Below, piece after piece: positions 1 through 64,000 of a stretch of DNA of 64,000 nucleotides. Source of the stretch: Chloranthus sessilifolius (lineage: Eukaryota > Streptophyta > Magnoliopsida > Chloranthales > Chloranthaceae); the NCBI GenBank assembly GCA_021018995.1, contig CM037585.1, forward strand, positions 120,736,331-120,800,330. Direction: 5' to 3'. How positions within the stretch are numbered: position 1 is the stretch's first letter; each line of letters opens with the position of its first letter. The notes under the pieces were generated by a model. It worked only from the letters and a program-made list of their open reading frames with translations. It made no database searches and was not told the DNA's origin. The position numbers were made by a program, and so were the translations under genes.

Positions 1-1763
1 TAGGGATGGTGGAGTTGTGTATTAGGCGAGGTGGTTTGGGGATGGCGGGGTAGTATGCTGGGCGGTGGGATTTGGGGGTGTGTATGAGGTGGGGTAGTAT
101 GGGGGTGGTGGATTTATGTATGGCATGAGGTGATTTTGGTGCGACGGAAAGGTATATGGGGTGGCTGATGGTGGGATGGTGTATGGGGTGGGGTGACTGG
201 GAGGTGGTGTGTACTGTGGAGTAAATTGGGAGTAGGGCGGATATGCATATGATTACGGCGGGGATGGGCCCGCTTGGATTTGATAGGTAGGAGGGGGAGT
301 GGGAAAATACTGCCCTAAATCTAGGGGTTCCTCTTGGTATGCCGGGGTGGGGAAGTAATCGGCTAAATACAGCGGCTCGATTACCCCTACAATTGGTTAA
401 CCCTCATTTAGCCTGGTAAATGAAAACTCTTCTTGATTGCTGATGTAATCCGAGGGGTCAAACTCTTCCTCTTCCTCTTCCACGTAGTGGACGTTAGGCC
501 TGGGGCCTCCTGGATGCGGTGGCAGAGGGGCCTAATGGATATTTTGGTTCTGCCCTTGAGGAAGCGGCGGGGGAACAACTTTTCCCGCCTCTATTAAATC
601 TTGGATTGCATGCTTAGTGGGAATCACCGATCCGTAGGGTGGCCTAGTCCCTGGTGAAAGTTACAATGCAGGTTCGGGTCATAGTTTCTTGGTATCGGAT
701 TAGGTGGTGGGCGAGGCTAGAGTAAATTGACCAGACCCTTTTGTAGCAATACTTGCAATAAGACACTTAATGATTGCCCTAATGGTGTGAAGATCCGTTC
801 GAATCATGCTTTCATCTGTTCCTGGGTGAACGGGGCCCTCGGTTCATTATTTGGCCTTGGCGCTTGTGCGAAACGGGCTAGGGGTGGGTATGCGACCTGG
901 AGCTGTATCGAGGTGGTATGGGCCTAGGGATAAATGATGTTCTGCACCTCTACCCTTGGCCTTCTTTCAATCCTTGGTTCGGCAGCTTTCCGAACCCCAT
1001 CGGTCTCGTTGGCCATGCTCTTTCCCAACCTGCCCTCTCTAACAGCATCTTCGCAACGGTTGGCATTTCGGACCAAATCAGTAAAACTGGACTGCTGCTA
1101 ATATACCAAGAATTTCACGATGACTGGGAGAGCTCCCTTGGTTATCAATTCAATCTGCTCATCATCCGAAATCCGGTGGGTCACCTGGGCGGCCAATGCC
1201 CTCCAGCTTCCTAAGTAGGCACTGAAAGTTTCATCATGTCTTTGCTTCAAACGGGCCAGATCTGACTTCCTTGGCTCTATGTCCACGTTATAGACATACT
1301 GTTCTTGGAATAAGTGTGTCATATCTTTCCAAGCTTTTATCATGGATGGTTCTAAGGACGTGAACCATCTCAACGCAGGGCCCGTAAGACTCTTTTGGAA
1401 CACTTTGATGAGGAGTCGTTCATCTCCGTCGTACTGACAGATATCCCCACTGTATGATTTTAAGTGGGCGATGGGGTTACTAGTGCCGTTATATTTATCA
1501 AATAATGGCATCTTGAATTTCTGTGGTAGAGGGACATCCGAGAACAGACACAAGTCTAAAAAGTCTGTCGAATGTAGCTCTAGCCCTCCCATCTTCGTCA
1601 GCTGCTTCTGTATTCTGTCTATCTGTTCTTTCAGCTGCTTTGATTCTTTTGAGAGGAATCTTGCAGAAGTATAAAAGAACATAATTAGGGACATCATGGA
1701 AGCATTGCACCATGAAGCTAACAGAAGCACTAAAATCCGTGAAGAATCAATTAATCCCGTCAT
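1..1763 (-). pseudogene. Tat-lineage Ty3/gypsy gag, truncated, running off the left edge
   Basis: An open frame at 1098-1763 encodes a retrotransposon gag domain on the minus strand. It has a short coiled-coil stretch (KQLKEQIDRIQKQL), then FDKYNGTSNPIAHLKSY, FQKSLTGPALRWFTSL and LARLKQRHDETFSAYLGSWR. This is the order seen in Tat-type (Ogre/Retand-like) gag proteins. Beyond a stop the similarity continues in other frames: a Tat-style zinc-knuckle remnant (NYDPNLHCNFHQ, then GHPT) near 610-690, and proline codons dominating 1-360. The first 30 residues of the open frame (1670-1763) look like unrelated sequence at a truncation point, since no primer-binding site or LTR of the right type follows. 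Pol would lie left of the window. Broken by frameshifts; surely not functional as shown. Confidence 0.75.
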
Positions 1764-1798
1764 TGCTGAAGAGAACTAAATATATCACATGTCAAAGT

Positions 1799-2083
1799 CA
1801 ATCGATTGATTTTAGAAAATCAATTGATTGAGGTTGAGACAACTGTTCTGACGCCAAAAATCAGAATTCAAAATCAATCAATTGAATTTCATATATCAAT
1901 CGATTGAGTTGGCAGACAACTATTTCCCTCTCAAATTCAAATTTAAATTCGAATTGATTGATTTTCTAAAATCCATTGATTTATTTCCTAAAATCAATTG
2001 ATTTATTTCAAATTCAAATGATTCCACCAAAAATTCAGATTTTGAATTCAATCGATTGAATCTTAGGATTCAATCGATTAATT
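1799..2083. repeat. Palindrome cluster, core CAATCGATTG
   Basis: About nine copies of YAATYGATTR are present, among them perfect CAATCGATTG at 1799, 1898 and 2049, with irregular spacing and AT-rich spacers. The cluster ends about 35 bp before the TATA box at 2117. Confidence 0.8.
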
Positions 2084-2116
2084 GACCTATATATGGCATA
2101 TTTTCAATCCAAGCCC

Positions 2117-2124
2117 TATATAAA
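2117..2124 (+). promoter_or_regulatory. TATA box of the Athila-like LTR
   Basis: TATATAAA, followed by a leader starting with acagagtagtg. It lies directly downstream of the CAATCGATTG cluster. Confidence 0.6.
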
Positions 2125-2390
2125 CAGAGTAGTGTTTAGGGTTTGGACATGCCTCTTTTTGGGCCATTTTGGCCAATTTTTAGTATTTTTTCTTTAGGAT
2201 TTTTCTCCTTAGTTTTTCAGTTTTTATTTTAGCTTTAGATAACTTAGTTTGTAATTAGGAACCAAAGCTTTGTAAGGTTCCGGATCTTTTCCTAAAAGAT
2301 CCAAACATTTGATAAATCAAAGAATATTTTTATAATAGTTTTGGATATGTGCCTTGCATGTGGATCGGAGATGAATAGCTAAAACCATTC

Positions 2391-4769
2391 TATAACATCC
2401 CCGAATTTTGGGCATAGAACAGTATCCTCGGGATGCGTGCCCGACTTGTCATAGGTTTGACCAAGTAAAAGTCAACTCGATGATTGTGACTTCAACTTAG
2501 GTTGATGTTATAAGTAAGTGTGTGTGTGTGTGTGTAGTTTAAAACTATATGAGAGGTAGCATACACCTATCTTGGGTGTATATGCTTTACACCAAGCAAT
2601 AGAGACAGTTAAGAGGGCTTAATAACTAAAGAGAGTTTATTTCTCTTTGTTTTGGTTGGTGTGGAGTTAAGAAGAGAGAGAGAGAAAGGAAGGAGTAATT
2701 GTTAGGGAGTTAATGTGGATTCCAAATTGAAGACAAGTTTGAGCATTGAACACCGAATTCGAAGCGTTGAAACTCGTTGAAGTCGATGCTAGAAGCCCTT
2801 ACCTATAAACCGATCCAATTGTTCAATCAAAATATTGATTGAGGTGAGTCCTATTTAATTTACTATAAACATGTTGTTGTGCATTAAATTTTGGATTAGG
2901 TGATGAGTTAAAGAAGCGAGAAAGAAGGAAAATAGAAATGAATGAAAGCTAAAAGAAATGGCCGCAAAGGGGTGAAATTCTAACCAAATCGATTGATCGA
3001 TTTGGAGAATCGATCAATCGATTTTGGCCTGGAGGTTGGTTGGGCAAAGATGCCCGAAACCGATTGATCGATTTTAAAATCGATCAATCAATTTTTGAAG
3101 TTCAATTAATCGATTGAAAACCGATTAATTGTCTGGGCACTCCTAGTGACTGAAAAATGGAAGCTTGGGAAAACCAATTGATCGATTTGAAAAATCGATA
3201 AATCGATTTTGGAAACTCAATTAATCGATCTGGATCGATTAATCGATTTTGGGATTTCGATTGATCGATATTGGAGATCGATCAATCGATTTGGACAGTT
3301 TTTATTATCTTTTGTTTTAGACTTTGAGGTTCTTGGAGGGTCTTGAACCTTCTTTTATGCATCCTTCTTGATGCTATGCTTATGCTATGGTGTACCATAG
3401 GTGGTACGTGTGAATGCAAGCATGGGAAACCGCATAGGACCTTGATGCTTGGAAATTCAGACACGTTAGGTAGGGAATACCTTGAACATATATTTTAATA
3501 GCAAGAGTATATATATAGTGATATAGAAATGAGTAATTGTGCATCTAAAATGTGAATACTAAGTGTGTGTGTGTGTGTGTGTGAACACAAGGTAAAGTAA
3601 AATGAGCATGTGACGTCCCCAGGGGATGTGAATGTGATAAAGGCATCTGTGTGATGCATTGAGTTGAACATCCCAGGGATGTATGTGAAAGGATAAAACA
3701 AAGTGAATGAGATTGATAAGGCCTAATCTACTATAATTAGCACAATCACACGGTTAACAACTATATATAGTGCACTATGATGTTTAAGGTTTAGAGAATA
3801 CCCCACCGACGTGACGGGATACCCACGACTGACTCGACAGGATATCCTTAACCGATATGGTGGCCAATCCGTACACCAGTTGGACATCCCAGGGATGTAT
3901 TTTTGTATAAGACTTGAATCCCGTCGCCTATGAGAAAGGGACCTAGGTAGTATTGAATGAATGAAAAAGGATATAAAAATGGTCTGATTAGACGATGATG
4001 GAGGGTATTCTATCGGGCACCCGACTCTATAGTAAGTTGGAGAATATTTAAGTTATGATTTAAGTCTTTAGGCCGAATCATTGTGGTTTGTGAACAAGTT
4101 GAGAATAAATGAAGCATGTAAAGAAACAGTAACCTATAGTGCATCTTTTCAGTCATTTAAACTATTTTTCCAGTAAATTCATTTATACGTCATGCTGTTA
4201 AATGTCATGGAATATATGTGGAGAATTAATATATATGTTCATTCAGTTATTTCCCTATTGAACTAGGATGTAGCTCACCCCTTTAGACTATACGTCACAG
4301 GTCCCGTGCTTGCGGCTACCACTGTTTCTGGAGGCGTAGATCCGGAGGACTTGGATTACGAACCCAGAGAGTATTTGGAGCCCCCTCCTGAGGAATTCTT
4401 CTAGGAGACCACCTCGGCATACTTTGTTTCAGTTTTGTGAAAGTACTGTACGGCTTGGTATGTCAAGCCCTTTTTGTGTGAAAATGTAATTATATTGATA
4501 TATTTTTTTGGCGAATCATTTGGAGTGGCTTTGTTTTATCACCGATGGCTCCGGCCGGTTCTTCTACTCATGTAGTGGCATGGGATTAGAATTGCCTTTT
4601 TGATTCTTATTAGAATAATATATCATTAATGCATGGGAGATCTTGTTCAATTCATTTCTTATGCTTTATTGTGCTTAGTTATACCAATGTTCTGTGCAGG
4701 TTTATGGGGCACGGCCTCAAGGGTCGTGCTGATGGCATAGGTTTTGGGGTGTCGAAATCTGGGCTGTCA
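2391..4769 (+). mobile_element. Solo LTR, chromovirus (Del/Tekay) type
   Basis: It starts TATAACATCCCCGAATTTT (a decayed TGTAACATCCC) and ends AAATCTGGGCTGTCA, the imperfect terminal inverted repeat shared by all chromovirus LTRs in this window. Inside, in order: a GT splice-donor consensus (GAG/GTGAGT at 2844), a palindrome cluster (2986-3293), TG microsatellites at about 2517-2534 and 3563-3583, a GATATCC-rich repeat region (3790-3900), and the AACTAGGATGTAGCTCACCC motif at 4261. No internal domain flanks it, and the host LTR resumes on the right. The target duplication is unclear (CATTC on the left, CATCC overlapping the right end). Confidence 0.75.
2986..3293. repeat. Palindrome cluster, core ATCGATCAATCGAT
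   Basis: Pairs such as CGATTGATCGATTT and AATCGATCAATCG are arranged head to head, about a dozen half units in all. The cluster begins about 140 bp downstream of the GT donor at 2844. Confidence 0.8.
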
Positions 4770-5400
4770 TCCGTTCATTTAAGGAGAAAGCGACCCCTAG
4801 ATAAGTAGTTAATTTATTTTCATTCAATCATTTTATTTCACAAATATTGAATCGTACGGTTTTCAAGCTGTACGATTGAATCTTAATGTTGTAGTTTCGA
4901 ATTTGAGATACGCTATGCCTTTCACATGATTCATGTCATGGTTGGATGAGTCATAGTTTATGGATAGGATATGCTGGATCAATAATCACATTCTTTTCGA
5001 ATCATTTTGCTTGTAGTAAAATGAGGGTTAATATTTGTATTCATTATCATAATTATTGAATCGTATGGCTTTCAGGTCGTATGATTGCATCTTAATGTTG
5101 CGGTTTCAAATTTGAGATACGCTATGTCTTTCGCATGATTCATGTCATGATTGGATGCGTCATAGCGTTTGGATAGGATATGTCGGATCAATAATCACAT
5201 TCCTTTCGATTCATTTTGCTTGTAGTAAAAGGATGGTAAATAATTTGACATTGCAATGTGTGATTGATTGTTAGAAGAAAAATTATAAATCTAGGGTTAG
5301 CAGACTCCTTGATCATCTTTTTATCGTTATTTCATTAATCACTATTTTCGTTGCATAAGCTTTGTTTACTCCATAAGCCACATTACAGCCTAGTTAAAGC
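4770..5400 (+). mobile_element. Right part of the Athila-like LTR, with a 209-bp tandem duplication
   Basis: The text around GACCCCTAGATAAGTAG, GAGATACGCTATGC and GGATAGGATATGC matches the 28770-29070 part of the Athila-like LTR. A segment of about 209 bp is present twice (about 4821-5030 and 5031-5240); both copies contain TTGAATCGTA and GGATCAATAATCACATTC. The true right end is not resolved. Confidence 0.55.
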
Positions 5401-6023
5401 CCTTGTGATCCAAAGTTGAGTGAGCTGTCATGTGGAGATAAAGAGTTATCCAATCTATGGTGAGGATCTGTCAATGATGTCAGAACTTCAGAGCTATGCC
5501 TATGCTCTTGAGCTTGAGAGAAAATAAAAACCTCAACAGTTCTTTATGAGAGTATGCCCTGGAGAGTTTTGGGTCTGATCTTGAATGCATTAGGTGTGAC
5601 CTATAACCTAATTTTTGATCCAGTGATGAGCTCAATGTTGACACACCTGTGTAGTGTCTCTGGTGTAAACTGATTGGAAATGTTGTGCTTTCATGAGAAG
5701 CTTATACTGTTTAAATTTCTGTGCAGCCAAGGTGTTTGAATTTCTTATATCTCTTTCTGATTCAAGGGTGAACTAACTCTGTTTCTTGACTGCTCACTTG
5801 ATAATAATGCACTTTTGTTAACTGTCTCATTGAGAAGTTTGTGGGTGTCTTCACTGAAAACCCTCAGGAGACTTCACTCCTCCACTAGGGATCACCTAGG
5901 GGTTTAAAAGGCTTGGTACATATGCTAAATGTATCTGTGCTCCCTACGAAAGTAGCATTTAATTTTTATAGTTGATTTAATGTAGCTTTGCTAAGGGACT
6001 AGCAAAGATTAGGTTTTGGGGTG
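5401..6023 (+). mobile_element. 3' internal remnant of an Athila-like element, ending in a polypurine tract
   Basis: No coding sequence is visible. The stretch 5825-6020 (cctccactagggatcacct, then gggactagcaaag and aggttttgggg) matches 37685-37858, the segment just before the 3' LTR of the complete Athila-like element. The purine tract at 6011-6021 marks the junction with the LTR that follows. Confidence 0.55.
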
Positions 6024-6223
6024 TGTTAAGACCTGAAAAGTACCACTTTTCACCCCTTAACTTAACCTGTGATTAGACCCTTAGCCCTTTAATAAATGTT
6101 TATTAAGCTATTTTTGTAGGTAATAAACAGTAGTGCAATAAAGCCATAAATCCTGCTAAGGAGCCTGTTTTGACCCCAGAAGTCCCTCAGAAGAATGAGA
6201 ACTGAATCCAGACCTGAGAAGAG

Positions 6224-6660
6224 CCTCGCGCAGCTTCCCAAAGCTTCAGAGGATTCAAAAAAATATGCTTCGCGCAGTCCTCGCGAATTCCCAAGACTTC
6301 ACAACAACTTCTCACGAAGTTGAGTGACAGACTAGCTTCAGAATCCTGCCTCGCGTAGCTATCGCGCAGTTCAGAAAAGCCTCAAAGCCTTGCGAGGATC
6401 CTCGCGAAGATCCATTGGAGTGATGCTCGTGCAATTCCCACACTATTCACAAGTAGCAATCCAACTGCGCGAAGCCCAATCCAGCGAGAGCTTAACTATC
6501 TACCTCGCGACTGCTCAAAGCATTAAGAAGCTGCAACCTCGCGACGTCTGAAGTTTTAATGCTATCTCCTCGTCGTGACGTCTGAAGTTTTAATGCTAAC
6601 TCATCGTCGCGAAGTCAGTGGTACCACGCGACGAGTTTGGGAAACGATGGCTACCTAGCG
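6224..6660. repeat. Cluster of TCGCGA-type palindromes
   Basis: About a dozen copies of CCTCGCGAAG-like words (for example near 6226, 6279, 6351, 6400, 6536 and 6608), each centred on TCGCGA or a one-base variant, with spacers rich in CTTCAGAA. The cluster lies about 190 bp upstream of the TATA box. Confidence 0.7.
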
Positions 6661-6847
6661 AAGCTCTGAACTTTAACCTTCCATCGCTTCAGCAGAGGAC
6701 TTTCTGAGAATTTCCAAGGATTAGGGCATGCACTCCCACACTCAAATCTTTGTGCACGCACCCCGAGGCATCCAAGGAATAGTATTTGGCCACGTGGCAT
6801 CGTTAAAATTAGGGTTTCCTAACCCTAATGCGTCGCCACACCATTGC

Positions 6848-6855
6848 TATATAAA
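6848..6855 (+). promoter_or_regulatory. TATA box of the Athila-like 3' LTR
   Basis: TATATAAA, downstream of the TCGCGA cluster and upstream of a leader beginning CTCAAACTTGG. Confidence 0.55.
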
Positions 6856-7180
6856 CTCAAACTTGGTTTAGGTTTAAGCTCAAACTTTATCCCTGATACG
6901 GGATCTGAGATCATTTTCTTTTCTGTTCTTCTGTAGTTGTAAGTAGTTTTCCTTTTTCTTTTTCTCTCTCTCCATGGCCCAGTACTTGCTGGTCATGCCT
7001 ATGTATGTTTATTGAGATTAGATTAATGGAATTTGTGATTGGGTGTTGTACTTTTATGGGATCCGTGTGTTTGATAGTTGCTCTGTGCAAGGCTGCTGCC
7101 TTGTGATCTGCCATTGCTTTGGCTGTGATTCAAAGAAGTGGAGGACTATTCTAAGGATCCATTCAGATCCAAGTGACCTG

Positions 7181-7830
7181 TGTGTCTGGGCTATCATGGT
7201 CCGATACAGCCTTAGCCCCACCACAGGACTCACTAGATCTGAAATCCCCATGGGAGCCTGAGCTGGTAGCCTTGTGACCATGGTGGTGGCAACAATATTA
7301 CTGTTTTGTTTTGGACTCTATGAGGAGGATAGCCTCTGGGCTAGTCTGTGACCATTCAAGTGGCTATAGCCTTAGGGTGAAGCCAATTCGTAGGATCCAA
7401 GATGGATTCTTTTTCTCTCTGCACATGTGCTTGTAGCCTTGTGGGAGATTGCACAGAGGCAGACTCCCCTATATTTGTATAGACCCGCCATCAGATGTTA
7501 GATCTGATCTGGTTATGGAGATTGTAGGCTTGTGACTGGACCATTATAGTCCCACTCAAGCAATGGACAGTTAGATCGAAGGTTGTATTCAATCCCTTGC
7601 TGGTTCTATGTGTCTGGGCTAACATGGTCCTATACAGCCCTAGCCCCACACATAGAGCTTTAGAGGTTGAAGTTCCCTATGGATTCTTGAGCTTGTAGCT
7701 TGGATGAAGTAGTGCCTACAATGATTAACTTGTTTTGACCCATCTCTGGACTATGGTTCCCCTATGGGATAGTCTGTGACCATTTGAGTGGACAGGTTAT
7801 AGCCTTAAGGGATTGGATCATGGCACAGAG
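7181..7830 (+). repeat. Diverged tandem duplication, period about 428 bp
   Basis: TGTGTCTGGGCTATCATGG at 7181 recurs as TGTGTCTGGGCTAACATGG at 7609. The following text (cagccttagccccac, gatagtctgtgacc, ggctatagcc) keeps the same order in both copies. The second copy is partial. Confidence 0.65.
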
Positions 7831-8279
7831 ATGGGTTGGATTCTTTCTCCTCAGTGGTGATAATGTAGCCATTGGACAGGATTTCTATAACATCATATCT
7901 GAATCTGAGTTACAAAACTCCTCTGATCTAGTCCCAATAGCATACTTCTCACCCTTTTATATTTATTTTCCCACACTCCATCCATCTTCTCAACCCTTTA
8001 GGTAGTTAATTCATTAGGCTACCTTAGGATATTTAGAATAAGTGACCCTAAACTCCCTTCCTTTTAGGACTGCCAGATCTGTAGTCAGATCTGGAGGGAC
8101 TATTAGAGATGGCTCCCTTGGAGTCGTAGATCACTTTTCCCTGTGGGACAAACTCTTACTTATCAAAACTTGCTACAAATGGACCCTGTATCTTGCAGGT
8201 CTAGGATTTCCTAGTTGTGCTGATTCCATCCCCTGTTTTACTTTGATTTTAAATTACTTTTACCACCAATAAATAAAGT

Positions 8280-9640
8280 AAGCACACTGGGATTCGCAAC
8301 ATACACCCATTGAGCCATTGGCCTTTCTTGCACTATCCCCCCAAAAAAGAAGACAAAAAAAATGTATATACCAAACAAATAAAAAAGATGAAAAGTTACC
8401 CTCAAATCCAAAAAAAAATCATCATCAAAAATCAAAAAAGCATAATCCCAAAAAGAGTGTCTGAAAAGAAAAAAAGAGAGCAAAAAAGAATAAAAAAATA
8501 GAAAAGAAAAATGGGGCATGTACATTCAAAATCTCCCAAGAAAGAAGTGTATTATGGCAGTTGGAACCCAATCAAGGAAACCTTTTAAAAACTTAGAATA
8601 CCTTCAAAATTCCTAACCTATCCCATTGCCATTATACATTCCGAGAAAAAGTCCTCTTTAAGGTCCACAAGCACTCACAGTATCCATTGAGTCAGCACAA
8701 GCCAAGCTGCGAGAGGACAAGAGAACTCTATCCAGCCGGCTATGACAGAATCGATGTCCATGTCGTAGCCTTTGATAAAATAAAAGAAAAGAAAAATAAA
8801 AAAATACAAGCTCAAAGCAAAAAAGGATGTGGTGAAAACCCGAAAGGACGCCATGGGTAAAAACAGCGAACTTGTGCGGACCAGGTGAAAACCTGAAAGA
8901 GCGCCTGGGGTAAAAGGGCATACCAACGGGCATGGCGAAAACCCGTCTTGGGCGCTATGAGTAAAAAATGGAAAGAGACAATAGAGAAAGAGAAAGTCAT
9001 CAGTTAATCCCCCAGTTACAACCCTGATCCATCTGATCCTCTTGGGCCACTTGTGTTTACTCAAAAGGGTCTAGGCCAAGCATATCATCACGATTGTACC
9101 GTCAAACACATGACCCGAAGCAAGGACAAAAGGTTGATTCGATCCAAGGGGATGGACGTTCTGGACCTCACCCAGGTTCGACCTTGAACGGGTTTGACTA
9201 TGCTCAAATTTGGACTCGCTACTTCCCCTCACACTTAGGCATCAAAAAATTATTAACTTTTTTATAAAGGATAATAAATTTTCCTTTCCCATTTTTCAGG
9301 CTGGCACTGTGCACCCCCCACTCCGGGATGATTGGTCTGATGATTGGAGGGACCACATTTGTAAAATATAATAAATTTTTCTTTCCTATTTCAGGCTGGC
9401 ACAATTTCTTCCTTTACGAAAATAGAGAAAAGATAAAAATTTTGTATGATAATAGATTTCCCTTTTCCATTTACAAGTTTGTACTTTGCTTACACCACAT
9501 CTCCAAAAAAAATATCGGTGTGATGTCTCACTCCCTTTTCTTTTTACAAAAAACTAAAGAAAGATAAAAACATAAAGAAAATATATATACCCAAAAAAAA
9601 TCTGGCAGGGGTTCTTATGCCCCTTCATGTGGTAATCTGA
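8280..9640 (+). other. Non-coding Tat internal sequence after pol
   Basis: No gene is visible. Repeated phrases of the form gtgaaaacccgaaag-gcgcc-tgggtaaa (8830-8970) are a known signature of Tat elements downstream of integrase. 8340-8510 is A-rich simple sequence. A 9230-9420 segment (cctttcccatttttcaggctggca) is partly duplicated. Confidence 0.5.
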
Positions 9641-11194
9641 TCTATGCAAAACGTATGTATAGGATGGAATCAACGACCCAAGTCGTGCTTAGGGCACGGA
9701 TCACTGCATTTAAGGTGTCCTCCCGAACATCCCGCTCTGTCATCCAGCGGCCATGAAGACTCCTATGCCATTTTCTGGAAGCATTAGTAGCTCCCAGAGC
9801 GTCACTCAAAGCTCCTTCCAGACGAAGGTCCTCACACTCAGCTACCTCAGCTCTCAGGGTTCTGCCGCCTTTGCCCTAACTTTTATTTCTCTAAATGATC
9901 ATGTAGAACTCGCATCTCGTCCACCAGCAGGTCATTACAAGATCAAAGCATCGACTCCTTCTTCGGCCAAGGTCCTCCTACGTCACTACACTCGGGCTGA
10001 ACCAAGTGACAAGCAGAGGGCCTCTCAGATAGTAGCCAAGCCTCGTACTCTGGGGAGGACAAATCTGAATTCCCCTACTTTAGATCACACATATGCATCG
10101 ATTGACGCGTTTCCCAGAGAGTAGCTATCCTATCCAACTCCCCAAGGGACCTTGAGATAAAATCAAGTCGCATAAGGGTGGTGTTGCTACACAGGGCACC
10201 TGCTGAGAGCAACCAAACTGGCGCAACACTCGGAATGGGAAATAGTAAGTACTACCGGTCAGACCAAGGAGAGTGATGCTCTCATAATCCCTAGAGCAAA
10301 CCACTGGAAAAATCCTATCTAACCAGGGAAGCCTCCACACCAGCTTAGCTTCAGCCAGCCAAAGCTTCAGCCCTTGTATATCCCCCCGTGGAAGCACGTG
10401 GCATCTACCAAAAAAGCAGCGGATCACCTCACCTCGAACAACATAAAAGTGGGGCACGGGTCTCAAGATAGCAAGATGCTCTCCAAGTCAAATTTGGAGC
10501 AAGACGGGACATCCCCGGAGGCCCTCCACCTTACCTAGAGCGTAGGCATCAAGGTAGCGATAAAGCTCCGCCAGCACCATATGCATCACAGAGCGGCCTC
10601 CCTCTAATTCCACCAAGACATCGCAGAGTGCTAGCAAGAAACTCTCTCCCCCAGTGTAGAAAAGAACCTCAGAGATAAGGCAAAGGGCAAAGGCCTTCAC
10701 CTTATGAAGATTTTTGATCGGCAATTTTCGCAGGCTTTCCTCCCCAAAAAGTTCTCTCAGGAATTTCACCGAACACCTGGCGGGCCCACCAATAAGACTT
10801 TTCTCATAATCATTTTTCTTCAAGCCTAAGGTGATCTGGATGGCCTTAATGTAACCTGGTTTCGGCAATACTCTGGCAAGGTCTCTATGTAGCTTCAGAC
10901 CCGATAGATTAGAGAGCTCCTCAAGAGTAGGAGTTAACTCACGGTTCCCAAAAAGGAAGACATGGGTGTTAACCTCCCAAGATGAAGCCGCTGCATAAAT
11001 GAAATCTCAAAGCAGAGGAACTTCAAGGAAAGATGAGATACGGGCCAATCCAAGCCGATCCAAACCTGTAGCTCGCTCTCATTCAAGCTCTCAAGCCACT
11101 TCTTTAAAAAATTGGGCCCCACGCCCAAAGAGGGAAGTATAGTGGTCCTGGACCCCCCACAAGAGGCGGGGTCGGAAAGCGGGTCCATTTTCAT
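9640..11194 (-). pseudogene. DUF7745-like gene carried antisense in the Tat element
   Basis: The frame can be followed from an ATG at 11194 through 10868-10125 to a charged helical tail near 9870-9650 (AEVAECEDLRLEGALSDALG). Motifs in order: FLKKWLESLNESELQVW, WEVNTHVFLFGNRELTPTLEEL, ITLGLKKNDYEKSL, GLRGCPVLLQI, ITLLGLTGSTYYFPFRVLRQFG. This order matches the plant transposon-associated domain that I know as DUF7745 (name from memory). Two defects are clear: a frameshift near 11000, and TGA at 10488-10490 where the family has Trp (QI-stop-L for QLWL). Past that stop the same frame stays open to 10125. It lies downstream of palindrome triad 1 and behind the PMD gene on the same strand. Function unknown. 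Confidence 0.6.
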
Positions 11195-11360
11195 ACAAAG
11201 ATGTTTCCGAGATACAATTCAATATAGGACGATGGACCCACCCTTGGCCAAGCAAAAGAAAAAAAAAAAGGCAGTAAAAAAATACCAAGTTTAAAACAAA
11301 AGAGGGAGAAATAAGTGCATTCTCGGGCTTAAAAGGCCCCACATTTTCCCATAAGGCAAT

Positions 11361-11477
11361 TGGCGTGTATAATATACACGCCAGGCCTGTTTTGGCTAGA
11401 TTTGGCTTGGCGTGTATAATATACATGCCAGGCTATTCCTTGCCCAATTTGGCCTGGCGCATATATTATACACGCCA
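11361..11477. repeat. Palindrome triad 1, upstream of the DUF7745-like gene
   Basis: Three 23-bp palindromes (TGGCGTGTATA/TATACACGCCA with one central base) start at 11361, 11408 and 11455, exactly 47 bp apart. Read on the minus strand, the triad stands about 170 bp before the ATG at 11194, with a TTTTAAG word between. Confidence 0.9.
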
Positions 11478-11489
11478 AGACCACTGCTG

Positions 11490-11980
11490 CCACCCAAAGA
11501 GAAAAAGAGAGAGTAGGGGAGGTCCTTTTTGCTTCTCCCTAGCTAGCCCACCTGCATTTCCTACAGTTTAAGTTTTAAAGCATCCCAGACCACATGCTAG
11601 GATATAGGGAATTAACATCTAAACTTTTGTCTTTCAGGGAAACAGTCCACACATAGGTTAAAGCCTTGGCCAGAAATAACCAAGGCATTGCTTGAAAAGA
11701 AAAGGTCGAGCCCATCCTGCAAATGATCCAGTATACTACAGCAAGCAAGATGGGGATAGAACATGCAAACAAAAAGACGGCACTAACAGTCATCTTGAAA
11801 AAGTGAACCATCCGAAACATAGTGTCATATCATCCATTACATATGTCCAAAACCAAAAAAAAAAATGTATGTCCCCAGAGCCTAAAATGTCTAACTAAAT
11901 TAGGGCAGGCCTAATCCTTATCGGCACCCTTGGATTTCTTGCGATAGCACAAGGAGCTGTGGTTGTCTGAACCTCCCCCA
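11490..11980. other. Unassigned sequence between the two antisense genes
   Basis: I see no domain, repeat or RNA gene. It probably holds the 3' untranslated end of the PMD gene and spacer. Confidence 0.4.
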
Positions 11981-11984
11981 CCCG

Positions 11985-14807
11985 AGACCACGCCTGCGAT
12001 AGCCTCTCGAGTAATGATTGTGACTCTTTCTCACAAGCACGCTGCAAACATCACACCAAGAGGCCTGTTTGAGTAGAAGTAAGAGAGGTAAACCAAGAAG
12101 TCAGAGCCGATCAACAAAGCACTTTCAATCTCCACATCTCGAAGACCGGTGATATTGTGATAGTACTCGATGGGCTTGATTCATGGCCTACTCGTAGTTC
12201 TGCATGAAAAGAGATACCAGCTACAGGGGCCATAAGCGTAAAAACTGGCATTTCTCATAAACGAAAATGTACAGGAAAGAAAACTCACCCCTGAGACCAA
12301 TTCAAGTGGGGGGACCCAGACTGCTTTAGCAGATAGACAGGCCCACTCAGCGACATCAGCACATAAACTCGAAAGAAAGGCATCATCAAGGAGTCTCAAG
12401 GTCCCCTGAACCTCAGTAGTCGAGCTACCAGAAGCACTCGTGCCAGAGGGGTCAGAAGGACCAGCACCCATAGCTTCAGCAAGACCTGCCTCCGCCTCAT
12501 CACCGTCTTCAGAATCATCTCCCCCACTAAACTGTGAAAAGAAGCAAGGTTTCAGTCAGTAGAGACAAAATTACATTAGAACCATTGAAAACTTACCTCA
12601 AGAGAAAGGAGAACTACCTGAGATTGCAGACTATCAAAGGCTAAAAAGTTGGTGTCGGGTACGAGATGCGGGACGAGGGACCGATAGGGCAAGGGCTCAT
12701 ACCACATCAGGTATCCTCCAGGTACGAGAAGATCATCGATAGGGATCCCATGATGGAGGAATCTGGCGGAGAGCTCCTCAATAGTGCCCTCAGGAGACAT
12801 AACATCCATGGGAGGAGCCTGCGGCACGGTGAATTGCTCTCGGTACTGATGTGCCACTCTCTCCCCCAGGTAATATGCCCTGGCCCAGGCTTCGTAAAAT
12901 AAAATGACATGGCGGTCAGCAAAAAAGTGAGACGGACCCACCGCAACTCGATCCCAGAAGGGAGAACCAATGTATAGGTCAAAGATGACCTGCAATGAAA
13001 AAAAGAATCCTATCAGTCAATAGCCGCCATCAAACCCAGAGAAAGGGAGAGAAGAGGAAAGTATCCATACCTGCTCTAGGATCAGCAAGTCAAATTGGGA
13101 CCTCAGGCCCAACTCTAAATGCTTCATTTCGACATCCCTGCGGCAACTCTTGTGCCAGTTACTAATGAGCGGATATGTGTAAATATCGGAGAAGAGGAGA
13201 GGGCGACCAAGTTGGAAGTGCAGGTACCCCCAAATTTGAAGAGAACAACAAACATGAAAGATGTGTCAGAGGCAGGATAAATGACTAGCAAAAAAAAAAA
13301 GAAACAAGGGAAGTGAGTCAGGGGTTACCTCAACACAGGCCAAAAATCGACAACTGAACCGAGGTCCCCAACTGAGGCTCGAGCCAAGCCAGACATCAGC
13401 ACGGCATATCCGTTCCCACCCTAGTCATAGTGGTGTACATTGTCCCAATTTCCCATGATACTAAGCAAGGACAATGAAACCCGGCCTCCGCTGGTACTGG
13501 CAAAAAGAGTTTTGCCCAGGAAGAAGGAGAGCGAGATGCGAGCCAACATTAAGGCACGCCCAGGCTCAATAGGGATATCCGCATCCGGCTGGCCCAGATC
13601 CACCAATTCATTCATATTATACAAATCGGTCAGCCAGGATAACTTAACCTCAGTGTCATGCATATTCTGGGAAAAGGGGAAATCCCTAAGCAATTCAGCC
13701 ACCTCATCCCGACTTGGTATGCGAAGGCTAGTCACCGGTGTGCCTCCTATCCTAATCCCCATAATCATCGACCAATTAATCGGGGTGATGGTCATCTTGG
13801 CTATCGGCATGTGAAAAGTCATGGTCTCAGGCCGAAAGCGCTCAAGTAGGGCCTTCAGATAGGCCGAGTCACCCCTCATGGCAGGGCACGAAAGGAAATC
13901 CCTGAAACCAATCTGAGCAAGGAAAAACTTCACAACCGAAGGAAGGTAGAGGTAAAGGCGCTGGAGGTCGAACCAATCCCCATAGAATGTAATCGATGGC
14001 AAGGCCTGTATCAAGATAAATAATTATCAGTTCCTGAAGATAAAGCAAGCTCACATAAAGAAAAGACAAGCCGACAAAATAAACTTGTTTCTTACCTTGC
14101 CAACAATCCCAAAGTTTGAAATATGGGCATACTACTGATTAAGTAGACCAGTACGGGCCGCCTCACCTTGCATCTCCTACCAAAGACGGGAAGAGCGCTG
14201 CACTGCAAAAAATTGCTCCCCCCGGGGACCATAGACCACCTCGGGCCCCTCCTCTTGCCCTTACTCCTCCTCGCTCGACGTTCTAAGGGAGACACAAGCA
14301 ACAATATCGAGACATGTCAGTAGCAGGAAACCAATAGCTACGAGCCAAAAGAAGGTAAGTATGCCCCCTTTCATTTTCCATCAATCATATTTATCGTCAT
14401 GTTTAAATGAATGCATCATAAAAAAAGAGAGGGGTTTTCAAGAAAAGAAGAAAAAGTTTCAAAAAATATATGTATATATACATACATAAACAAAAAGAGA
14501 GAAAAATGAGAGAAAAAAAATGAAAAAAGTTTCAAAAATGTATATCATAATATGTATATCCATACATAAACAAAAAATAGTTTCAAGAAAAGAAGAAGAT
14601 TTCTTTTTGTATCTACATACATTAAAGGAAAAAGATAGGTCATCATTCAAAATCACCACAAATCCACATAAAATGAAATCAAACGGGTCATAAATAATCA
14701 CACTTGCAAAAAATCATTCATTCATCATATAAAAATGCAAGAATCCTAACCACATTACAAATAATTCAAGAAGAATCAAAAGAAATAAGGTTAAAACAAT
14801 GAATACC
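11985..14807 (-). pseudogene. Plant mobile domain (PMD) gene with introns, antisense in the Tat element
   Basis: The PMD core is in the long exon (14005-13329): ALLERFRPETMTFHMP, KMTITPINWSMIMGIRIGG, then VDLGQPD. Further exons carry LQIWGYLHFQLGRPLLF, WDRVAVGPSHFFADRHV and a Ser/Gly-rich tail. GT-AG introns with good consensus are visible at 14283-14806 (in the 5' UTR), 14006-14095, 12990-13070, 12532-12596 and 12200-12288. A possible further one at 13285-13328 is only 44 bp and doubtful. Breaks: TAG after HHYD where a Trp is expected (13421), stops in exon 2 (RLW-stop-EMQGEA and LNQ-stop-YAH), and a frameshift in the last exon near 12140. Cellular PMD proteins (MAIN, MAIL1) act in transposon silencing and genome stability in Arabidopsis; PMD copies within transposons are known. 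Upstream lies palindrome triad 2. Confidence 0.75.
14283..14806 (-). other. 5' UTR intron of the PMD gene
   Basis: Donor GAAG/GTATTC at 14806 and acceptor CCCTTAG/AACGTC at 14283. The interior is AT-rich, with several TATATACATACATAAAC-like repeats between 14460 and 14640, and holds no other gene. Confidence 0.55.
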
Positions 14808-15012
14808 TTCAAGAAATGGTTCTTTGATCCGGCGCAGAACGTATGTTTGACCGGCAAGAGTGGACGCCGGCAATGAAACGAGGTTCAAGTCGATTCAAGG
14901 GAACCCTAGGAGGAGGTTGAATTTTGGTTTAGAGAAGGGGGGAGGAAAAGATTTTGAAAAAATGACTTTTTGGCTTGGGCTCGACTGGTTTAAAACCACC
15001 CCTGTTATGGCT

Positions 15013-15129
15013 TGGCGTGTATAATATACACGCCAGTCCTCTTTTGGTTAGATTTGGCTTGGCGTGCATAATATACACGCCGGGATATTTCTGGCCCAAT
15101 TTGTCTTGGAGCATATAGTATACACGCCA
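15013..15129. repeat. Palindrome triad 2, upstream of the PMD gene
   Basis: Three 23-bp palindromes start at 15013, 15060 and 15107, again exactly 47 bp apart. The second and third have substitutions in one arm. Spacer text (cctcttttggttagatttggc, then cccaattt) matches triad 1, so the two are copies of one module. On the minus strand a TTTTAAA word (14990) and the PMD 5' UTR follow. Confidence 0.9.
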
Positions 15130-15139
15130 AGACTGATCC

Positions 15140-15976
15140 TCCTTTCCCCCGAAAAGGTGCGCACACTCCCAGGAAGCACGTCAACTTCCATTTGATCTGC
15201 TTGGAGGGCTATGCTAAAATAAATGGTTCGGGATCAATGAGCATGGTCAAACATCCTGAACAAACATACATAAAATAACAAAAAATCGACATAAAATAAC
15301 AAGAAAATTCCACATAAAATAACAAAAAAATCACATAAAATAACAAATATATATATATAGACATAAAATAAAAGAAAACATAAAAATATATACATGTGAC
15401 TTTTGAAAAGCAGCACGTACTCTCAAAAAGTGTTGCGACAATAATTCACTCCACTTGGGTAGTCGTGCTAAATTAACTTCGAGATCATTGGGTTCGCCCA
15501 AAGACCTCGAACCCTGCTTCACGCAGGGGCACCAATGGCCGATCAAATGAGGCAATCAATGCCTCATATGATTGGACACAAGCTATGGACCTTCGCGCAT
15601 TTGTCTCGCGCCTATCTTCAAGTATGGGTCGATCACCCTCTCACTCACGGAGCTATTTTATTCAAAATGAAACTTGAGCATCAAACATCATCAATGATCT
15701 CGAGACGCGGATGTTTTTTCTAGCATATTGGGCTTTCGTAACTCGTACCATCTCGATTATACCCAGTAATGTCGCTAAGCGCTTTGGGACCGATAGCCTT
15801 GAGGAACAGACATTTTTCCTGACATACAGGGCTTTCGTTTACTCACCATGTTACCCACCTAATGTTTGAGGTTCGTTCTGAATACAATGGACCTGTCAAT
15901 GTTGCCTTGGGCCTCTTCGGATATCTCTTGTCTTTGGCATTTGATCATTATTGATCGGATACCAAACAGGGGCATC
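15140..15976 (+). other. Tat internal sequence before the 3' LTR
   Basis: Non-coding. 15265-15378 holds about five short tandem units (acataaaataacaa). The end carries the polypurine tract AAACAGGGGCAT directly before the LTR. Confidence 0.6.
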
Positions 15977-16378
15977 TGTAAACACCCAAATTTGACCTAA
16001 GGCCCGATCAAAACATACTTTGAGAGAGGCACACCCCTGAGCTTCCGATAGCATCTCCCATACCCTTAGGAATCTTTCTAAACCCCTAGGAAGTTGCCTA
16101 AAGACCCTTAGGAATTACCCCCGACCTCTTCGAACCCATAGTTAACCCTCCCGGGCAATGGTTACAGAGGGATATATCAGAGCTGGTAGGGACCTCTACT
16201 AAGACTGAATCTTAAACCATTGAAAATTAGAGGTTCCCAGCTTTCCAATAAGCCAAGAATCACCTCAATCTGAGTTGTATGTCAAATGTTATGACGATCC
16301 GAAGTTTCGGGCCCCAAAACTTCATTTTGGGTGAACCACTCAACAAGTTCTCAACCTCTCGAGAGGATGGGCTTTGCT

Positions 16379-16575
16379 TGGCGCGTATAATACATGCGCC
16401 AAGCCATTTTCTAGAAGAAAATTGCCTGGCATGTATATTATACCCACCAGGCCATTTTTTCCCCAGAAATGGCTTGGCGTGTATATTATACACGCCAAAC
16501 ATGGCTGGGTCCCCCAGTGGGCTCTGAACTTCTCTGTTACTGTACATATGCTTGGCGTGGAAAATACATGTGTCA
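16379..16575. repeat. Palindrome quartet in the Tat LTR
   Basis: Four diverged copies of the same 23-bp palindrome start at 16379, 16427, 16475 and 16553 (spacing 48, 48 and 78). The third is perfect with a central T. It is the same motif as the triads upstream of the two antisense genes. Confidence 0.85.
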
Positions 16576-16856
16576 GGCTTAGTTACAATAACTGTTGGTT
16601 TTTGCTCAAAATTCACTTTTGGGGTTTGACTTGTTGACCATCCCAATGTTTAGGGTGGGTTTCATTAGGACTGTTGCACCCTCATTTACCCTATTTGCAA
16701 CCCTCTAGTCATTTGAAACCCCACCCTATCATCTACCATTGAAGACCATTGCCCACTTTTCCAAGCCTTTAGGATCCTAGGGAACCTTAGATTAGAAGAT
16801 TACCTAATTGCTAACCCTAATTAGCCCTTAAGTACTCTCCTAATCTCCCTTTTTCC

Positions 16857-16864
16857 TATAAATA
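16857..16864 (+). promoter_or_regulatory. TATA box of the Tat LTR
   Basis: TATAAATA followed by GAGAGGCACCC, about 280 bp downstream of the palindrome quartet. Confidence 0.65.
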
Positions 16865-17586
16865 GAGAGGCACCCATCCCTTTACAAAGGCCTGAAAATT
16901 TTCCAAGAGAGAGAAAGAGATTAAGAGATCCCTTATTACCCTTTGGTGCACCAAATCCCATATAAATTCCAGAATTCAAAATCCTCCTATAGATCCCATC
17001 TTCCATAATAAACCTTGGAGCGTAGGTGAGATCTATCCCCTAGTCTTCTTCCTCTACCCTTAGCTATCAAGCCCTAGAAGGTAGAACCCATCTTCCAACC
17101 CCTCAAGCTATCGGAAGCTCGTCAAGTGCACCCATGCGAAGGTCCACAACAGTGCTATAAGGGCCTGAGAACTCTGGCTCTCCCCTCTACTCCTCTACCT
17201 TCTTTGCTTTTCCTTTATTCAAGGATTCAAGTTGTTACGCCGCCAAATTTTTGGTGTATGCGGAGAGCTTGATAGGATCATAGTGCCTTTGGATAAGAGG
17301 AAGTGCTCTTTTCATTTTATTTTTCCTTTTATTTTGTCCATAATTAGAGACCGCTTCCGAGAGAGTTGATCGGGTGCCTAACACCTTCTCGATCGATAAC
17401 TGAAGCCCCTACCCAAAGAGCCTTTGGCGTTAGACCAGTGAATCAGAGTCATATTTTTGGCACTTCGGTGCTTATAATATTGATTTGAGATTTCTCGAGA
17501 CACCAAAAGCTCTGGGTGGCAACTCTAGTTTTTTTATTAAACAAGCGCATTGTCGCGACAGACTCGCGAGAGCGGATGGTTGCACA

Positions 17587-17890
17587 ATACCATGAGGATA
17601 TTTGGAACTCAACTTTCAGTCTCAACACATCTTTCCATCTCAGTTAACTTTGATTAACCTTTGTACCTTCTCAACATATTTAATTTTGATTGGTGTTCAC
17701 ATCGTGAATTTTCGAGGACGAAATTTCCTTTAAGGGGAGGAGGATGTAATGACCCCAAATTTTCATCAATGCTGTATCATTTACTCTTGATAGGAGCATG
17801 GTTACTCTCGTTCGCGACTTCTAAGCTTCAATACCCTTCGCATAAGATACACCAATTTTCGAGGATGAAAATTTTGTAAGGTGGGAAGGA
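17587..17890 (+). mobile_element. Chromovirus 3' end with two successive polypurine tract/LTR heads
   Basis: The end of a chromovirus internal region (ttttcgaggacgaaatttcc, then AAGGGGAGGAGGA) leads into an LTR head TGTAATGACCCC at 17745. After 146 bp the same pattern returns: ttttcgaggatgaaaa, GGTGGGAAGGA, then TGTAACAACCC at 17891. Confidence 0.7.
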
Positions 17891-19257
17891 TGTAACAACC
17901 CTGATTTTTCTAGCATGGAATCGTTGACTTTCGACAATGATATGACTTGCTTTGACCGATTTGACCTTGGTCCTACTTTTCAGGTCTGTGATGTGGCCTT
18001 TGACCCATTTATCTCTACTGGGTAAGTACACCCAACCACAAATATGGGACCAATTCCTGACGCAAACTGATCTTTGAAACTCAAACCCTTATACGCTGTG
18101 TGTGTATTGCACACAACTCGAGCCCCTCAGATCAGACCAAGTTCGATTTCCTCTTTCAAGCACCATAGTATAACATTGGCGTAGTTAATTAATTTTAAAT
18201 AGATTAGAACAAGATGAGTGGCGTACACGTGATCATGGGCGATCATGTACTCCCTAGGCACAAACCTGACCCAGGTCCCAATATTTTCGAACACTTGTGC
18301 GTCGATTAGTTTTGGCATGCGTCGTGCTCCGTGCATAGTCCAATTGGGTAGTCAAGACCCCATTCGTTAGGGGCCTTAGGAGGCCCGAATCAAGACCCAT
18401 TAATGAAAGCCTCGAGACAGACTCGTTAGTTAGCAGCCCAAGAATCAGAACCTAGTATTTAATTAGGCCCATAGATTAAGACCCAATAGTTGGGGCCTTA
18501 AGGTAGAGCCCATACATCGACTTGTGGTGTACCAGCTCCACACCTAACCAACTACACTTAATATAAAAGCAAAACCCCATAGCCTTAGCCTCATTTGCTA
18601 ATTTGTTTGAGAGGAGAAAAGAGTCGAGAGAGGAAAGTCGAGAGAAAGCCTTCATCTTCTTCTCATTTCTTTCCTTTTGGTGAGATCATAACCATTGATC
18701 TCCGCTCAAATTCCTTCCTTCACCTCATGAAATCATTGCTTCACCTTGTACCATAAAGAGACTCCGAGCTTCGGCACCGCTAGGCTCGAATGGAGGAAAT
18801 CTAGCCATTGATCTCCTCAAATTTCTCTTCTCAAGGATTTGATTTGGTCTGTAACCTCAAAGAAGTGATCGATCAGCGGTTGAATGGCAAGTTTAGCATT
18901 GATTCCTTTGATTCCGGCCATCACAATCCTTGCAAGCACACTTAACGAAGGTAGTCTTTGAAATCTACCGCATACATGCATGAATTTTAGAATGATTCAT
19001 GGGAAATAGATGTGATTAGTGTGTGTGTTTGGATTTCATTCAAGGGTTTGGAAGGAAATTGATGCATGCAACGAACGACGAGTTAGGCATCAATCTTTCT
19101 TTGTATCGATCATCATAGATCTTGCATGCTTGAATTAGGAGGTAAGAATTTTGATTTGTGATGAGAAATGCATTTTTAGACTTAGTTAGGATCACTAGAT
19201 GTGATTTTGGGCATTTTGGTTCGAGGAGGAAGAAACCCACATGAAACGGGTCATAGT

Positions 19258-19420
19258 AAACTCACCGCGACGACCCTAAAACTCACTGCGGCGAGACCTT
19301 ACCTAAAGCACTCACCGTGGTGAGTGCTACATGGAAAAACAGGTAAAAAAGGGCACTATTTTTTCTTGCTGTGGTGAACTATTGATGCCTGAAGGCCTCG
19401 CCGCGACGAGCTACTGTTTC
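19258..19420. repeat. Palindrome cluster, CTCACCGCGGTGAG type
   Basis: About five variants (ctcaccgcgacga, ctcactgcggcgag, actcaccgtggtgagt, ctgtggtgaa, ctcgccgcgacgag). The cluster begins about 310 bp downstream of the GT donor at 18951. Confidence 0.6.
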
Positions 19421-20224
19421 AGTGTGCCAGCATTTGCTTGGTATTTTGGTCGTAACGTTTGACCACAAACTCCAATTGGCGTGATTCTTGATGCGTTGGA
19501 AATGGGACAACGATTCCTATGACTTTTATGAATTAACAAATTTATGAATCTAATTTTTTAAAGGTCAAAACTAACTAGCAAGTAGGGATAAGTTTGACAC
19601 GATCCAAAGTCAATGCGAACTTGTCCTTTTCGCCCTAGTTTTGAGAAAAATTTAGGAACTTTTCCATGTGTGATATTTAATCATTAAAATATAAATATAC
19701 GAATGCTTCATGATGTAGGTTAAGGTGTGGGAATGTTCGTGAGGATTTTTACACTGTTTTGCATGACTTTTCATGATTTCACAACCGAGGTAATGAAACT
19801 TTATTAAGCAATGGCATTTTTTACTTAAATTCATGGATTTACATGATGTAATTAATTTAAATGTTTGAAATAATTTTGATTGTTAAGAATTTGACTGTGT
19901 CTAAATGTTGACAAATAAATATATGTTTGACTTTTGAAATTTTGAATCAAACTCATGTTTTAGAAATAAAATCAGCCTTTGAAATTGTTAACACTAAAAG
20001 TCTTGAACCTCGAATATGAACCTTGCGTGTTTTATCAAATTTTGAGTTTTGAACATGATAATTAGAACTGATGTAGAAAATTGATTTTGAAGTATGAATT
20101 CGTTTTTAAAACCTGTGAATTATCGAATTCTCGAAATTTGATTGTATCAAACTACGAATCTTGAACATGACCTCTGAATCTGAATGTGACATTTGAACAT
20201 GAATTTGAACTTCGAAAATAAGCA

Positions 20225-20640
20225 CTTGTGAATTAAACCGGCATGATAGTCATACCCATGAATCGAACCGGCACATCGGTTAAACTCATGAATCGAACCG
20301 GCACGACTAGATATCTATGAATTGAACCGACACTGCGGGATATCCGTGAATCGAACTGGCACGGTGAGATATCTGTGAATCGAATCTATATAACATGTAC
20401 ATGGATATGAATCGAACCGGCATGGCAGGATATCCGTGAATCGGACCTGTAAAGTATGTAAATGAGTCAAATAATAAACTAGACAAATTGAAGTGGTCCG
20501 CTGTGGGCGGATTTTTCGTATACATTGTGGGCCGCTATGGGTGGATTATACCTGCATGTGTAGACCGCAATGGGCGGATTATGTGCACAACTGTGAACCA
20601 CTATGGGCGGATTAATCGTACTATTGTGGACCGCTAGGGC
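20225..20640 (+). repeat. Two adjacent minisatellites in the chromovirus LTR
   Basis: 20225-20440: about six units built on GAATCGAACCGGCA with GATATCCGTG, 35-45 bp each. 20490-20640: four to five units built on GACCGCTATGGGCGGATTAT, 40-50 bp each. The other chromovirus LTRs have short GGCGGTATATCCG remnants at the matching place. Confidence 0.65.
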
Positions 20641-21519
20641 AGATGACATGCACACGAATTGAACTCGAATTTTGAAAGTGACTCCGAATCAACTCTGAAT
20701 CTGAACTCGAACATGAACTTGAAATTGTCCTTATGTTGACATGAAATGCTTCCGCACTTTGATTTTCGTTTTTAGATAAATGGTTTCAAAATTTAGTTTA
20801 TTGTATCATATGAAATTGCCTTCGAACTAGCCGTCTTGTACTTAAGATTTGCAAAAATTTGTCTTGATATAAATTGGTCATTGAATTTTGGCTCAGTTTT
20901 CGGCACGAAATGTTTCTGAAATTAGTTTCCGTTTTCAACATGAAAGTTAGTCTTTATTTTATATGAAATTTTTTTTGAAAGCCAACTTCTGATTTGATTT
21001 GAAAATGTTTTCTTGGTTTATGGTAAGTGAATCTATAAATGTATCTGATAGAATGTAATTGATCTTGAGTTCTTCTACTAAGCTTGGATTGTAGCTCACC
21101 CTCGACTATATGTCACAAGTTGCAGGTCTCGATTTGGATCCGAAGCTTGAGTCGTATCTTCTACCTTAGTCTGGGAGAGTTGACTCAACTTAGTCTTGGA
21201 TCTTTGCGGTTGGACTTGGTAGGTCTGATCTTTTGTATAATGGTAGAATTAGAATTCGATGTATATTCTTGTTCATCACTGTTTAGGCGATGATCGGTCA
21301 TCACTAGTAGTTTTAATTTTGTTAGATCATGTTTCGTATAAGAATAGAATTCCCCTATTCTGCCATACGCATTAATTATTTTAATTTTCACAAGTTGTGG
21401 TTGTACCATGCCCACTGTATTTCTGATCGTGATCTGCGACCTGATGGTCCGGCTTTTCCCAGTGTGTAAAATATATATATATATATATATATAGTGTTGG
21501 GAAAATCCGGGCTGCCACA

Positions 21520-22464
21520 ATAATTCTTACATTATTAATTAATTTTTTAAATTTAAGACGGTCGATGATAAACCTATTCTTACCCAAGTGCATGATTTTC
21601 AAGTTTTTATTAACTATATGATTCCTAATGCTTCTTAATTCGATGAAGATTTTTTGGTTAGTGCAGTAATCGCCAAGTTGCCTCTATCATGGAAGGATTA
21701 TCGAAAAATTCTTAAGCGTAATAATGAGAAGATTTTTATGAAAGATCTTCCTCTTCATTTAAGTATTGAGGAAGAATCCCGAGTTAGGAACAAAACTGAA
21801 GATGACATTGATATGACTTTAAAGGTACACTTGGTTGAATCTAAGGATGTTAATGGACCATCAAATAAAAAGAAGAGCGGATATTCTCACTCCAAGGAAA
21901 ATAAGAAATTCGCCAAGACCATGGTACCTAAGAATGGTGGATGCTACCACTGTGAAAAACTTGGGCATTTCAAACGGAATTGTTGCCTCTTCAAGAAATT
22001 GAAGAATCAAGTGAATGCAGTCGAAGAGAAAAATAACTTTGTAGGCATTCTCTCAGAAGTCAATATGATTGATGACATTAATGAATGGTGGATCGAAACG
22101 GGTGCCACAAATCATGTGTATAATAATCGTGACATGTTTGTGACGTATGAAAAAACTGACGATGAGCAAAATCTCTTCATGGGAAACTCGTCTACGGCAA
22201 AGATCATAAGACGTGGAAAAGTGAAATTAAATTTCACACTCGAAAATGTCTTGATGTTTATTGATGTGCTCCATGTACCTGAAATTTGCAAGAATCTTGT
22301 ATCGGGTGGTTTACTAATCGAGCATGATTTCAAACTTGTATTTGAATTGGATAAGTTTATCTTATCCAAAAATGATGAATTTATTGGAAAATGATATGTC
22401 AAGGGAGGCATGTTCAAATTGAATGTAACTTATCAAATCAATGAAATCCATCCTTCTTCCTAGG
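21520..22464 (+). pseudogene. Ty1/copia gag and protease, interrupted
   Basis: The frame open from 21654 to 22394 continues a gag whose N-terminal part is cut off at 21520 by the chromovirus LTR. Visible are VIAKLPLSWKDY, a CCHC zinc knuckle (CYHCEKLGHFKRNC, about residues 97-110) and the protease start WWIETGATNHV, then LHVPEICKNLVSG. The protease active site reads ETGA; copia proteases have D[ST]GA, so the catalytic Asp is Glu here. The polyprotein stops at 22394 (TGA) and is cut at 22464 by a solo LTR. Integrase resumes at 24874. Confidence 0.85.
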
Positions 22465-22754
22465 TGTAGACAACCTAATTTTGCCCTTTCGGAGTATGTA
22501 AACCTATTCGATCAACCTTTGACCTTGCCTATGACTTTGAAAAGGGACTTACCTTCTCTGAAAGCCTTAAGACCTTAACACATGAACCATATACTAAAAC
22601 AATAGTATATGGCTAAATATAGGCTGAAACAATAACTCTGTGGCTCAAACCCCACAACCCTAATATGGGGACTATACACTGAAATAATAGTATATGGTTG
22701 AAGCACAGGCTAAAATAATGGCCTCATGATTCGGACCTAACTTAACCCACAGAA

Positions 22755-23190
22755 AGCCTCGAATTGCGTGCCCTTCCCAGCACGCGCAATTCGATTGCAC
22801 GCTACACAGTTGGCGCGCAATTGGTTCCACTTGGACCAGGACCGTCCTTCCTATGGGTCGCCTTAGGAGTGAATTACGCGCCTGACAGAGTGTGTGCAAT
22901 TAGTCCAACATGGACCGGTCTTTAACATTCTAGACGCCGCCTTAAGACCCGATTGCATGCACAAACAAGCACGCGCAATCGATTGTGCGCATTGTGCAAC
23001 GCGCGTAATTAGTGCTAATATGTTTAGAACTCGAAAACTCGGTTGAGCCAGTCAATCGATCACTCACTGAGTCGATCACCGACTCAAAGGTATTAAGTGC
23101 TTGGGATAGGCGCATAATTCGATTATGTGCACCAGACAGGGCACGTAATTGGGTTTGATCGGTTAATTGCGCATCTCCCACAGGGCACAC
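22755..23190. repeat. Palindrome cluster, GCGCGCAATT / AATTGCGCGC type
   Basis: About ten half units, often in facing pairs (for example gcacgcgcaattcgattgcacgc at 22780-22802 and cacgcgcaatcgattgtgcgc at 22971-22991). The cluster ends just upstream of the TATA-like word at 23206. Confidence 0.7.
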
Positions 23191-23309
23191 AATTACCCTA
23201 ATACCATAAATAAACCCCTTACCCCACACCAAAAACACATCAAACATTCGAGTTTTCGAGTTCCTTTCTTCTGAGTTTAGGGATTTCGAGGCCTTCTTTT
23301 CAGTGCCTA

Positions 23310-24560
23310 GCTTCAGGTAATTTCTTAGTTCTAGTTCTTAATAACTTTTCTAGTTCTAGGTTCTAGTTCTTAAGTTCTAGCTTTTAGTTCTTAATTTCAT
23401 AGATCCTAGATTTTAATTTTAGTCTTTTAATTTCTAGTCTTAGATTTTAGGTTTTAATTCCAGTTTCTAATTCTAGTTTTTAATCTCTAGTTCTTAGCCT
23501 CTAGAACCAGTTCTCAGTTTTTAGTCCTTAGATTTTGATTTTAGTTTTTAGTCATAGTTCCAAATTCTAGTTTCTAATTCTGGTTCTTAATATCTTAATG
23601 TTTTAGATCTTTGATTTCAACTCATGCCTTTCAAAGTTCAAAATCTTAGTTCTCTTTATTTCTGGTGCTAGCTCTTAGCTCTTAGAGCCAGTTATTAATT
23701 TTAGTTTTTAATTTTCTGTTTCTAGTTCTTAATCTTTAGAACCAATCTTAGTTTCAAGTTATTTTATATCATAGCCTCTATTTTCAAATTCTAGTCTTAA
23801 TATCTTTTAATTCATAATTTTCTCATCGTAATCTCCATCTTCAAAACCTTAACTTTTCAATTAAAAATCTGTTTTTCAATCTATAATATTTTAAAAAATG
23901 ACCCTTAGCCAACCGAATTGCCTAAGGGAGCTAACGGAGGGTACCCGGGAACGGGGCCGATCCTCCTTAGCATAGCGGACCAAACCCCCTTTTTTCTAGT
24001 TTTTTAGTAGTAGAAAATTTAAAATAATTTGATTTCTAGTAGAAGTAGGATACTTAAAATAACTAGATTTTCAACAGATTTAGAGTATCTAGATTGATTA
24101 GACTTTAAATAGAAATAGGAAGCTTGAAATTAGTTAGACTTCTAATAGGCTTAGAGTATTTAAGTTAATTAGACTTCTAATAGAATCAGTATATTTGAGC
24201 TAATTAGACTTCTAGCATAAATAGGATATTTAAAGTAATTAGACTTTTAATAGAATTAGGACATATAAGTTAATTAGAGCTTTAATAGAATTAGAATACC
24301 TAACACAATTAGAGTTCTAATAAAATTAGGATACTTAGATTAATTAGACTTTTAATAGAAGAAGGAAACTTAGGATAATTTGATTTCTAGTAGAATTAAG
24401 AGACTAATACCAATTAGACTTTTAATAAGATTAGGACTCTTAAGTTAGTCAGACTCCTAGTAGGATTAGGAGACTGGTTTAATTAAACTTCCAAGAAAAT
24501 TAAAAGATTAGATTAATTAGACTCCCACTAAGATTAGGAAAAGTAAAGCAATTATATTTA
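23310..24560 (+). repeat. Two AT-rich degenerate repeat zones in the solo LTR
   Basis: 23310-23830: variants of TTCTAGTTCTTAG, 12-20 bp apart. 24010-24560: about 14 units of roughly 40 bp (TTAATTAGACTTCTAATAGA, then ATTAGGATAC). Between them lies GC-richer unique sequence. Confidence 0.65.
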
Positions 24561-24873
24561 GAGCAGGATTAAGAAGCCAAACTAGCTAAACCCCAAGGCG
24601 ACCCAGTGCTGCTGATGTCGGCAGGCCGACGATTCAGTAAAAAAGTCGAACCCACACCCCGAAAGGCATGATCAGCGACATGTTGCAACATTGATAAATA
24701 TCTGTAACTGGCGATCGCAATAAATCAGGTATTTTTCTTTTAGGATTTACCCTTTTTATTTCTATATTTTAATTTACTATTCATCACTTTCCGTCAGAGT
24801 CCACATAGACCAAATTGGGCCACTTTTTCGGAGGCCGAGAGGAACCCAGAAAAAAGCACGCACCAACACTAGG

Positions 24874-25690
24874 CCTCTCTTTTAAATTTATAGCATGATA
24901 GATTATGACATATTAATTACAGATCTATAAAATATATGACTAACTTAGATCTAATTCCCAAACATGAATTTTTTTATTGTAGTGTATGTAGTGTATGTGG
25001 TAAGACTAAGATTACTAGGAAACCCTTTCCTAATGTTATGAGAACTTCATGCTTTTTAGATCTAGTACATGGTGATATTTGCGATTTAAATAATATTCCT
25101 ACTAGAAGAGGGAATCGGTATTTTATTACTTTTATAGATGATTTTTCAAGATATGCTCATATATATTTATGAAATACTAAAAATAATTTTTGAAAAAATT
25201 AAAATATATAAAGCTTTAATGGAAAATCAATTAAATAAAAGAATAAAAGTCACTAGATCTGATAGGGGTGGAGAATATATATCAAATGAGTTCTCCGAAG
25301 TTTGTGAAGTAAATAAAATTCGTCATGAGGTGACGGCCCCTTCCACGCCACAATAAAATAGAGTTTCTAAAAGAAAAAATAGGATATTAGTATAAATGAC
25401 TAAGGCAATGTTAGTTAACTCTAATTTACACAAAAATTTATGGGGTGAAGCGTTGTTAACCACTACTCATATTTTGAATAGAATTCCACATAAGGAAACT
25501 CTAAGCACACCTTATGGATATTAAAAGAATAGAAAACCTAGTCTAACTTATTTTAAAGTGTGGGGGTGTAGGACACTTGTTAGATTAGTAGATCCTAAGA
25601 GACCTAAGATTGGTCTTGGGACTATTGACTGTCTATTTGTTGGTTATACACAAAATAGTAAGGCTTACAGATTTTTAGTTATGAAATATG
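24874..25690 (+). pseudogene. Ty1/copia integrase
   Basis: The zinc-finger tail and core are visible over several frames: LDLIPKHEFFYCSVCSVCGKT, LVHGDICDLNN (first catalytic Asp), RGNRYFITFIDDFSRYAHIYL, then TRSDRGGEYISNEF (second Asp) and HEVTAPSTPQ-stop-N. The stop at about 25355 is TAA for the conserved second Gln of TPQQN. Further on, LWGEALLTTTHILNRIP and YFKVWGCRTLVRLVDPKRPKIG match the copia integrase C-terminal part. Frameshifts near 25170 and several stops make it non-functional. It continues the element cut at 22464. Confidence 0.85.
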
Positions 25691-26140
25691 GATAAAAATA
25701 CTATAATAGAATCTAGAGATGCTATATTCTATGAATCTAAATTTACTATTTTGTCTAATAAATTAAATGATGAAAGTATAACTTATGAAATTAGAAAATC
25801 TTCTAAATGTAAAGATATTATTGAATCTTCGAGTAATGAAGAAGTCATCATTAAACCTAGAAGAAGTAAATATCAACGATTTGAAACTAGTCTTTCAAAA
25901 AACTATTATACGTATCTTATTGAAGGGAATAGGAAGAAAAGTACTAAAAAATATTTATGTCTAAATGTAGAAAATGATCCTATAACTTTTTATGGTGCCA
26001 TAAAATCTAGGGATAGTGCCTTTTGAAAGGAAGCTATCAATGATGAAATGGACTCCATAATGAAAAATAAAATGTGAAAATTAGTAGACTTACCCGAAGG
26101 ATTTAAACCCATAGATGATTATTTAAAAGAAAACTTAGAA
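25688..26140 (+). pseudogene. Copia integrase-reverse transcriptase linker
   Basis: The open frame 25688-26026 begins with the usual ESRDAIFYESKF phrase that follows copia integrase, then a variable Lys/Ser-rich linker, and ends in a stop before the reverse transcriptase. Confidence 0.6.
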
Positions 26141-27100
26141 TGGATGGAACTATAGAGAAATTTAAGGCAAGATTGGTTGCCAAAGGATATTGGCAAAAAG
26201 AAGGTGTTGACTATTTTGACACGTACGCACCCGTTGCTAAAATTTTCATTATAAATTTTTTAATTAACTTAGCTTCTATACACAAGTTAGAAATTAGTCT
26301 AATAGATGTTAAAATTACTTTCTTAAATGGTGATTTAAAGGAAAAGGTCTATATGGAACAACTAGAAGGGTTTGTTCTACCTAAACAAGAAAATAAAATA
26401 TGTAAACTTATTGAATCTTTATATGCGTTAAAGTAAACACTAAAACAGTGGCATGAAAAGTTGGAAAATTCCATTACTAAATTTGGATTAAAAACTAATG
26501 AAACCAACAAATGTATGTATTATAAATTTTCTAATAATCACGTATTATAATATGTCTTTATGTAGATGATTTACTTATTTTTAGAAAATAAAAACTTCTT
26601 AAGTTTACCTTTTAGCATGAAAGACATGGGAAAAGAAGATGTAATTTTGGGAATCAAAATTATGAGAAATGAGAATAAGTTAACTCTAACTCAATCGCAT
26701 GACGTTGAAATGGTTTTGAAAAAGCTTCCTTAGTTTGATTTGAAATCAGTCAGTACACCTTTGGATATTAATACTAAATTAAAAATAAAAAATGATGGGC
26801 AATGGTACTACAGCTAGAATATGCAAGGGTTATTGGTAGCCTTATATATGCAATACATTGTACAATTTCAGACATTGTATTTGCGGTAGGTTAGTTAAAC
26901 AAGTAACCCTCATTTAGTTCATTGGAATGCAAGTTCTCATGTTTCTAGATATTTGAAATATACTATTGATTATGGTTTGCATTTGACTGAATAATCTCAT
27001 GTGTTAGAAGGATATCCTCTTGTTCGAAAGAATCAAAGTCCTCAAGTGGGTGGATATTCACTTTTGAAGGTGTTGCAATCTCATGGGGATCAAAGAAGCA
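26140..27100 (+). pseudogene. Ty1/copia reverse transcriptase
   Basis: Frame 26140-26436 carries FKARLVAKGYWQKEGVDY, TYAPVAK, LEISLIDVKITFLNGDLKEKVYM and GFVLPKQENKICKL, the N-terminal half of copia reverse transcriptase. The LKQ-W region follows after a stop. The catalytic CLYVDDLL motif is still readable at about 26550-26580 in another frame. Later pieces (MKDMGKEDVILGIKI) match the thumb. Multiple stops and frameshifts. Confidence 0.85.
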
Positions 27101-28017
27101 AACTTGCATCACACATTTCATTATGGAATTGAATTCATTGTCTTAGCAGCAAGTGAAAAAGAAGCAGAATGGTTAAGAATTTTACTAATATAAATTTCAC
27201 TAATGATTAAATCATTGCCACCAATCTCTATACATTGTATTAGTGAAGCAACACTATCAAAGGCTTATAGTCAAACGTATAATGAAAAAATAGAAACATT
27301 GGTCTAAGACATAACTATGTAAAATAATTACTTAGAGATGAAGTCATCTTTGTAATTGGGGTAAGGATTTGACGGATTCATTTACTAAAGGCCTTGGAAG
27401 AGATGGAATTCACAAGACATCAATCGGAGTGGATTTAAAGTCATTAAACCTAAACAACCACTTATGTTGGGAACCCTACCTAATATTTATTTAATCAATA
27501 TTTAGGTTCAAAGGAAAAAATAAATCGTAAATACGTGGGGGCTAAAGGGCATTACATTGATGATAAATAAATCCTATATACATCTCAGGTAGGGTAGTGC
27601 TTCATCTATAATGGATAAAGGGAGGTTGAATATTTCTCTTAATAGTCCTATAACACCATGTGTTGAGATATTAAAGTTATATAAACATCTTTTATAGGTC
27701 TACCTATATAAGTGTGAGGGTGGAGCCGCTTTCAATGAGACATGACTTTATCTCATAAACACTTACGAAAACTAGGGAACTAGTACAGGGTCTAAATGTG
27801 CTAACTTATTTATTGAACACCAAATATGTGAAATATATGTGTGAAATAGTTCCGATTTGTCATATAAGATTGTTAGTTCAAGACTTAGTTTCACTAAAGA
27901 TCTTGGCAAATTTTGATTTATTTTCACTAAAGTGGAAATTCAAGTCTGTAAAATATTATCATTTATGCACATATTTCTGCCTTTGCTCTGCTTTAAATCT
28001 TTAAAACAGTGGGGGAT
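27100..28017 (+). pseudogene. Copia RNase H remnant, 3' UTR and polypurine tract
   Basis: Fragments of RNase H (EFIVLAASEKEAEWL near 27125-27175) end with LTDSFTKGLGRDGI near 27367. 27470-28010 is non-coding 3' sequence ending in CTTTAAAACAGTGGGGGAT, the polypurine tract. The Athila-like element was inserted exactly there. Confidence 0.65.
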
Positions 28018-29421
28018 TGATGAGTAGTGAAATATGATGATATTTCACCCCTAAATACCTATATTTAGCCGTCCGATGAAGGCTATCTGATGAGATTTAC
28101 TAGATTTGAAGTGTTTCAGGTAAATACAGTCCAAGTTTCTAAAACAGCCCAAGAATCCCGAAAATAATGTCAAAACACTGCTATTTTGGGTCATTGAGAA
28201 CTTAGTGCGACTTGCAGCTCAATTTGGACCTTCAAGACGTCAGATTCAGGAAATGGCTAAAACATAAAAGTTGTAGAGCTCGTCGTCAGCTTTCCAACAC
28301 CTCAAGAATCACCTCAATCCGAGTTCGGTACAGAAAATTATGAGCAAAATACCGAGGCAGTGTCTGATGCAAAGCTAGGCGGGAATTCACGAAAATTACT
28401 CTTAGATGTCAATCGAGAGAGGTATTAGGGTTAGGCTATTATAAAAAGGGAAGCCACGAGTTTCTTAGGGATTATTATTTTTTGCAATTAGAGTATTATT
28501 CATTCTTTCTTTTTAGTTTTAGGGCTCTTCACTTTGGGGAATATTTTCGTCATCTTTTCAAGTCTTCTTCTCTCCTTCTTCTAGGGTTTATTCAGGGTAG
28601 ATTGTACCTAGGATTTGCATTATTTTTCTCTGAGAAATTCATAGCTTGTATTTAGGAAAAACTATTGCAAATATCTTTTGGAAGAAATAAAGAGGAATGA
28701 CTTTGAAAGAAAAGGAGATCAAACACCAAAGATGAGCTATTAAATCGATGAATCGGGAAGATCGATCCCCAGATAAGTACCCATGTTTATGATTAATACC
28801 GCACTATTATTATTGTTATCATGGAATCGTTTTGCTCAAAGTTTGTGTGATTGAAAATATTTTAAATGCTTTGTTATGACCGTTGATTGCGCGTATCAAC
28901 GGCCGTAATCGCTAGATCTGGACCTGCAGGCTGATCTAGGCTGTAGAGCGATTATGTGCTGATTGTCGTGATCTAAATATCATGAGATACGCTATGCTTT
29001 TTACATGACTCATACCGCAATGTTAAATTTGAGTCATTGTTTTTAGATAGGGTATGCGGATTGATGATCATATTTTATTTCAAGTCATTTTCTAGATGAA
29101 TGATGGTGTGAATGATGATTTAATGAAACCGTGGGTTTTAATGATAGAAAAGTGCGAATCAGGGTAGCATATTCCTTGATCTCATTTTAATATTGTTCGT
29201 AGATTTATCGGTAATTAATTGTTTAGATTAATTTATTTTTCGCATTTAGGAAAAGCGTTAAGTTTTGGTAAAATTGAATCGCCTTTGGTACTTCCTTAGG
29301 GACGCGTTTTAAAATCTCTAAAAGAATTAATTAAAATTCACGTTTCCACATGGGTTCGACACCTGTTCTTGCCATACGATAGATCTTGTGCACTTGCAAG
29401 GGTTACATTCTAAATCGATCA
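28018..29421 (+). repeat. 5' LTR of the Athila-like element
   Basis: TGATGAGTAGTG ... AAATCGATCA. TATA box TTATAAAAA at 28439-28447. No palindrome cluster, unlike the other LTRs in the window. It differs from the 3' copy mainly by short indels. Confidence 0.92.
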
Positions 29422-30213
29422 AGTTTTTGGCTACTAGAAATTTTGATTAATTGATAGGGATTTTTCTTTTGAGTGTTTAAAAAAAAAAAAAAAAAATTTA
29501 TTTCCTTTTTCTCTCTTTGATAAGATTTTGTGGAGTCTTTTAGGAAGTTTAGATTTTTAGGATACCTTCCTTGGAAATTTAGGAAGTAGAGATTTTAGAC
29601 TTCTTATTTTAGATTTGGTAGGACTCTTTTTCCTTATTTTCCTCTTTTAGATATTTTAGGATTTTCTAAATTTAGTCATTAACTTTGTGGGACTTTTGTT
29701 TTAGGATTTTAGGAATCTTTCATTCTTCTCCTTATTTTTCTCTTTTAGGAAAGATTTTATAGGATTTTCAATTTTAATTTTTAATTTTCGAATTTAATTT
29801 AAAAAAAAAAAAAAAAATTAAAAAAAAATTAAAAAAAAATTTTAATTCGAATTTAAAAAAAAAAAAAAAAAAATTTAATTAATTTAAATTCGAATTTTAA
29901 TTTTAATTTGAATTTAAAAAAAAAAAAAAAAATTTAATTTAAATTCGAATTTTAATTAAAAAAAAAAAAAGAAAAAAAAAAAAGAAGAAATCTTTCCTGC
30001 TGATATTGGCTACTGTTTATCATCTTTGTTTAAATCGTTTGAAGCAGAATTTTGTGGGTTTGTTGTGGATTCTTCAACCCTGTTTGTGAGTGTTGGTGTA
30101 TGAGCTTTACTCGTTCTCATCACCCACATCTGCTACCGTTTAATCTTGAGATCGAAAGAGCTTGTAGAGAGAATCGAAGAGTCCAGAGGAATCAATATCA
30201 ACAAACTGAGACC
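29422..30213 (+). other. Leader of the Athila-like element: scrambled primer-binding site and A/T tracts
   Basis: Athila elements normally follow the LTR with a tRNA-Asp binding site (TGGCGCCGTTGCCGGGGA). Here only TTTTTGGC and, 30 bp on, GGGATTTTT remain, separated by unrelated bases. 29480-29980 has long A runs, with AATTCGAATTT palindromes repeated about four times. Confidence 0.6.
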
Positions 30214-31760
30214 ATGGCAGACCAAAGGCAAGAGAGAGATGAGAATAACAACAATGGGAATGTCAATAATGGAAATAATAGGAACAATAATTTTGATGAG
30301 GGCCCTAGAACACTGGAGTATTATAACGATCCTGGTTTTTACGAGGATCAGGAATGTATTATGCATGCTCCCATTCCAGGGAACCACTATGAATTCAAAT
30401 CAGCAATGATTCAAATGCTACCAATTTTCCATGGGTTAGCAAATGAAAATCCGCACGTTCACTTAAATGAATTCACTGGGGTATGCAAAATGTTCAGAGT
30501 CCACAATGTCACTGATGAGATAGCGAAGCTCCGACTCTTTCCGTTCTCTTTAAGAGATAAGGCCAAAACATGGTTCTATTCCTTAGAACCACAATCTATT
30601 CAGAGTTGGGCAGAGCTGCATCGTCAGTTCCTTAAAAAATATTTTCCCATGACTAAGGCCATTGAATTGCGTCAGAAGATCCAATACTTTTCCCAACAAC
30701 CTACAGAAACATTCCATGAATGTTGGGAACGTTTTAAGGAATTGATCAGAAGTTGCCCAAATCATCAAGTTCCAAGGTGGCAACAAGTCCAAAGTTTTTA
30801 CAATGGACTGATTCCTGAAGAGAGACGCATGGTTGATGCATCTTGTGGTGGATCTTGTGCCACGAAAGAAGCTGACGAATTGTGGGCATTGTTTGAAAAG
30901 TTATATCAAACTTCGATACAAAGTGAGACACTGGGGCGAACCAACTTGAACTGGCACCTAAATCTCATGTGTTGACAAAAGGCGGATTGTCAACAATAAT
31001 GCCTCAGATCTCTCAACAAAGTTTGACATCTTTGTCAAACAGATGAACATGTTGTTAGTACTACCAAGCAAGCTAAAGCTCTGTCACCCCCACAAGTGTG
31101 TTCAATTTGTGACCACCAGTCATATGGCTAATGAGTGCCCTACTACCTTGTCATTCTTCCCGATGAACCTAATCCTCAAGAGCGGTAAATGTGACTCAAT
31201 CTTATCAGTGGCGGTAGAAACATGTACTCAATACCTACAATCCGGAATGGAAAAATCACCCCAACTTAGGATGGGGTGAATCGAATAAACCGCGGTAAAC
31301 CAAAGAACATAGAGCCAACACAATGGGTGGACAACAACCTTTTCAACCAAATTTTCAACAAAATTTTCGTCCACAATGCAATTTCCAGAGAATTCTAATT
31401 TCCAACGAATTCCAATTTCAACGAATGCTCCAGATTATCATCCAAATTCGACTACCGAAAAATCGAATTTCAATCGTAATCTTAATCAATCTCATGCCAA
31501 GATTGAAGATTACGATCCGGAAGAAAAGCTTATCGAAGCATGCAATCTTTTCACAGATGATAATGGACCAAGTCACCAATTGGCCAATCAACCGAGTCGC
31601 CGAGAGGGTAGGCTCCCACCAACCCATCAATAATCCTCGAGGCCAAGCACCATCTGAAGCGGGACCATCGAATAGTCAACGGTTGAAAGTCATTACGGTC
31701 TTTGAAGTGGGACGAGAGGTTCATAATCAAGTGGAAATGCAGAGAAGGCGATGAAGAAAG
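30214..31760 (+). pseudogene. Athila-like gag
   Basis: The start is probably ATG at 30214 (ACCATGGCAG context); the open frame extends upstream without gag similarity. After an Asn-rich stretch come MHAPIPGNHYEFKSAMIQML, LNEFTGVCKMFRVHNV, LRLFPFSLRDKAKTWFYSL, WAELHRQFLKKYFP and ETFHECWERFKELIRSCP, the gag core of the Athila/Tat clade. The frame breaks near 30960. A zinc-knuckle remnant (SHMANECPT) is at about 31120, and an Asn/Gln-rich then Glu/Lys-rich tail runs to about 31990 in shifting frames. Confidence 0.88.
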
Positions 31761-32019
31761 AGAAGCAATAGAGGAAAAAGAATCGAGAGAAAAGAAAGGA
31801 GAAAGGAAAAGGAAAGAGAAAGAAAGAGACAAAGAGCCGGAGATAAGAAAAGTGCAAGAGCAAGGAAGAGAGAAAGGAAAAGAAAAAGTAATAGAGGAAG
31901 AGTTTCCTTCAACCGTCCAACAAGGACGTGAAAAGAATCGAAATGGAATCGCACCTTATGTCCCAAAGGCACCATTCCTCAATGCCTAACTCCTCCATCT
32001 AGAATGGGAAAGGGACCGA

Positions 32020-32640
32020 CAAAATGGAAGAAATTTTGAAACATTCAAGCAAGTAAAGATAAATCTTCCATTACTTGAAACAATCAAACAAGTTCTGAGA
32101 TGCGCTAAGTTTTTCAAAGATTTGTGCACTCGGAAGAGAAAGGCACGTACTTCAAAGAAAGTGTTCCTAACAAATCAAGTCGATTCGATATTGCGATTGG
32201 AAACCCCATGTAAACCGAAAGACCCAGTCCCAACTGTTCCATGTGTCATTGGTGGGCAATCAATTGGAAAGGCGTTATTGGATTTGGGAGCAAGTGTTAA
32301 TCGATCCCATACTCAATGTACGAGAAACTTCGGATTGGGTGAATTGAAACCACGACGGTCACACTCCAACCGCGAGATAGATCGGAAAAGAAGACCGAGG
32401 GTGTTATCGAGGATGTTTTGGTTGGAATAGACAAGTTTGTCTTTCCGGTGGACTTCGTTGTCTTAGACATGGAACCACCGAAATCAATCAATCAAGTCCC
32501 AATTATTCTTGGGACGTCCGTTTCTCATACCGCCAACGCTTGCATTAATTTGTCGACGAGTCATGGGCGTTTCTTTTGGAAACATGAAAGTCGCTTAACA
32601 TATTCCATGCGATGAACCATTTCCCTAATGAGGATGAGGT
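32020..32640 (+). pseudogene. Athila-like protease
   Basis: The frame 32122-32430 holds VPCVIGGQSIGKALLDLGAS, the Athila protease core in which DLGAS replaces the usual D[ST]GAS. A frameshift near 32310 moves the rest (GVIEDVLVGIDKFVFPVDFV, then VLDMEPP and PIILGTS) to frame 32418-32615. Not functional as shown. Confidence 0.85.
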
Positions 32641-33059
32641 CGAATGTTTTACATCGATCGGATGGGCGAAGTGGTGGATGAAGCATTACCATCAATGCTC
32701 ACCAAAGAGGAATTTGAAAGCGCTTTGTTAGCCATCTATGAGGACAAAGGGCTTGAAAGGAAGCAAAAAGAGAAAAGTCAAATTCATCATGTCAAGATGA
32801 TAACTTATGTGAAGTTGTGACTAAGGTAGAACCACTACCCTCGAGGTAAAGGATGTCTTGACTCCATCAATTGAGCGACCACCAAGCTGGAATTGAAACA
32901 ATTGCCTAAGTCCCTCAAATATGCTTTTACGGGACCTCGAGAAACACTTCCAAAGGATAATTTCATCCACATTATCGGAAGAACAAGAGAATGATTTGTT
33001 GAAGGTCTTTGAAGAGCACAAGGAGGCCATCGGATGGACCTTAGGCGATCTCAAGGATT

Positions 33060-34380
33060 GACCCATCGGTATGTATGCATAAAATACATCCGGAGGATGA
33101 GAGTAAACCATCGAGGGAACCAAGGCGACTTAATCCGAACATGCAAGAAGTCGTTTTAAAGGAAATCATTAAACTCCTCGATCGAATCATCTATCCGATC
33201 TCGATAGTGAATGGGTTAGTCCAAAGACAAATCGTTCGAAAAAGTCCGGAATTACAAAGTTGAAAGAAACTACGGAGGAGAATTGGTGCCCACTGTCATT
33301 GAAACTCGATGGCGTGTGTGCATTGATTATCGAAAATTGAACACGACCACGAGAAAGATCATTTTCCTTCCGTTCATTGATCAAATTCTTGAGAAGTTAT
33401 GGGCAAGAGTTTTATTGCTTTCTTGATGGTTATTAGGGATACAATCAAGTGCCCGTTTTCGGTGATCAAGAGAAGACAACATTCACGTGTCCATATGGTA
33501 CGTTTGCATATCGAAGGATGCCATTCGGCTTATGTAATGCTCCGCCACGTTTCAACGATGTATGTTGGCCATATTCTGGACATGATCGACAAATTCATCA
33601 AGTCTTCATGGGCGACTTCTCGGTTTTGGAAAAACATTTAATTCTTGTTTGAATCATCTTTCACGGTGTTGCAACGTTGTGTAGATTCCAAACTTGTTCT
33701 CGGTGGGAAAAGAGCCATTTTATGTTTCAACAAGGAATTGTGTTGGGGAATATTGTTTCAACGAAAGGAATTGAAGTTGATAAGGCGAAGGTCGACTTAA
33801 TTGCAAATTTACCACCTCCTAAAAGTGTTCGACAAATTCGATCATTTTTGGGGCATCTTTGATTTTATAGAAGATTCATTAAGGATTTTAGCAAGGTGGC
33901 TAAACCATTGTGCACTTTGCAAAGATGTTCCTTTTGATTTTGATGAGGATTGCATAAAGGCATTCCTAAAATTGCGTGAACTCTTATCAAATGCACCAAT
34001 AATCCAACCACGGATTATTCTTTACCATTCGAACTCATGTGTGATGCATCCGATTATGCGATCGATGTCTTAGGGCAAAGGGTGAATAAATTACCTCACG
34101 TAATTTATTATGCTAGCAAGACATTAATTGATGCCCAATCGAATTACACCACCACCGAGAAGGAATTATTAGGCAGTGGTGTATGCTCGGACAAATTCCG
34201 TTCCTATTTGCTTGGATCGAAAATAGTGGTCTTTTCGCACCACTCGCTTTGAAATATCTTTTAGCAAAGAAGGATGCGAAACCAAGGCTGATCCGTTGGA
34301 TCCCTTCTCCGTGAATTCAACTTTGAGATTAAAGATAAAAGGGGTTGAGAACGTTGTGGTGATCATCATCTAGAATTCAC
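33060..34380 (+). pseudogene. Athila-like reverse transcriptase and RNase H
   Basis: Pieces in order: CIDYRKLNTTTRK (near 33320), EKTTFTCPYGTFAYRRMPFG and LCNAPPRF (33470-33560), a damaged catalytic motif near 33605 (MGDFSV where MDDFSV is usual), then RQIRSFLGH (33830) and the RNase H start LMCDASDYAI (34035), HVIYYASKTL and NYTTTEKELL. At least six frame changes occur in 1.3 kb. The wording RKDHFPLPFIDQ is typical of the Athila clade. Confidence 0.88.
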
Positions 34381-35700
34381 TGAAGAATCATCTATACACG
34401 AGACCATCCGTGACACATTTCCGGATGAACATTTGATGGCAATTGATGTAGCCGTAAAAGTTCCGTGGTTTGCTAACATCGTGAATTATCCGGTCATCGC
34501 GTAATTCCCCGAGTGGGGTAAGAATGATAAGAATCTCTTTTCTCCCAAATAAAATACTATTTCGGGATGAACCATATTTGTTTAAATTCGCCGGATCGGA
34601 TCATTAGGAGATGCGTGCGGAAGACGAGCAACTAAGCGTCTAAATTTTTGCCATCTTTGGGGCTGTGGAGGCCATTTTAGAGACGAAGACCGCATAAAAT
34701 CCTTCAAAGCGGATTCTCTGGCCCTCAATCTTTCGTGACGTTGCTCAATCTGCAAGGAATGCCAAGCGGTGTCAATGACTTGGCAATATTTCCTGACGAA
34801 ATATGATTAATCCAATTCGATTGTTGAAATTTTCGATGTTTGGGGATTGACTTTATGGGTCCTTTTCCACCATCCTTTGGGTATTCATATATTCGGTATT
34901 GACTATGTCTCCAAATGGATTGAAGTGTGGCAACCCGATCAAATGATCACAAGGTTGTGGTCAAATTTACGAGAGAACATGTGTTTAACCGATTCGGGAT
35001 CCCAAGAGCAATCATCGTGATGGCGGTTCGCATTTTGCAATAGCCATTTTGCCACTTTAATGAAGAAGTACGACGTCACTCACAAAGTCGCTCGCATACC
35101 ATCCACGACTAGTGGTCGTGGAAGTGTCTAACCGGAAATCAAGCGAATTCTAGAAAAGGCTGCACGGATAGAAGAGATTGGTCAAACCGCTATCGATGCT
35201 TTGGGCCTATCGTCACGCATTCAAGACACCGATCGGAATGTCTCCCTTGAAATTGTCTACGGAAGGCATGTCATCTTCTGTCGAATTGGAGCATAAGGCA
35301 TTCAGGCGATCAAACGATTTAATTTCGATATATGCAAGCGGCGGTCGAATCGAAGGAGAGTGAATTAGAAGAGTTACGCTACGATCGTATGAAAATTCAA
35401 AGATGTACAAGGAAAGGTACAAAAGTTGCACGATCAATTAATTTCTCGGAAGGAGTTTCATGTTGGCCAAAAGTTTGGTTATTCAATTCCGACTTAAGCT
35501 TCATCCCGGGAAATTGAAATCTAGATGGGAAGGCCCGTTTGTTGTTTCCATTAGTGAGCAGTGCAATTGAAATTCAAAGCCTTCAGACAATCGAAGTTTT
35601 CAAAGTGAATGGGCAAAGACTCAAACCGGTGTTTGAGCCGATGACCCGATTTAAGATTGAGGCAATGCACCTTAGTGATCCGATTCTTGATCAATGAAGA
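34380..35700 (+). pseudogene. Athila-like integrase
   Basis: Remnants of the zinc finger (CKECQA near 34755), the clade-typical FDVWG (34830), DYVSKWIEV (34903), FGIPRAII (34990) and the C-terminal segment with FKVNGQRLKPVFEP-like text (35595-35640) are present in alternating frames. Stops and indels throughout. Confidence 0.8.
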
Positions 35701-37858
35701 GGTCGTGTCGACACTTAAACTCGCTTCACGGGAGGCAACCCGGTGTGTTTTATTTAGGAGTTGGACACGTTTAGTTTAGGATTTAGGATTTATCTTTCTT
35801 TTTAGTATGTTTAGTTCTAGAATATTAGTTTTAGTTTAGTTTAGGTTATTTTTAATTTCCAAATTAGTGTACATTACCTTCAATCTATTTTTGGTCATGT
35901 TCTAATTTGATGCCCATATTCTCCTTTTGATCTTTGTGTTGAGGTACTTTTCAACAGGTTTGGGGGTGCCTACTTATTGCAAACAATGAGGACATTGTCA
36001 TTTTTAGGTTTGGGGGTATGTATGATTATCTATCTTTCATCACTTATTTTTGATTTTCTTTGAAAAAAAAAAAAAAAAAAAAAAATTTTTTGGAACCATC
36101 ATACATGATTTACTTTGCAATAGTTTTCAAACTTTAGTTGATGATGCATGTGAATTTAATTTTGAGAATATTGATGTCATATTTTGAATACTTGTATCTA
36201 GGATGATGAAGCTTAATGTGATAATTTGTGGATGACTCTGAAATTCATGCTTAGAATTTTTGCACTTATACCAAGCTAAGACTTAGAAATCGATGAACTA
36301 TTTTGAACGTTGAATCTTAGGTTCTTAGTGGAGACTAAACCCGATAGCTTTAGAGCTAATTTCCGTCATTGATGAGTGAATATATAAACTCGGAGTTTTC
36401 TTTGAATCTGAATTATTTTGCATAATCTCATACATTTTATTTTGGCTTGTGACTTTGCATGATATCAAATTCATATTATTGTGTTAGAGCGTCGTATATC
36501 TACTCAAGACAAATAGGCAAGGTTACCATCTTTTAAGGAAATGATTGAAGGCCATCTTTGGCTCGTTTATGCTTAAAATGCCCCACCTCATATAAATTTA
36601 TCCTTTTAGTACCCATTTGAGCCTATAGAAAAATTTACCCTTATACATTCTTTGATAAGCCACGTTAACCTTTAACCCTTCACAATTTCTGAAAATTTAG
36701 CTTTACCCTTCTTATTTATGAGAAATTAGGAACGAGGGATGAAAATGTGCGAAAAGAGAGTAAGTGGAGGGATAATGAGTTATGGTGTTTCTTTGAGAGT
36801 GTATGGCAAATATAAAAAGAAAAAGGGAGAGAAAAAAGAAAAAGAAAAAAAAAAAAAAAAGGAATGAAAATGAGGTGCTTCAAGAAAAGGAAATTCAAAG
36901 AGAAGAAAGAATGAGAAAAGAAAAATATTGAAAAGAAAAAAAAATGGTGAGAAATTAGAAAAGAAAAAAAAAAGAAAAGAAGAGAAATAAAAAATAAAAA
37001 AAAATCAGAAGTTAGTTCCTTTTCCAATTTCTCAGAAATTTTGAATCACAATTCCCTTTCTTTCTTACCCTTACCTGAGCCCCATTACAACCCTACAAAA
37101 GACCTTCATGATCCGATCTTGCTTTGGTTACTGACTTGTGGAGAGTCAATATATAATACTTATGACACTTGATATGACATGCTTAGGATATACAAGTATC
37201 TGTTCTTATGTGATTTATTTTTGTTCATTGATTGGCATCGTGTTTCATTTATCATGTGAGACATTTTCATTTGCTTTGTATTGATCTCTCACATGAGGGC
37301 GGAAACTTACCCATCATCGAATTGATTTTATTTTGAGAGTATACCTAAAGTGAGGATTGAGTCGAGACAACAGATCCGATGGTTTTCCGTTTGGACTAGT
37401 TCTGAGATGGATGAATCTTGGTTTTGGTATGCACACACTTCACGTTTAGGCATGAATGAATGAATTATCTAACAATTTGAGCATTAAATTAATTTGAATG
37501 GATACTAGCATGATTGACATGACTTTAATATTTGAGATTGATGATTCACATACTGAAGCAATTAATAATTTTTGTTTTTTTGAATAGTATATATGTTATA
37601 AAAAAAAAATCATGTTTTGAAAACTAAATTTTACCGATGGTTTGAAATTTTGGAAGTTTGTGGGTAACTTCATGCAAACCCTCGAGACACAACTCCTCCA
37701 CTAGGGATCACCTATGGGTTTAAAGGCTTGTTGCACATGCTAAGTGCAATCGTGTTCCCTCTGAAAGTGGCATTTAAATTTTAGGATGTTAGTTTGATTT
37801 GCTTTATATTTCTATCATTCTCTTTGCTCGAGGACTAGCAAAGTGTAGGTTTGGGGTG
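35700..37858 (+). other. 3' non-coding region of the Athila-like element
   Basis: No env-like frame. It holds two copies of AGGTTTGGGGGT (35955 and 36005), a poly-A run at 36062, a 300-bp A/G-rich purine tract (36710-37010) and the final polypurine tract AGGTTTGGGG just before the LTR. Confidence 0.7.
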
Positions 37859-39260
37859 TGATGAGTAGTGAAATATGATGATATTTCACCTAAATACCTA
37901 TATTTAGCCGTCGATGAAGGCTATCTGATGAGATTTACTAGATTTGAAGTGTTTCGGTAAATCATCAAGTTTCTAAAACAGCCCAAGAATCCGAAAATAA
38001 TGTCAAAACACTGCTATTTTGGGTCATTGAGAACTTAGTGCGACTTGCAGCTCAATTTGGACCTTCAAGACGTCAGATTCAGGAAATGGCTAAAACATAA
38101 AAGTTGTAGAGCTCGTCGTCAGCTTTCCAACACCTCAAGAATCACCTCAATCCGAGTTCGGTACAGAAAATTATGAGCAAAATACCGAGGCAGTGTCTGA
38201 TGCAAAGCTAGGCGGGAATTCACGAAAATTACTCTTAGATGTCAATCGAGAGAGGTATTAGGGTTAGGCTATTATAAAAAGGGAAGCCACGAGTTTCTTA
38301 GGGGGATTATTATTTTTTGCAATTAGAATATTATTCATTCTTTCTTTTTAGTTTTTAGGGCTCTTCACTTTGGGGGAATATTTTCTTCATCTTTTCAAGT
38401 CTTCTTCTCTCCTTCTTCTAGGGTTTATTCTTAGATTGTACCTAGGATTTGCATTATTTTCTCTAGAAATTCATAGATTGTATTTAGGAAAAACAATTGC
38501 AAATATCTTTTGGAAGAAATAAAGAGGAATGACTTTGAAAGAAAAGGAGATCAAACACCAAGATGAGAGCTAAATCGATGATCGGGAAGATCGATCCCCG
38601 GATAAGTACCCATGTTTATGATTAATACCGCGATCTATTATTGTTATCATGGAATCGTTTTGCTCAAAGTTTGTGTGATTGAAAATATTTTAAATGCTTT
38701 GTTATGACCGTTGATTCGCGTATCAGCCGTAGTCCTTCAGATCTGGACTGCAGTGATCTAGGCATGAAAGCGATTATGTCTTTGATTGTCGTGATCTAAA
38801 TATCATGAGATACGCTATGCTTTTTACATGACTCATACCGCAATGTTAGGCTGAGTCATTGTTTTTAGATAGGGTATGCCGGATTGATGATCATATTTTA
38901 TTTCAAGTCATTTTTCTAGATGAATGATGGTGTGAATGATGATTTAATGAAACTGTGGGGTTTAATGATAGAAAAGGGGTACGAATCTGGGGTAGCATAT
39001 TCCTTGATCTCATTTTAATATTGTTCGTAGATTTATCAGTAATTAATTGTTTAGATTAATTTATTTTTCTGCATTTAGGAAAAGTGCGTTAAGTTTTTGG
39101 TAAAATTGAATCTGCCCTTTGGTACTTCCTTAGGGACGTTTTTAAAATCTCTAAAAGAATTAATTAAAAATTCACGTTTCCCTGTGGGTTCGACACCCCT
39201 GTTCTTGCCATACTGCAATAGATCTTGTGCACTTGCAAGGGTTACATTCTAAATCGATCA
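37859..39260 (+). repeat. 3' LTR of the Athila-like element
   Basis: Same termini as the 5' copy. Differences are mostly one- to four-base indels, for example TTCGGTAAATCATC for TTCAGGTAAATACAGTCC, and CATACTGCAATAG here for CATACGATAG in the 5' copy. Confidence 0.92.
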
Positions 39261-39265
39261 GGGAT

Positions 39266-40002
39266 TGTTTGATATTTTAAAAGTCCCTTAAAAGTTTTTT
39301 TATTTTAAAATCTTTAAAATAGTGGGGGATTGTTGGATATTTTAAAGTCTTTAGCTTTTAATTTTTGTGGATAGTCCCACATCGTGTAACCCAAACTTTG
39401 GGTTTAGGTTATGTTATATTGTCTTGGCTCAAGGATTGTAGCCTTCACCCAGGGGTATCGAATTTTATGGGTTCACATACCTTACACCCCATCGATCACA
39501 CACGCGTCGTCGTAAATAAAGCGAGCACAATCCATTTAGTTATTAACTTTTTGCACAAAAGTATAACCATATTTTAACTGTTTGATTTATTACCGTTTAA
39601 ACTTTTTTAACCGTTCGTTTGTGACCGTTGTGTACATTTGGTTACTTGTGACTATTGTGTCTTTTCACGAAACAGTGCATTAGCACCTGTTGATTTCTAT
39701 AAAAGGTATCTGAGACCATAATTTTTCACTCACTGCATTTTCTATCTTTTCATCATGTTTTAAAGATCATTTCAGAGTTTCTTGCAATATTTTCTATTCT
39801 GGTAGCGTGATCAGATTCGCCAAATCTATCACAAGAATACACAACTGGTTCGTTGTATTTTGGAACTAATTTGCCGATAAGCTTTTGGTGACCACTTGAA
39901 TGAAGTGGTGGGGGTAAATATTGGTTTAAAGACAACGATATTCCTCATGCCTCGAACCAGATTAGTGTATTTCTTCGTTCAATCCTTATCAACTTTCCAA
40001 CA
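39266..40002 (+). mobile_element. Ty1/copia 3' LTR with a duplicated head
   Basis: The LTR proper is TGTTGGATATTTTAAAGTC (39331) ... TTTCCAACA (40002), 672 bp, with the copia-typical GGATAGTCCCACATCG and a TATA box (CTATAAAAGG, 39700). Before it, 39266-39330 repeats the LTR head (TGTTTGATATTTTAAAAGTC) and the polypurine tract (CTTTAAAATAGTGGGGGAT). It completes the copia element interrupted at 28017. Confidence 0.75.
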
Positions 40003-40084
40003 AGCGAGCTAAAACATGTAGTTGGTGCGATCTAACTTGATGGATACTAGATGAGAAATATTGTTGACTGGTGCAAACTCCATG

Positions 40085-40330
40085 AGTAACAAACTACAAA
40101 AAAAAAAAAGATGAGGAACCAAACCGATCCAATTATGGTTTCAGTCGGTTCGGTTTTCGAATTCTTCCATATTTTTTTTTTTTGCTTTTTCTAAAGAGAA
40201 TTTTTTTATTTTTTTAGATTTTCCGATCGCTTTTCTCCTCCTACCCAGCCAGTTTTCGGCTTTCGGCCACCAATACCGAAATTGAACCGAACCGGATTGG
40301 TACGGTTCAGTGTCGGTTTCAGTCCAGTTG
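40085..40330. mobile_element. Truncated MITE copy, GGTTCGGTTT family
   Basis: The order of words (aaaccgatccaatt, ggtttcagtc, attcttccatatt, gctttttctaaagag, ttttcggctt-tggccacca, attgaaccga) matches the MITE at 62694-63108. The terminal inverted repeats are missing here. Confidence 0.65.
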
Positions 40331-40340
40331 GAACATGGCA

Positions 40341-40761
40341 TGCTCACCCAACAAAGGCCATGGATGTCAATCAATGTCCATTGGAATTAGAACCATCTGA
40401 CCTTCTGTGTTAAAAACATGTCAATGAAAAGGTCGGTCAGTGCGTCTACCAAAAACCTTGGTTATGTGGTAATGCATGGTGCTGAAATAAATGAAAGGGC
40501 CTACCCACAAGGCTAGAGTCAGTTTCTTTATGCCAAGGCAAACAATAGCAAAACCATGTGAACCCACATGAATGCACATGACCCACAATGGCCCCATGCA
40601 TAGCACTCTTCACCACTTTGAGAGATGATTGGCCGTAGGATTTGCTCTATATATAGAGGGAACCATGTCATTGAATCTTCATCCGCTTAGTCCCATATCT
40701 TTCCCAGCTCTCCAATTTGAAATCTATTTGTTTTCTTTGTCCAAAGTTGAAAGTTCACATC
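40341..40761 (+). promoter_or_regulatory. SAUR-1 promoter and 5' UTR
   Basis: TATA box TATATATA at 40648-40655, 107 bp before the ATG. The stretch from about 40380 is clearly homologous to the SAUR-3 promoter (60380-60824), including ggttatgtggtaatg and aatggccccatgcatag. Confidence 0.75.
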
Positions 40762-41058
40762 ATGGGCATCCGTTTGCCAGTAATCGTTCAAGCCAAGCAG
40801 ATTCTCCAACAGTCATTCAATAGAAATCAAGCAGGTACAGCCAGAGATATCCCCAAAGGACACTTTGCAGTATATGTTGGAGAGCAACACAAGACGCGAT
40901 TTGTTGTTCCCATTTCCTACTTGGATAATCCATTATTTCAGACATTGCTTAATAGGGTGGAAGAAGAGTTTGGTTTCCATCATCAAATGGGAGGCCTCAC
41001 AATTCCATGCAAAGAAGAAGCGTTCCTAAATTTAACTTCCTTTTTGAATGGTTCATGA
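40762..41058 (+). CDS. SAUR family auxin-responsive protein (SAUR-1), intact
   Basis: An intronless 98-residue protein of normal SAUR length. ATG at 40762 is chosen because the protein then begins [15 protein letters not shown], the usual start of the X15/10A5/ARG7-type SAURs; an upstream in-frame ATG at 40717 lies in the 5' UTR. The SAUR domain follows: [15 protein letters not shown] (28-42), [17 protein letters not shown] (47-63), EEEFGF (67-72), GGLTIPC (77-83) and a C-terminal LTSFLN. SAUR proteins of this group promote cell expansion by inhibiting PP2C.D phosphatases at the plasma membrane (family knowledge). A TATA box lies 107 bp upstream. It forms a convergent pair with the split SAUR-2. 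It is the only gene here without a visible lesion. Confidence 0.93.
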
Positions 41059-42009
41059 GGAGAGAGAAAAAAAAAATGTCTTGTTGAGAGTGTAAAGTCT
41101 GAGAGCATCAAAACCCCCAAATTTTTGGGGGTACATACATGGGGAAGGCTGCAAATTTTCCCAAAATCAATATCATTTAATACACATTTTCTGTTTTGTC
41201 TCTTTTAGATTTGATGTCATTTCTTTGTGTGAAGGCTGCAAATTTTCCCTCACTCTGCCGCATTGTTTTTTCTTTTCAAAATTCTCAACTGATTTTTGTG
41301 GGGATACCACAAGCTTGGGTTTGCTCCCCAAGGTCATGCTATCATACCACTGGGGCAACCACATGCGTGGGTGCTTTCCAAGATTGGATGAGTGTATTTA
41401 AGAGTACCCTTTATAGTGCTATTTCATTTTAAAGTACATGAAACAGTTTAGGATGTGTTTGAGTGTACAATTGAAAACGAACTTGTTTACTAAGTTGTTC
41501 TTGAACTTCTTGTGTACTTATAGAACAGGGATTTCATGTCGTATCTATTCGTTCACTTAAAATGTAATTGTTTCAATGGCCACTTGATCATGACAACATG
41601 GTCATGAATGCTCCATAATGAATGCATGATCATGACCACTCAATTGTGGGTAGGTCCTTGAATTTCAAAGTAATGTAATGGAGAAACACGTTTAGACACC
41701 AACTGTTCTATGAATAGTCATTGATCGAACTCTGATAGCAGGTAATTTTTTGTCTTTGATGTAAAAATACTTGCTTGTTGTGACTTTTAGAAACCACTTC
41801 ATGCTTTCTGACTCTGAAAAGCAGCACTATTGTCTTAGATGTTGTTTGGTTAACGCAGCTGCCCAGCCTGATTTCACTCAAAACAGCTTCCTCCAAAGAT
41901 GACAATGGGCAATAGCTGAAAGCTGCTAAATTCAACTTCCTGCTTTAGTGTTTGCGGGAATCTCTATTAATTGGAAGCTGGAAGGAGGCACACCAAACGG
42001 GAATCTCTA
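41059..42009. other. Intergenic sequence between SAUR-1 and SAUR-2
   Basis: It holds the SAUR-1 3' flank and unique sequence. I see no gene or repeat family; AAATCTGCAAATTTTCCC-like text is repeated at 41145 and 41232. Confidence 0.5.
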
Positions 42010-42246
42010 TTAATTGTAAACATGACATGTGCAAACCTGTCCATTTTTATCATTGTTCGTAAGATCATTTGGACATTGTTGGTGACTCAGATGAGTTTCT
42101 GGTACATGCATGGTCTTTTTGGTAATCTTTGTAAGATCAAAGCCAAACTCTCCTTCAACTCTATTAAGCAAGGTCTGAAATAATGGATGATTCAAATAGG
42201 AAATGAGAACAACGAATCGCTTCTTCCGCTGCTCTCCAACATAAAC
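42010..42246 (-). pseudogene. SAUR-2, 3' half, separated from its 5' half by 17.4 kb
   Basis: Read from 42246 downwards the frame gives [36 protein letters not shown] and then unrelated residues to a stop at 42010. It continues exactly where the N-terminal half at 59610-59722 ends. The two halves share the 5-bp duplication TAAAC, so the break is an insertion. The normal SAUR end (GGLTIPC..., LTS-LN) is absent, so the gene was also truncated or rearranged at its 3' end. Non-functional. Confidence 0.88.
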
Positions 42247-42463
42247 TGTGACAGCCCGAATTTTCACACTCGGAAATCCATGCCATCAGGATCATACTCT
42301 GGATGATCCCCGGGACAAATCATAAAGTGTCTGCTCGTATAACAAAAACCAAGCAGACACTATCCAGCAGTGGTAGGTCGAGTCATCACATAATACATTT
42401 AATATAAAAGAACTATAACTAATCATGCATCTATATATAACAAAAGAATATACATCCACAAAA

Positions 42464-42529
42464 GGAACCAAGAAGAACCACTGGTGATGGACCTCCATCA
42501 CCCAAACAGTGGTTCCTGATAGTAGTTCC
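42464..42529 (-). other. Conserved LTR hairpin, copy in solo LTR A
   Basis: Nested inverted repeats GGAACC / AGAACCA / GGTGATGG facing CCATCACC / TGGTTCC / AGTTCC. The same stem-loop plan occurs in the three other LTR copies with different loop bases. Confidence 0.7.
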
Positions 42530-43552
42530 AATAGGGTGTGTAAAAGTACATAAATACAGCATCTATAACAATATATACAGACAGTGGCCAACAGGCACAC
42601 AATAATCCTGAGTATCAAAATACAAAATGTCGGACTCAAGTACCCAGGCTACGGGTAGAACTCGTCCGCCTGGATGTCCGTCTCCTCGTCCTTGGCCTCA
42701 GCCTCTGGGTCAGGCTGGTAATCTGGGTCGCTCTCGGTGCCGGGAGCTACAGCCTCAGAACCTATAAATGGTTTAAAACAGGGTGAGCTACATCATAGCT
42801 CAATAGAAGAATTCCAACTAAAATGAATTGAATATGCAAATCATGTTATCTCAAAACAGAAATCAAATCAGAACGTACAATCATGACAAATCAAATCAAA
42901 TACTGAGCTTTTAGAACAAGAAATCAGATGTTATGTAAGTATATAATCAGAGAACTTAAATTGTGTATGTTTAACTTAAGAAACTCCCATGACTATATAG
43001 CATGGAGTAAACAGGAATATTCCGATAGGAAACCCCAACCAATCGTCGTTCACATGAACAATTTTAGATTGCAACAATGCCTCATCTATGGAGTGCAATT
43101 GTGCCGAGGGATTACAAGCAGATGCTCAAGTGTGCCAAGCATCGGATATACCGCCGGGTCGGTGGGAATCATCTGGTTAAATCATCAAATCACATACACA
43201 TAGACCTCACAGATTCGATAGCAAAAATCAGAAGTAGGTTTCAGGATGCAAATCAGGAAACAGAAATCAGAGATAGCAGTAATTTATGATATGCTTACAT
43301 GCTTGTTAAAAACATAAATCAGGGTGCAGATATGAAATAAACATGAAATCATACTAAAAAATAGTTTAGGTTGGTTTTCTCCTACCTCAGGTCACACTTC
43401 TTTCTAAGCAAATCCAAAGCCTTTCAGAAAGTCATAGTCTGATCCAAGGCCCTAAACACAGTATTTTAAGTGTCAGGAATGTCAGAATATCAGCTGGCAT
43501 AATGTTCCGTGAAGGTTTACTCACAAAACTAATACATGTAGAAAACAAGGGT

Positions 43553-44170
43553 GATTGATCGATCACCACTCTTATTGATCGATCAATCCCTCTTGTTGAT
43601 CGATCAATGATCCCATTGATCGATCAATACCCTCTTAGCTCTCAACCAGGAACAGAGTCAATTGATCGATCAATAGCCTCTATTGATCGATCACTACTCA
43701 CTATTGATCGATCAATACCCTTGTTGATCGATCAATAACCTCTTCTCTCCTCACTTTAACACAACCTAAATTGATCGATCACCAGCTTGGTTGATCGATC
43801 AATGCCTCCTATTGATTGATCAATGCCCTCATTGATCGATCAATAGCCTAAATTTCAAATTTCTCACCTTTTGTTCACATTAAATTCTTATACAGATTGA
43901 TCGATCAATGCCTTCATTGATAGATCAATACACTCCAGTGATCGATCAATACATTTGTTGATCGATCACTAGCTGTCATTGATCGATCACTCTCATGTTG
44001 ATCGATAAATACCTAGGATTGATCGATCAATGCCTAAATTGATCGATCAATGCTCTTCGAGCACTGAACTTCCAAAATTCTCAAGCTTCTGTTCACTTTT
44101 CTGTCCTATATAGATTGATCGATCAATGGTCTTCATTGATCGATCACTACTAGTCATTGATCGATCAATA
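43553..44170. repeat. TGATCGATCA cluster in solo LTR A
   Basis: About 20 perfect copies of TGATCGATCA and three one-base variants in 600 bp, mostly as TTGATCGATCAAT, with variable spacers of 10-40 bp. In minus orientation the cluster begins about 150 bp downstream of the GT donor at 44315. Confidence 0.92.
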
Positions 44171-44683
44171 ATGACAGAACTCCTGTCATTAATGGAGGTC
44201 ATCTACAACCCTATTTTAAACCCATTTTCATTAATGGTTTCTTACAACCATTAATACACACTCACTTGCACATATAAGGACATCCAACTGCCCATTCTTA
44301 AACACACGGACTCACCTTTAGTTGGGCCCTTTCGGGGTTTCGGCAAATCGATCCGAACGAGGGTTTCGAATCCGGCTCTCGTAGTTTATCATCGATCTGA
44401 CTTTGATGAGCACACGATTAGCTCTGGTTCAGTATGCAGAGATCTCACGCATACTTAGACCATACTTAAGCTCGTCTCATTAAACTCAACATACCCTAAC
44501 TTAGACAACTCACCATTCCGGTATCGCTAACCCTGTTTTTCACGATGGACTCGCCCAAACCAAACCTAGCTCCAAATCTCTTGGCTTCTAGAGCAAGGGG
44601 AAGAAGAAGAAGAAGAAGAACTCTCTCCCAAGTCTCTCCCTTCCCTTATAAGCTACCCAAAATGAAATATCCGTGATATTTCA

Positions 44684-46397
44684 TGTAATGACCCAGAAAA
44701 TTTGAACCAGAAACTAACCGCATCGATGTACGTGCCTGGCACGGAAATCGAGACAGAAAATTTAAAAACTTTGAAAATAATATTAATAGAAATAATATTA
44801 GCCTATAAGTAGGTTAGTTCACGTATGAAAACTCGTTTCGATCCGAGTCAAGTACGATGTCGAGACGGTACACTACGCCGCATCGACATGTTGGTGTTTC
44901 ACACCGAAGTAAAAATTAGAGAAGCAACTGAAATATCTAAGATATTTCAGTTGGTAGCTTATAAGAGAAGGAAGAGGGTTGGAATGGTTACCCTTCATCT
45001 TCTCCTTCTTCTCTTCCCTTGGAGATCTGCAACTAGGTTATAGGTTTGAGTAGATTCTTTGAGAAAACTAGGTTAGGAATACCCTAGGTTATATATTTGT
45101 TTGACATAGAGTGTGAAGGGGTCAAATACGACGGTCCACATTGAGTCTGGGAAGGTCTTGGCGATCTTTGTGTCTTTGAAGCGAGCTTAACAAATCCTAT
45201 TCGAGTTGTAGCTGTAATAAACTCCGAGAGCCGAATCCAAAACCCTTCGAAATCGTGTTTGCCGAAACCCCGAAAGGGCCCACATCGAGGTGAGCTCTCT
45301 TGTTTAAAATGGGCAGTTGGATGCCCTAAATATAGGTTCTGTATGAATATTTAAGATTATAATGAATTTTTGGAAGAAAAATAAGTTAGAAAAATTTGTT
45401 TGGTGAACTCCATTAATGACTGAAATTTCGTCATTATTGATCGATCAACAAGGTGTTGATCGATCACTAAGTGTGGAATTGATCGATCAACAAGGTGTTG
45501 ATCGATCACTGAGTGTGGAATTGATCGATCAACAGTGGTGTTGATCGATCAATTTATATATATAGTAAAGGAACATTACTGGCAGAGAGTTGGTGAATTT
45601 TGGGTTAATATTGGTGATCGATCAATGGTGGTATTGATCGATCAATTGACTGGGTATTGATCGATCAACAGTGGTGGTGATCGATCAATACAGAGCCCAT
45701 TGATCGATCAACCAACATGGTGATCGATCAATTGTGTACAATATATACAAACAGTTTGTGCTTTGGTGATCGATCAACAAGGGTGTTGATCAATCAATAA
45801 AGAGTTCATTGATCGATCAACAAGGTATTGATCGATCAATAAACCCTGCTGCATGAAGTTAGAAAATTTATAGGTAAGAACCACTTTGGACATTGTGCGA
45901 TTCACAATCACTCTAACACCTAGAGTAACATGTTTATGGTCTAGGATCAGACTAAGATGCCTTGAAAAAGCTTTGGATTTGCTTAGAAGGAACTTGATCC
46001 GAGGTAGGGGAATTCAATCGAAATTGCATTTATTTTTGATCTCATGGTTTATATCTGTCATACATATCTCAGCATAGTTTAATTCTGTTTTAAAAGCATG
46101 TTTAGCATATGTATGAGCATTCTATTAGGTACTTGATCCGACATTTGATATCCGTATCCGAAATCCGAATTCTGTTAAGTATGATAAGTATGCATGTGAT
46201 TTGAGGTTTGATATTCAGTAAAAATCCCACCGACTCGGCGGTATATCCGTTTCAGGCACACTTGTGCATTTGCTTTGTAATCCTCGACACAATTGCACTC
46301 CATGTGTGGGGCATTGTTGCAATTCCTGAAATTGTTCATGTGAACGACGATGGTTGGGATTATCCATCGGACCAAATCTGGCTACCACGTGCTATAC
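44684..46397 (+). mobile_element. Solo LTR B, left part (plus strand, TSD TTTCA)
   Basis: TGTAATGACCCAGAAAATTTG starts after TTTCA (44679-44683). The LTR breaks at 46397 and resumes at 58485, ending CGGGCTGTCACA at 59362, followed by TTTCA (59363-59367). Own length is 2592 bp. It carries a TTATAAGAG promoter word (44959), a GT donor (TCGAG/GTGAGC at 45290), a TGATCGATCA cluster and the GGCGGTATATCCG remnant (46238). Confidence 0.93.
45437..45842. repeat. TGATCGATCA cluster in solo LTR B
   Basis: Fifteen perfect TGATCGATCA and one variant, often as pairs TTGATCGATCAACA-AGGTG. It begins about 150 bp after the GT donor at 45290. Confidence 0.92.
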
Positions 46398-47148
46398 TGT
46401 AACGACCCCGAAAATTAGAACACGTGCCTGACTGCTTTGATCCGCGTGCCCGGCGCGGAAACCGAGGTTAATTTAAAAACTTTAAGGTTATATTAATTTA
46501 AATAATGTGGCACCGTGATGAGATGAGATCACGTGTGAAATTTCGTTTAGATCTGAGACGCGTAGAGGGTAGATGGAACACGTTGCGCAGAAGCAACTGT
46601 GTTCATACTTCACACCGGAATAGACACCAAGGGCAAAATAGAAATTTTGCTTGAGAGAAGTAGCTTATAGAGGAAGGATGGGGAGACAAGAGAAGAGAGA
46701 CTTCATTCCTTCTTCTCCTTCATCACCTTGCCCATAGATTGGAGATTGATGCTAAGAAGTGTGAAAGAAATCATTGAGAGAGAGAAGAAGAAGGGTTAGC
46801 AAGAGAGAAGAGGAGAGATTCTAAGCTAGAGGAGCTAGACCTAAGGGTTTGAGTTACCTAGGGTTTGAGATTGTTGTGAGAGACCACGATCTGTTGAACC
46901 GAATGCCGAGGAATTTCTCGCCGAATCCGCATCGAAGAGGAGCTCCAAGATCTAGGTTTTGGAAACCCTCTTTTGGTCATTCTGCGGAACCCCAAGAAAC
47001 CCACGAACAAGGTGAGTTGTGTGTTAAATAAGGTTAAATGAGTAGTTTAAAGGGTAGGTTTATGATGTATTAATGGTGATTGCACAACCATTAATGGAGA
47101 GAAACAAAATGGAAGGAAAGGTGAACTCCATTAATGACTTTCTTGTCA

Positions 47149-47573
47149 TTGGTGATCGATCACCAAGGTGGTGATCGATCTATAAGAGTTGTGATCGATC
47201 ACCAAGGGCTGGTGATCGATCAATCTATAAGTTTATAGGGGCGAGAGTTGAGAAGTTGAGGCCCGAGTGGTGATCGATCACCAAGGTGATCGATCTACAA
47301 TGAATCTGGTGATCGATCACCAAGGTGGTGATCGATCTACAAAAAAGTGATCGATCACCAAGGTGGTGATCGATCAATTTGTATAAAATTTATGTGGACA
47401 GAGAGGAGTTTTGAAGCTTCTGGTGATCGATCACCTGGTGATCGATCTACAAAGCTGTGATCGATCTACAAAGTGGTGATCGATCTACAAAGGCTGGTGA
47501 TCGATCTACAAAGGCTGGTGATCGATCTACAAAGGCTGGTGATCGATCTACAGTGGGTGGTGATCGATCACTC
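47149..47573. repeat. TGATCGATCA/TGATCGATCT cluster in the 5' LTR
   Basis: About 19 units, of two kinds: GTGATCGATCACCAAG (full palindrome) and GTGATCGATCTACAAAG (one arm changed). The second kind forms a regular 20-22-bp tandem run at the right end. Confidence 0.92.
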
Positions 47574-48644
47574 ACCCCTGCTTTTGCCTGTCTTGAATTC
47601 ATGAAGTAGACACCCCGGATATTGTGCCGGGTAGTTCTCTGACATTCCTAACACTTAATGTGCTGTGCATATGGTATAGGATAAACCCTGACACGTCGAA
47701 AAAGCTTTGGATTTGCTTAGGAGATAAAGCGATCCGAGGTAGGGAAAATTCAACTTAAAGTGTATCTAAATTTAATTGCATGATATCTTAACATCGTATT
47801 CTATCTACGATTTTCAAGCCTGCATATGCATTAAACTCTGATTCCCGTATTCTGATATCTGTTTCTGTTCTTTGCATATGCTCTGATAATCTGCTCTGAT
47901 AATCTGCTATGATAATCTGCTCTGATAATCTGATTCATGAGGTAATAAGTATGTATTTGATTTGAGGTTTAATATTCAGACGATCCCCACCGACTGGCGG
48001 TATATCCGCTTTCTTGCACAATGCGATTGCTTGAAAATCCTCGGCAAAATATGCACTCCATGTGTGGGGCATTATTGCATTCCTGAAAATTGTTCATTGA
48101 ACGACGATTGGTTGGGGTTTCCTATCGGCACAAATCTGGCTACCACGTGATATATATACACGGGAGTTACTTAAGTTAGAGATATGTATGATTTAAGTCA
48201 TTTAAATCTAATAAGCCGACATCTTGCTAATTAGTTCTTTACTTTTGCCGATTATGCATTACGATTTCTGCATGTTTGAGCATCAATCTATATCTGCATT
48301 GATTTAGTTTCACTTGTCGATCTAAGATATGTTGCAATCATGTTTAATAATTTAGATGTAAATTAATTGAAATTCTTCTCGAGCTAGGATGTAGCTCACC
48401 GCTTTCAAATCTTTTTTTGGTTACAGCAGGTCGATCGAGAGCGATCCGGATTATCACCGGATCCCGAGGAGGCGAGAAGAGGAGCCGACGTCAAAGGACG
48501 GAGAGTTCTATCCTTAGCCTGGGTATTGATGCCCGACATTTGTACTTTTGATCTTTTGGATTTACTGTGTGCCTGGTGGCCACCTTTGTATAAACATATG
48601 TAGTTCTACATTTATTTATTTTATGTTAGTCCACATTCCATTTC

Positions 48645-48709
48645 GGAACCACTATCGGGAACCATTGTTTGGGTGATGTACGTCCATCACCGATGGTTCT
48701 TCTGGTTCC
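48645..48709 (+). other. Conserved LTR hairpin, 5' LTR copy
   Basis: GGAACCA, GGGAACCAT and GGTGATG face CATCACC, ATGGTTC and TGGTTCC around a TACGT-type loop. Copies are at 58209-58274, 59082-59147 and (minus strand) 42464-42529. Confidence 0.7.
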
Positions 48710-48907
48710 TTTTGGGAATGTGTATGTTCTTCCTTACATTTAAATATTGTTGACGTGTATTTAGTGTAGAAATTGGTTGACTCACTACTGCTCGGATGTG
48801 TCCACCTAGCTTCCCGCTATATGCGCGGATCGTGATCGATCCGGATCATCCGTAGTATGATCCTAGCAGTGCACGGGTTTCGGAAACGGAAATCCGGCCG
48901 CTATGAT

Positions 48908-48919
48908 TGGTATCGAGCC
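48908..48919 (+). other. Primer-binding site (initiator tRNA-Met type)
   Basis: TGGTATCGAGCC directly after the 5' LTR; it differs from the standard TGGTATCAGAGC by lacking CA. Confidence 0.75.
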
Positions 48920-49009
48920 TAGAAGTAGGTTGAACTACGGGTTTAGAAAGGATTGTTTTCACAATCTATGTCTTGATCAATGTTGTTGTTTTTACAATGA
49001 CAGACCAAG

Positions 49010-50256
49010 ATGGGCCCTAAGTTCGAGAGGAGGGCATAGTGGAGGTAGAGCGGAGACGAGAGATTCCCCGAGGGATGTGCGGAGGTCACGTCGGGGCTTA
49101 GAGTTTCTCTCGCAGCCAAATGTGGTTCCGGTGGGACCAACAGGAGGAAGAAGAAGAAATGAGGAGAGGATGGGGCAGGTGTTGGAAGCATTAGCTACCA
49201 ACGTCGCTCAACAAACAAACAAGCGTTGGCTCAGCAGTGACTAGACCACCCCATCGACCCTAGTGGGTTTGGAGTTTAGGAGAATGAGACCTCCTAACTT
49301 CGGGTCAAACGGATCCCATTGAAGCGGAAGGATGGATTGAAGAGATGGAAAAGCTCTTCGAGGTACTACAATGTAGTGATGAGGAGAAAGTGCGTTGGGC
49401 CACTTTCAAACTTGATGGTGACGCCGGACCATGGTGGAAGTCGGTGTCACAAAATCGACAAAGAGAATTCCCTCACACTCCTTGGACATGGGAGGAGTTC
49501 ACGGAGGTGTTTTACCACAAATACTTCCCGAAAATTGTGAGGCATCAGTGGGAAGTGAAGTTTATAGAATTGAGACAAGGCGCCATGTCGGTGAGAGACT
49601 ATGGAGCAGAATTTGACAGGTTGGCTAGGTTTGCTCCTCAGCATGTAGCCACAGAGTTGATGAGGGCCAGAAAGTTTCAACTTGGCCTTAGACAGATTCT
49701 ACAAGAGGACGTCGCCATGTGGGAAATGGAGACGTATGAGGAGGGCATGGCCAAGGCTCTCATAGCTGAAGAGGAGAACCAAAAACAATTTTCTTGGAGG
49801 GACAAGCAGACGAGAGAGAGACCATTTCAAGGGCAATCTGAGGACACGGAACAAAACAAGAGGGCTAGGTTTGGTAGACCTCGGAGATACCCTAGAGACT
49901 CTCGACCGGCGATATCTTCGGGTCCTAGTTCCTACCAGAGGGCGGCAGCACCTACTTCTTCTAGATCATTCAGACCGGTGGATCTTACGGTAGCGGGGCC
50001 TCGGTGACCGAGGACCTTCAAGGATCTCATCCTTTACTCCGCCGTGGTTTGTGCAAAGTGTGGAAACAACACAAGGCGGAGGATTGTAGGAGAGATCTGG
50101 GGCATGTTTGTGTGGCAAGATGGGCCACTTGGTTAGGAATTGCCACGAGGAGAGTAAGGAGCGGACGGATCGGTATCAACACGAGATCATCTCGACCAAT
50201 AGTCCAGTCGAGCTTATCCATGCGATCGATGCTCGACATCGAACGATGTCATCAAG
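49010..50256 (+). pseudogene. Chromovirus gag with double zinc knuckle
   Basis: The likely start is ATG at 49010 (MGPK, the usual Del/Tekay start), six bases after an AG acceptor; that frame stops after nine codons and the coding continues in others. Frame 49345-50007 (220 residues) carries the gag core: WATFKLDGDAGPWW, WEEFTEVFYHKYFPKIVR, FIELRQGAMSVRDYGAEFDR and LARFAPQHV. Zinc-knuckle text follows in pieces (KQHKAEDCRRD near 50058 and CGKMGHLVRNCHEE from 50110). The wording is that of the Del/Tekay chromoviruses. At least three frame breaks. Confidence 0.88.
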
Positions 50257-50406
50257 GTATGATTTGAGATTCAATGAATGTGGTTTAGTGATATAACGAA
50301 TTAAGAATTTTGAAAAATATAGAAATTGTTGAGTAATTATGATGTAAATAGTATATGTATGCATGCATAGTTAAGACGTTGAGATAACATTGAAATTGGC
50401 GTATAG
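50257..50406 (+). other. AT-rich 150-bp stretch with intron-like ends between gag and protease
   Basis: ATCAAG/GTATGA ... GGCGTATAG/GTGAAC. The interior is AT-rich, non-coding and unlike the flanking gag-protease text. It may be an intron or a small insertion. Confidence 0.4.
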
Positions 50407-50780
50407 GTGAACGAAATTGTATAGGAGTTGCGACATTTGCTTTCTCAGAGCACGATCCTTGATAGATCCAGGCTCTATGCACTCTTACATCCGACCTCAA
50501 ATTACTAAGAAATTGGGTGGCACCCCAGAACAGATAGACTGTATTTTGGCTCGTTCCCTGAGTAATCGTGAACGCACTCACCGTGTGCAAGTCAGTGATA
50601 GTGGCAGTGGAAGAACACGAAACACAGGCAGATTTGATTCTGTTGGATATGAAAGGATTTGGCGTCATTATGGGAATGGACTGGCTATCCGCGTACCGCG
50701 CAAGTGTGGATTGCCTTGAAGATAGTGGTTTTTCGTCCACCTAGCGGCGATCATTTAGATTCCTTGGGGAAAAATCTAAG
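50407..50780 (+). pseudogene. Chromovirus protease
   Basis: RSLIDPGSMHSYI (about residues 14-26 of the frame starting at 50417) is the Del-type protease active site, with DPGS for D[ST]GA. The C-terminal GMDWLSAYRASVDC is readable near 50670-50715 in another frame. Frameshifted and not functional as shown. Confidence 0.82.
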
Positions 50781-50979
50781 GTGGCTCCTTTGACATCCGC
50801 GATTCGGGCGGAAAAGATGATGAAGAATGGTTGCAGCGGATATGTGGCCTATCTACAAGAACAACGGGAAGAAACAAATGTGCTATCCGATATTCCCGTC
50901 GTGTGAGTATCCCGATGTATTTAGGAAGAATTGCAGATTACCACCGGTTAGAGAGGTTGAGTTTGCAATTAATTTAGCT

Positions 50980-52200
50980 CCGAACCAGAACGATATCTAA
51001 GGCTCCGTGTCGGATGGCTCCAACGCAATTGCAAGAGTTGAAGGAACAAGCGCAAGAAGCGCTTGACAAGGGATTTATTCGCCAAGTGTGTCTCCTTGGG
51101 GAGCACCGGTGTTGTTTGTCCGAAGAAAGAAGGCGGCTCAATGCGCTTATGCATTGATTATCGGCGATTGAATAAGGACGATTAAGAATCGTTACCGCTT
51201 CCTAGGATCGATGATCTATTTGATCAATTGCAAGGAGCGAGGTTCTTTACGAAGATTGACTTGAGATCAGGTTACCATCAATTACGGGTCAAGGCTGAAG
51301 ATGTGGAGAAGACGGCGTTCAGAACTAGATATGGGCACTATGAGTTCTTAGTTATGCCATTTGGATTGACGACGCACCGCATCATTTATGGACCGATGAA
51401 TCGTATATTTAAACCACACTTGGACAAGTCGGTGGTTGTTTTCGTGACGACATTCTTGTCTATTCCAAGACAAAGGAGGAGCACGAAGAACATCTACATG
51501 TGGTTTTGGACCCTTAGAGAACACAAATTGTACATAAGCTCGGAAAGTGTGAGTTTTGGTTGAACCAAGTGAGTTTCTTAGGCCATATCGTCTCCGAAAA
51601 GGTATAACGGTAGATCCAACAAAGATCGAGGCGATTGTGAATTGGGAACGACCTAAAAGGATGTGAAGTTCGTAGTTTTCTTGGTTTGGCGTACTACTCA
51701 CGGTTTGTAGAAGGATTCTCTAAGCTATCGAGTCCACTCACTCGACTCACAAAGAAAACGCTAAGTTTGATTGGGACTAACAATGCGAGAAGAGTTTCCG
51801 AGAATTAAAGACGCTCTAACTACAAATTTCTAGCTATACCTTCTCGCGAGGAGGCTTTGCTATCTATAGTGACGCATCATATAGTGGGTTAGGTTGTGCC
51901 CTCAATCAGCATAAAAAGGTTATCGCATATGGCTCTACACAACTGAAGGAACATGAGAAGAACTACCCGACTCATGACTTGGAGTTAGCGGTGATCTTTG
52001 CTCGAAAATTTGGAGGCACTACTTATACGGTGAGACATTTGACATCTACGACCACAAAAGCCTAAAGTACTTGTTTACACAAAGGACTTGAACATGCGAC
52101 GTAGTGGTGGATGGAGTTCTTAAAAGACTACGATTGTTCCATCCAAGATTATCACCTGGAAAAGCCAATGTGGTGGCGGATGCTTTGAGCGAAGTCTTAT
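50980..52200 (+). pseudogene. Chromovirus reverse transcriptase and RNase H
   Basis: Text in order: [20 protein letters not shown] (51019), LCIDYRRLN (51147), FTKIDLRSGYHQLRV (51245), AFRTRYGHYEFLVMPFGLT (51315), the catalytic DDILVYSKTKEEHEEH (about 51447-51494) and an RNase H part from about 51860 with [15 protein letters not shown] and [14 protein letters not shown] remnants. A one-base change puts the two catalytic Asp codons out of frame with the residues before them. Confidence 0.88.
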
Positions 52201-52489
52201 TTCAATTGGCACATTTGATCACCCAGTGCAAAGGTGGCATTCTTGGAAGACGGCCTTATGTGATACGTTGATTGATGTTAAGGGTTCAGTTCTTTGATGG
52301 CCACCATTGTGATCGCCCACATTGTTTGATAATATACGTAAGCTCCAAATGGTCGATGTGCGAGCTTATGACAATTAGAAGAGATGTGATCAATGGGATA
52401 AGGCCGATTTTTCTATTAAGGATGATGGCACCTTGCTATTTCGAGATCGGACGTGCATAGGATACCAAAGATCTAAAAGACACAATTTT

Positions 52490-53120
52490 GGAAGAAGCGC
52501 ACAAATCTCGTTATGCTATACATCCGGGTAGCACCAAGATGTACCAAGATCTCAAACGAAGTTTTGGTGGAGAGGATTAAAGAAGGATGTGGCGGAGTAT
52601 GTTTCTCGGTGTTTGATGCGCGGCCGGTGAAAGTAGACCATCGGAACCCGGAGTTTATTACAACCCTGCCGATAGTGGAAATGGGAAGCCATTTCTATGG
52701 ACTTTATTTTAGGATTACCGAGTACACTGAGAAAGAACAATGCAATTTGGGTTATTGTTGATCGTTTGACGAAATCCGCACACTTTCTACCGTATCGGAC
52801 TACAATCACAGCCAATAAACTAGCCGGGTTATATTTGAGCGAAATAGTTCGATTACATGGAATACCCATCGATCGTATCGTGTGATAGAGATCCTCTGTA
52901 TCGTCGCAGATTTTGGCGGCGGTTCCAAGAAAACATGGGTACGAAATTGGAGTTCAGCCCAGCGTTCCATCCCCAGACAGATGGGCAGACTAAGAGAGTG
53001 AACCAGATAATAGAGGATATGTTGCGAGCATGCATGTTAGACTTTCATGGCTCATGGGATCAACACTTACCTCTAATCGAGTTCGTATAATAACTATCGA
53101 TCGAGCATTGGGATGGCACC
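52490..53120 (+). pseudogene. Chromovirus integrase core
   Basis: Zinc-binding end AHKSRYAIHPGSTKMYQDL (52498), WVIVDRLTKSAHFLP (52755, first catalytic Asp), LYLSEIVRLHGIP, then SCDRDPLYRRRFWRRF (second Asp), GTKLEFSPAFHPQTDGQT and VNQIIEDMLRAC (52940-53030, with Lys-Arg where catalytic Glu-Arg is usual: QTKRVNQ for QTERVNQ). Frames 52697-52885 and 52857-53090 overlap with one shift. Confidence 0.88.
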
Positions 53121-53800
53121 TTATGAAGCCTTATATGGACGTCGATGCAAATCTCCATTGAATCGGAAGAAATCGTGAGAAGCTTGTCTTGGGACCGAAA
53201 TGATAGATAGTACCACTAAAAGCGAAGAGTAATGTCGTGATAGGTTGAAGATGGCCCAAAGTCGCCAAAAGAGCTATCGATCTTCACCGAACACAAGTGG
53301 AATTTCGGTATAATCAATTACATTAATGATATGACCATGGTTAAAATTAAACTACAAAGGAATTGACCCTTGTTTTGAGTTGGAGACAAGGTGTTTGTGA
53401 AAATTTCGCCAATCAAAGGGCGTCATGCGTTTTGGGAAGCGCGGAAGCTAAGTCCTCGGTACATTGGACCATTTGAAGTACTTGGGCCGGGTTGGCGAAG
53501 TAGCATATCGGATCGCCTTACCACAGCTTAGCAAGCATGCATAACGTATTCCACGTATCCATCTTTGCGCCATTACGTCTGTGATCGACTCACGTCTTGG
53601 ATTTCCAACCGATAGAGCTTCTTGAGGAGGATATGACGATTGAGGAACCGATCGCTATTTTGGATCGTCGACATCAAGTCCTACGGACCAAATTAATTCC
53701 ACCGTACTAGTGAAGTGGAGGAATCATTCTGACGCCGGCTACTTGGGAGAGAGCAATCAAATCCGTGAATGTGATCCGATCTGTTCAGATGAAAAAGGTA
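53120..53800 (+). pseudogene. Chromovirus integrase C-terminus and chromodomain
   Basis: After a damaged C-terminal segment (KLSPRYIGPFEV-like text near 53450), the region 53640-53790 reads ILDRRHQVLRTKLI and VKWRNHS, then TWE-like text, the chromodomain that defines Del/Tekay chromoviruses. Chromodomains steer integration towards particular chromatin (family knowledge). Frames shift two or three times. Confidence 0.75.
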
Positions 53801-53969
53801 AGTCTCAAAGATTTCATCCCGGAATTCGCTGCCATAATTATAAATTGGTGTGAGCATATGCTTGAATTTATCTTTTGGAATACTCTATGTGGCGTGTATG
53901 AATTAGTAGTTTTAAAATCCGGACCATCAAATTAAGGAGATTGACCGGATGAAATGCGTTATTCAGGCA

Positions 53970-54117
53970 CCGTGATCGATCTACACCGTTGGTGATCGAT
54001 CTACAAAGGACCCGTGATCGATCTACACCGACTTGGTGATCGATCAATGAATCGAGTTGGAACTTAAAGATTCCTTGGTGATCGATCACCAAGAGGCCGT
54101 GATCGATCACCAATGGG
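53970..54117. repeat. TGATCGATC cluster between integrase and the extra gene
   Basis: Six units (three GTGATCGATCTACA, one GTGATCGATCAATG, two GTGATCGATCACCAA), the same two unit types as in this element's LTRs. It ends about 10 bp before a TTATAAAG word at 54125. Confidence 0.9.
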
Positions 54118-54124
54118 CGTTGAG

Positions 54125-54132
54125 TTATAAAG
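54125..54132 (+). promoter_or_regulatory. Possible TATA box of the extra gene
   Basis: TTATAAAG immediately after the TGATCGATC cluster, about 210 bp before ATG 54343. The leader between them is GC-richer and contains a possible donor (CACCG/GTAAAT at 54281). Confidence 0.5.
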
Positions 54133-54342
54133 AGGGGAACCCGAGGGGTCATTGCAACATTCTAACCGCAAGAGACCAAAGGGTTTTCGATTTTCGGCCT
54201 TCCTCAACCATTTTCGTTCGTTCTCCGGCTATTTCGTTCGTTCTCCGGCGCGATTTGAGTGTGCGTCGCCACATTCACCGGTAAATCTTCCGTTTCCTTA
54301 ACTTTCGATTCCTTTTTCTTGCATTTCGCCCAAATCTAGACC

Positions 54343-55769
54343 ATGGGACCACGCACGAAGAATCCTTCGCGTAAGGTACCCACATCCCGGCTCATCTCCG
54401 CCTTCTATTCCAAATCACCCGCCGTCCGTGTCACCCATGGCACCGGCTTCGACCTCTACCCGCCGTTCCCGCATCCGCATCGCTCACTATTGAGCGTGAA
54501 ATCCCCAACGCCTGGTGGGCTTCCAAAACCTTCCTACCGGAATACGTTTTTGTGTCCTCACTATATGAGGACCGACCCGAAATGGCTTGGGCCAAGGGTT
54601 ACATACAAAAGCTAGGGCTTAAACCCTTACTCGCCCTTCCATGACCATTACTGCCCACGTATTGTGCGGCTTTTCTTTCAAAACCTCAAATGGGGTGATA
54701 GTCGCCATCGACTCGTCACAACAATCGATGGCCTTGAATATAAATTCAACCATTTCCACGTCGCGGCGGCACTTCAATGCCGTCTCCGTACGGTTGAACC
54801 GATGGCCTCGAGCCTCGTTACATCAAGGAGGTACCCTATGCGGATGTGGTCACCAAGATGACCCAAGGCCAACACGGTAGGGGCCAAGCCATTTCTAGGG
54901 CCCAACTACCTGATCGGTTGTGGATGCTTGATACCTACATCAAGTGTGCCTCAACCCTTTCTGCACAAGTCCTCACGGAGGGTAGTGCACAGGCACTATT
55001 CTCCGCCTATGAGAACCGTTGGTTCTCTATGGCGAATCTGGTCATTGATGGCATCATAAATGCCAATGACACGATGTCTGAAGAAGCGTCTGGAGCGAGA
55101 AAGCAGATCCCCTATGCACGCCTCGTCACCAAGCTTCGTGAGCGTATCTGCCTACGCGAGGCCTACGTCTTGGCTCCTCCACGAGCCCGTTTGGAAAACA
55201 ACACTAGGGTCTTTCACGAAAAGGACAAAAACTACAACTTGTTGGTTAAGCGTCTTCACGAGGAGGAAGAGGCGGCGGTGAGCCGTCCCCTAGCGTGGAG
55301 GTTGATCCCTCTTGTAGCAGAGTTCGATCCTGATGTGCCCGCGACCACAGAGGGCGAGACACCACAGGACCTACCACCCCAGCCAGAGCCATCTGTCCGA
55401 CCAGCCCCTGTTCCACCCGCCGTCGATTCGTCACGCCCCCTCCCCGTCTTCCTCCGGCAGCGTCACTGCGATGCTTGCGAGTTGGTGAAAGCAATCGCGC
55501 ATCCACGTGAGGCGGATGGCGTTGAGGCGTTCGAGAGCAGATGCATAAATCGTGCGGACTATCACGCGGGTATGCATGAGCTAGTCATGCGCACCTCTAT
55601 GCCACGGCGTCACGCGATGCTCGCCGCGCCTTTTGCACAGGTGGATCCACGCGACTATCATTCACCGCGTAGCGTCCCTGAAGCGCGATCACGCGCCCAT
55701 CCGATGCTCCGCAGTATTACAGAACTACTATTGCTTATTAGCCATTTATATGTACACGTATCTCTCTAG
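54343..55769 (+). pseudogene. Extra gene of the chromovirus (putative plant transposon protein domain)
   Basis: It is not a retroviral function. From ATG 54343 the protein runs through about three frames to a stop at 55769, some 470 residues in all. Readable parts: a basic Ser/Thr/Pro N-terminus; WASKTFLPEYVFVSSLYEDR (about 54510); RPFHDHYCPRIVRLFFQNLKW (54640), IDGLEYKFNHFHVAAAL; then RLWMLDTYIKCASTL, FSAYENRWFSMANLVIDGI and KQIPYARLVTKLRERICLRE (54915-55160), a Pro-rich linker and an HCDACELVKAIAHP tail. Order and wording resemble the putative plant transposon protein domain (Pfam PF20167, from memory). Extra genes are known in Tat-lineage gypsy elements; here it is in a chromovirus, in sense, behind its own palindrome cluster. 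Two frameshifts are visible; the open frame from 54846 starts with GTG and simply continues upstream text. Confidence 0.65.
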
Positions 55770-55772
55770 TGG

Positions 55773-55959
55773 TATTTCGTTGCATATTGCATATATTTTG
55801 TTCATACTTTGATTATTCTGCCTGCAATATATAAACACGGTAAATCTTTTAGTTATCATGCATGACACTTAGATCAATTCCCTGTATTAGTTTAGCATGA
55901 GTCTTAAAACTACAAAATCCCTACGTCGCCTCTTAGACATTTTCGAGGCGAAAATTCCT
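55773..55959 (+). other. 3' UTR between the extra gene and the polypurine tract
   Basis: Non-coding; ends with the chromovirus-typical ACATTTTCGAGGCGAAAATT box. Confidence 0.6.
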
Positions 55960-55971
55960 AAGGGGGGGATA
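55960..55971 (+). other. Polypurine tract of the chromovirus
   Basis: AAGGGGGGGATA directly before the 3' LTR; it primes plus-strand DNA synthesis in this class of element. Confidence 0.85.
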
Positions 55972-55972
55972 A

Positions 55973-58479
55973 TGTAACGACCCCGAAAATTAGAACACGT
56001 GCCTGACTGCTTTGATCCGCGTGCCCGGCGCGGAAACCGAGGTTAATTTAAAAACTTTAAGGTTATATTAATTTAAATAATGTGGCACCGTGATGAGATG
56101 AGATCACGTGTGAAATTTCGTTTAGTTCTGGGACTCGTAGAGGGGAGATGGAACACGTTCTTGAAGCAAACGTGTTCATACTTCACCTGGAATAGACACC
56201 AAGGGCAAAATAGAAATTTTGCTTGAGAGAAGTAGCTTATAGAGGAAGGATGGGGAGACAAGAGAAGAGAGACTTCATTCCTTCTTCTCCTTCATCACCT
56301 TGCCCTGTGTGCTCCATAGATTGGAGATTGATGCTAAGAAGTGTGAAAGAAATCATTGAGAGAGAGAAGAAGAAGGGTTAGCAAGAGAGAAGAGGAGAGA
56401 TTCTAAGCTAGAGGAGCTAGACCTAAGGGTTTGAGTTACCTAGGGTTTGAGATTGTTGTGAGAGACCCTGATCTGTTGAAACGAGCCGAGGAATTTCTCG
56501 AATCCGCATCGAAGAGGAGCTCGAGATCTAGGTTTTGGAAACCCTCTTTTGGTCATTGCGGAACCCCAAGAAACCCACGAACAAGGTGAGTTGTGTGATA
56601 AATAAGGTTAAATGAGTAGTTTAAAGGGTAGGTTTATGATGTATTAATGGTGATTGCACAACCATTAATGGAGAGAGAGCAAAAATGGAAGGAAAGGTGA
56701 ACTCCATTAATGACAGCTTTGCTGTCATTGGTGATCGATCACCAAGGTGGTGATCGATCTACAGTGGGTTGGTGATCGATCACCAAGGGCTGGTGATCGA
56801 TCAATCGTATAAGTTTATAGAGCATGAGAGTTGAGAAGTTGAGGCCCGAGGTGGTGATCGATCACCAAGGTGGTGATCGATCTACAATGAGTCTGGTGAT
56901 CGATCACCAAGGTGGTGATCGATCTACAAAGGTGTTGGTGATCGATCACCAAGGTGGTGATCGATCAATTTGTATAAAAATTTATGTGGACAGAGAGAGG
57001 AGTTTTTGATGCTTACTGTGGTGATCGATCACCAGGCTGGTGATCGATCTACAAAGGCTGGTGATCGATCTACAAAGGCTGGTGATCGATCTACAAAGGC
57101 TGGTGATCGATCTACAAAGGCTGGTGATCGATCTACATGGTGATCGATCACTCACCCTGCTTTTGAATTCATGAAGTAGACACCGGATATTGTCTTGGGT
57201 AGTTCTCTGACATTCCTAACACTTAATGTCTGCATATGGTATAGGATAAACCACGACACGTCGAAAAAGCTTTGGATTTGCTTAGAAGATAAAGCGATCA
57301 GGTAGGGAAAATTCAACTTAAAGTGTATCTAAATTTAATTGCATGATATCTTAACATCGTATTCTATCTACGATTTTGAAAGCATGCCCGCATATGCATT
57401 AAACTCGATTCCGTATTCGATATCTCGTTCGTTTTTGCATATGCTCCGATAATCACGATAATCTGCTATGATAATCAGCTCGATAATCGATTCATGAGGT
57501 AATAAGTATGTATTTGATTTGAGGTTTAATATTGACGATCCCCACCGACTCGGGTATATCCGTTCTTGCACAATGTGCGATTGCTTGAAAATCCTCGGCA
57601 AAATATGCACTCCATGTGTGGGGCATTATTGCATTCTGAAAATTGTTCATTGAGCGACGATTGGTTGGGGTTTCCTATCGGCACAAATCTGCTACCACGT
57701 GATATATATACAGGAGTTACTTAAGTTAGAGATATGTATGATTTAAGTCATTTAAATCTAATAAACCGACATCTTGCTAATTAGGAGTTCGGTTTACTTT
57801 TGCCGATTATGCATTACGATTTCTGCATGTTTGAGCATCAATCTATATCTCTGTTTTTCGTTTCACTTGTCGATCTAAGATATGTTACGCAATCATGTTT
57901 AATAATTTAGATGTAAATTAGTGAAATTCTTCTCACGAGCCTAGGATGTAGCTCACCACGCTTCTGAAATCTTTTTAGGTTACGAGGCTGCGGTGCAGTC
58001 TTGAGAGCGATCCGGATTATCGGGGATCCGAGGCGAGAGGAGCGAGAGGCAGACGTTCGAGCGGACGAGTTCTATCCTTAGCCTGGGTATTGATGCCCGA
58101 CATTTGTACTTTTGATCTTTTGGATTTACTGTGTGCCTGGTGGCCACCTTTGTATAAACATATGTAGTTCTACATTTATTTATTTTATGTTAGTCCACAT
58201 TCCATTTCGGAACCACTATCGGGAACCATTGTTTGGGTGATGTACGTCCATCACCGATGGTTCTTCCTGGTTCCTTTTTGGGAATGTGTATGTTCTTCCT
58301 TACATTTAAATATTGTTGACGTGTATTTAGTGTAGAAATTGGTTGACTCCGACTACAGCTGCTCGGATGTGTCCACCTAGCTTCCGCTATATGCGCGGAT
58401 ACGTGTGATCGATCCGGGATCATCCAGAGTATGATCCTAACGGTACGGGTTTCTGGAAACGGAAATCCGGGCTGTTACA
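55973..58479 (+). repeat. 3' LTR of the chromovirus
   Basis: TGTAACGACCCCGAAAATT ... CGGGCTGTTACA, with GT donor at 56586, TGATCGATC cluster at 56726-57152, CCTAGGATGTAGCTCACC near 57940 and the conserved hairpin at 58209-58274. Compared with the 5' LTR it repeatedly lacks one or two bases at CTG (57415-57495). Confidence 0.94.
56726..57152. repeat. TGATCGATCA/TGATCGATCT cluster in the 3' LTR
   Basis: About 17 units in the same order as in the 5' LTR, including the terminal tandem run of GGCTGGTGATCGATCTACAAA (21-22 bp). Confidence 0.92.
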
Positions 58480-58484
58480 TATAC

Positions 58485-59362
58485 TCATGGGAGTTACTTA
58501 AGTATACTACACTAAGTCATTATATGTTGTATTCATCAATTCTGTACTGTTTTGGATAAATGTCTCATGTTTTATACATCTGTTGCATATTTTCAGTTTT
58601 GTTCTTTGATGACCATGTTATGCAATTAGAATGCAAATTTAGTTGGAATTCTTCTATTGAGCTATTATATGTTGTATTCATCAATTCTGTACTGTTTTGG
58701 ATAAATGTCTCATGTTTTATACATCTGTTGCATATTTTCAGTTTTGTTCTTTGATGACCATGTTATGCAATTAGAATGCAAATTTAGTTGGAATTCTTCT
58801 ATTGAGCTAGGATGTAGCTCACCCTGTTTTTGTAAACATTTAGGTTCTGAGGCGGTAACTCCGATGCGGAGGCGACCAGACTATCGGCTGATCACGGGTG
58901 AGGTTGAGGATGAGAGACAGACGTTCGGTGACGACTTTTACCCATAGGCGGGTATAAGCTTAGACATTTTTGGGGTTTTATGTTTGTTTGGAGACTTTGG
59001 ATTATGTGTGCCTGGTGGCCACTTTTGTATTAATTTTTGTAGATATTTTATTTCTTTTATAGTGTTATTATACATTCTATCGGAACCATCATTGGGAACC
59101 ATTGTTTGGGTGATGGATGTCTGTCACCGATGGTTCTTTTTGGTTCCTTTTTGAGGATGTATGCTTTTTACATTTATCAATGAAGGTTTATCTATTGTTC
59201 TTACTTTTAGATTGATTCATTAGATGACTCTACTCACCGCTGTGGGATTATATCTGTATATTTCCGCTTTATATACAGATATTGTGTGATTTGTCCTGGG
59301 GATCATCCAGAGCATGATCCTGATGGCACGGATTTCTGAGCACAGAAATTCGGGCTGTCACA
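58485..59362 (+). mobile_element. Solo LTR B, right part
   Basis: It continues the text broken at 46397 (cacgtgctatac / tcatgggagttacttaag). It contains a 145-bp exact tandem duplication, TTGAGCTAGGATGTAGCTCA (58803), a hairpin copy (59082-59147) and the LTR end CGGGCTGTCACA. Confidence 0.92.
58519..58808 (+). repeat. 145-bp tandem duplication in solo LTR B
   Basis: 58519-58663 and 58664-58808 are identical as far as I can read. They generate two near-identical small open frames that are not genes. Confidence 0.9.
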
Positions 59363-59609
59363 TTTCACTTCAAACCTTAAGTTAGACTCCGGTGTGAAGC
59401 GCCTACATAACCTCTACGGCGTAACACTATCCGACAAGGTTCTACCAGTCTCGGATTCACGCAAAAATTTACATGTGACTTCATCAGACTATAGGTTAAT
59501 ATTATTTCAATTAATAGTAATTACTAATTTTAAATTTTGTCTCGATTTCCGTGCTAGGCACGTAGATCAAAACAGTCAGGTTCTTGTTCAGAATTTCAGG
59601 GTCGTTACA
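59363..59609 (-). mobile_element. Solo LTR A, right part (its LTR head)
   Basis: It resumes solo LTR A after TTTCA and ends AGGGTCGTTACA, the complement of TGTAACGACCCT. On the minus strand this is the start of the LTR. TAAAC (59610-59614) follows as target duplication. Confidence 0.92.
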
Positions 59610-59722
59610 TAAACAGCACAGTGGCCTTTTGGGATATCTCTGGCGGTACTTGATCGAATTTCACTTAGAGACTGTGGGAGAATCTGCTTGGCGTGAACCA
59701 TCCCGGGCAAATGGATTCCCAT
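59610..59722 (-). pseudogene. SAUR-2, 5' half
   Basis: ATG at 59722 (read downwards) gives MGIHLPGMVHAKQILPQSL, then [13 protein letters not shown], the N-terminal third of a SAUR protein, cut at 59610 by solo LTR A. The frame continues into the 3' half at 42246. An in-frame upstream ATG (59776) lies in the 5' UTR. A TATA box TATTTATA is at 59831-59838 on the minus strand. Confidence 0.9.
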
Positions 59723-60824
59723 CCTTTTTATGAAACTTGTTAGTCTGGACAACTGAAAAAAAGATCTCAAGTTCATGAGTGAAGTTAGATTAAAGGCTAG
59801 AGGATGAAGATTAAATGAACTGGCTGTCTCTATTTATAGAGAGCAAGTCATATGGGCAATCATCACTCTAATGGAGAAAAGTGGTCCATTGTGGGTCACG
59901 TGTCATGTTCCCTCACATGGTTCTGCTTATTCTCTGTCTTTGCACCAATCTGCATCATAGTCATTGGAATGGGTCCCTGCATTAATTTCTACATCATAAA
60001 GCACTACCGCACAAGTAATGTTTCCGGCAGACAAGAGTGCATTTTTTATTGACATGTTTTGGCCTGGAGGGCTCCAACCATGGAAATTGATTAAAATTCA
60101 GATAGGATGTGATTTTCTCTTATCTCAAGTTTTAAAACACTGACTCTACTAGCTGGTGGTGATCAACAAATATAGATGAAGTTGGGCATGTATTAGCAAT
60201 CCGAGTCGCTAGTTGGAAGCATGGAATGTGCCACCCTACACACTTTTTATCATAGCATAACCAATTAAAATTAAGCGGTTATATATGCATTTAATTCATA
60301 TCAAGGACCACTCGGTTGCACTAATAAGAATTGAGTGGAGTAAAAGGACTCGCAGAGCCGACCCCAAACAAACATAAATAGGTTCGCACATGGATGTTCA
60401 ATCAATTTCCATTGAAAGTTAGAACCCTCTGACCCTCTGTGTTGAAACATGTCAATCAAAAGGTCTGTCGGTGCATCTACCTAAAACATTGGTTATGTGG
60501 TAATGAATGATGCGGAAATAAATGCAAGGACCTACACACAAGACTATAGTGCAGATTGGTGCCAAGGCAAACAGGTAGGAAAACTATGTGAACCATAATG
60601 CAAGGACCTACCCACATGTACAAACATGACCCATAATGGCCCCATGCATAGCTCTCTTCACCACTGTACTCGGTTTGGGAGATGATTAGCCACATAATTC
60701 ACTCTCTATATATAGAGGGAACCATGTCACGAAATTTTCATCCTCTTAGTCCCAAATCTTCCCAGCTCTCCAATTTGAAATCTTTCTGTTTCCATTGTCC
60801 AAATTTCGAAGTTCACTAAAAACC
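59723..60824. promoter_or_regulatory. Shared upstream region of divergent SAUR-2 and SAUR-3
   Basis: It holds TATTTATA (59831, for SAUR-2) and TATATATA (60707-60714, for SAUR-3). 60380-60824 is homologous to the SAUR-1 promoter; 60120-60345 is homologous to the sequence around the MITE at 62610-63232. Confidence 0.7.
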
Positions 60825-60917
60825 ATGGGCATCTCTTTGCCAGGGATGATTCAAGCCAAGCAGATTCTCCAACAATCTCTCACTAGAAATCAAGTAGCTA
60901 CAGCCACTGATATCTAG
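60825..60917 (+). pseudogene. SAUR-3, N-terminal fragment
   Basis: ATG at 60825 encodes [19 protein letters not shown], then TRNQVATATDI and a TAG stop at 60915-60917. Similarity to SAUR-1 ends at ATDI, where SAUR-1 has ARDIPKGHF. Beyond, the sequence is unrelated. The rest of the domain is lost, although promoter, TATA box and start are preserved. Confidence 0.88.
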
Positions 60918-61233
60918 GGAGCGATTAAGGCTGTGTTTGGCATTGCTCTTTGGGAGAGTAGAAAAGAGCAGCAACAACTCTTTGTTATTGCAAAGAATGT
61001 GGGGAGAGAGAGAAGGATTGGAAGAAGATAAAAGGGAGGGTGCTATTTGAAATAGGAAAAACTGCCCTGTTTAAAGAGCAAAATTTTTCGTGCACTTTTA
61101 AAGATGGATGTTTTTCATGTTTCAAAGAGTACCCTCCCCTTTTTTATTCCTCCAATCATAAGTATGCTTTGAAGGAGGCTTCACACTTCTTCTCCTCATG
61201 GGCAATAAGGCTAGACTCTTCTTCTCCTCCTCC
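60918..61233. other. Insertion or replacement between SAUR-3 and SAUR-4
   Basis: GGAGCGATTAAGGCTGTGTTTGGC opens a purine-rich then pyrimidine-rich stretch that looks like a degraded MITE (gctctttgggag near the start, ccctgtttaaagagc further on). No coding sequence recognised. Confidence 0.4.
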
Positions 61234-61521
61234 TCATGAGTCATTCAAATAAGAAGTTAAATTGAAGAAGTCATCTACTTGCATGGAATTGTGAGACCGC
61301 CCATACGAATCAAACTCTTCTTCAACTCCATCGTGCAACATCTGAAAAAGTGGATGTTTCAAGTAGGATATCAGAATTACAAACCACTTCTTCTGTGGCA
61401 CTCCCTCCTAAACGGCGAAGTGGCCTTTCGAAATATCTCTAGCTGCTGCACCTTGTTTTCCACTTAGAGACCGCAGGAAGGTATGCTTGGCATTAATCAC
61501 CGCAGGCAAACGGATTCCCAT
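61234..61521 (-). pseudogene. SAUR-4, nearly full length but with an in-frame stop
   Basis: From ATG 61521 (read downwards): MGIRLPAVINAKHTF, AARDISKGHFAV, then TAG at codon 38 where Tyr of AVYVGE is expected, followed in frame by KKWFVILISYL and KHPLFQMLHDGVEEEF. A local frameshift garbles the GGLTIPC segment, and the frame recovers for LTSYLND and a stop at 61234. 96 codons in all, the family's normal length. TATA box TATATATA at 61636-61643. Convergent with SAUR-3. Confidence 0.9.
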
Positions 61522-61913
61522 GCTTTTTTACAAAACTTAGAAGTCTTGACTACTGAAAGCAAATAGTTTTCAAGATCAAAAAGTGAAGAAACATAAAAAG
61601 ACCAGTGGATTAAGATTGAATCAAATGGTTTGCTGTATATATAGAGAGAGCTGATCGTATGGCTAATCATCTCTCTAGTGGTGAAGAGACCTATGCATGG
61701 GGTCCTTAGTGAGTCATGGGTGATGTGTGTTATGTGGTCTTTCTTCTTTTCTGTCTCTGTACCAGTCTGCACTTTAGTCATGAGAATAGGTCCCTGTATT
61801 AATTTCCACGTCATGCACTGCAGAATAGGAATTTTTTCTTTTGGACATAGTTGGTCCTTCTGACTGAGTTTTTGGGTACCAGTCTGCACTTTAGTCATGA
61901 GAATAGGTTCCAT
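61522..61913 (-). promoter_or_regulatory. SAUR-4 promoter, partly duplicated
   Basis: It contains the minus-strand TATA box and text homologous to the SAUR-2 promoter (ccagtctgcact-tagtcatg, agggtccctg). ACCAGTCTGCACTTTAGTC with its flank occurs twice, at 61760 and 61875. Confidence 0.6.
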
Positions 61914-62609
61914 TTGTTTTTTTTTTAAAGCTCGAACTGTGAACCAAACTGTAGTAGGCTACGGTTCCGGTTCAAGCAGTTCGATCACGGTTCAACAGGT
62001 CAAGGAACTTTGTTGATCATGATTTGTTGACTGGTTAGCAAAACAAAAATAGTGAACCGTAATTTTCAAGCTCATGGTTCATAATTCATAAAAATTCTAG
62101 TCAATCAGCCAGGATTCTGCCAGACTTTTGAGCCGATTAACCAGACATCCTCATTAAAAAGTCTCATTAAGACATATTATAAACATTTAATATAATTATT
62201 ATACAATTATAAATACTCTAAGCACATTACAAATTTAAATTTTAAGAAAAAATTAATTTCCCATTCCCCCCAAAATTTCATAAATTCAGGAAAGAAAAAG
62301 CAAGTTTATCACTTGGACCGGTCGAACTGCCCGGTTTGGAGTAGAGTCCAAAATTCAGCCGTACTTGTCTGAGAACCGCATTGTTCTCAGTGAAGTGGGC
62401 AGGTCACCTCAGTCCGAAGGTCAGATTGTCTGGTTCGACTATTCCAAACCATCTAGCTGAAAAACATGATCCAAATAACCTATCGGACAGCAGGAGGCAA
62501 CAGATTCGGTCGCATTGCAATCTGACTGGGGGCTGGATCCGGTTCTTACAGAACTAATTCCACTAATGGAAAATGACAAAAATTTCGGTAAGATTTTTAT
62601 TTTTCAGGT
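61914..62609. other. Unassigned repeat-like sequence rich in GGTTCGAAC words
   Basis: Words such as cggttccggttcaa, ggaccggtcgaactg and ccggttctt suggest an old MITE, but I find no matching ends. No gene. Confidence 0.35.
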
Positions 62610-63232
62610 ATGTCATTCTTAAACACTTTCTCTACTAGCAGGTGGTGATCTAGGAACATGGGTGAAATGGGGCATGTATTAGAACATGGCATGTAGGGGT
62701 GCAAATTTGGTTAACCGAATCGAAAACGAAATTTTGGTCTCAGTGTTGATTCACCTAAAATCGAACCCGAACTGAAAAGTTTCGGTTTTGATTAACCAAA
62801 TTTCCGACCCACCGGAACCGAAACCGAAACCAAACCGATCCAATTTCGGTTTCAGTCTGTTCGTTTTTTGGATTCTTCCATATTATTTTTTTGCTTTTTC
62901 TAAAGAGAAATTTTTGGTCTTTTCTAATTTTTGGCTTTTTTAGATTTTCTTATTGCTTTTCTCATCCTACCCACCCGGTTTTCGGCTTTTGGCCACCAAA
63001 ATCGAAATTGAACCGAGCCGGACCGGTTCAGTTTAGCGTCGGTTTCAGTCCAATTTGTCCGGTTCAGGAGCGTCAGTTTTTGGTTTTCAGGGTTTAATTA
63101 CACCCCTAGTGTCATGTGCCACCCTATCCACTTTTATCATTGTAGTATGACCATTTTAAACTGAAGCGATTGCACATGGTTTTAATTCATCCCACTCAGG
63201 ACCATTCTCTTGCGATAAACAAAATTGAGTGG
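62610..63232. repeat. Segmental duplicate of 60120-60345, containing a MITE
   Basis: actctactag-ggtggtgatc, gggcatgtattag, catgtgccaccct, ttttatcat and aattgagtgg keep the same order in both copies. The copy here is split by the MITE at 62694-63108. Confidence 0.8.
62694..63108. mobile_element. hAT-like MITE (415 bp)
   Basis: Terminal inverted repeats TAGGGGTGCAAAT / ATTACACCCCTA. The flanks are 8-bp near-duplications ATGGCATG (62686-62693) and GTGTCATG (63109-63116). The duplicated region at 60223-60230 has a single uninterrupted ATGGAATG. The interior carries GGTTTCGGTTTT-type words and no coding sequence. 8-bp duplications are characteristic of hAT elements. Confidence 0.8.
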
Positions 63233-64000
63233 TGTCACGACAAAAAATCTACGCACCTGGATCTTGAGTCGCGACCCAGATAGATTAGAAGAAAATACTA
63301 AATCTGAATAAAAATTTCTAATCAGTGATCAAAACCAAGTATCTAGGTAATCAGATTAATGATAAACAGAGAAACTTTTCCTTTTCTTAACAGGTCATAC
63401 TACCTTAATACATTCAACTAATCACTATATACCAAACATAGAGATCTGCACCAAATAACACTGCTCATACTCCACCAAATGATCGTTCTCCAAACCATTT
63501 CAGGAACCTACAGGGTGGTTAGAACCACCGTAAGAGCTAATCCACATGCTCCACAAGTAACCTATGCTAATAAATATTGACTAAATCGCTAATATGAAAT
63601 TTCACACTCAAGCGTTTAAAATGAAATCAGGTTGATGACACAGAAAACAGTACTATAGTAAAAACGCATTGCTCGTGCTAGAAATCAGAGAGATAGTCCA
63701 TACCAGAAATCAGACAGATCTTCCCATAACAGCTAAGTACCGAATCGTACACTTCAACTATCACTCATCAGACAAAGATTCTCATATCAGAATTCAGACA
63801 ATAAATAACAAGTCAGACAAAATCTTTCACTACACTACTGCAAGTCAGAGAGAAATTCACATCATAGACATCAGACAAGTCAGACAATGAATCTTTCACT
63901 GAATTACTATAAGTCAGATAGAAATTCACATCACAGACATTTGACAAATCAGACAATGAATCTTTCACTGAACTACTGCAAGTCAAACATATATTCACAT
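63233..64000 (+). mobile_element. Left end of another LTR, running off the window
   Basis: TGTCACGACAAAAAATC begins exactly where similarity to the 60345 region (AATTGAGTGG) ends, as an LTR start or the complement of an LTR end would. It has no coding sequence and carries the repeat below. Confidence 0.5.
63750..64000 (+). repeat. 67-69-bp tandem repeat
   Basis: CAATGAATCTTTCACTGAA at 63885 and 63954 and the related CAAAATCTTTCACTACA at 63818 define units of 67 and 69 bp, each with aagtcaga-agaaattcacatca. It continues past the window. Confidence 0.8.

What the first reader, a model, noticed from the sequence alone, without database searches (positions are those of the whole stretch)
1799..57152. 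Family-specific palindrome clusters at DNA-only positions in unrelated LTR retrotransposons
Seen: nine or more separate clusters of short palindromes, each built on one motif specific to its element family (CAATCGATTG 1799-2083; ATCGATCAATCGAT 2986-3293; TCGCGA 6224-6660; TGGCGTGTATA/TATACACGCCA 11361, 15013, 16379; CTCACCGCGGTGAG 19258; GCGCGCAATT 22755; TGATCGATCA 43553, 45437, 47149, 53970, 56726). Their position follows a rule. Either they end shortly before a TATA box (2117, 6848, 16857, 23206, 54125) or they begin about 110-310 bp after a GT donor in the LTR leader (donors 2844, 18951, 44315 minus, 45290, 47012, 56586). Both are places absent from a spliced mRNA, which suggests recognition at DNA level. 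Inference: binding sites for a self-recognising factor, as VANC proteins recognise short motif arrays in VANDAL elements, or sites for host regulators. Motif divergence between families fits escape or specificity evolution. Only the 28018 Athila-like LTR lacks a cluster.
Basis: partly seen in the sequence, partly recalled or inferred. Interest (0 to 1): 0.9.

Follow-up and report, generated by a model that had tools for sequence, protein, structure and literature searches.

The report
Paired palindrome arrays in plant retrotransposons
Several plant jumping genes carry rows of a short palindromic DNA word, different in each family, both in their end repeats and just before an extra gene of unknown function, which suggests that the extra gene may make a protein that switches its own element on or shields it from silencing.

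Summary
The palindrome clusters are real and above chance for their own motifs, though two quoted motifs are idealised. Chromovirus A (46394-58470): both arrays in 29 of 30 copies. Family B: aORF 37% identical to A's, different unit, array before the aORF in 16 of 19 copies examined. A third type with an antisense PMD gene: units before the gene in 12 of 12 copies, in the LTR in 5 of 6 stretches. Internal and LTR arrays share words mainly within a family. Cores are conserved while spacers diverge, spacing centres on about 21 bp, and the aORF is under purifying selection. Best reading: a self-targeting regulatory circuit, VANC-like or foamy-virus-Tas-like; the binder is inferred, not shown. The architecture has a precedent: Sireviruses (Ty1/copia) have palindromic boxes in the LTR and before the ENV gene (PMC2829016). 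New here are the Ty3 lineages, the leader-intron-like site and the matched motif change.

The parts
46394..48897 (+). 5' LTR of element A (chromovirus, Tekay-like); LTR pair 91% identical
47010..47017 (+). donor-like AG|GTGAGT in the 5' LTR leader of A
   Evidence: sequence; present before the LTR array in 29 of 30 A copies
47152..47571 (+). array of 18 GATCGATC palindromes in the 5' LTR of A
49288..50004 (+). gag of A (Retrotrans_gag PF03732)
51186..51560 (+). reverse transcriptase piece of A (RVT_1)
   Evidence: chromodomain found in copies L006 and L024
53972..54109 (+). internal array of 6 GATCGATC palindromes, just before the TATA box of the aORF
   Evidence: array present in 29 of 30 copies
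54125..54132 (+). TATA box (TTATAAAG) of the aORF
54340..55766 (+). aORF of A, in separate frames in this copy; open in L018 (510 aa); weak near-full-length resemblance to Transposase_32
55969..58470 (+). 3' LTR of A
56731..57151 (+). array of 17 GATCGATC palindromes in the 3' LTR
44683..46396 (+). related LTR A' (62-63% to A), array 45437-45843 with 15 units
42247..44656 (-). related LTR A'', array 43553-44170 with 20 units and random spacers
2395..4768 (+). LTR of family B (no partner LTR in the window)
2986..3293 (+). B-type array AATCGATYRATCGATT after donor 2844
1799..2083 (+). CAATCGATTG-type array before TATA 2117; B-like (8-mer sharing with B LTR z 8-9)
10491..14023 (-). pieces (10491-11006, 13424-14023) of an antisense extra gene with plant mobile domain (PMD PF10536)
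11361..11478 (-). 3 x GGCGTGTATA-N-TATACACGCC, 47 bp apart, upstream of the 10491-11006 PMD piece
15013..15129 (-). 3 x the same unit upstream of the 13424-14023 PMD piece
   Evidence: 2-4 units in 12 of 12 genomic copies, this one included
16379..16498 (+). 3 x the same unit in the LTR upstream of TATA 16857
17891..21520 (+). LTR of family C (ends by eye); array 19261-19410 of CTCRCYGYGGYGAG-like palindromes
22755..23200 (+). 13 GCGCGCAATT-like sites before TATA 23206, in an LTR (start 22463, by eye) nested in a Ty1/copia element
6224..6660 (+). TCGCGA cluster (15 sites with up to 1 mismatch) upstream of TATA 6848

Best explanation
The arrays are double-stranded DNA recognition sites for a family-specific, probably dimeric regulator, and the likeliest regulator is the element's own extra protein (aORF in A and B, antisense PMD protein in the third type). 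It would bind the array next to its own internal promoter and the array in the LTR, thereby coupling its own expression to expression (by activation or anti-silencing) of the whole element. Shown: pairing of arrays, within-family matching, between-family change, conserved cores, spacing centred on about 21 bp in A and C, closeness to TATA in A and B, purifying selection on the aORF. Inferred: that the aORF product is the binder, that it binds as a dimer, and the direction of the effect.
For: A: LTR-side array in 30 of 30 and aORF-side array in 29 of 30 fetched copies, the window's own included. B: array before the aORF in 16 of 19 copies examined (8 of 10, 4 of 4, 4 of 4, not in L056); LTR array in 7 of 7 B LTR loci. 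A and B aORFs are homologous (37% over query residues 58-352, E 4.6e-55) but their units differ. PMD type: 12 of 12 copies before the gene, LTR units in 5 of 6 stretches. 8-mer sharing: A internal in A LTRs 0.44-0.45 (z 38-48), B in B 0.30-0.38 (z 11-14), PMD in PMD 0.31-0.47 (z 21-28). Cores 97.7% vs spacers 87.5% vs flanks 91.1% across 30 copies. In A'' 33 of 37 half-sites have a perfect other half while 5-bp spacers are random (pairwise identity 0.27). Of 705 neighbouring GATCGATC distances 583 are 16-24 bp, 1 is 25-37, 120 are 38-108 and 1 is 4 (copies are related). C motif at 21 bp: 1662 forward vs 17 for the reversed pattern. dN/dS below 1 in 45 of 45 A and 15 of 15 B pairs (pairs not independent).
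Against: No DNA-binding domain was recognised: Transposase_32 only below cut-off in A and nothing in three B pieces, no significant PDB or database homologue, structure model unusable (pLDDT 34). No binding, expression or methylation data. Cross-family 8-mer sharing is not zero: B LTR vs A internal 0.08-0.14 (z 4-7), A' and A'' LTR vs B internal 0.13-0.16 (z 7-8), 22755 cluster vs A internal 0.17 (z 12), so A and B motifs may be one diverged specificity. C and the 6224 and 22755 clusters have no known aORF here. Phase coherence at 10.5 bp over whole arrays is modest (R 0.35-0.90), and the PMD unit spacing of 47 bp is not a whole number of turns. L014 and L094 lack the aORF-side array and L088 keeps one unit.
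Confidence: 0.5

Rival explanations
1. The arrays are enhancer sites for host transcription factors, independently acquired or drifting; the aORF promoter and the LTR share them simply because both need the same host factor.
For: Clusters sit next to TATA boxes or in a leader intron-like place, usual enhancer positions. Clusters without a known aORF exist (C, 6224, 22755). The authors of the Sirevirus paper compared their boxes with plant regulatory sites and recovered mainly stress-related ones (PMC2829016, section 9 read).
Against: Each family has its own motif, some of 12-21 bp, long for a plant factor site (general knowledge); the motif changes between families with homologous aORFs yet stays matched at both positions. 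A host factor would favour one shared motif. The motifs were not compared with plant factor matrices.
Confidence: 0.3
2. The arrays are ordinary tandem repeats made by slippage or unequal exchange without function.
For: Tandem Repeats Finder reports many of them; the last part of the A array is nearly uniform 21-bp repeats. Spacer identity is 0.55 in the A LTR, 0.43 in the A internal and 0.42 in the B LTR array.
Against: Spacers are random in A' and A'' although cores are intact; cores are better conserved than flanks across 30 copies, CpG included (cores picked from the majority sequence); the same array recurs at the same two places.
Confidence: 0.06
3. The palindromes act in RNA or in nucleic-acid handling: genomic RNA dimerisation, small-RNA production, or integration.
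For: Palindromes can dimerise RNA, and the LTR array of A and B lies downstream of a donor, so within the leader of unspliced RNA if the start lies upstream (inference).
Against: Internal arrays of A and B and the PMD LTR array lie upstream of TATA boxes, so outside a transcript that starts there; two-turn spacing is a DNA feature; palindromes without a loop make poor hairpins (general knowledge).
Confidence: 0.07
4. The sites are read by another element-encoded protein or by a factor encoded by a partner family, the aORF being unrelated to them.
For: Family C keeps arrays in 8 of 8 copies fetched; four of its LTR pairs are only 5.5-5.9 kb apart, which suggests non-autonomous elements served in trans (interiors not examined).
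Against: An array stands just before the extra gene in each of the three aORF-bearing types examined.
Confidence: 0.07

Closest known systems
Sirevirus repeated-motif (RM) boxes, Ty1/copia (Bousios et al. 2010 by recall of authors; PMC2829016; search listing, passages and section 9 read)
   Same: Element-specific palindromic boxes in high copy in the LTR and, in the nine elements with an ENV gene and not in the four without, additional boxes before that gene (77 of 79 linker copies upstream of ENV); conserved TATA box after the LTR cluster. One of them, Tnd-1, has ACAATCGATTGT.
   Different: Ty1/copia, mostly a CGG-CCG core, described as Sirevirus-specific; LTR boxes upstream of TATA. Here Ty3 chromoviruses and a PMD-bearing type, other cores, LTR array behind a donor in A and B, motif change between homologous aORFs, spacing near 21 bp, selection measured. 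In the passages read the authors discuss nuclear factors as binders, not the ENV product.
VANC/VANDAL anti-silencing (PMC5735166; passages read)
   Same: Family-specific short motifs in non-coding tandem repeats of an element that encodes a trans-acting protein; motif and protein change together.
   Different: VANDALs are DNA transposons; the VANC21 motif YAGTATTAY is not palindromic; binding and demethylation were measured there, not here.
Foamy virus Tas and internal promoter (PMC8670036, PMC4929722; starts of abstracts in the listing)
   Same: A retroelement with LTR plus internal promoter, both activated by a transactivator; that its gene lies behind the internal promoter is recalled.
   Different: Animal retrovirus; no sequence relation tested; long matched arrays are not mentioned in what I saw.
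Extra ORFs of plant LTR retrotransposons: Grande/Retand TRP28 and sunflower Tekay 5'aORF (PMC7264820, PMC11963269, PMC11728184, PMC12844716; passages read)
   Same: Extra genes, some antisense with their own promoter, some predicted nuclear or DNA binding; family-specific tandem repeats between pol and 3' LTR in Retand; a sunflower Athila aORF partly resembles Transposase_32.
   Different: In the passages read no motif shared between LTR and aORF promoter is reported; the 2026 paper says that an epigenetic role of such ORFs in Tork and Athila remains to be investigated.

Membership tests
Ty3/gypsy chromovirus (Tekay-like), element A | Ty3-type gag, RT and integrase C-terminal chromodomain | tested here: met
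   Retrotrans_gag, RVT_1, SH3_Tf2-1 and Chromo above cut-off in copies L006 and L024
Ty3/gypsy chromovirus (Tekay-like), element A | Tekay clade by RT phylogeny | not tested
   Assignment to Tekay rests on LTR length and ends, recalled
Sirevirus RM system | Ty1/copia Sirevirus backbone | tested here: not met
   A is a chromovirus
Sirevirus RM system | Palindromic boxes in the LTR and before the extra gene | tested here: met
Sirevirus RM system | CGG-CCG core | tested here: not met
   units GATCGATC, AATCGATYRATCGATT, GGCGTGTATANTATACACGCC, CTCGCCGCGGCGAG
VANC/VANDAL anti-silencing | VANDAL DNA-transposon backbone | tested here: not met
   A is an LTR retrotransposon
VANC/VANDAL anti-silencing | encoded protein homologous to VANC | tested here: inconclusive
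   Pfam scan of the aORF shows only sub-threshold matches; no VANC sequence was compared
VANC/VANDAL anti-silencing | Family-specific motif repeats in non-coding regions | tested here: met
VANC/VANDAL anti-silencing | Encoded protein binds the motif and removes DNA methylation | not testable with these tools
   no binding or methylation data
Transposase_32 (PF20167) protein family | score above Pfam cut-off (45 bits) | tested here: not met
   12.5-14.9 bits, E 0.14-0.025, near full profile length in A; none in three B pieces
Plant mobile domain (PF10536) | score above Pfam cut-off (34.9 bits) | tested here: met
   window 10491-11006 38.6 bits, 13424-14023 59.7 bits

The most novel reading that the evidence does not exclude
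Extra genes of plant LTR retrotransposons (chromovirus aORF, PMD genes and, by analogy, Sirevirus ENV-like genes) are in general sequence-specific DNA-binding self-regulators whose target palindromes are carried in matched arrays at their own promoter and in the LTR, and protein and arrays co-evolve, splitting element families into separate regulatory systems that non-autonomous relatives exploit.
Probability: 0.33. Interest if true: 0.88.

Novelty: new variant of a known kind. Interest (0 to 1): 0.7.

Why it matters
The function of extra ORFs in plant LTR retrotransposons is an open question, and these elements make up much of many plant genomes. The matched arrays name a concrete target sequence for each extra protein, so a single binding assay would decide the question. 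If confirmed, self-recognition by a VANC-like logic would have arisen repeatedly, in DNA transposons, Ty1/copia and Ty3 elements.

Tried and rejected
Slippage alone: thought unlikely because A' and A'' spacers are random. Assigning the 22755 cluster to a copia element: rejected, its LTR is nested between copia gag and pol pieces. Reading 1799-2393 as the B aORF promoter followed by its LTR: only weak similarity to L047 (61-66% over stretches over 100 bp, mostly the array), so left open. Structure of the aORF: model with mean pLDDT 34, not used; a second job with a broader alignment was not accepted. Homologue searches of the A and B proteins gave nothing. An autonomous C partner with an aORF was not identified; I looked only through and fetched no C interior. 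In one search four C pairs on one contig and strand are 5.5-5.9 kb apart, others 14-34 kb. The half-site test is uninformative for B, whose unit is composite (7 of 20). In one search (C motif, 26 bp: 389 forward, 394 reverse, control 18 and 20) many listed matches are inner parts of 21-bp-spaced units, so it is an upper bound.
Full report
WHAT WAS CHECKED. The window is a stretch of a 2.17-Gb genome (G000), full of LTR retrotransposons. Exact motif searches, repeat searches and dinucleotide shuffles confirm the clusters named, with corrections: two quoted motifs are idealised (CTCACCGCGGTGAG 0 exact occurrences; GCGCGCAATT 1), and the PMD-region clusters are three units each of a 21-bp palindrome at 47-48 bp spacing. 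Exact palindromes as such are in excess only in the ATCGAT-type arrays and, for TCGCGA, at 6215-6670; the PMD, 19255 and 22750 clusters stand out only when scored with their own motif with mismatches, chosen after the fact. A motif-free count of imperfect inverted repeats is significant for PMD, 22750 and 1780 but not for 19255 (P 0.11) and 6215 (P 0.17). The 28018 LTR shows no excess. The better evidence is recurrence in other genomic copies.

ELEMENT A. LTRs 46394-48897 and 55969-58470 (91% identical) flank gag (49288-50004), an RT piece and, before the 3' LTR, an extra reading frame (aORF, 54340-55766, in separate frames here). Copies L006 and L024 carry a chromodomain above Pfam cut-off, so A is a Ty3/gypsy chromovirus; 'Tekay-like' is recalled from LTR length and ends. 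GATCGATC arrays lie in both LTRs (18 and 17 units) and in a third place, 53972-54109, ending about 16 bp before a TTATAAA box ahead of the aORF.

COPIES OF A. The aORF has at least 124 matches in the genome. In the 30 loci fetched, the window's own included, the LTR-side array is present in 30 and the aORF-side array in 29; L014 lacks it (loci on the minus strand were not re-oriented, so sides swap). By a strict pattern a TATA box follows the last unit in 15 of 29, at 12-17 bp in 14 of them and 37 bp in one; the other 14 have TTAAA there. AGGTGAGT lies 125-166 bp before the LTR array in 29 of 30.

FAMILY B. The LTR 2395-4768 has longer matches at 77-88% identity. The full-length copy in L047 has an aORF; A's protein matches a further B copy, L056, with 37% identity over query residues 58-352, E 4.6e-55. 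B's unit is AATCGATYRATCGATT, and GATCGATC is absent or nearly absent from its arrays. An array stands before the aORF in 16 of 19 copies examined: 8 of 10 (L088 keeps one unit; L094 none), 4 of 4 among the 16 stretches that matched the aORF region (11 had no match and L080 matched only in array words), 4 of 4; in L056 the promoter is cut off by other DNA. In the 14 of 17 loci with a literal CCTATATA, half-units number 3 (L088) to 27 in the 330 bp before it and 0-1 after it (in L095-L098 only about 90-130 bp after it were held); the other three have a variant TATA box there. L095 and L097, with aORFs 66-67% identical to B's, have a drifted unit, TTCGATTAATCGAA. LTR arrays are present in 7 of 7 B LTR loci and follow the donor by 133-159 bp in 6 of 7 (L059 has no donor match).

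PMD TYPE. Pieces of a plant-mobile-domain gene run antisense at 10491-14023. Three units precede each PMD piece and three lie in the LTR upstream of TATA 16857. In 12 of 12 genomic copies (the window's own included) 2-4 units lie before the gene; in all 37 hits, 5 of them weak ones elsewhere, against 3 in shuffled loci. The LTR was found in 5 of 6 stretches fetched, each with 3-6 units before TATAAATA; L049 held no LTR. Whether PMD and the A/B aORF are related was not tested.

FAMILY C AND OTHERS. The 17891-21520 LTR keeps 1-4 palindromes in 8 of 8 copies fetched, out of the 69 matches. Genome-wide the unit followed at 21 bp by the next is found 1662 times forward and 1637 reverse, against 17 and 14 for the reversed pattern; at 26 bp 389 and 394, an upper bound. 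Four pairs of C matches lie 5.5-5.9 kb apart, read as non-autonomous elements; their interiors were not examined, and other pairs are 14-34 kb apart. The four loci fetched by the A motif alone, the first of 467 places, all lie in A' or A'' LTRs. The 6224 and 22755 clusters were examined only in the window.

MATCHING AND CONSERVATION. The share of internal-array 8-mers found in an LTR array is 0.44-0.45 for A in A (0.27-0.32 in the related A' and A''), 0.30-0.38 for B in B and 0.31-0.47 for PMD in PMD. Cross values are 0-0.16, except 0.17 for the 22755 cluster vs A internal; the window's 1795-2090 array scores 0.18-0.22 in B LTRs, which is why it is called B-like. Across the 30 A copies, core columns are 97.7% identical, spacers 87.5%, flanks 91.1%; for the aORF-side array 97.9, 90.5 and 90.7. 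The cores were picked from the majority sequence, which favours them somewhat. A test less open to that: in A'' 33 of 37 half-sites are followed by a perfect second half while the 5-bp spacers are as different as random DNA (0.27); A' 24 of 26 and 0.29; A LTR 24 of 24 but 0.55; A internal 8 of 8 and 0.43. Of 705 neighbouring GATCGATC distances in the loci held, 583 are 16-24 bp (modes 19, 21 and 23) and 1 is 25-37; the copies are related. Phase at 10.5 bp over whole window arrays is modest, R 0.35-0.90. aORF dN/dS is below 1 in 45 of 45 A pairs (ratio of sums 0.32) and 15 of 15 B pairs (0.15); only open frames were used and pairs are not independent.

MECHANISM. The simplest account is a trans-acting, sequence-specific, DNA-level regulator tied to each family. 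That the aORF is this regulator is inferred from its array-bearing promoter and from the joint change of protein and motif. It may activate (as foamy-virus Tas does on LTR and internal promoter, abstracts) or prevent silencing (as VANC does, passages). In A the aORF seems to have a globular part, a proline-rich linker and a C-terminal stretch that looks helical (by eye), which would suit a dimer; no fold could be shown.

NOVELTY. Sireviruses already show palindromic boxes in the LTR before TATA and before the ENV gene, absent from the linker when ENV is absent (PMC2829016). This finding extends that architecture to Ty3 lineages and adds the matching and selection tests. Ten paper searches listed, in titles and starts of abstracts, no report of matched LTR and aORF-promoter arrays in Ty3 elements; the library lacks most subscription journals, and the 2022 VANC co-evolution paper was not held.

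Noticed in passing
L056:1-700 and L068: A different stretch that interrupts a B copy carries many TTCGATAGGTT-like words every few tens of bases, non-palindromic (by eye).
   Followed up: no
window 58519-58809: A 145-bp unit in two identical tandem copies just downstream of element A.
   Followed up: no
window 4838-5247: Two tandem 209-bp copies (86%) similar to stretches at 28983 and 38806 in the Athila-like LTR regions.
   Followed up: no
window 24017-24471: Thirteen copies of a 35-bp AT-rich tandem repeat between a copia gag piece (21639-22391) and copia pol pieces (24909, 26119), within or near the LTR that starts at 22463.
   Followed up: partly
window 54340-55766: The window copy of the aORF is broken into separate frames; intact copies exist in the genome.
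   Followed up: partly
L057:559-997: A GATCGATC array of 17 units lies about 1.9 kb upstream of a B LTR, perhaps a nested A-type LTR.
   Followed up: no
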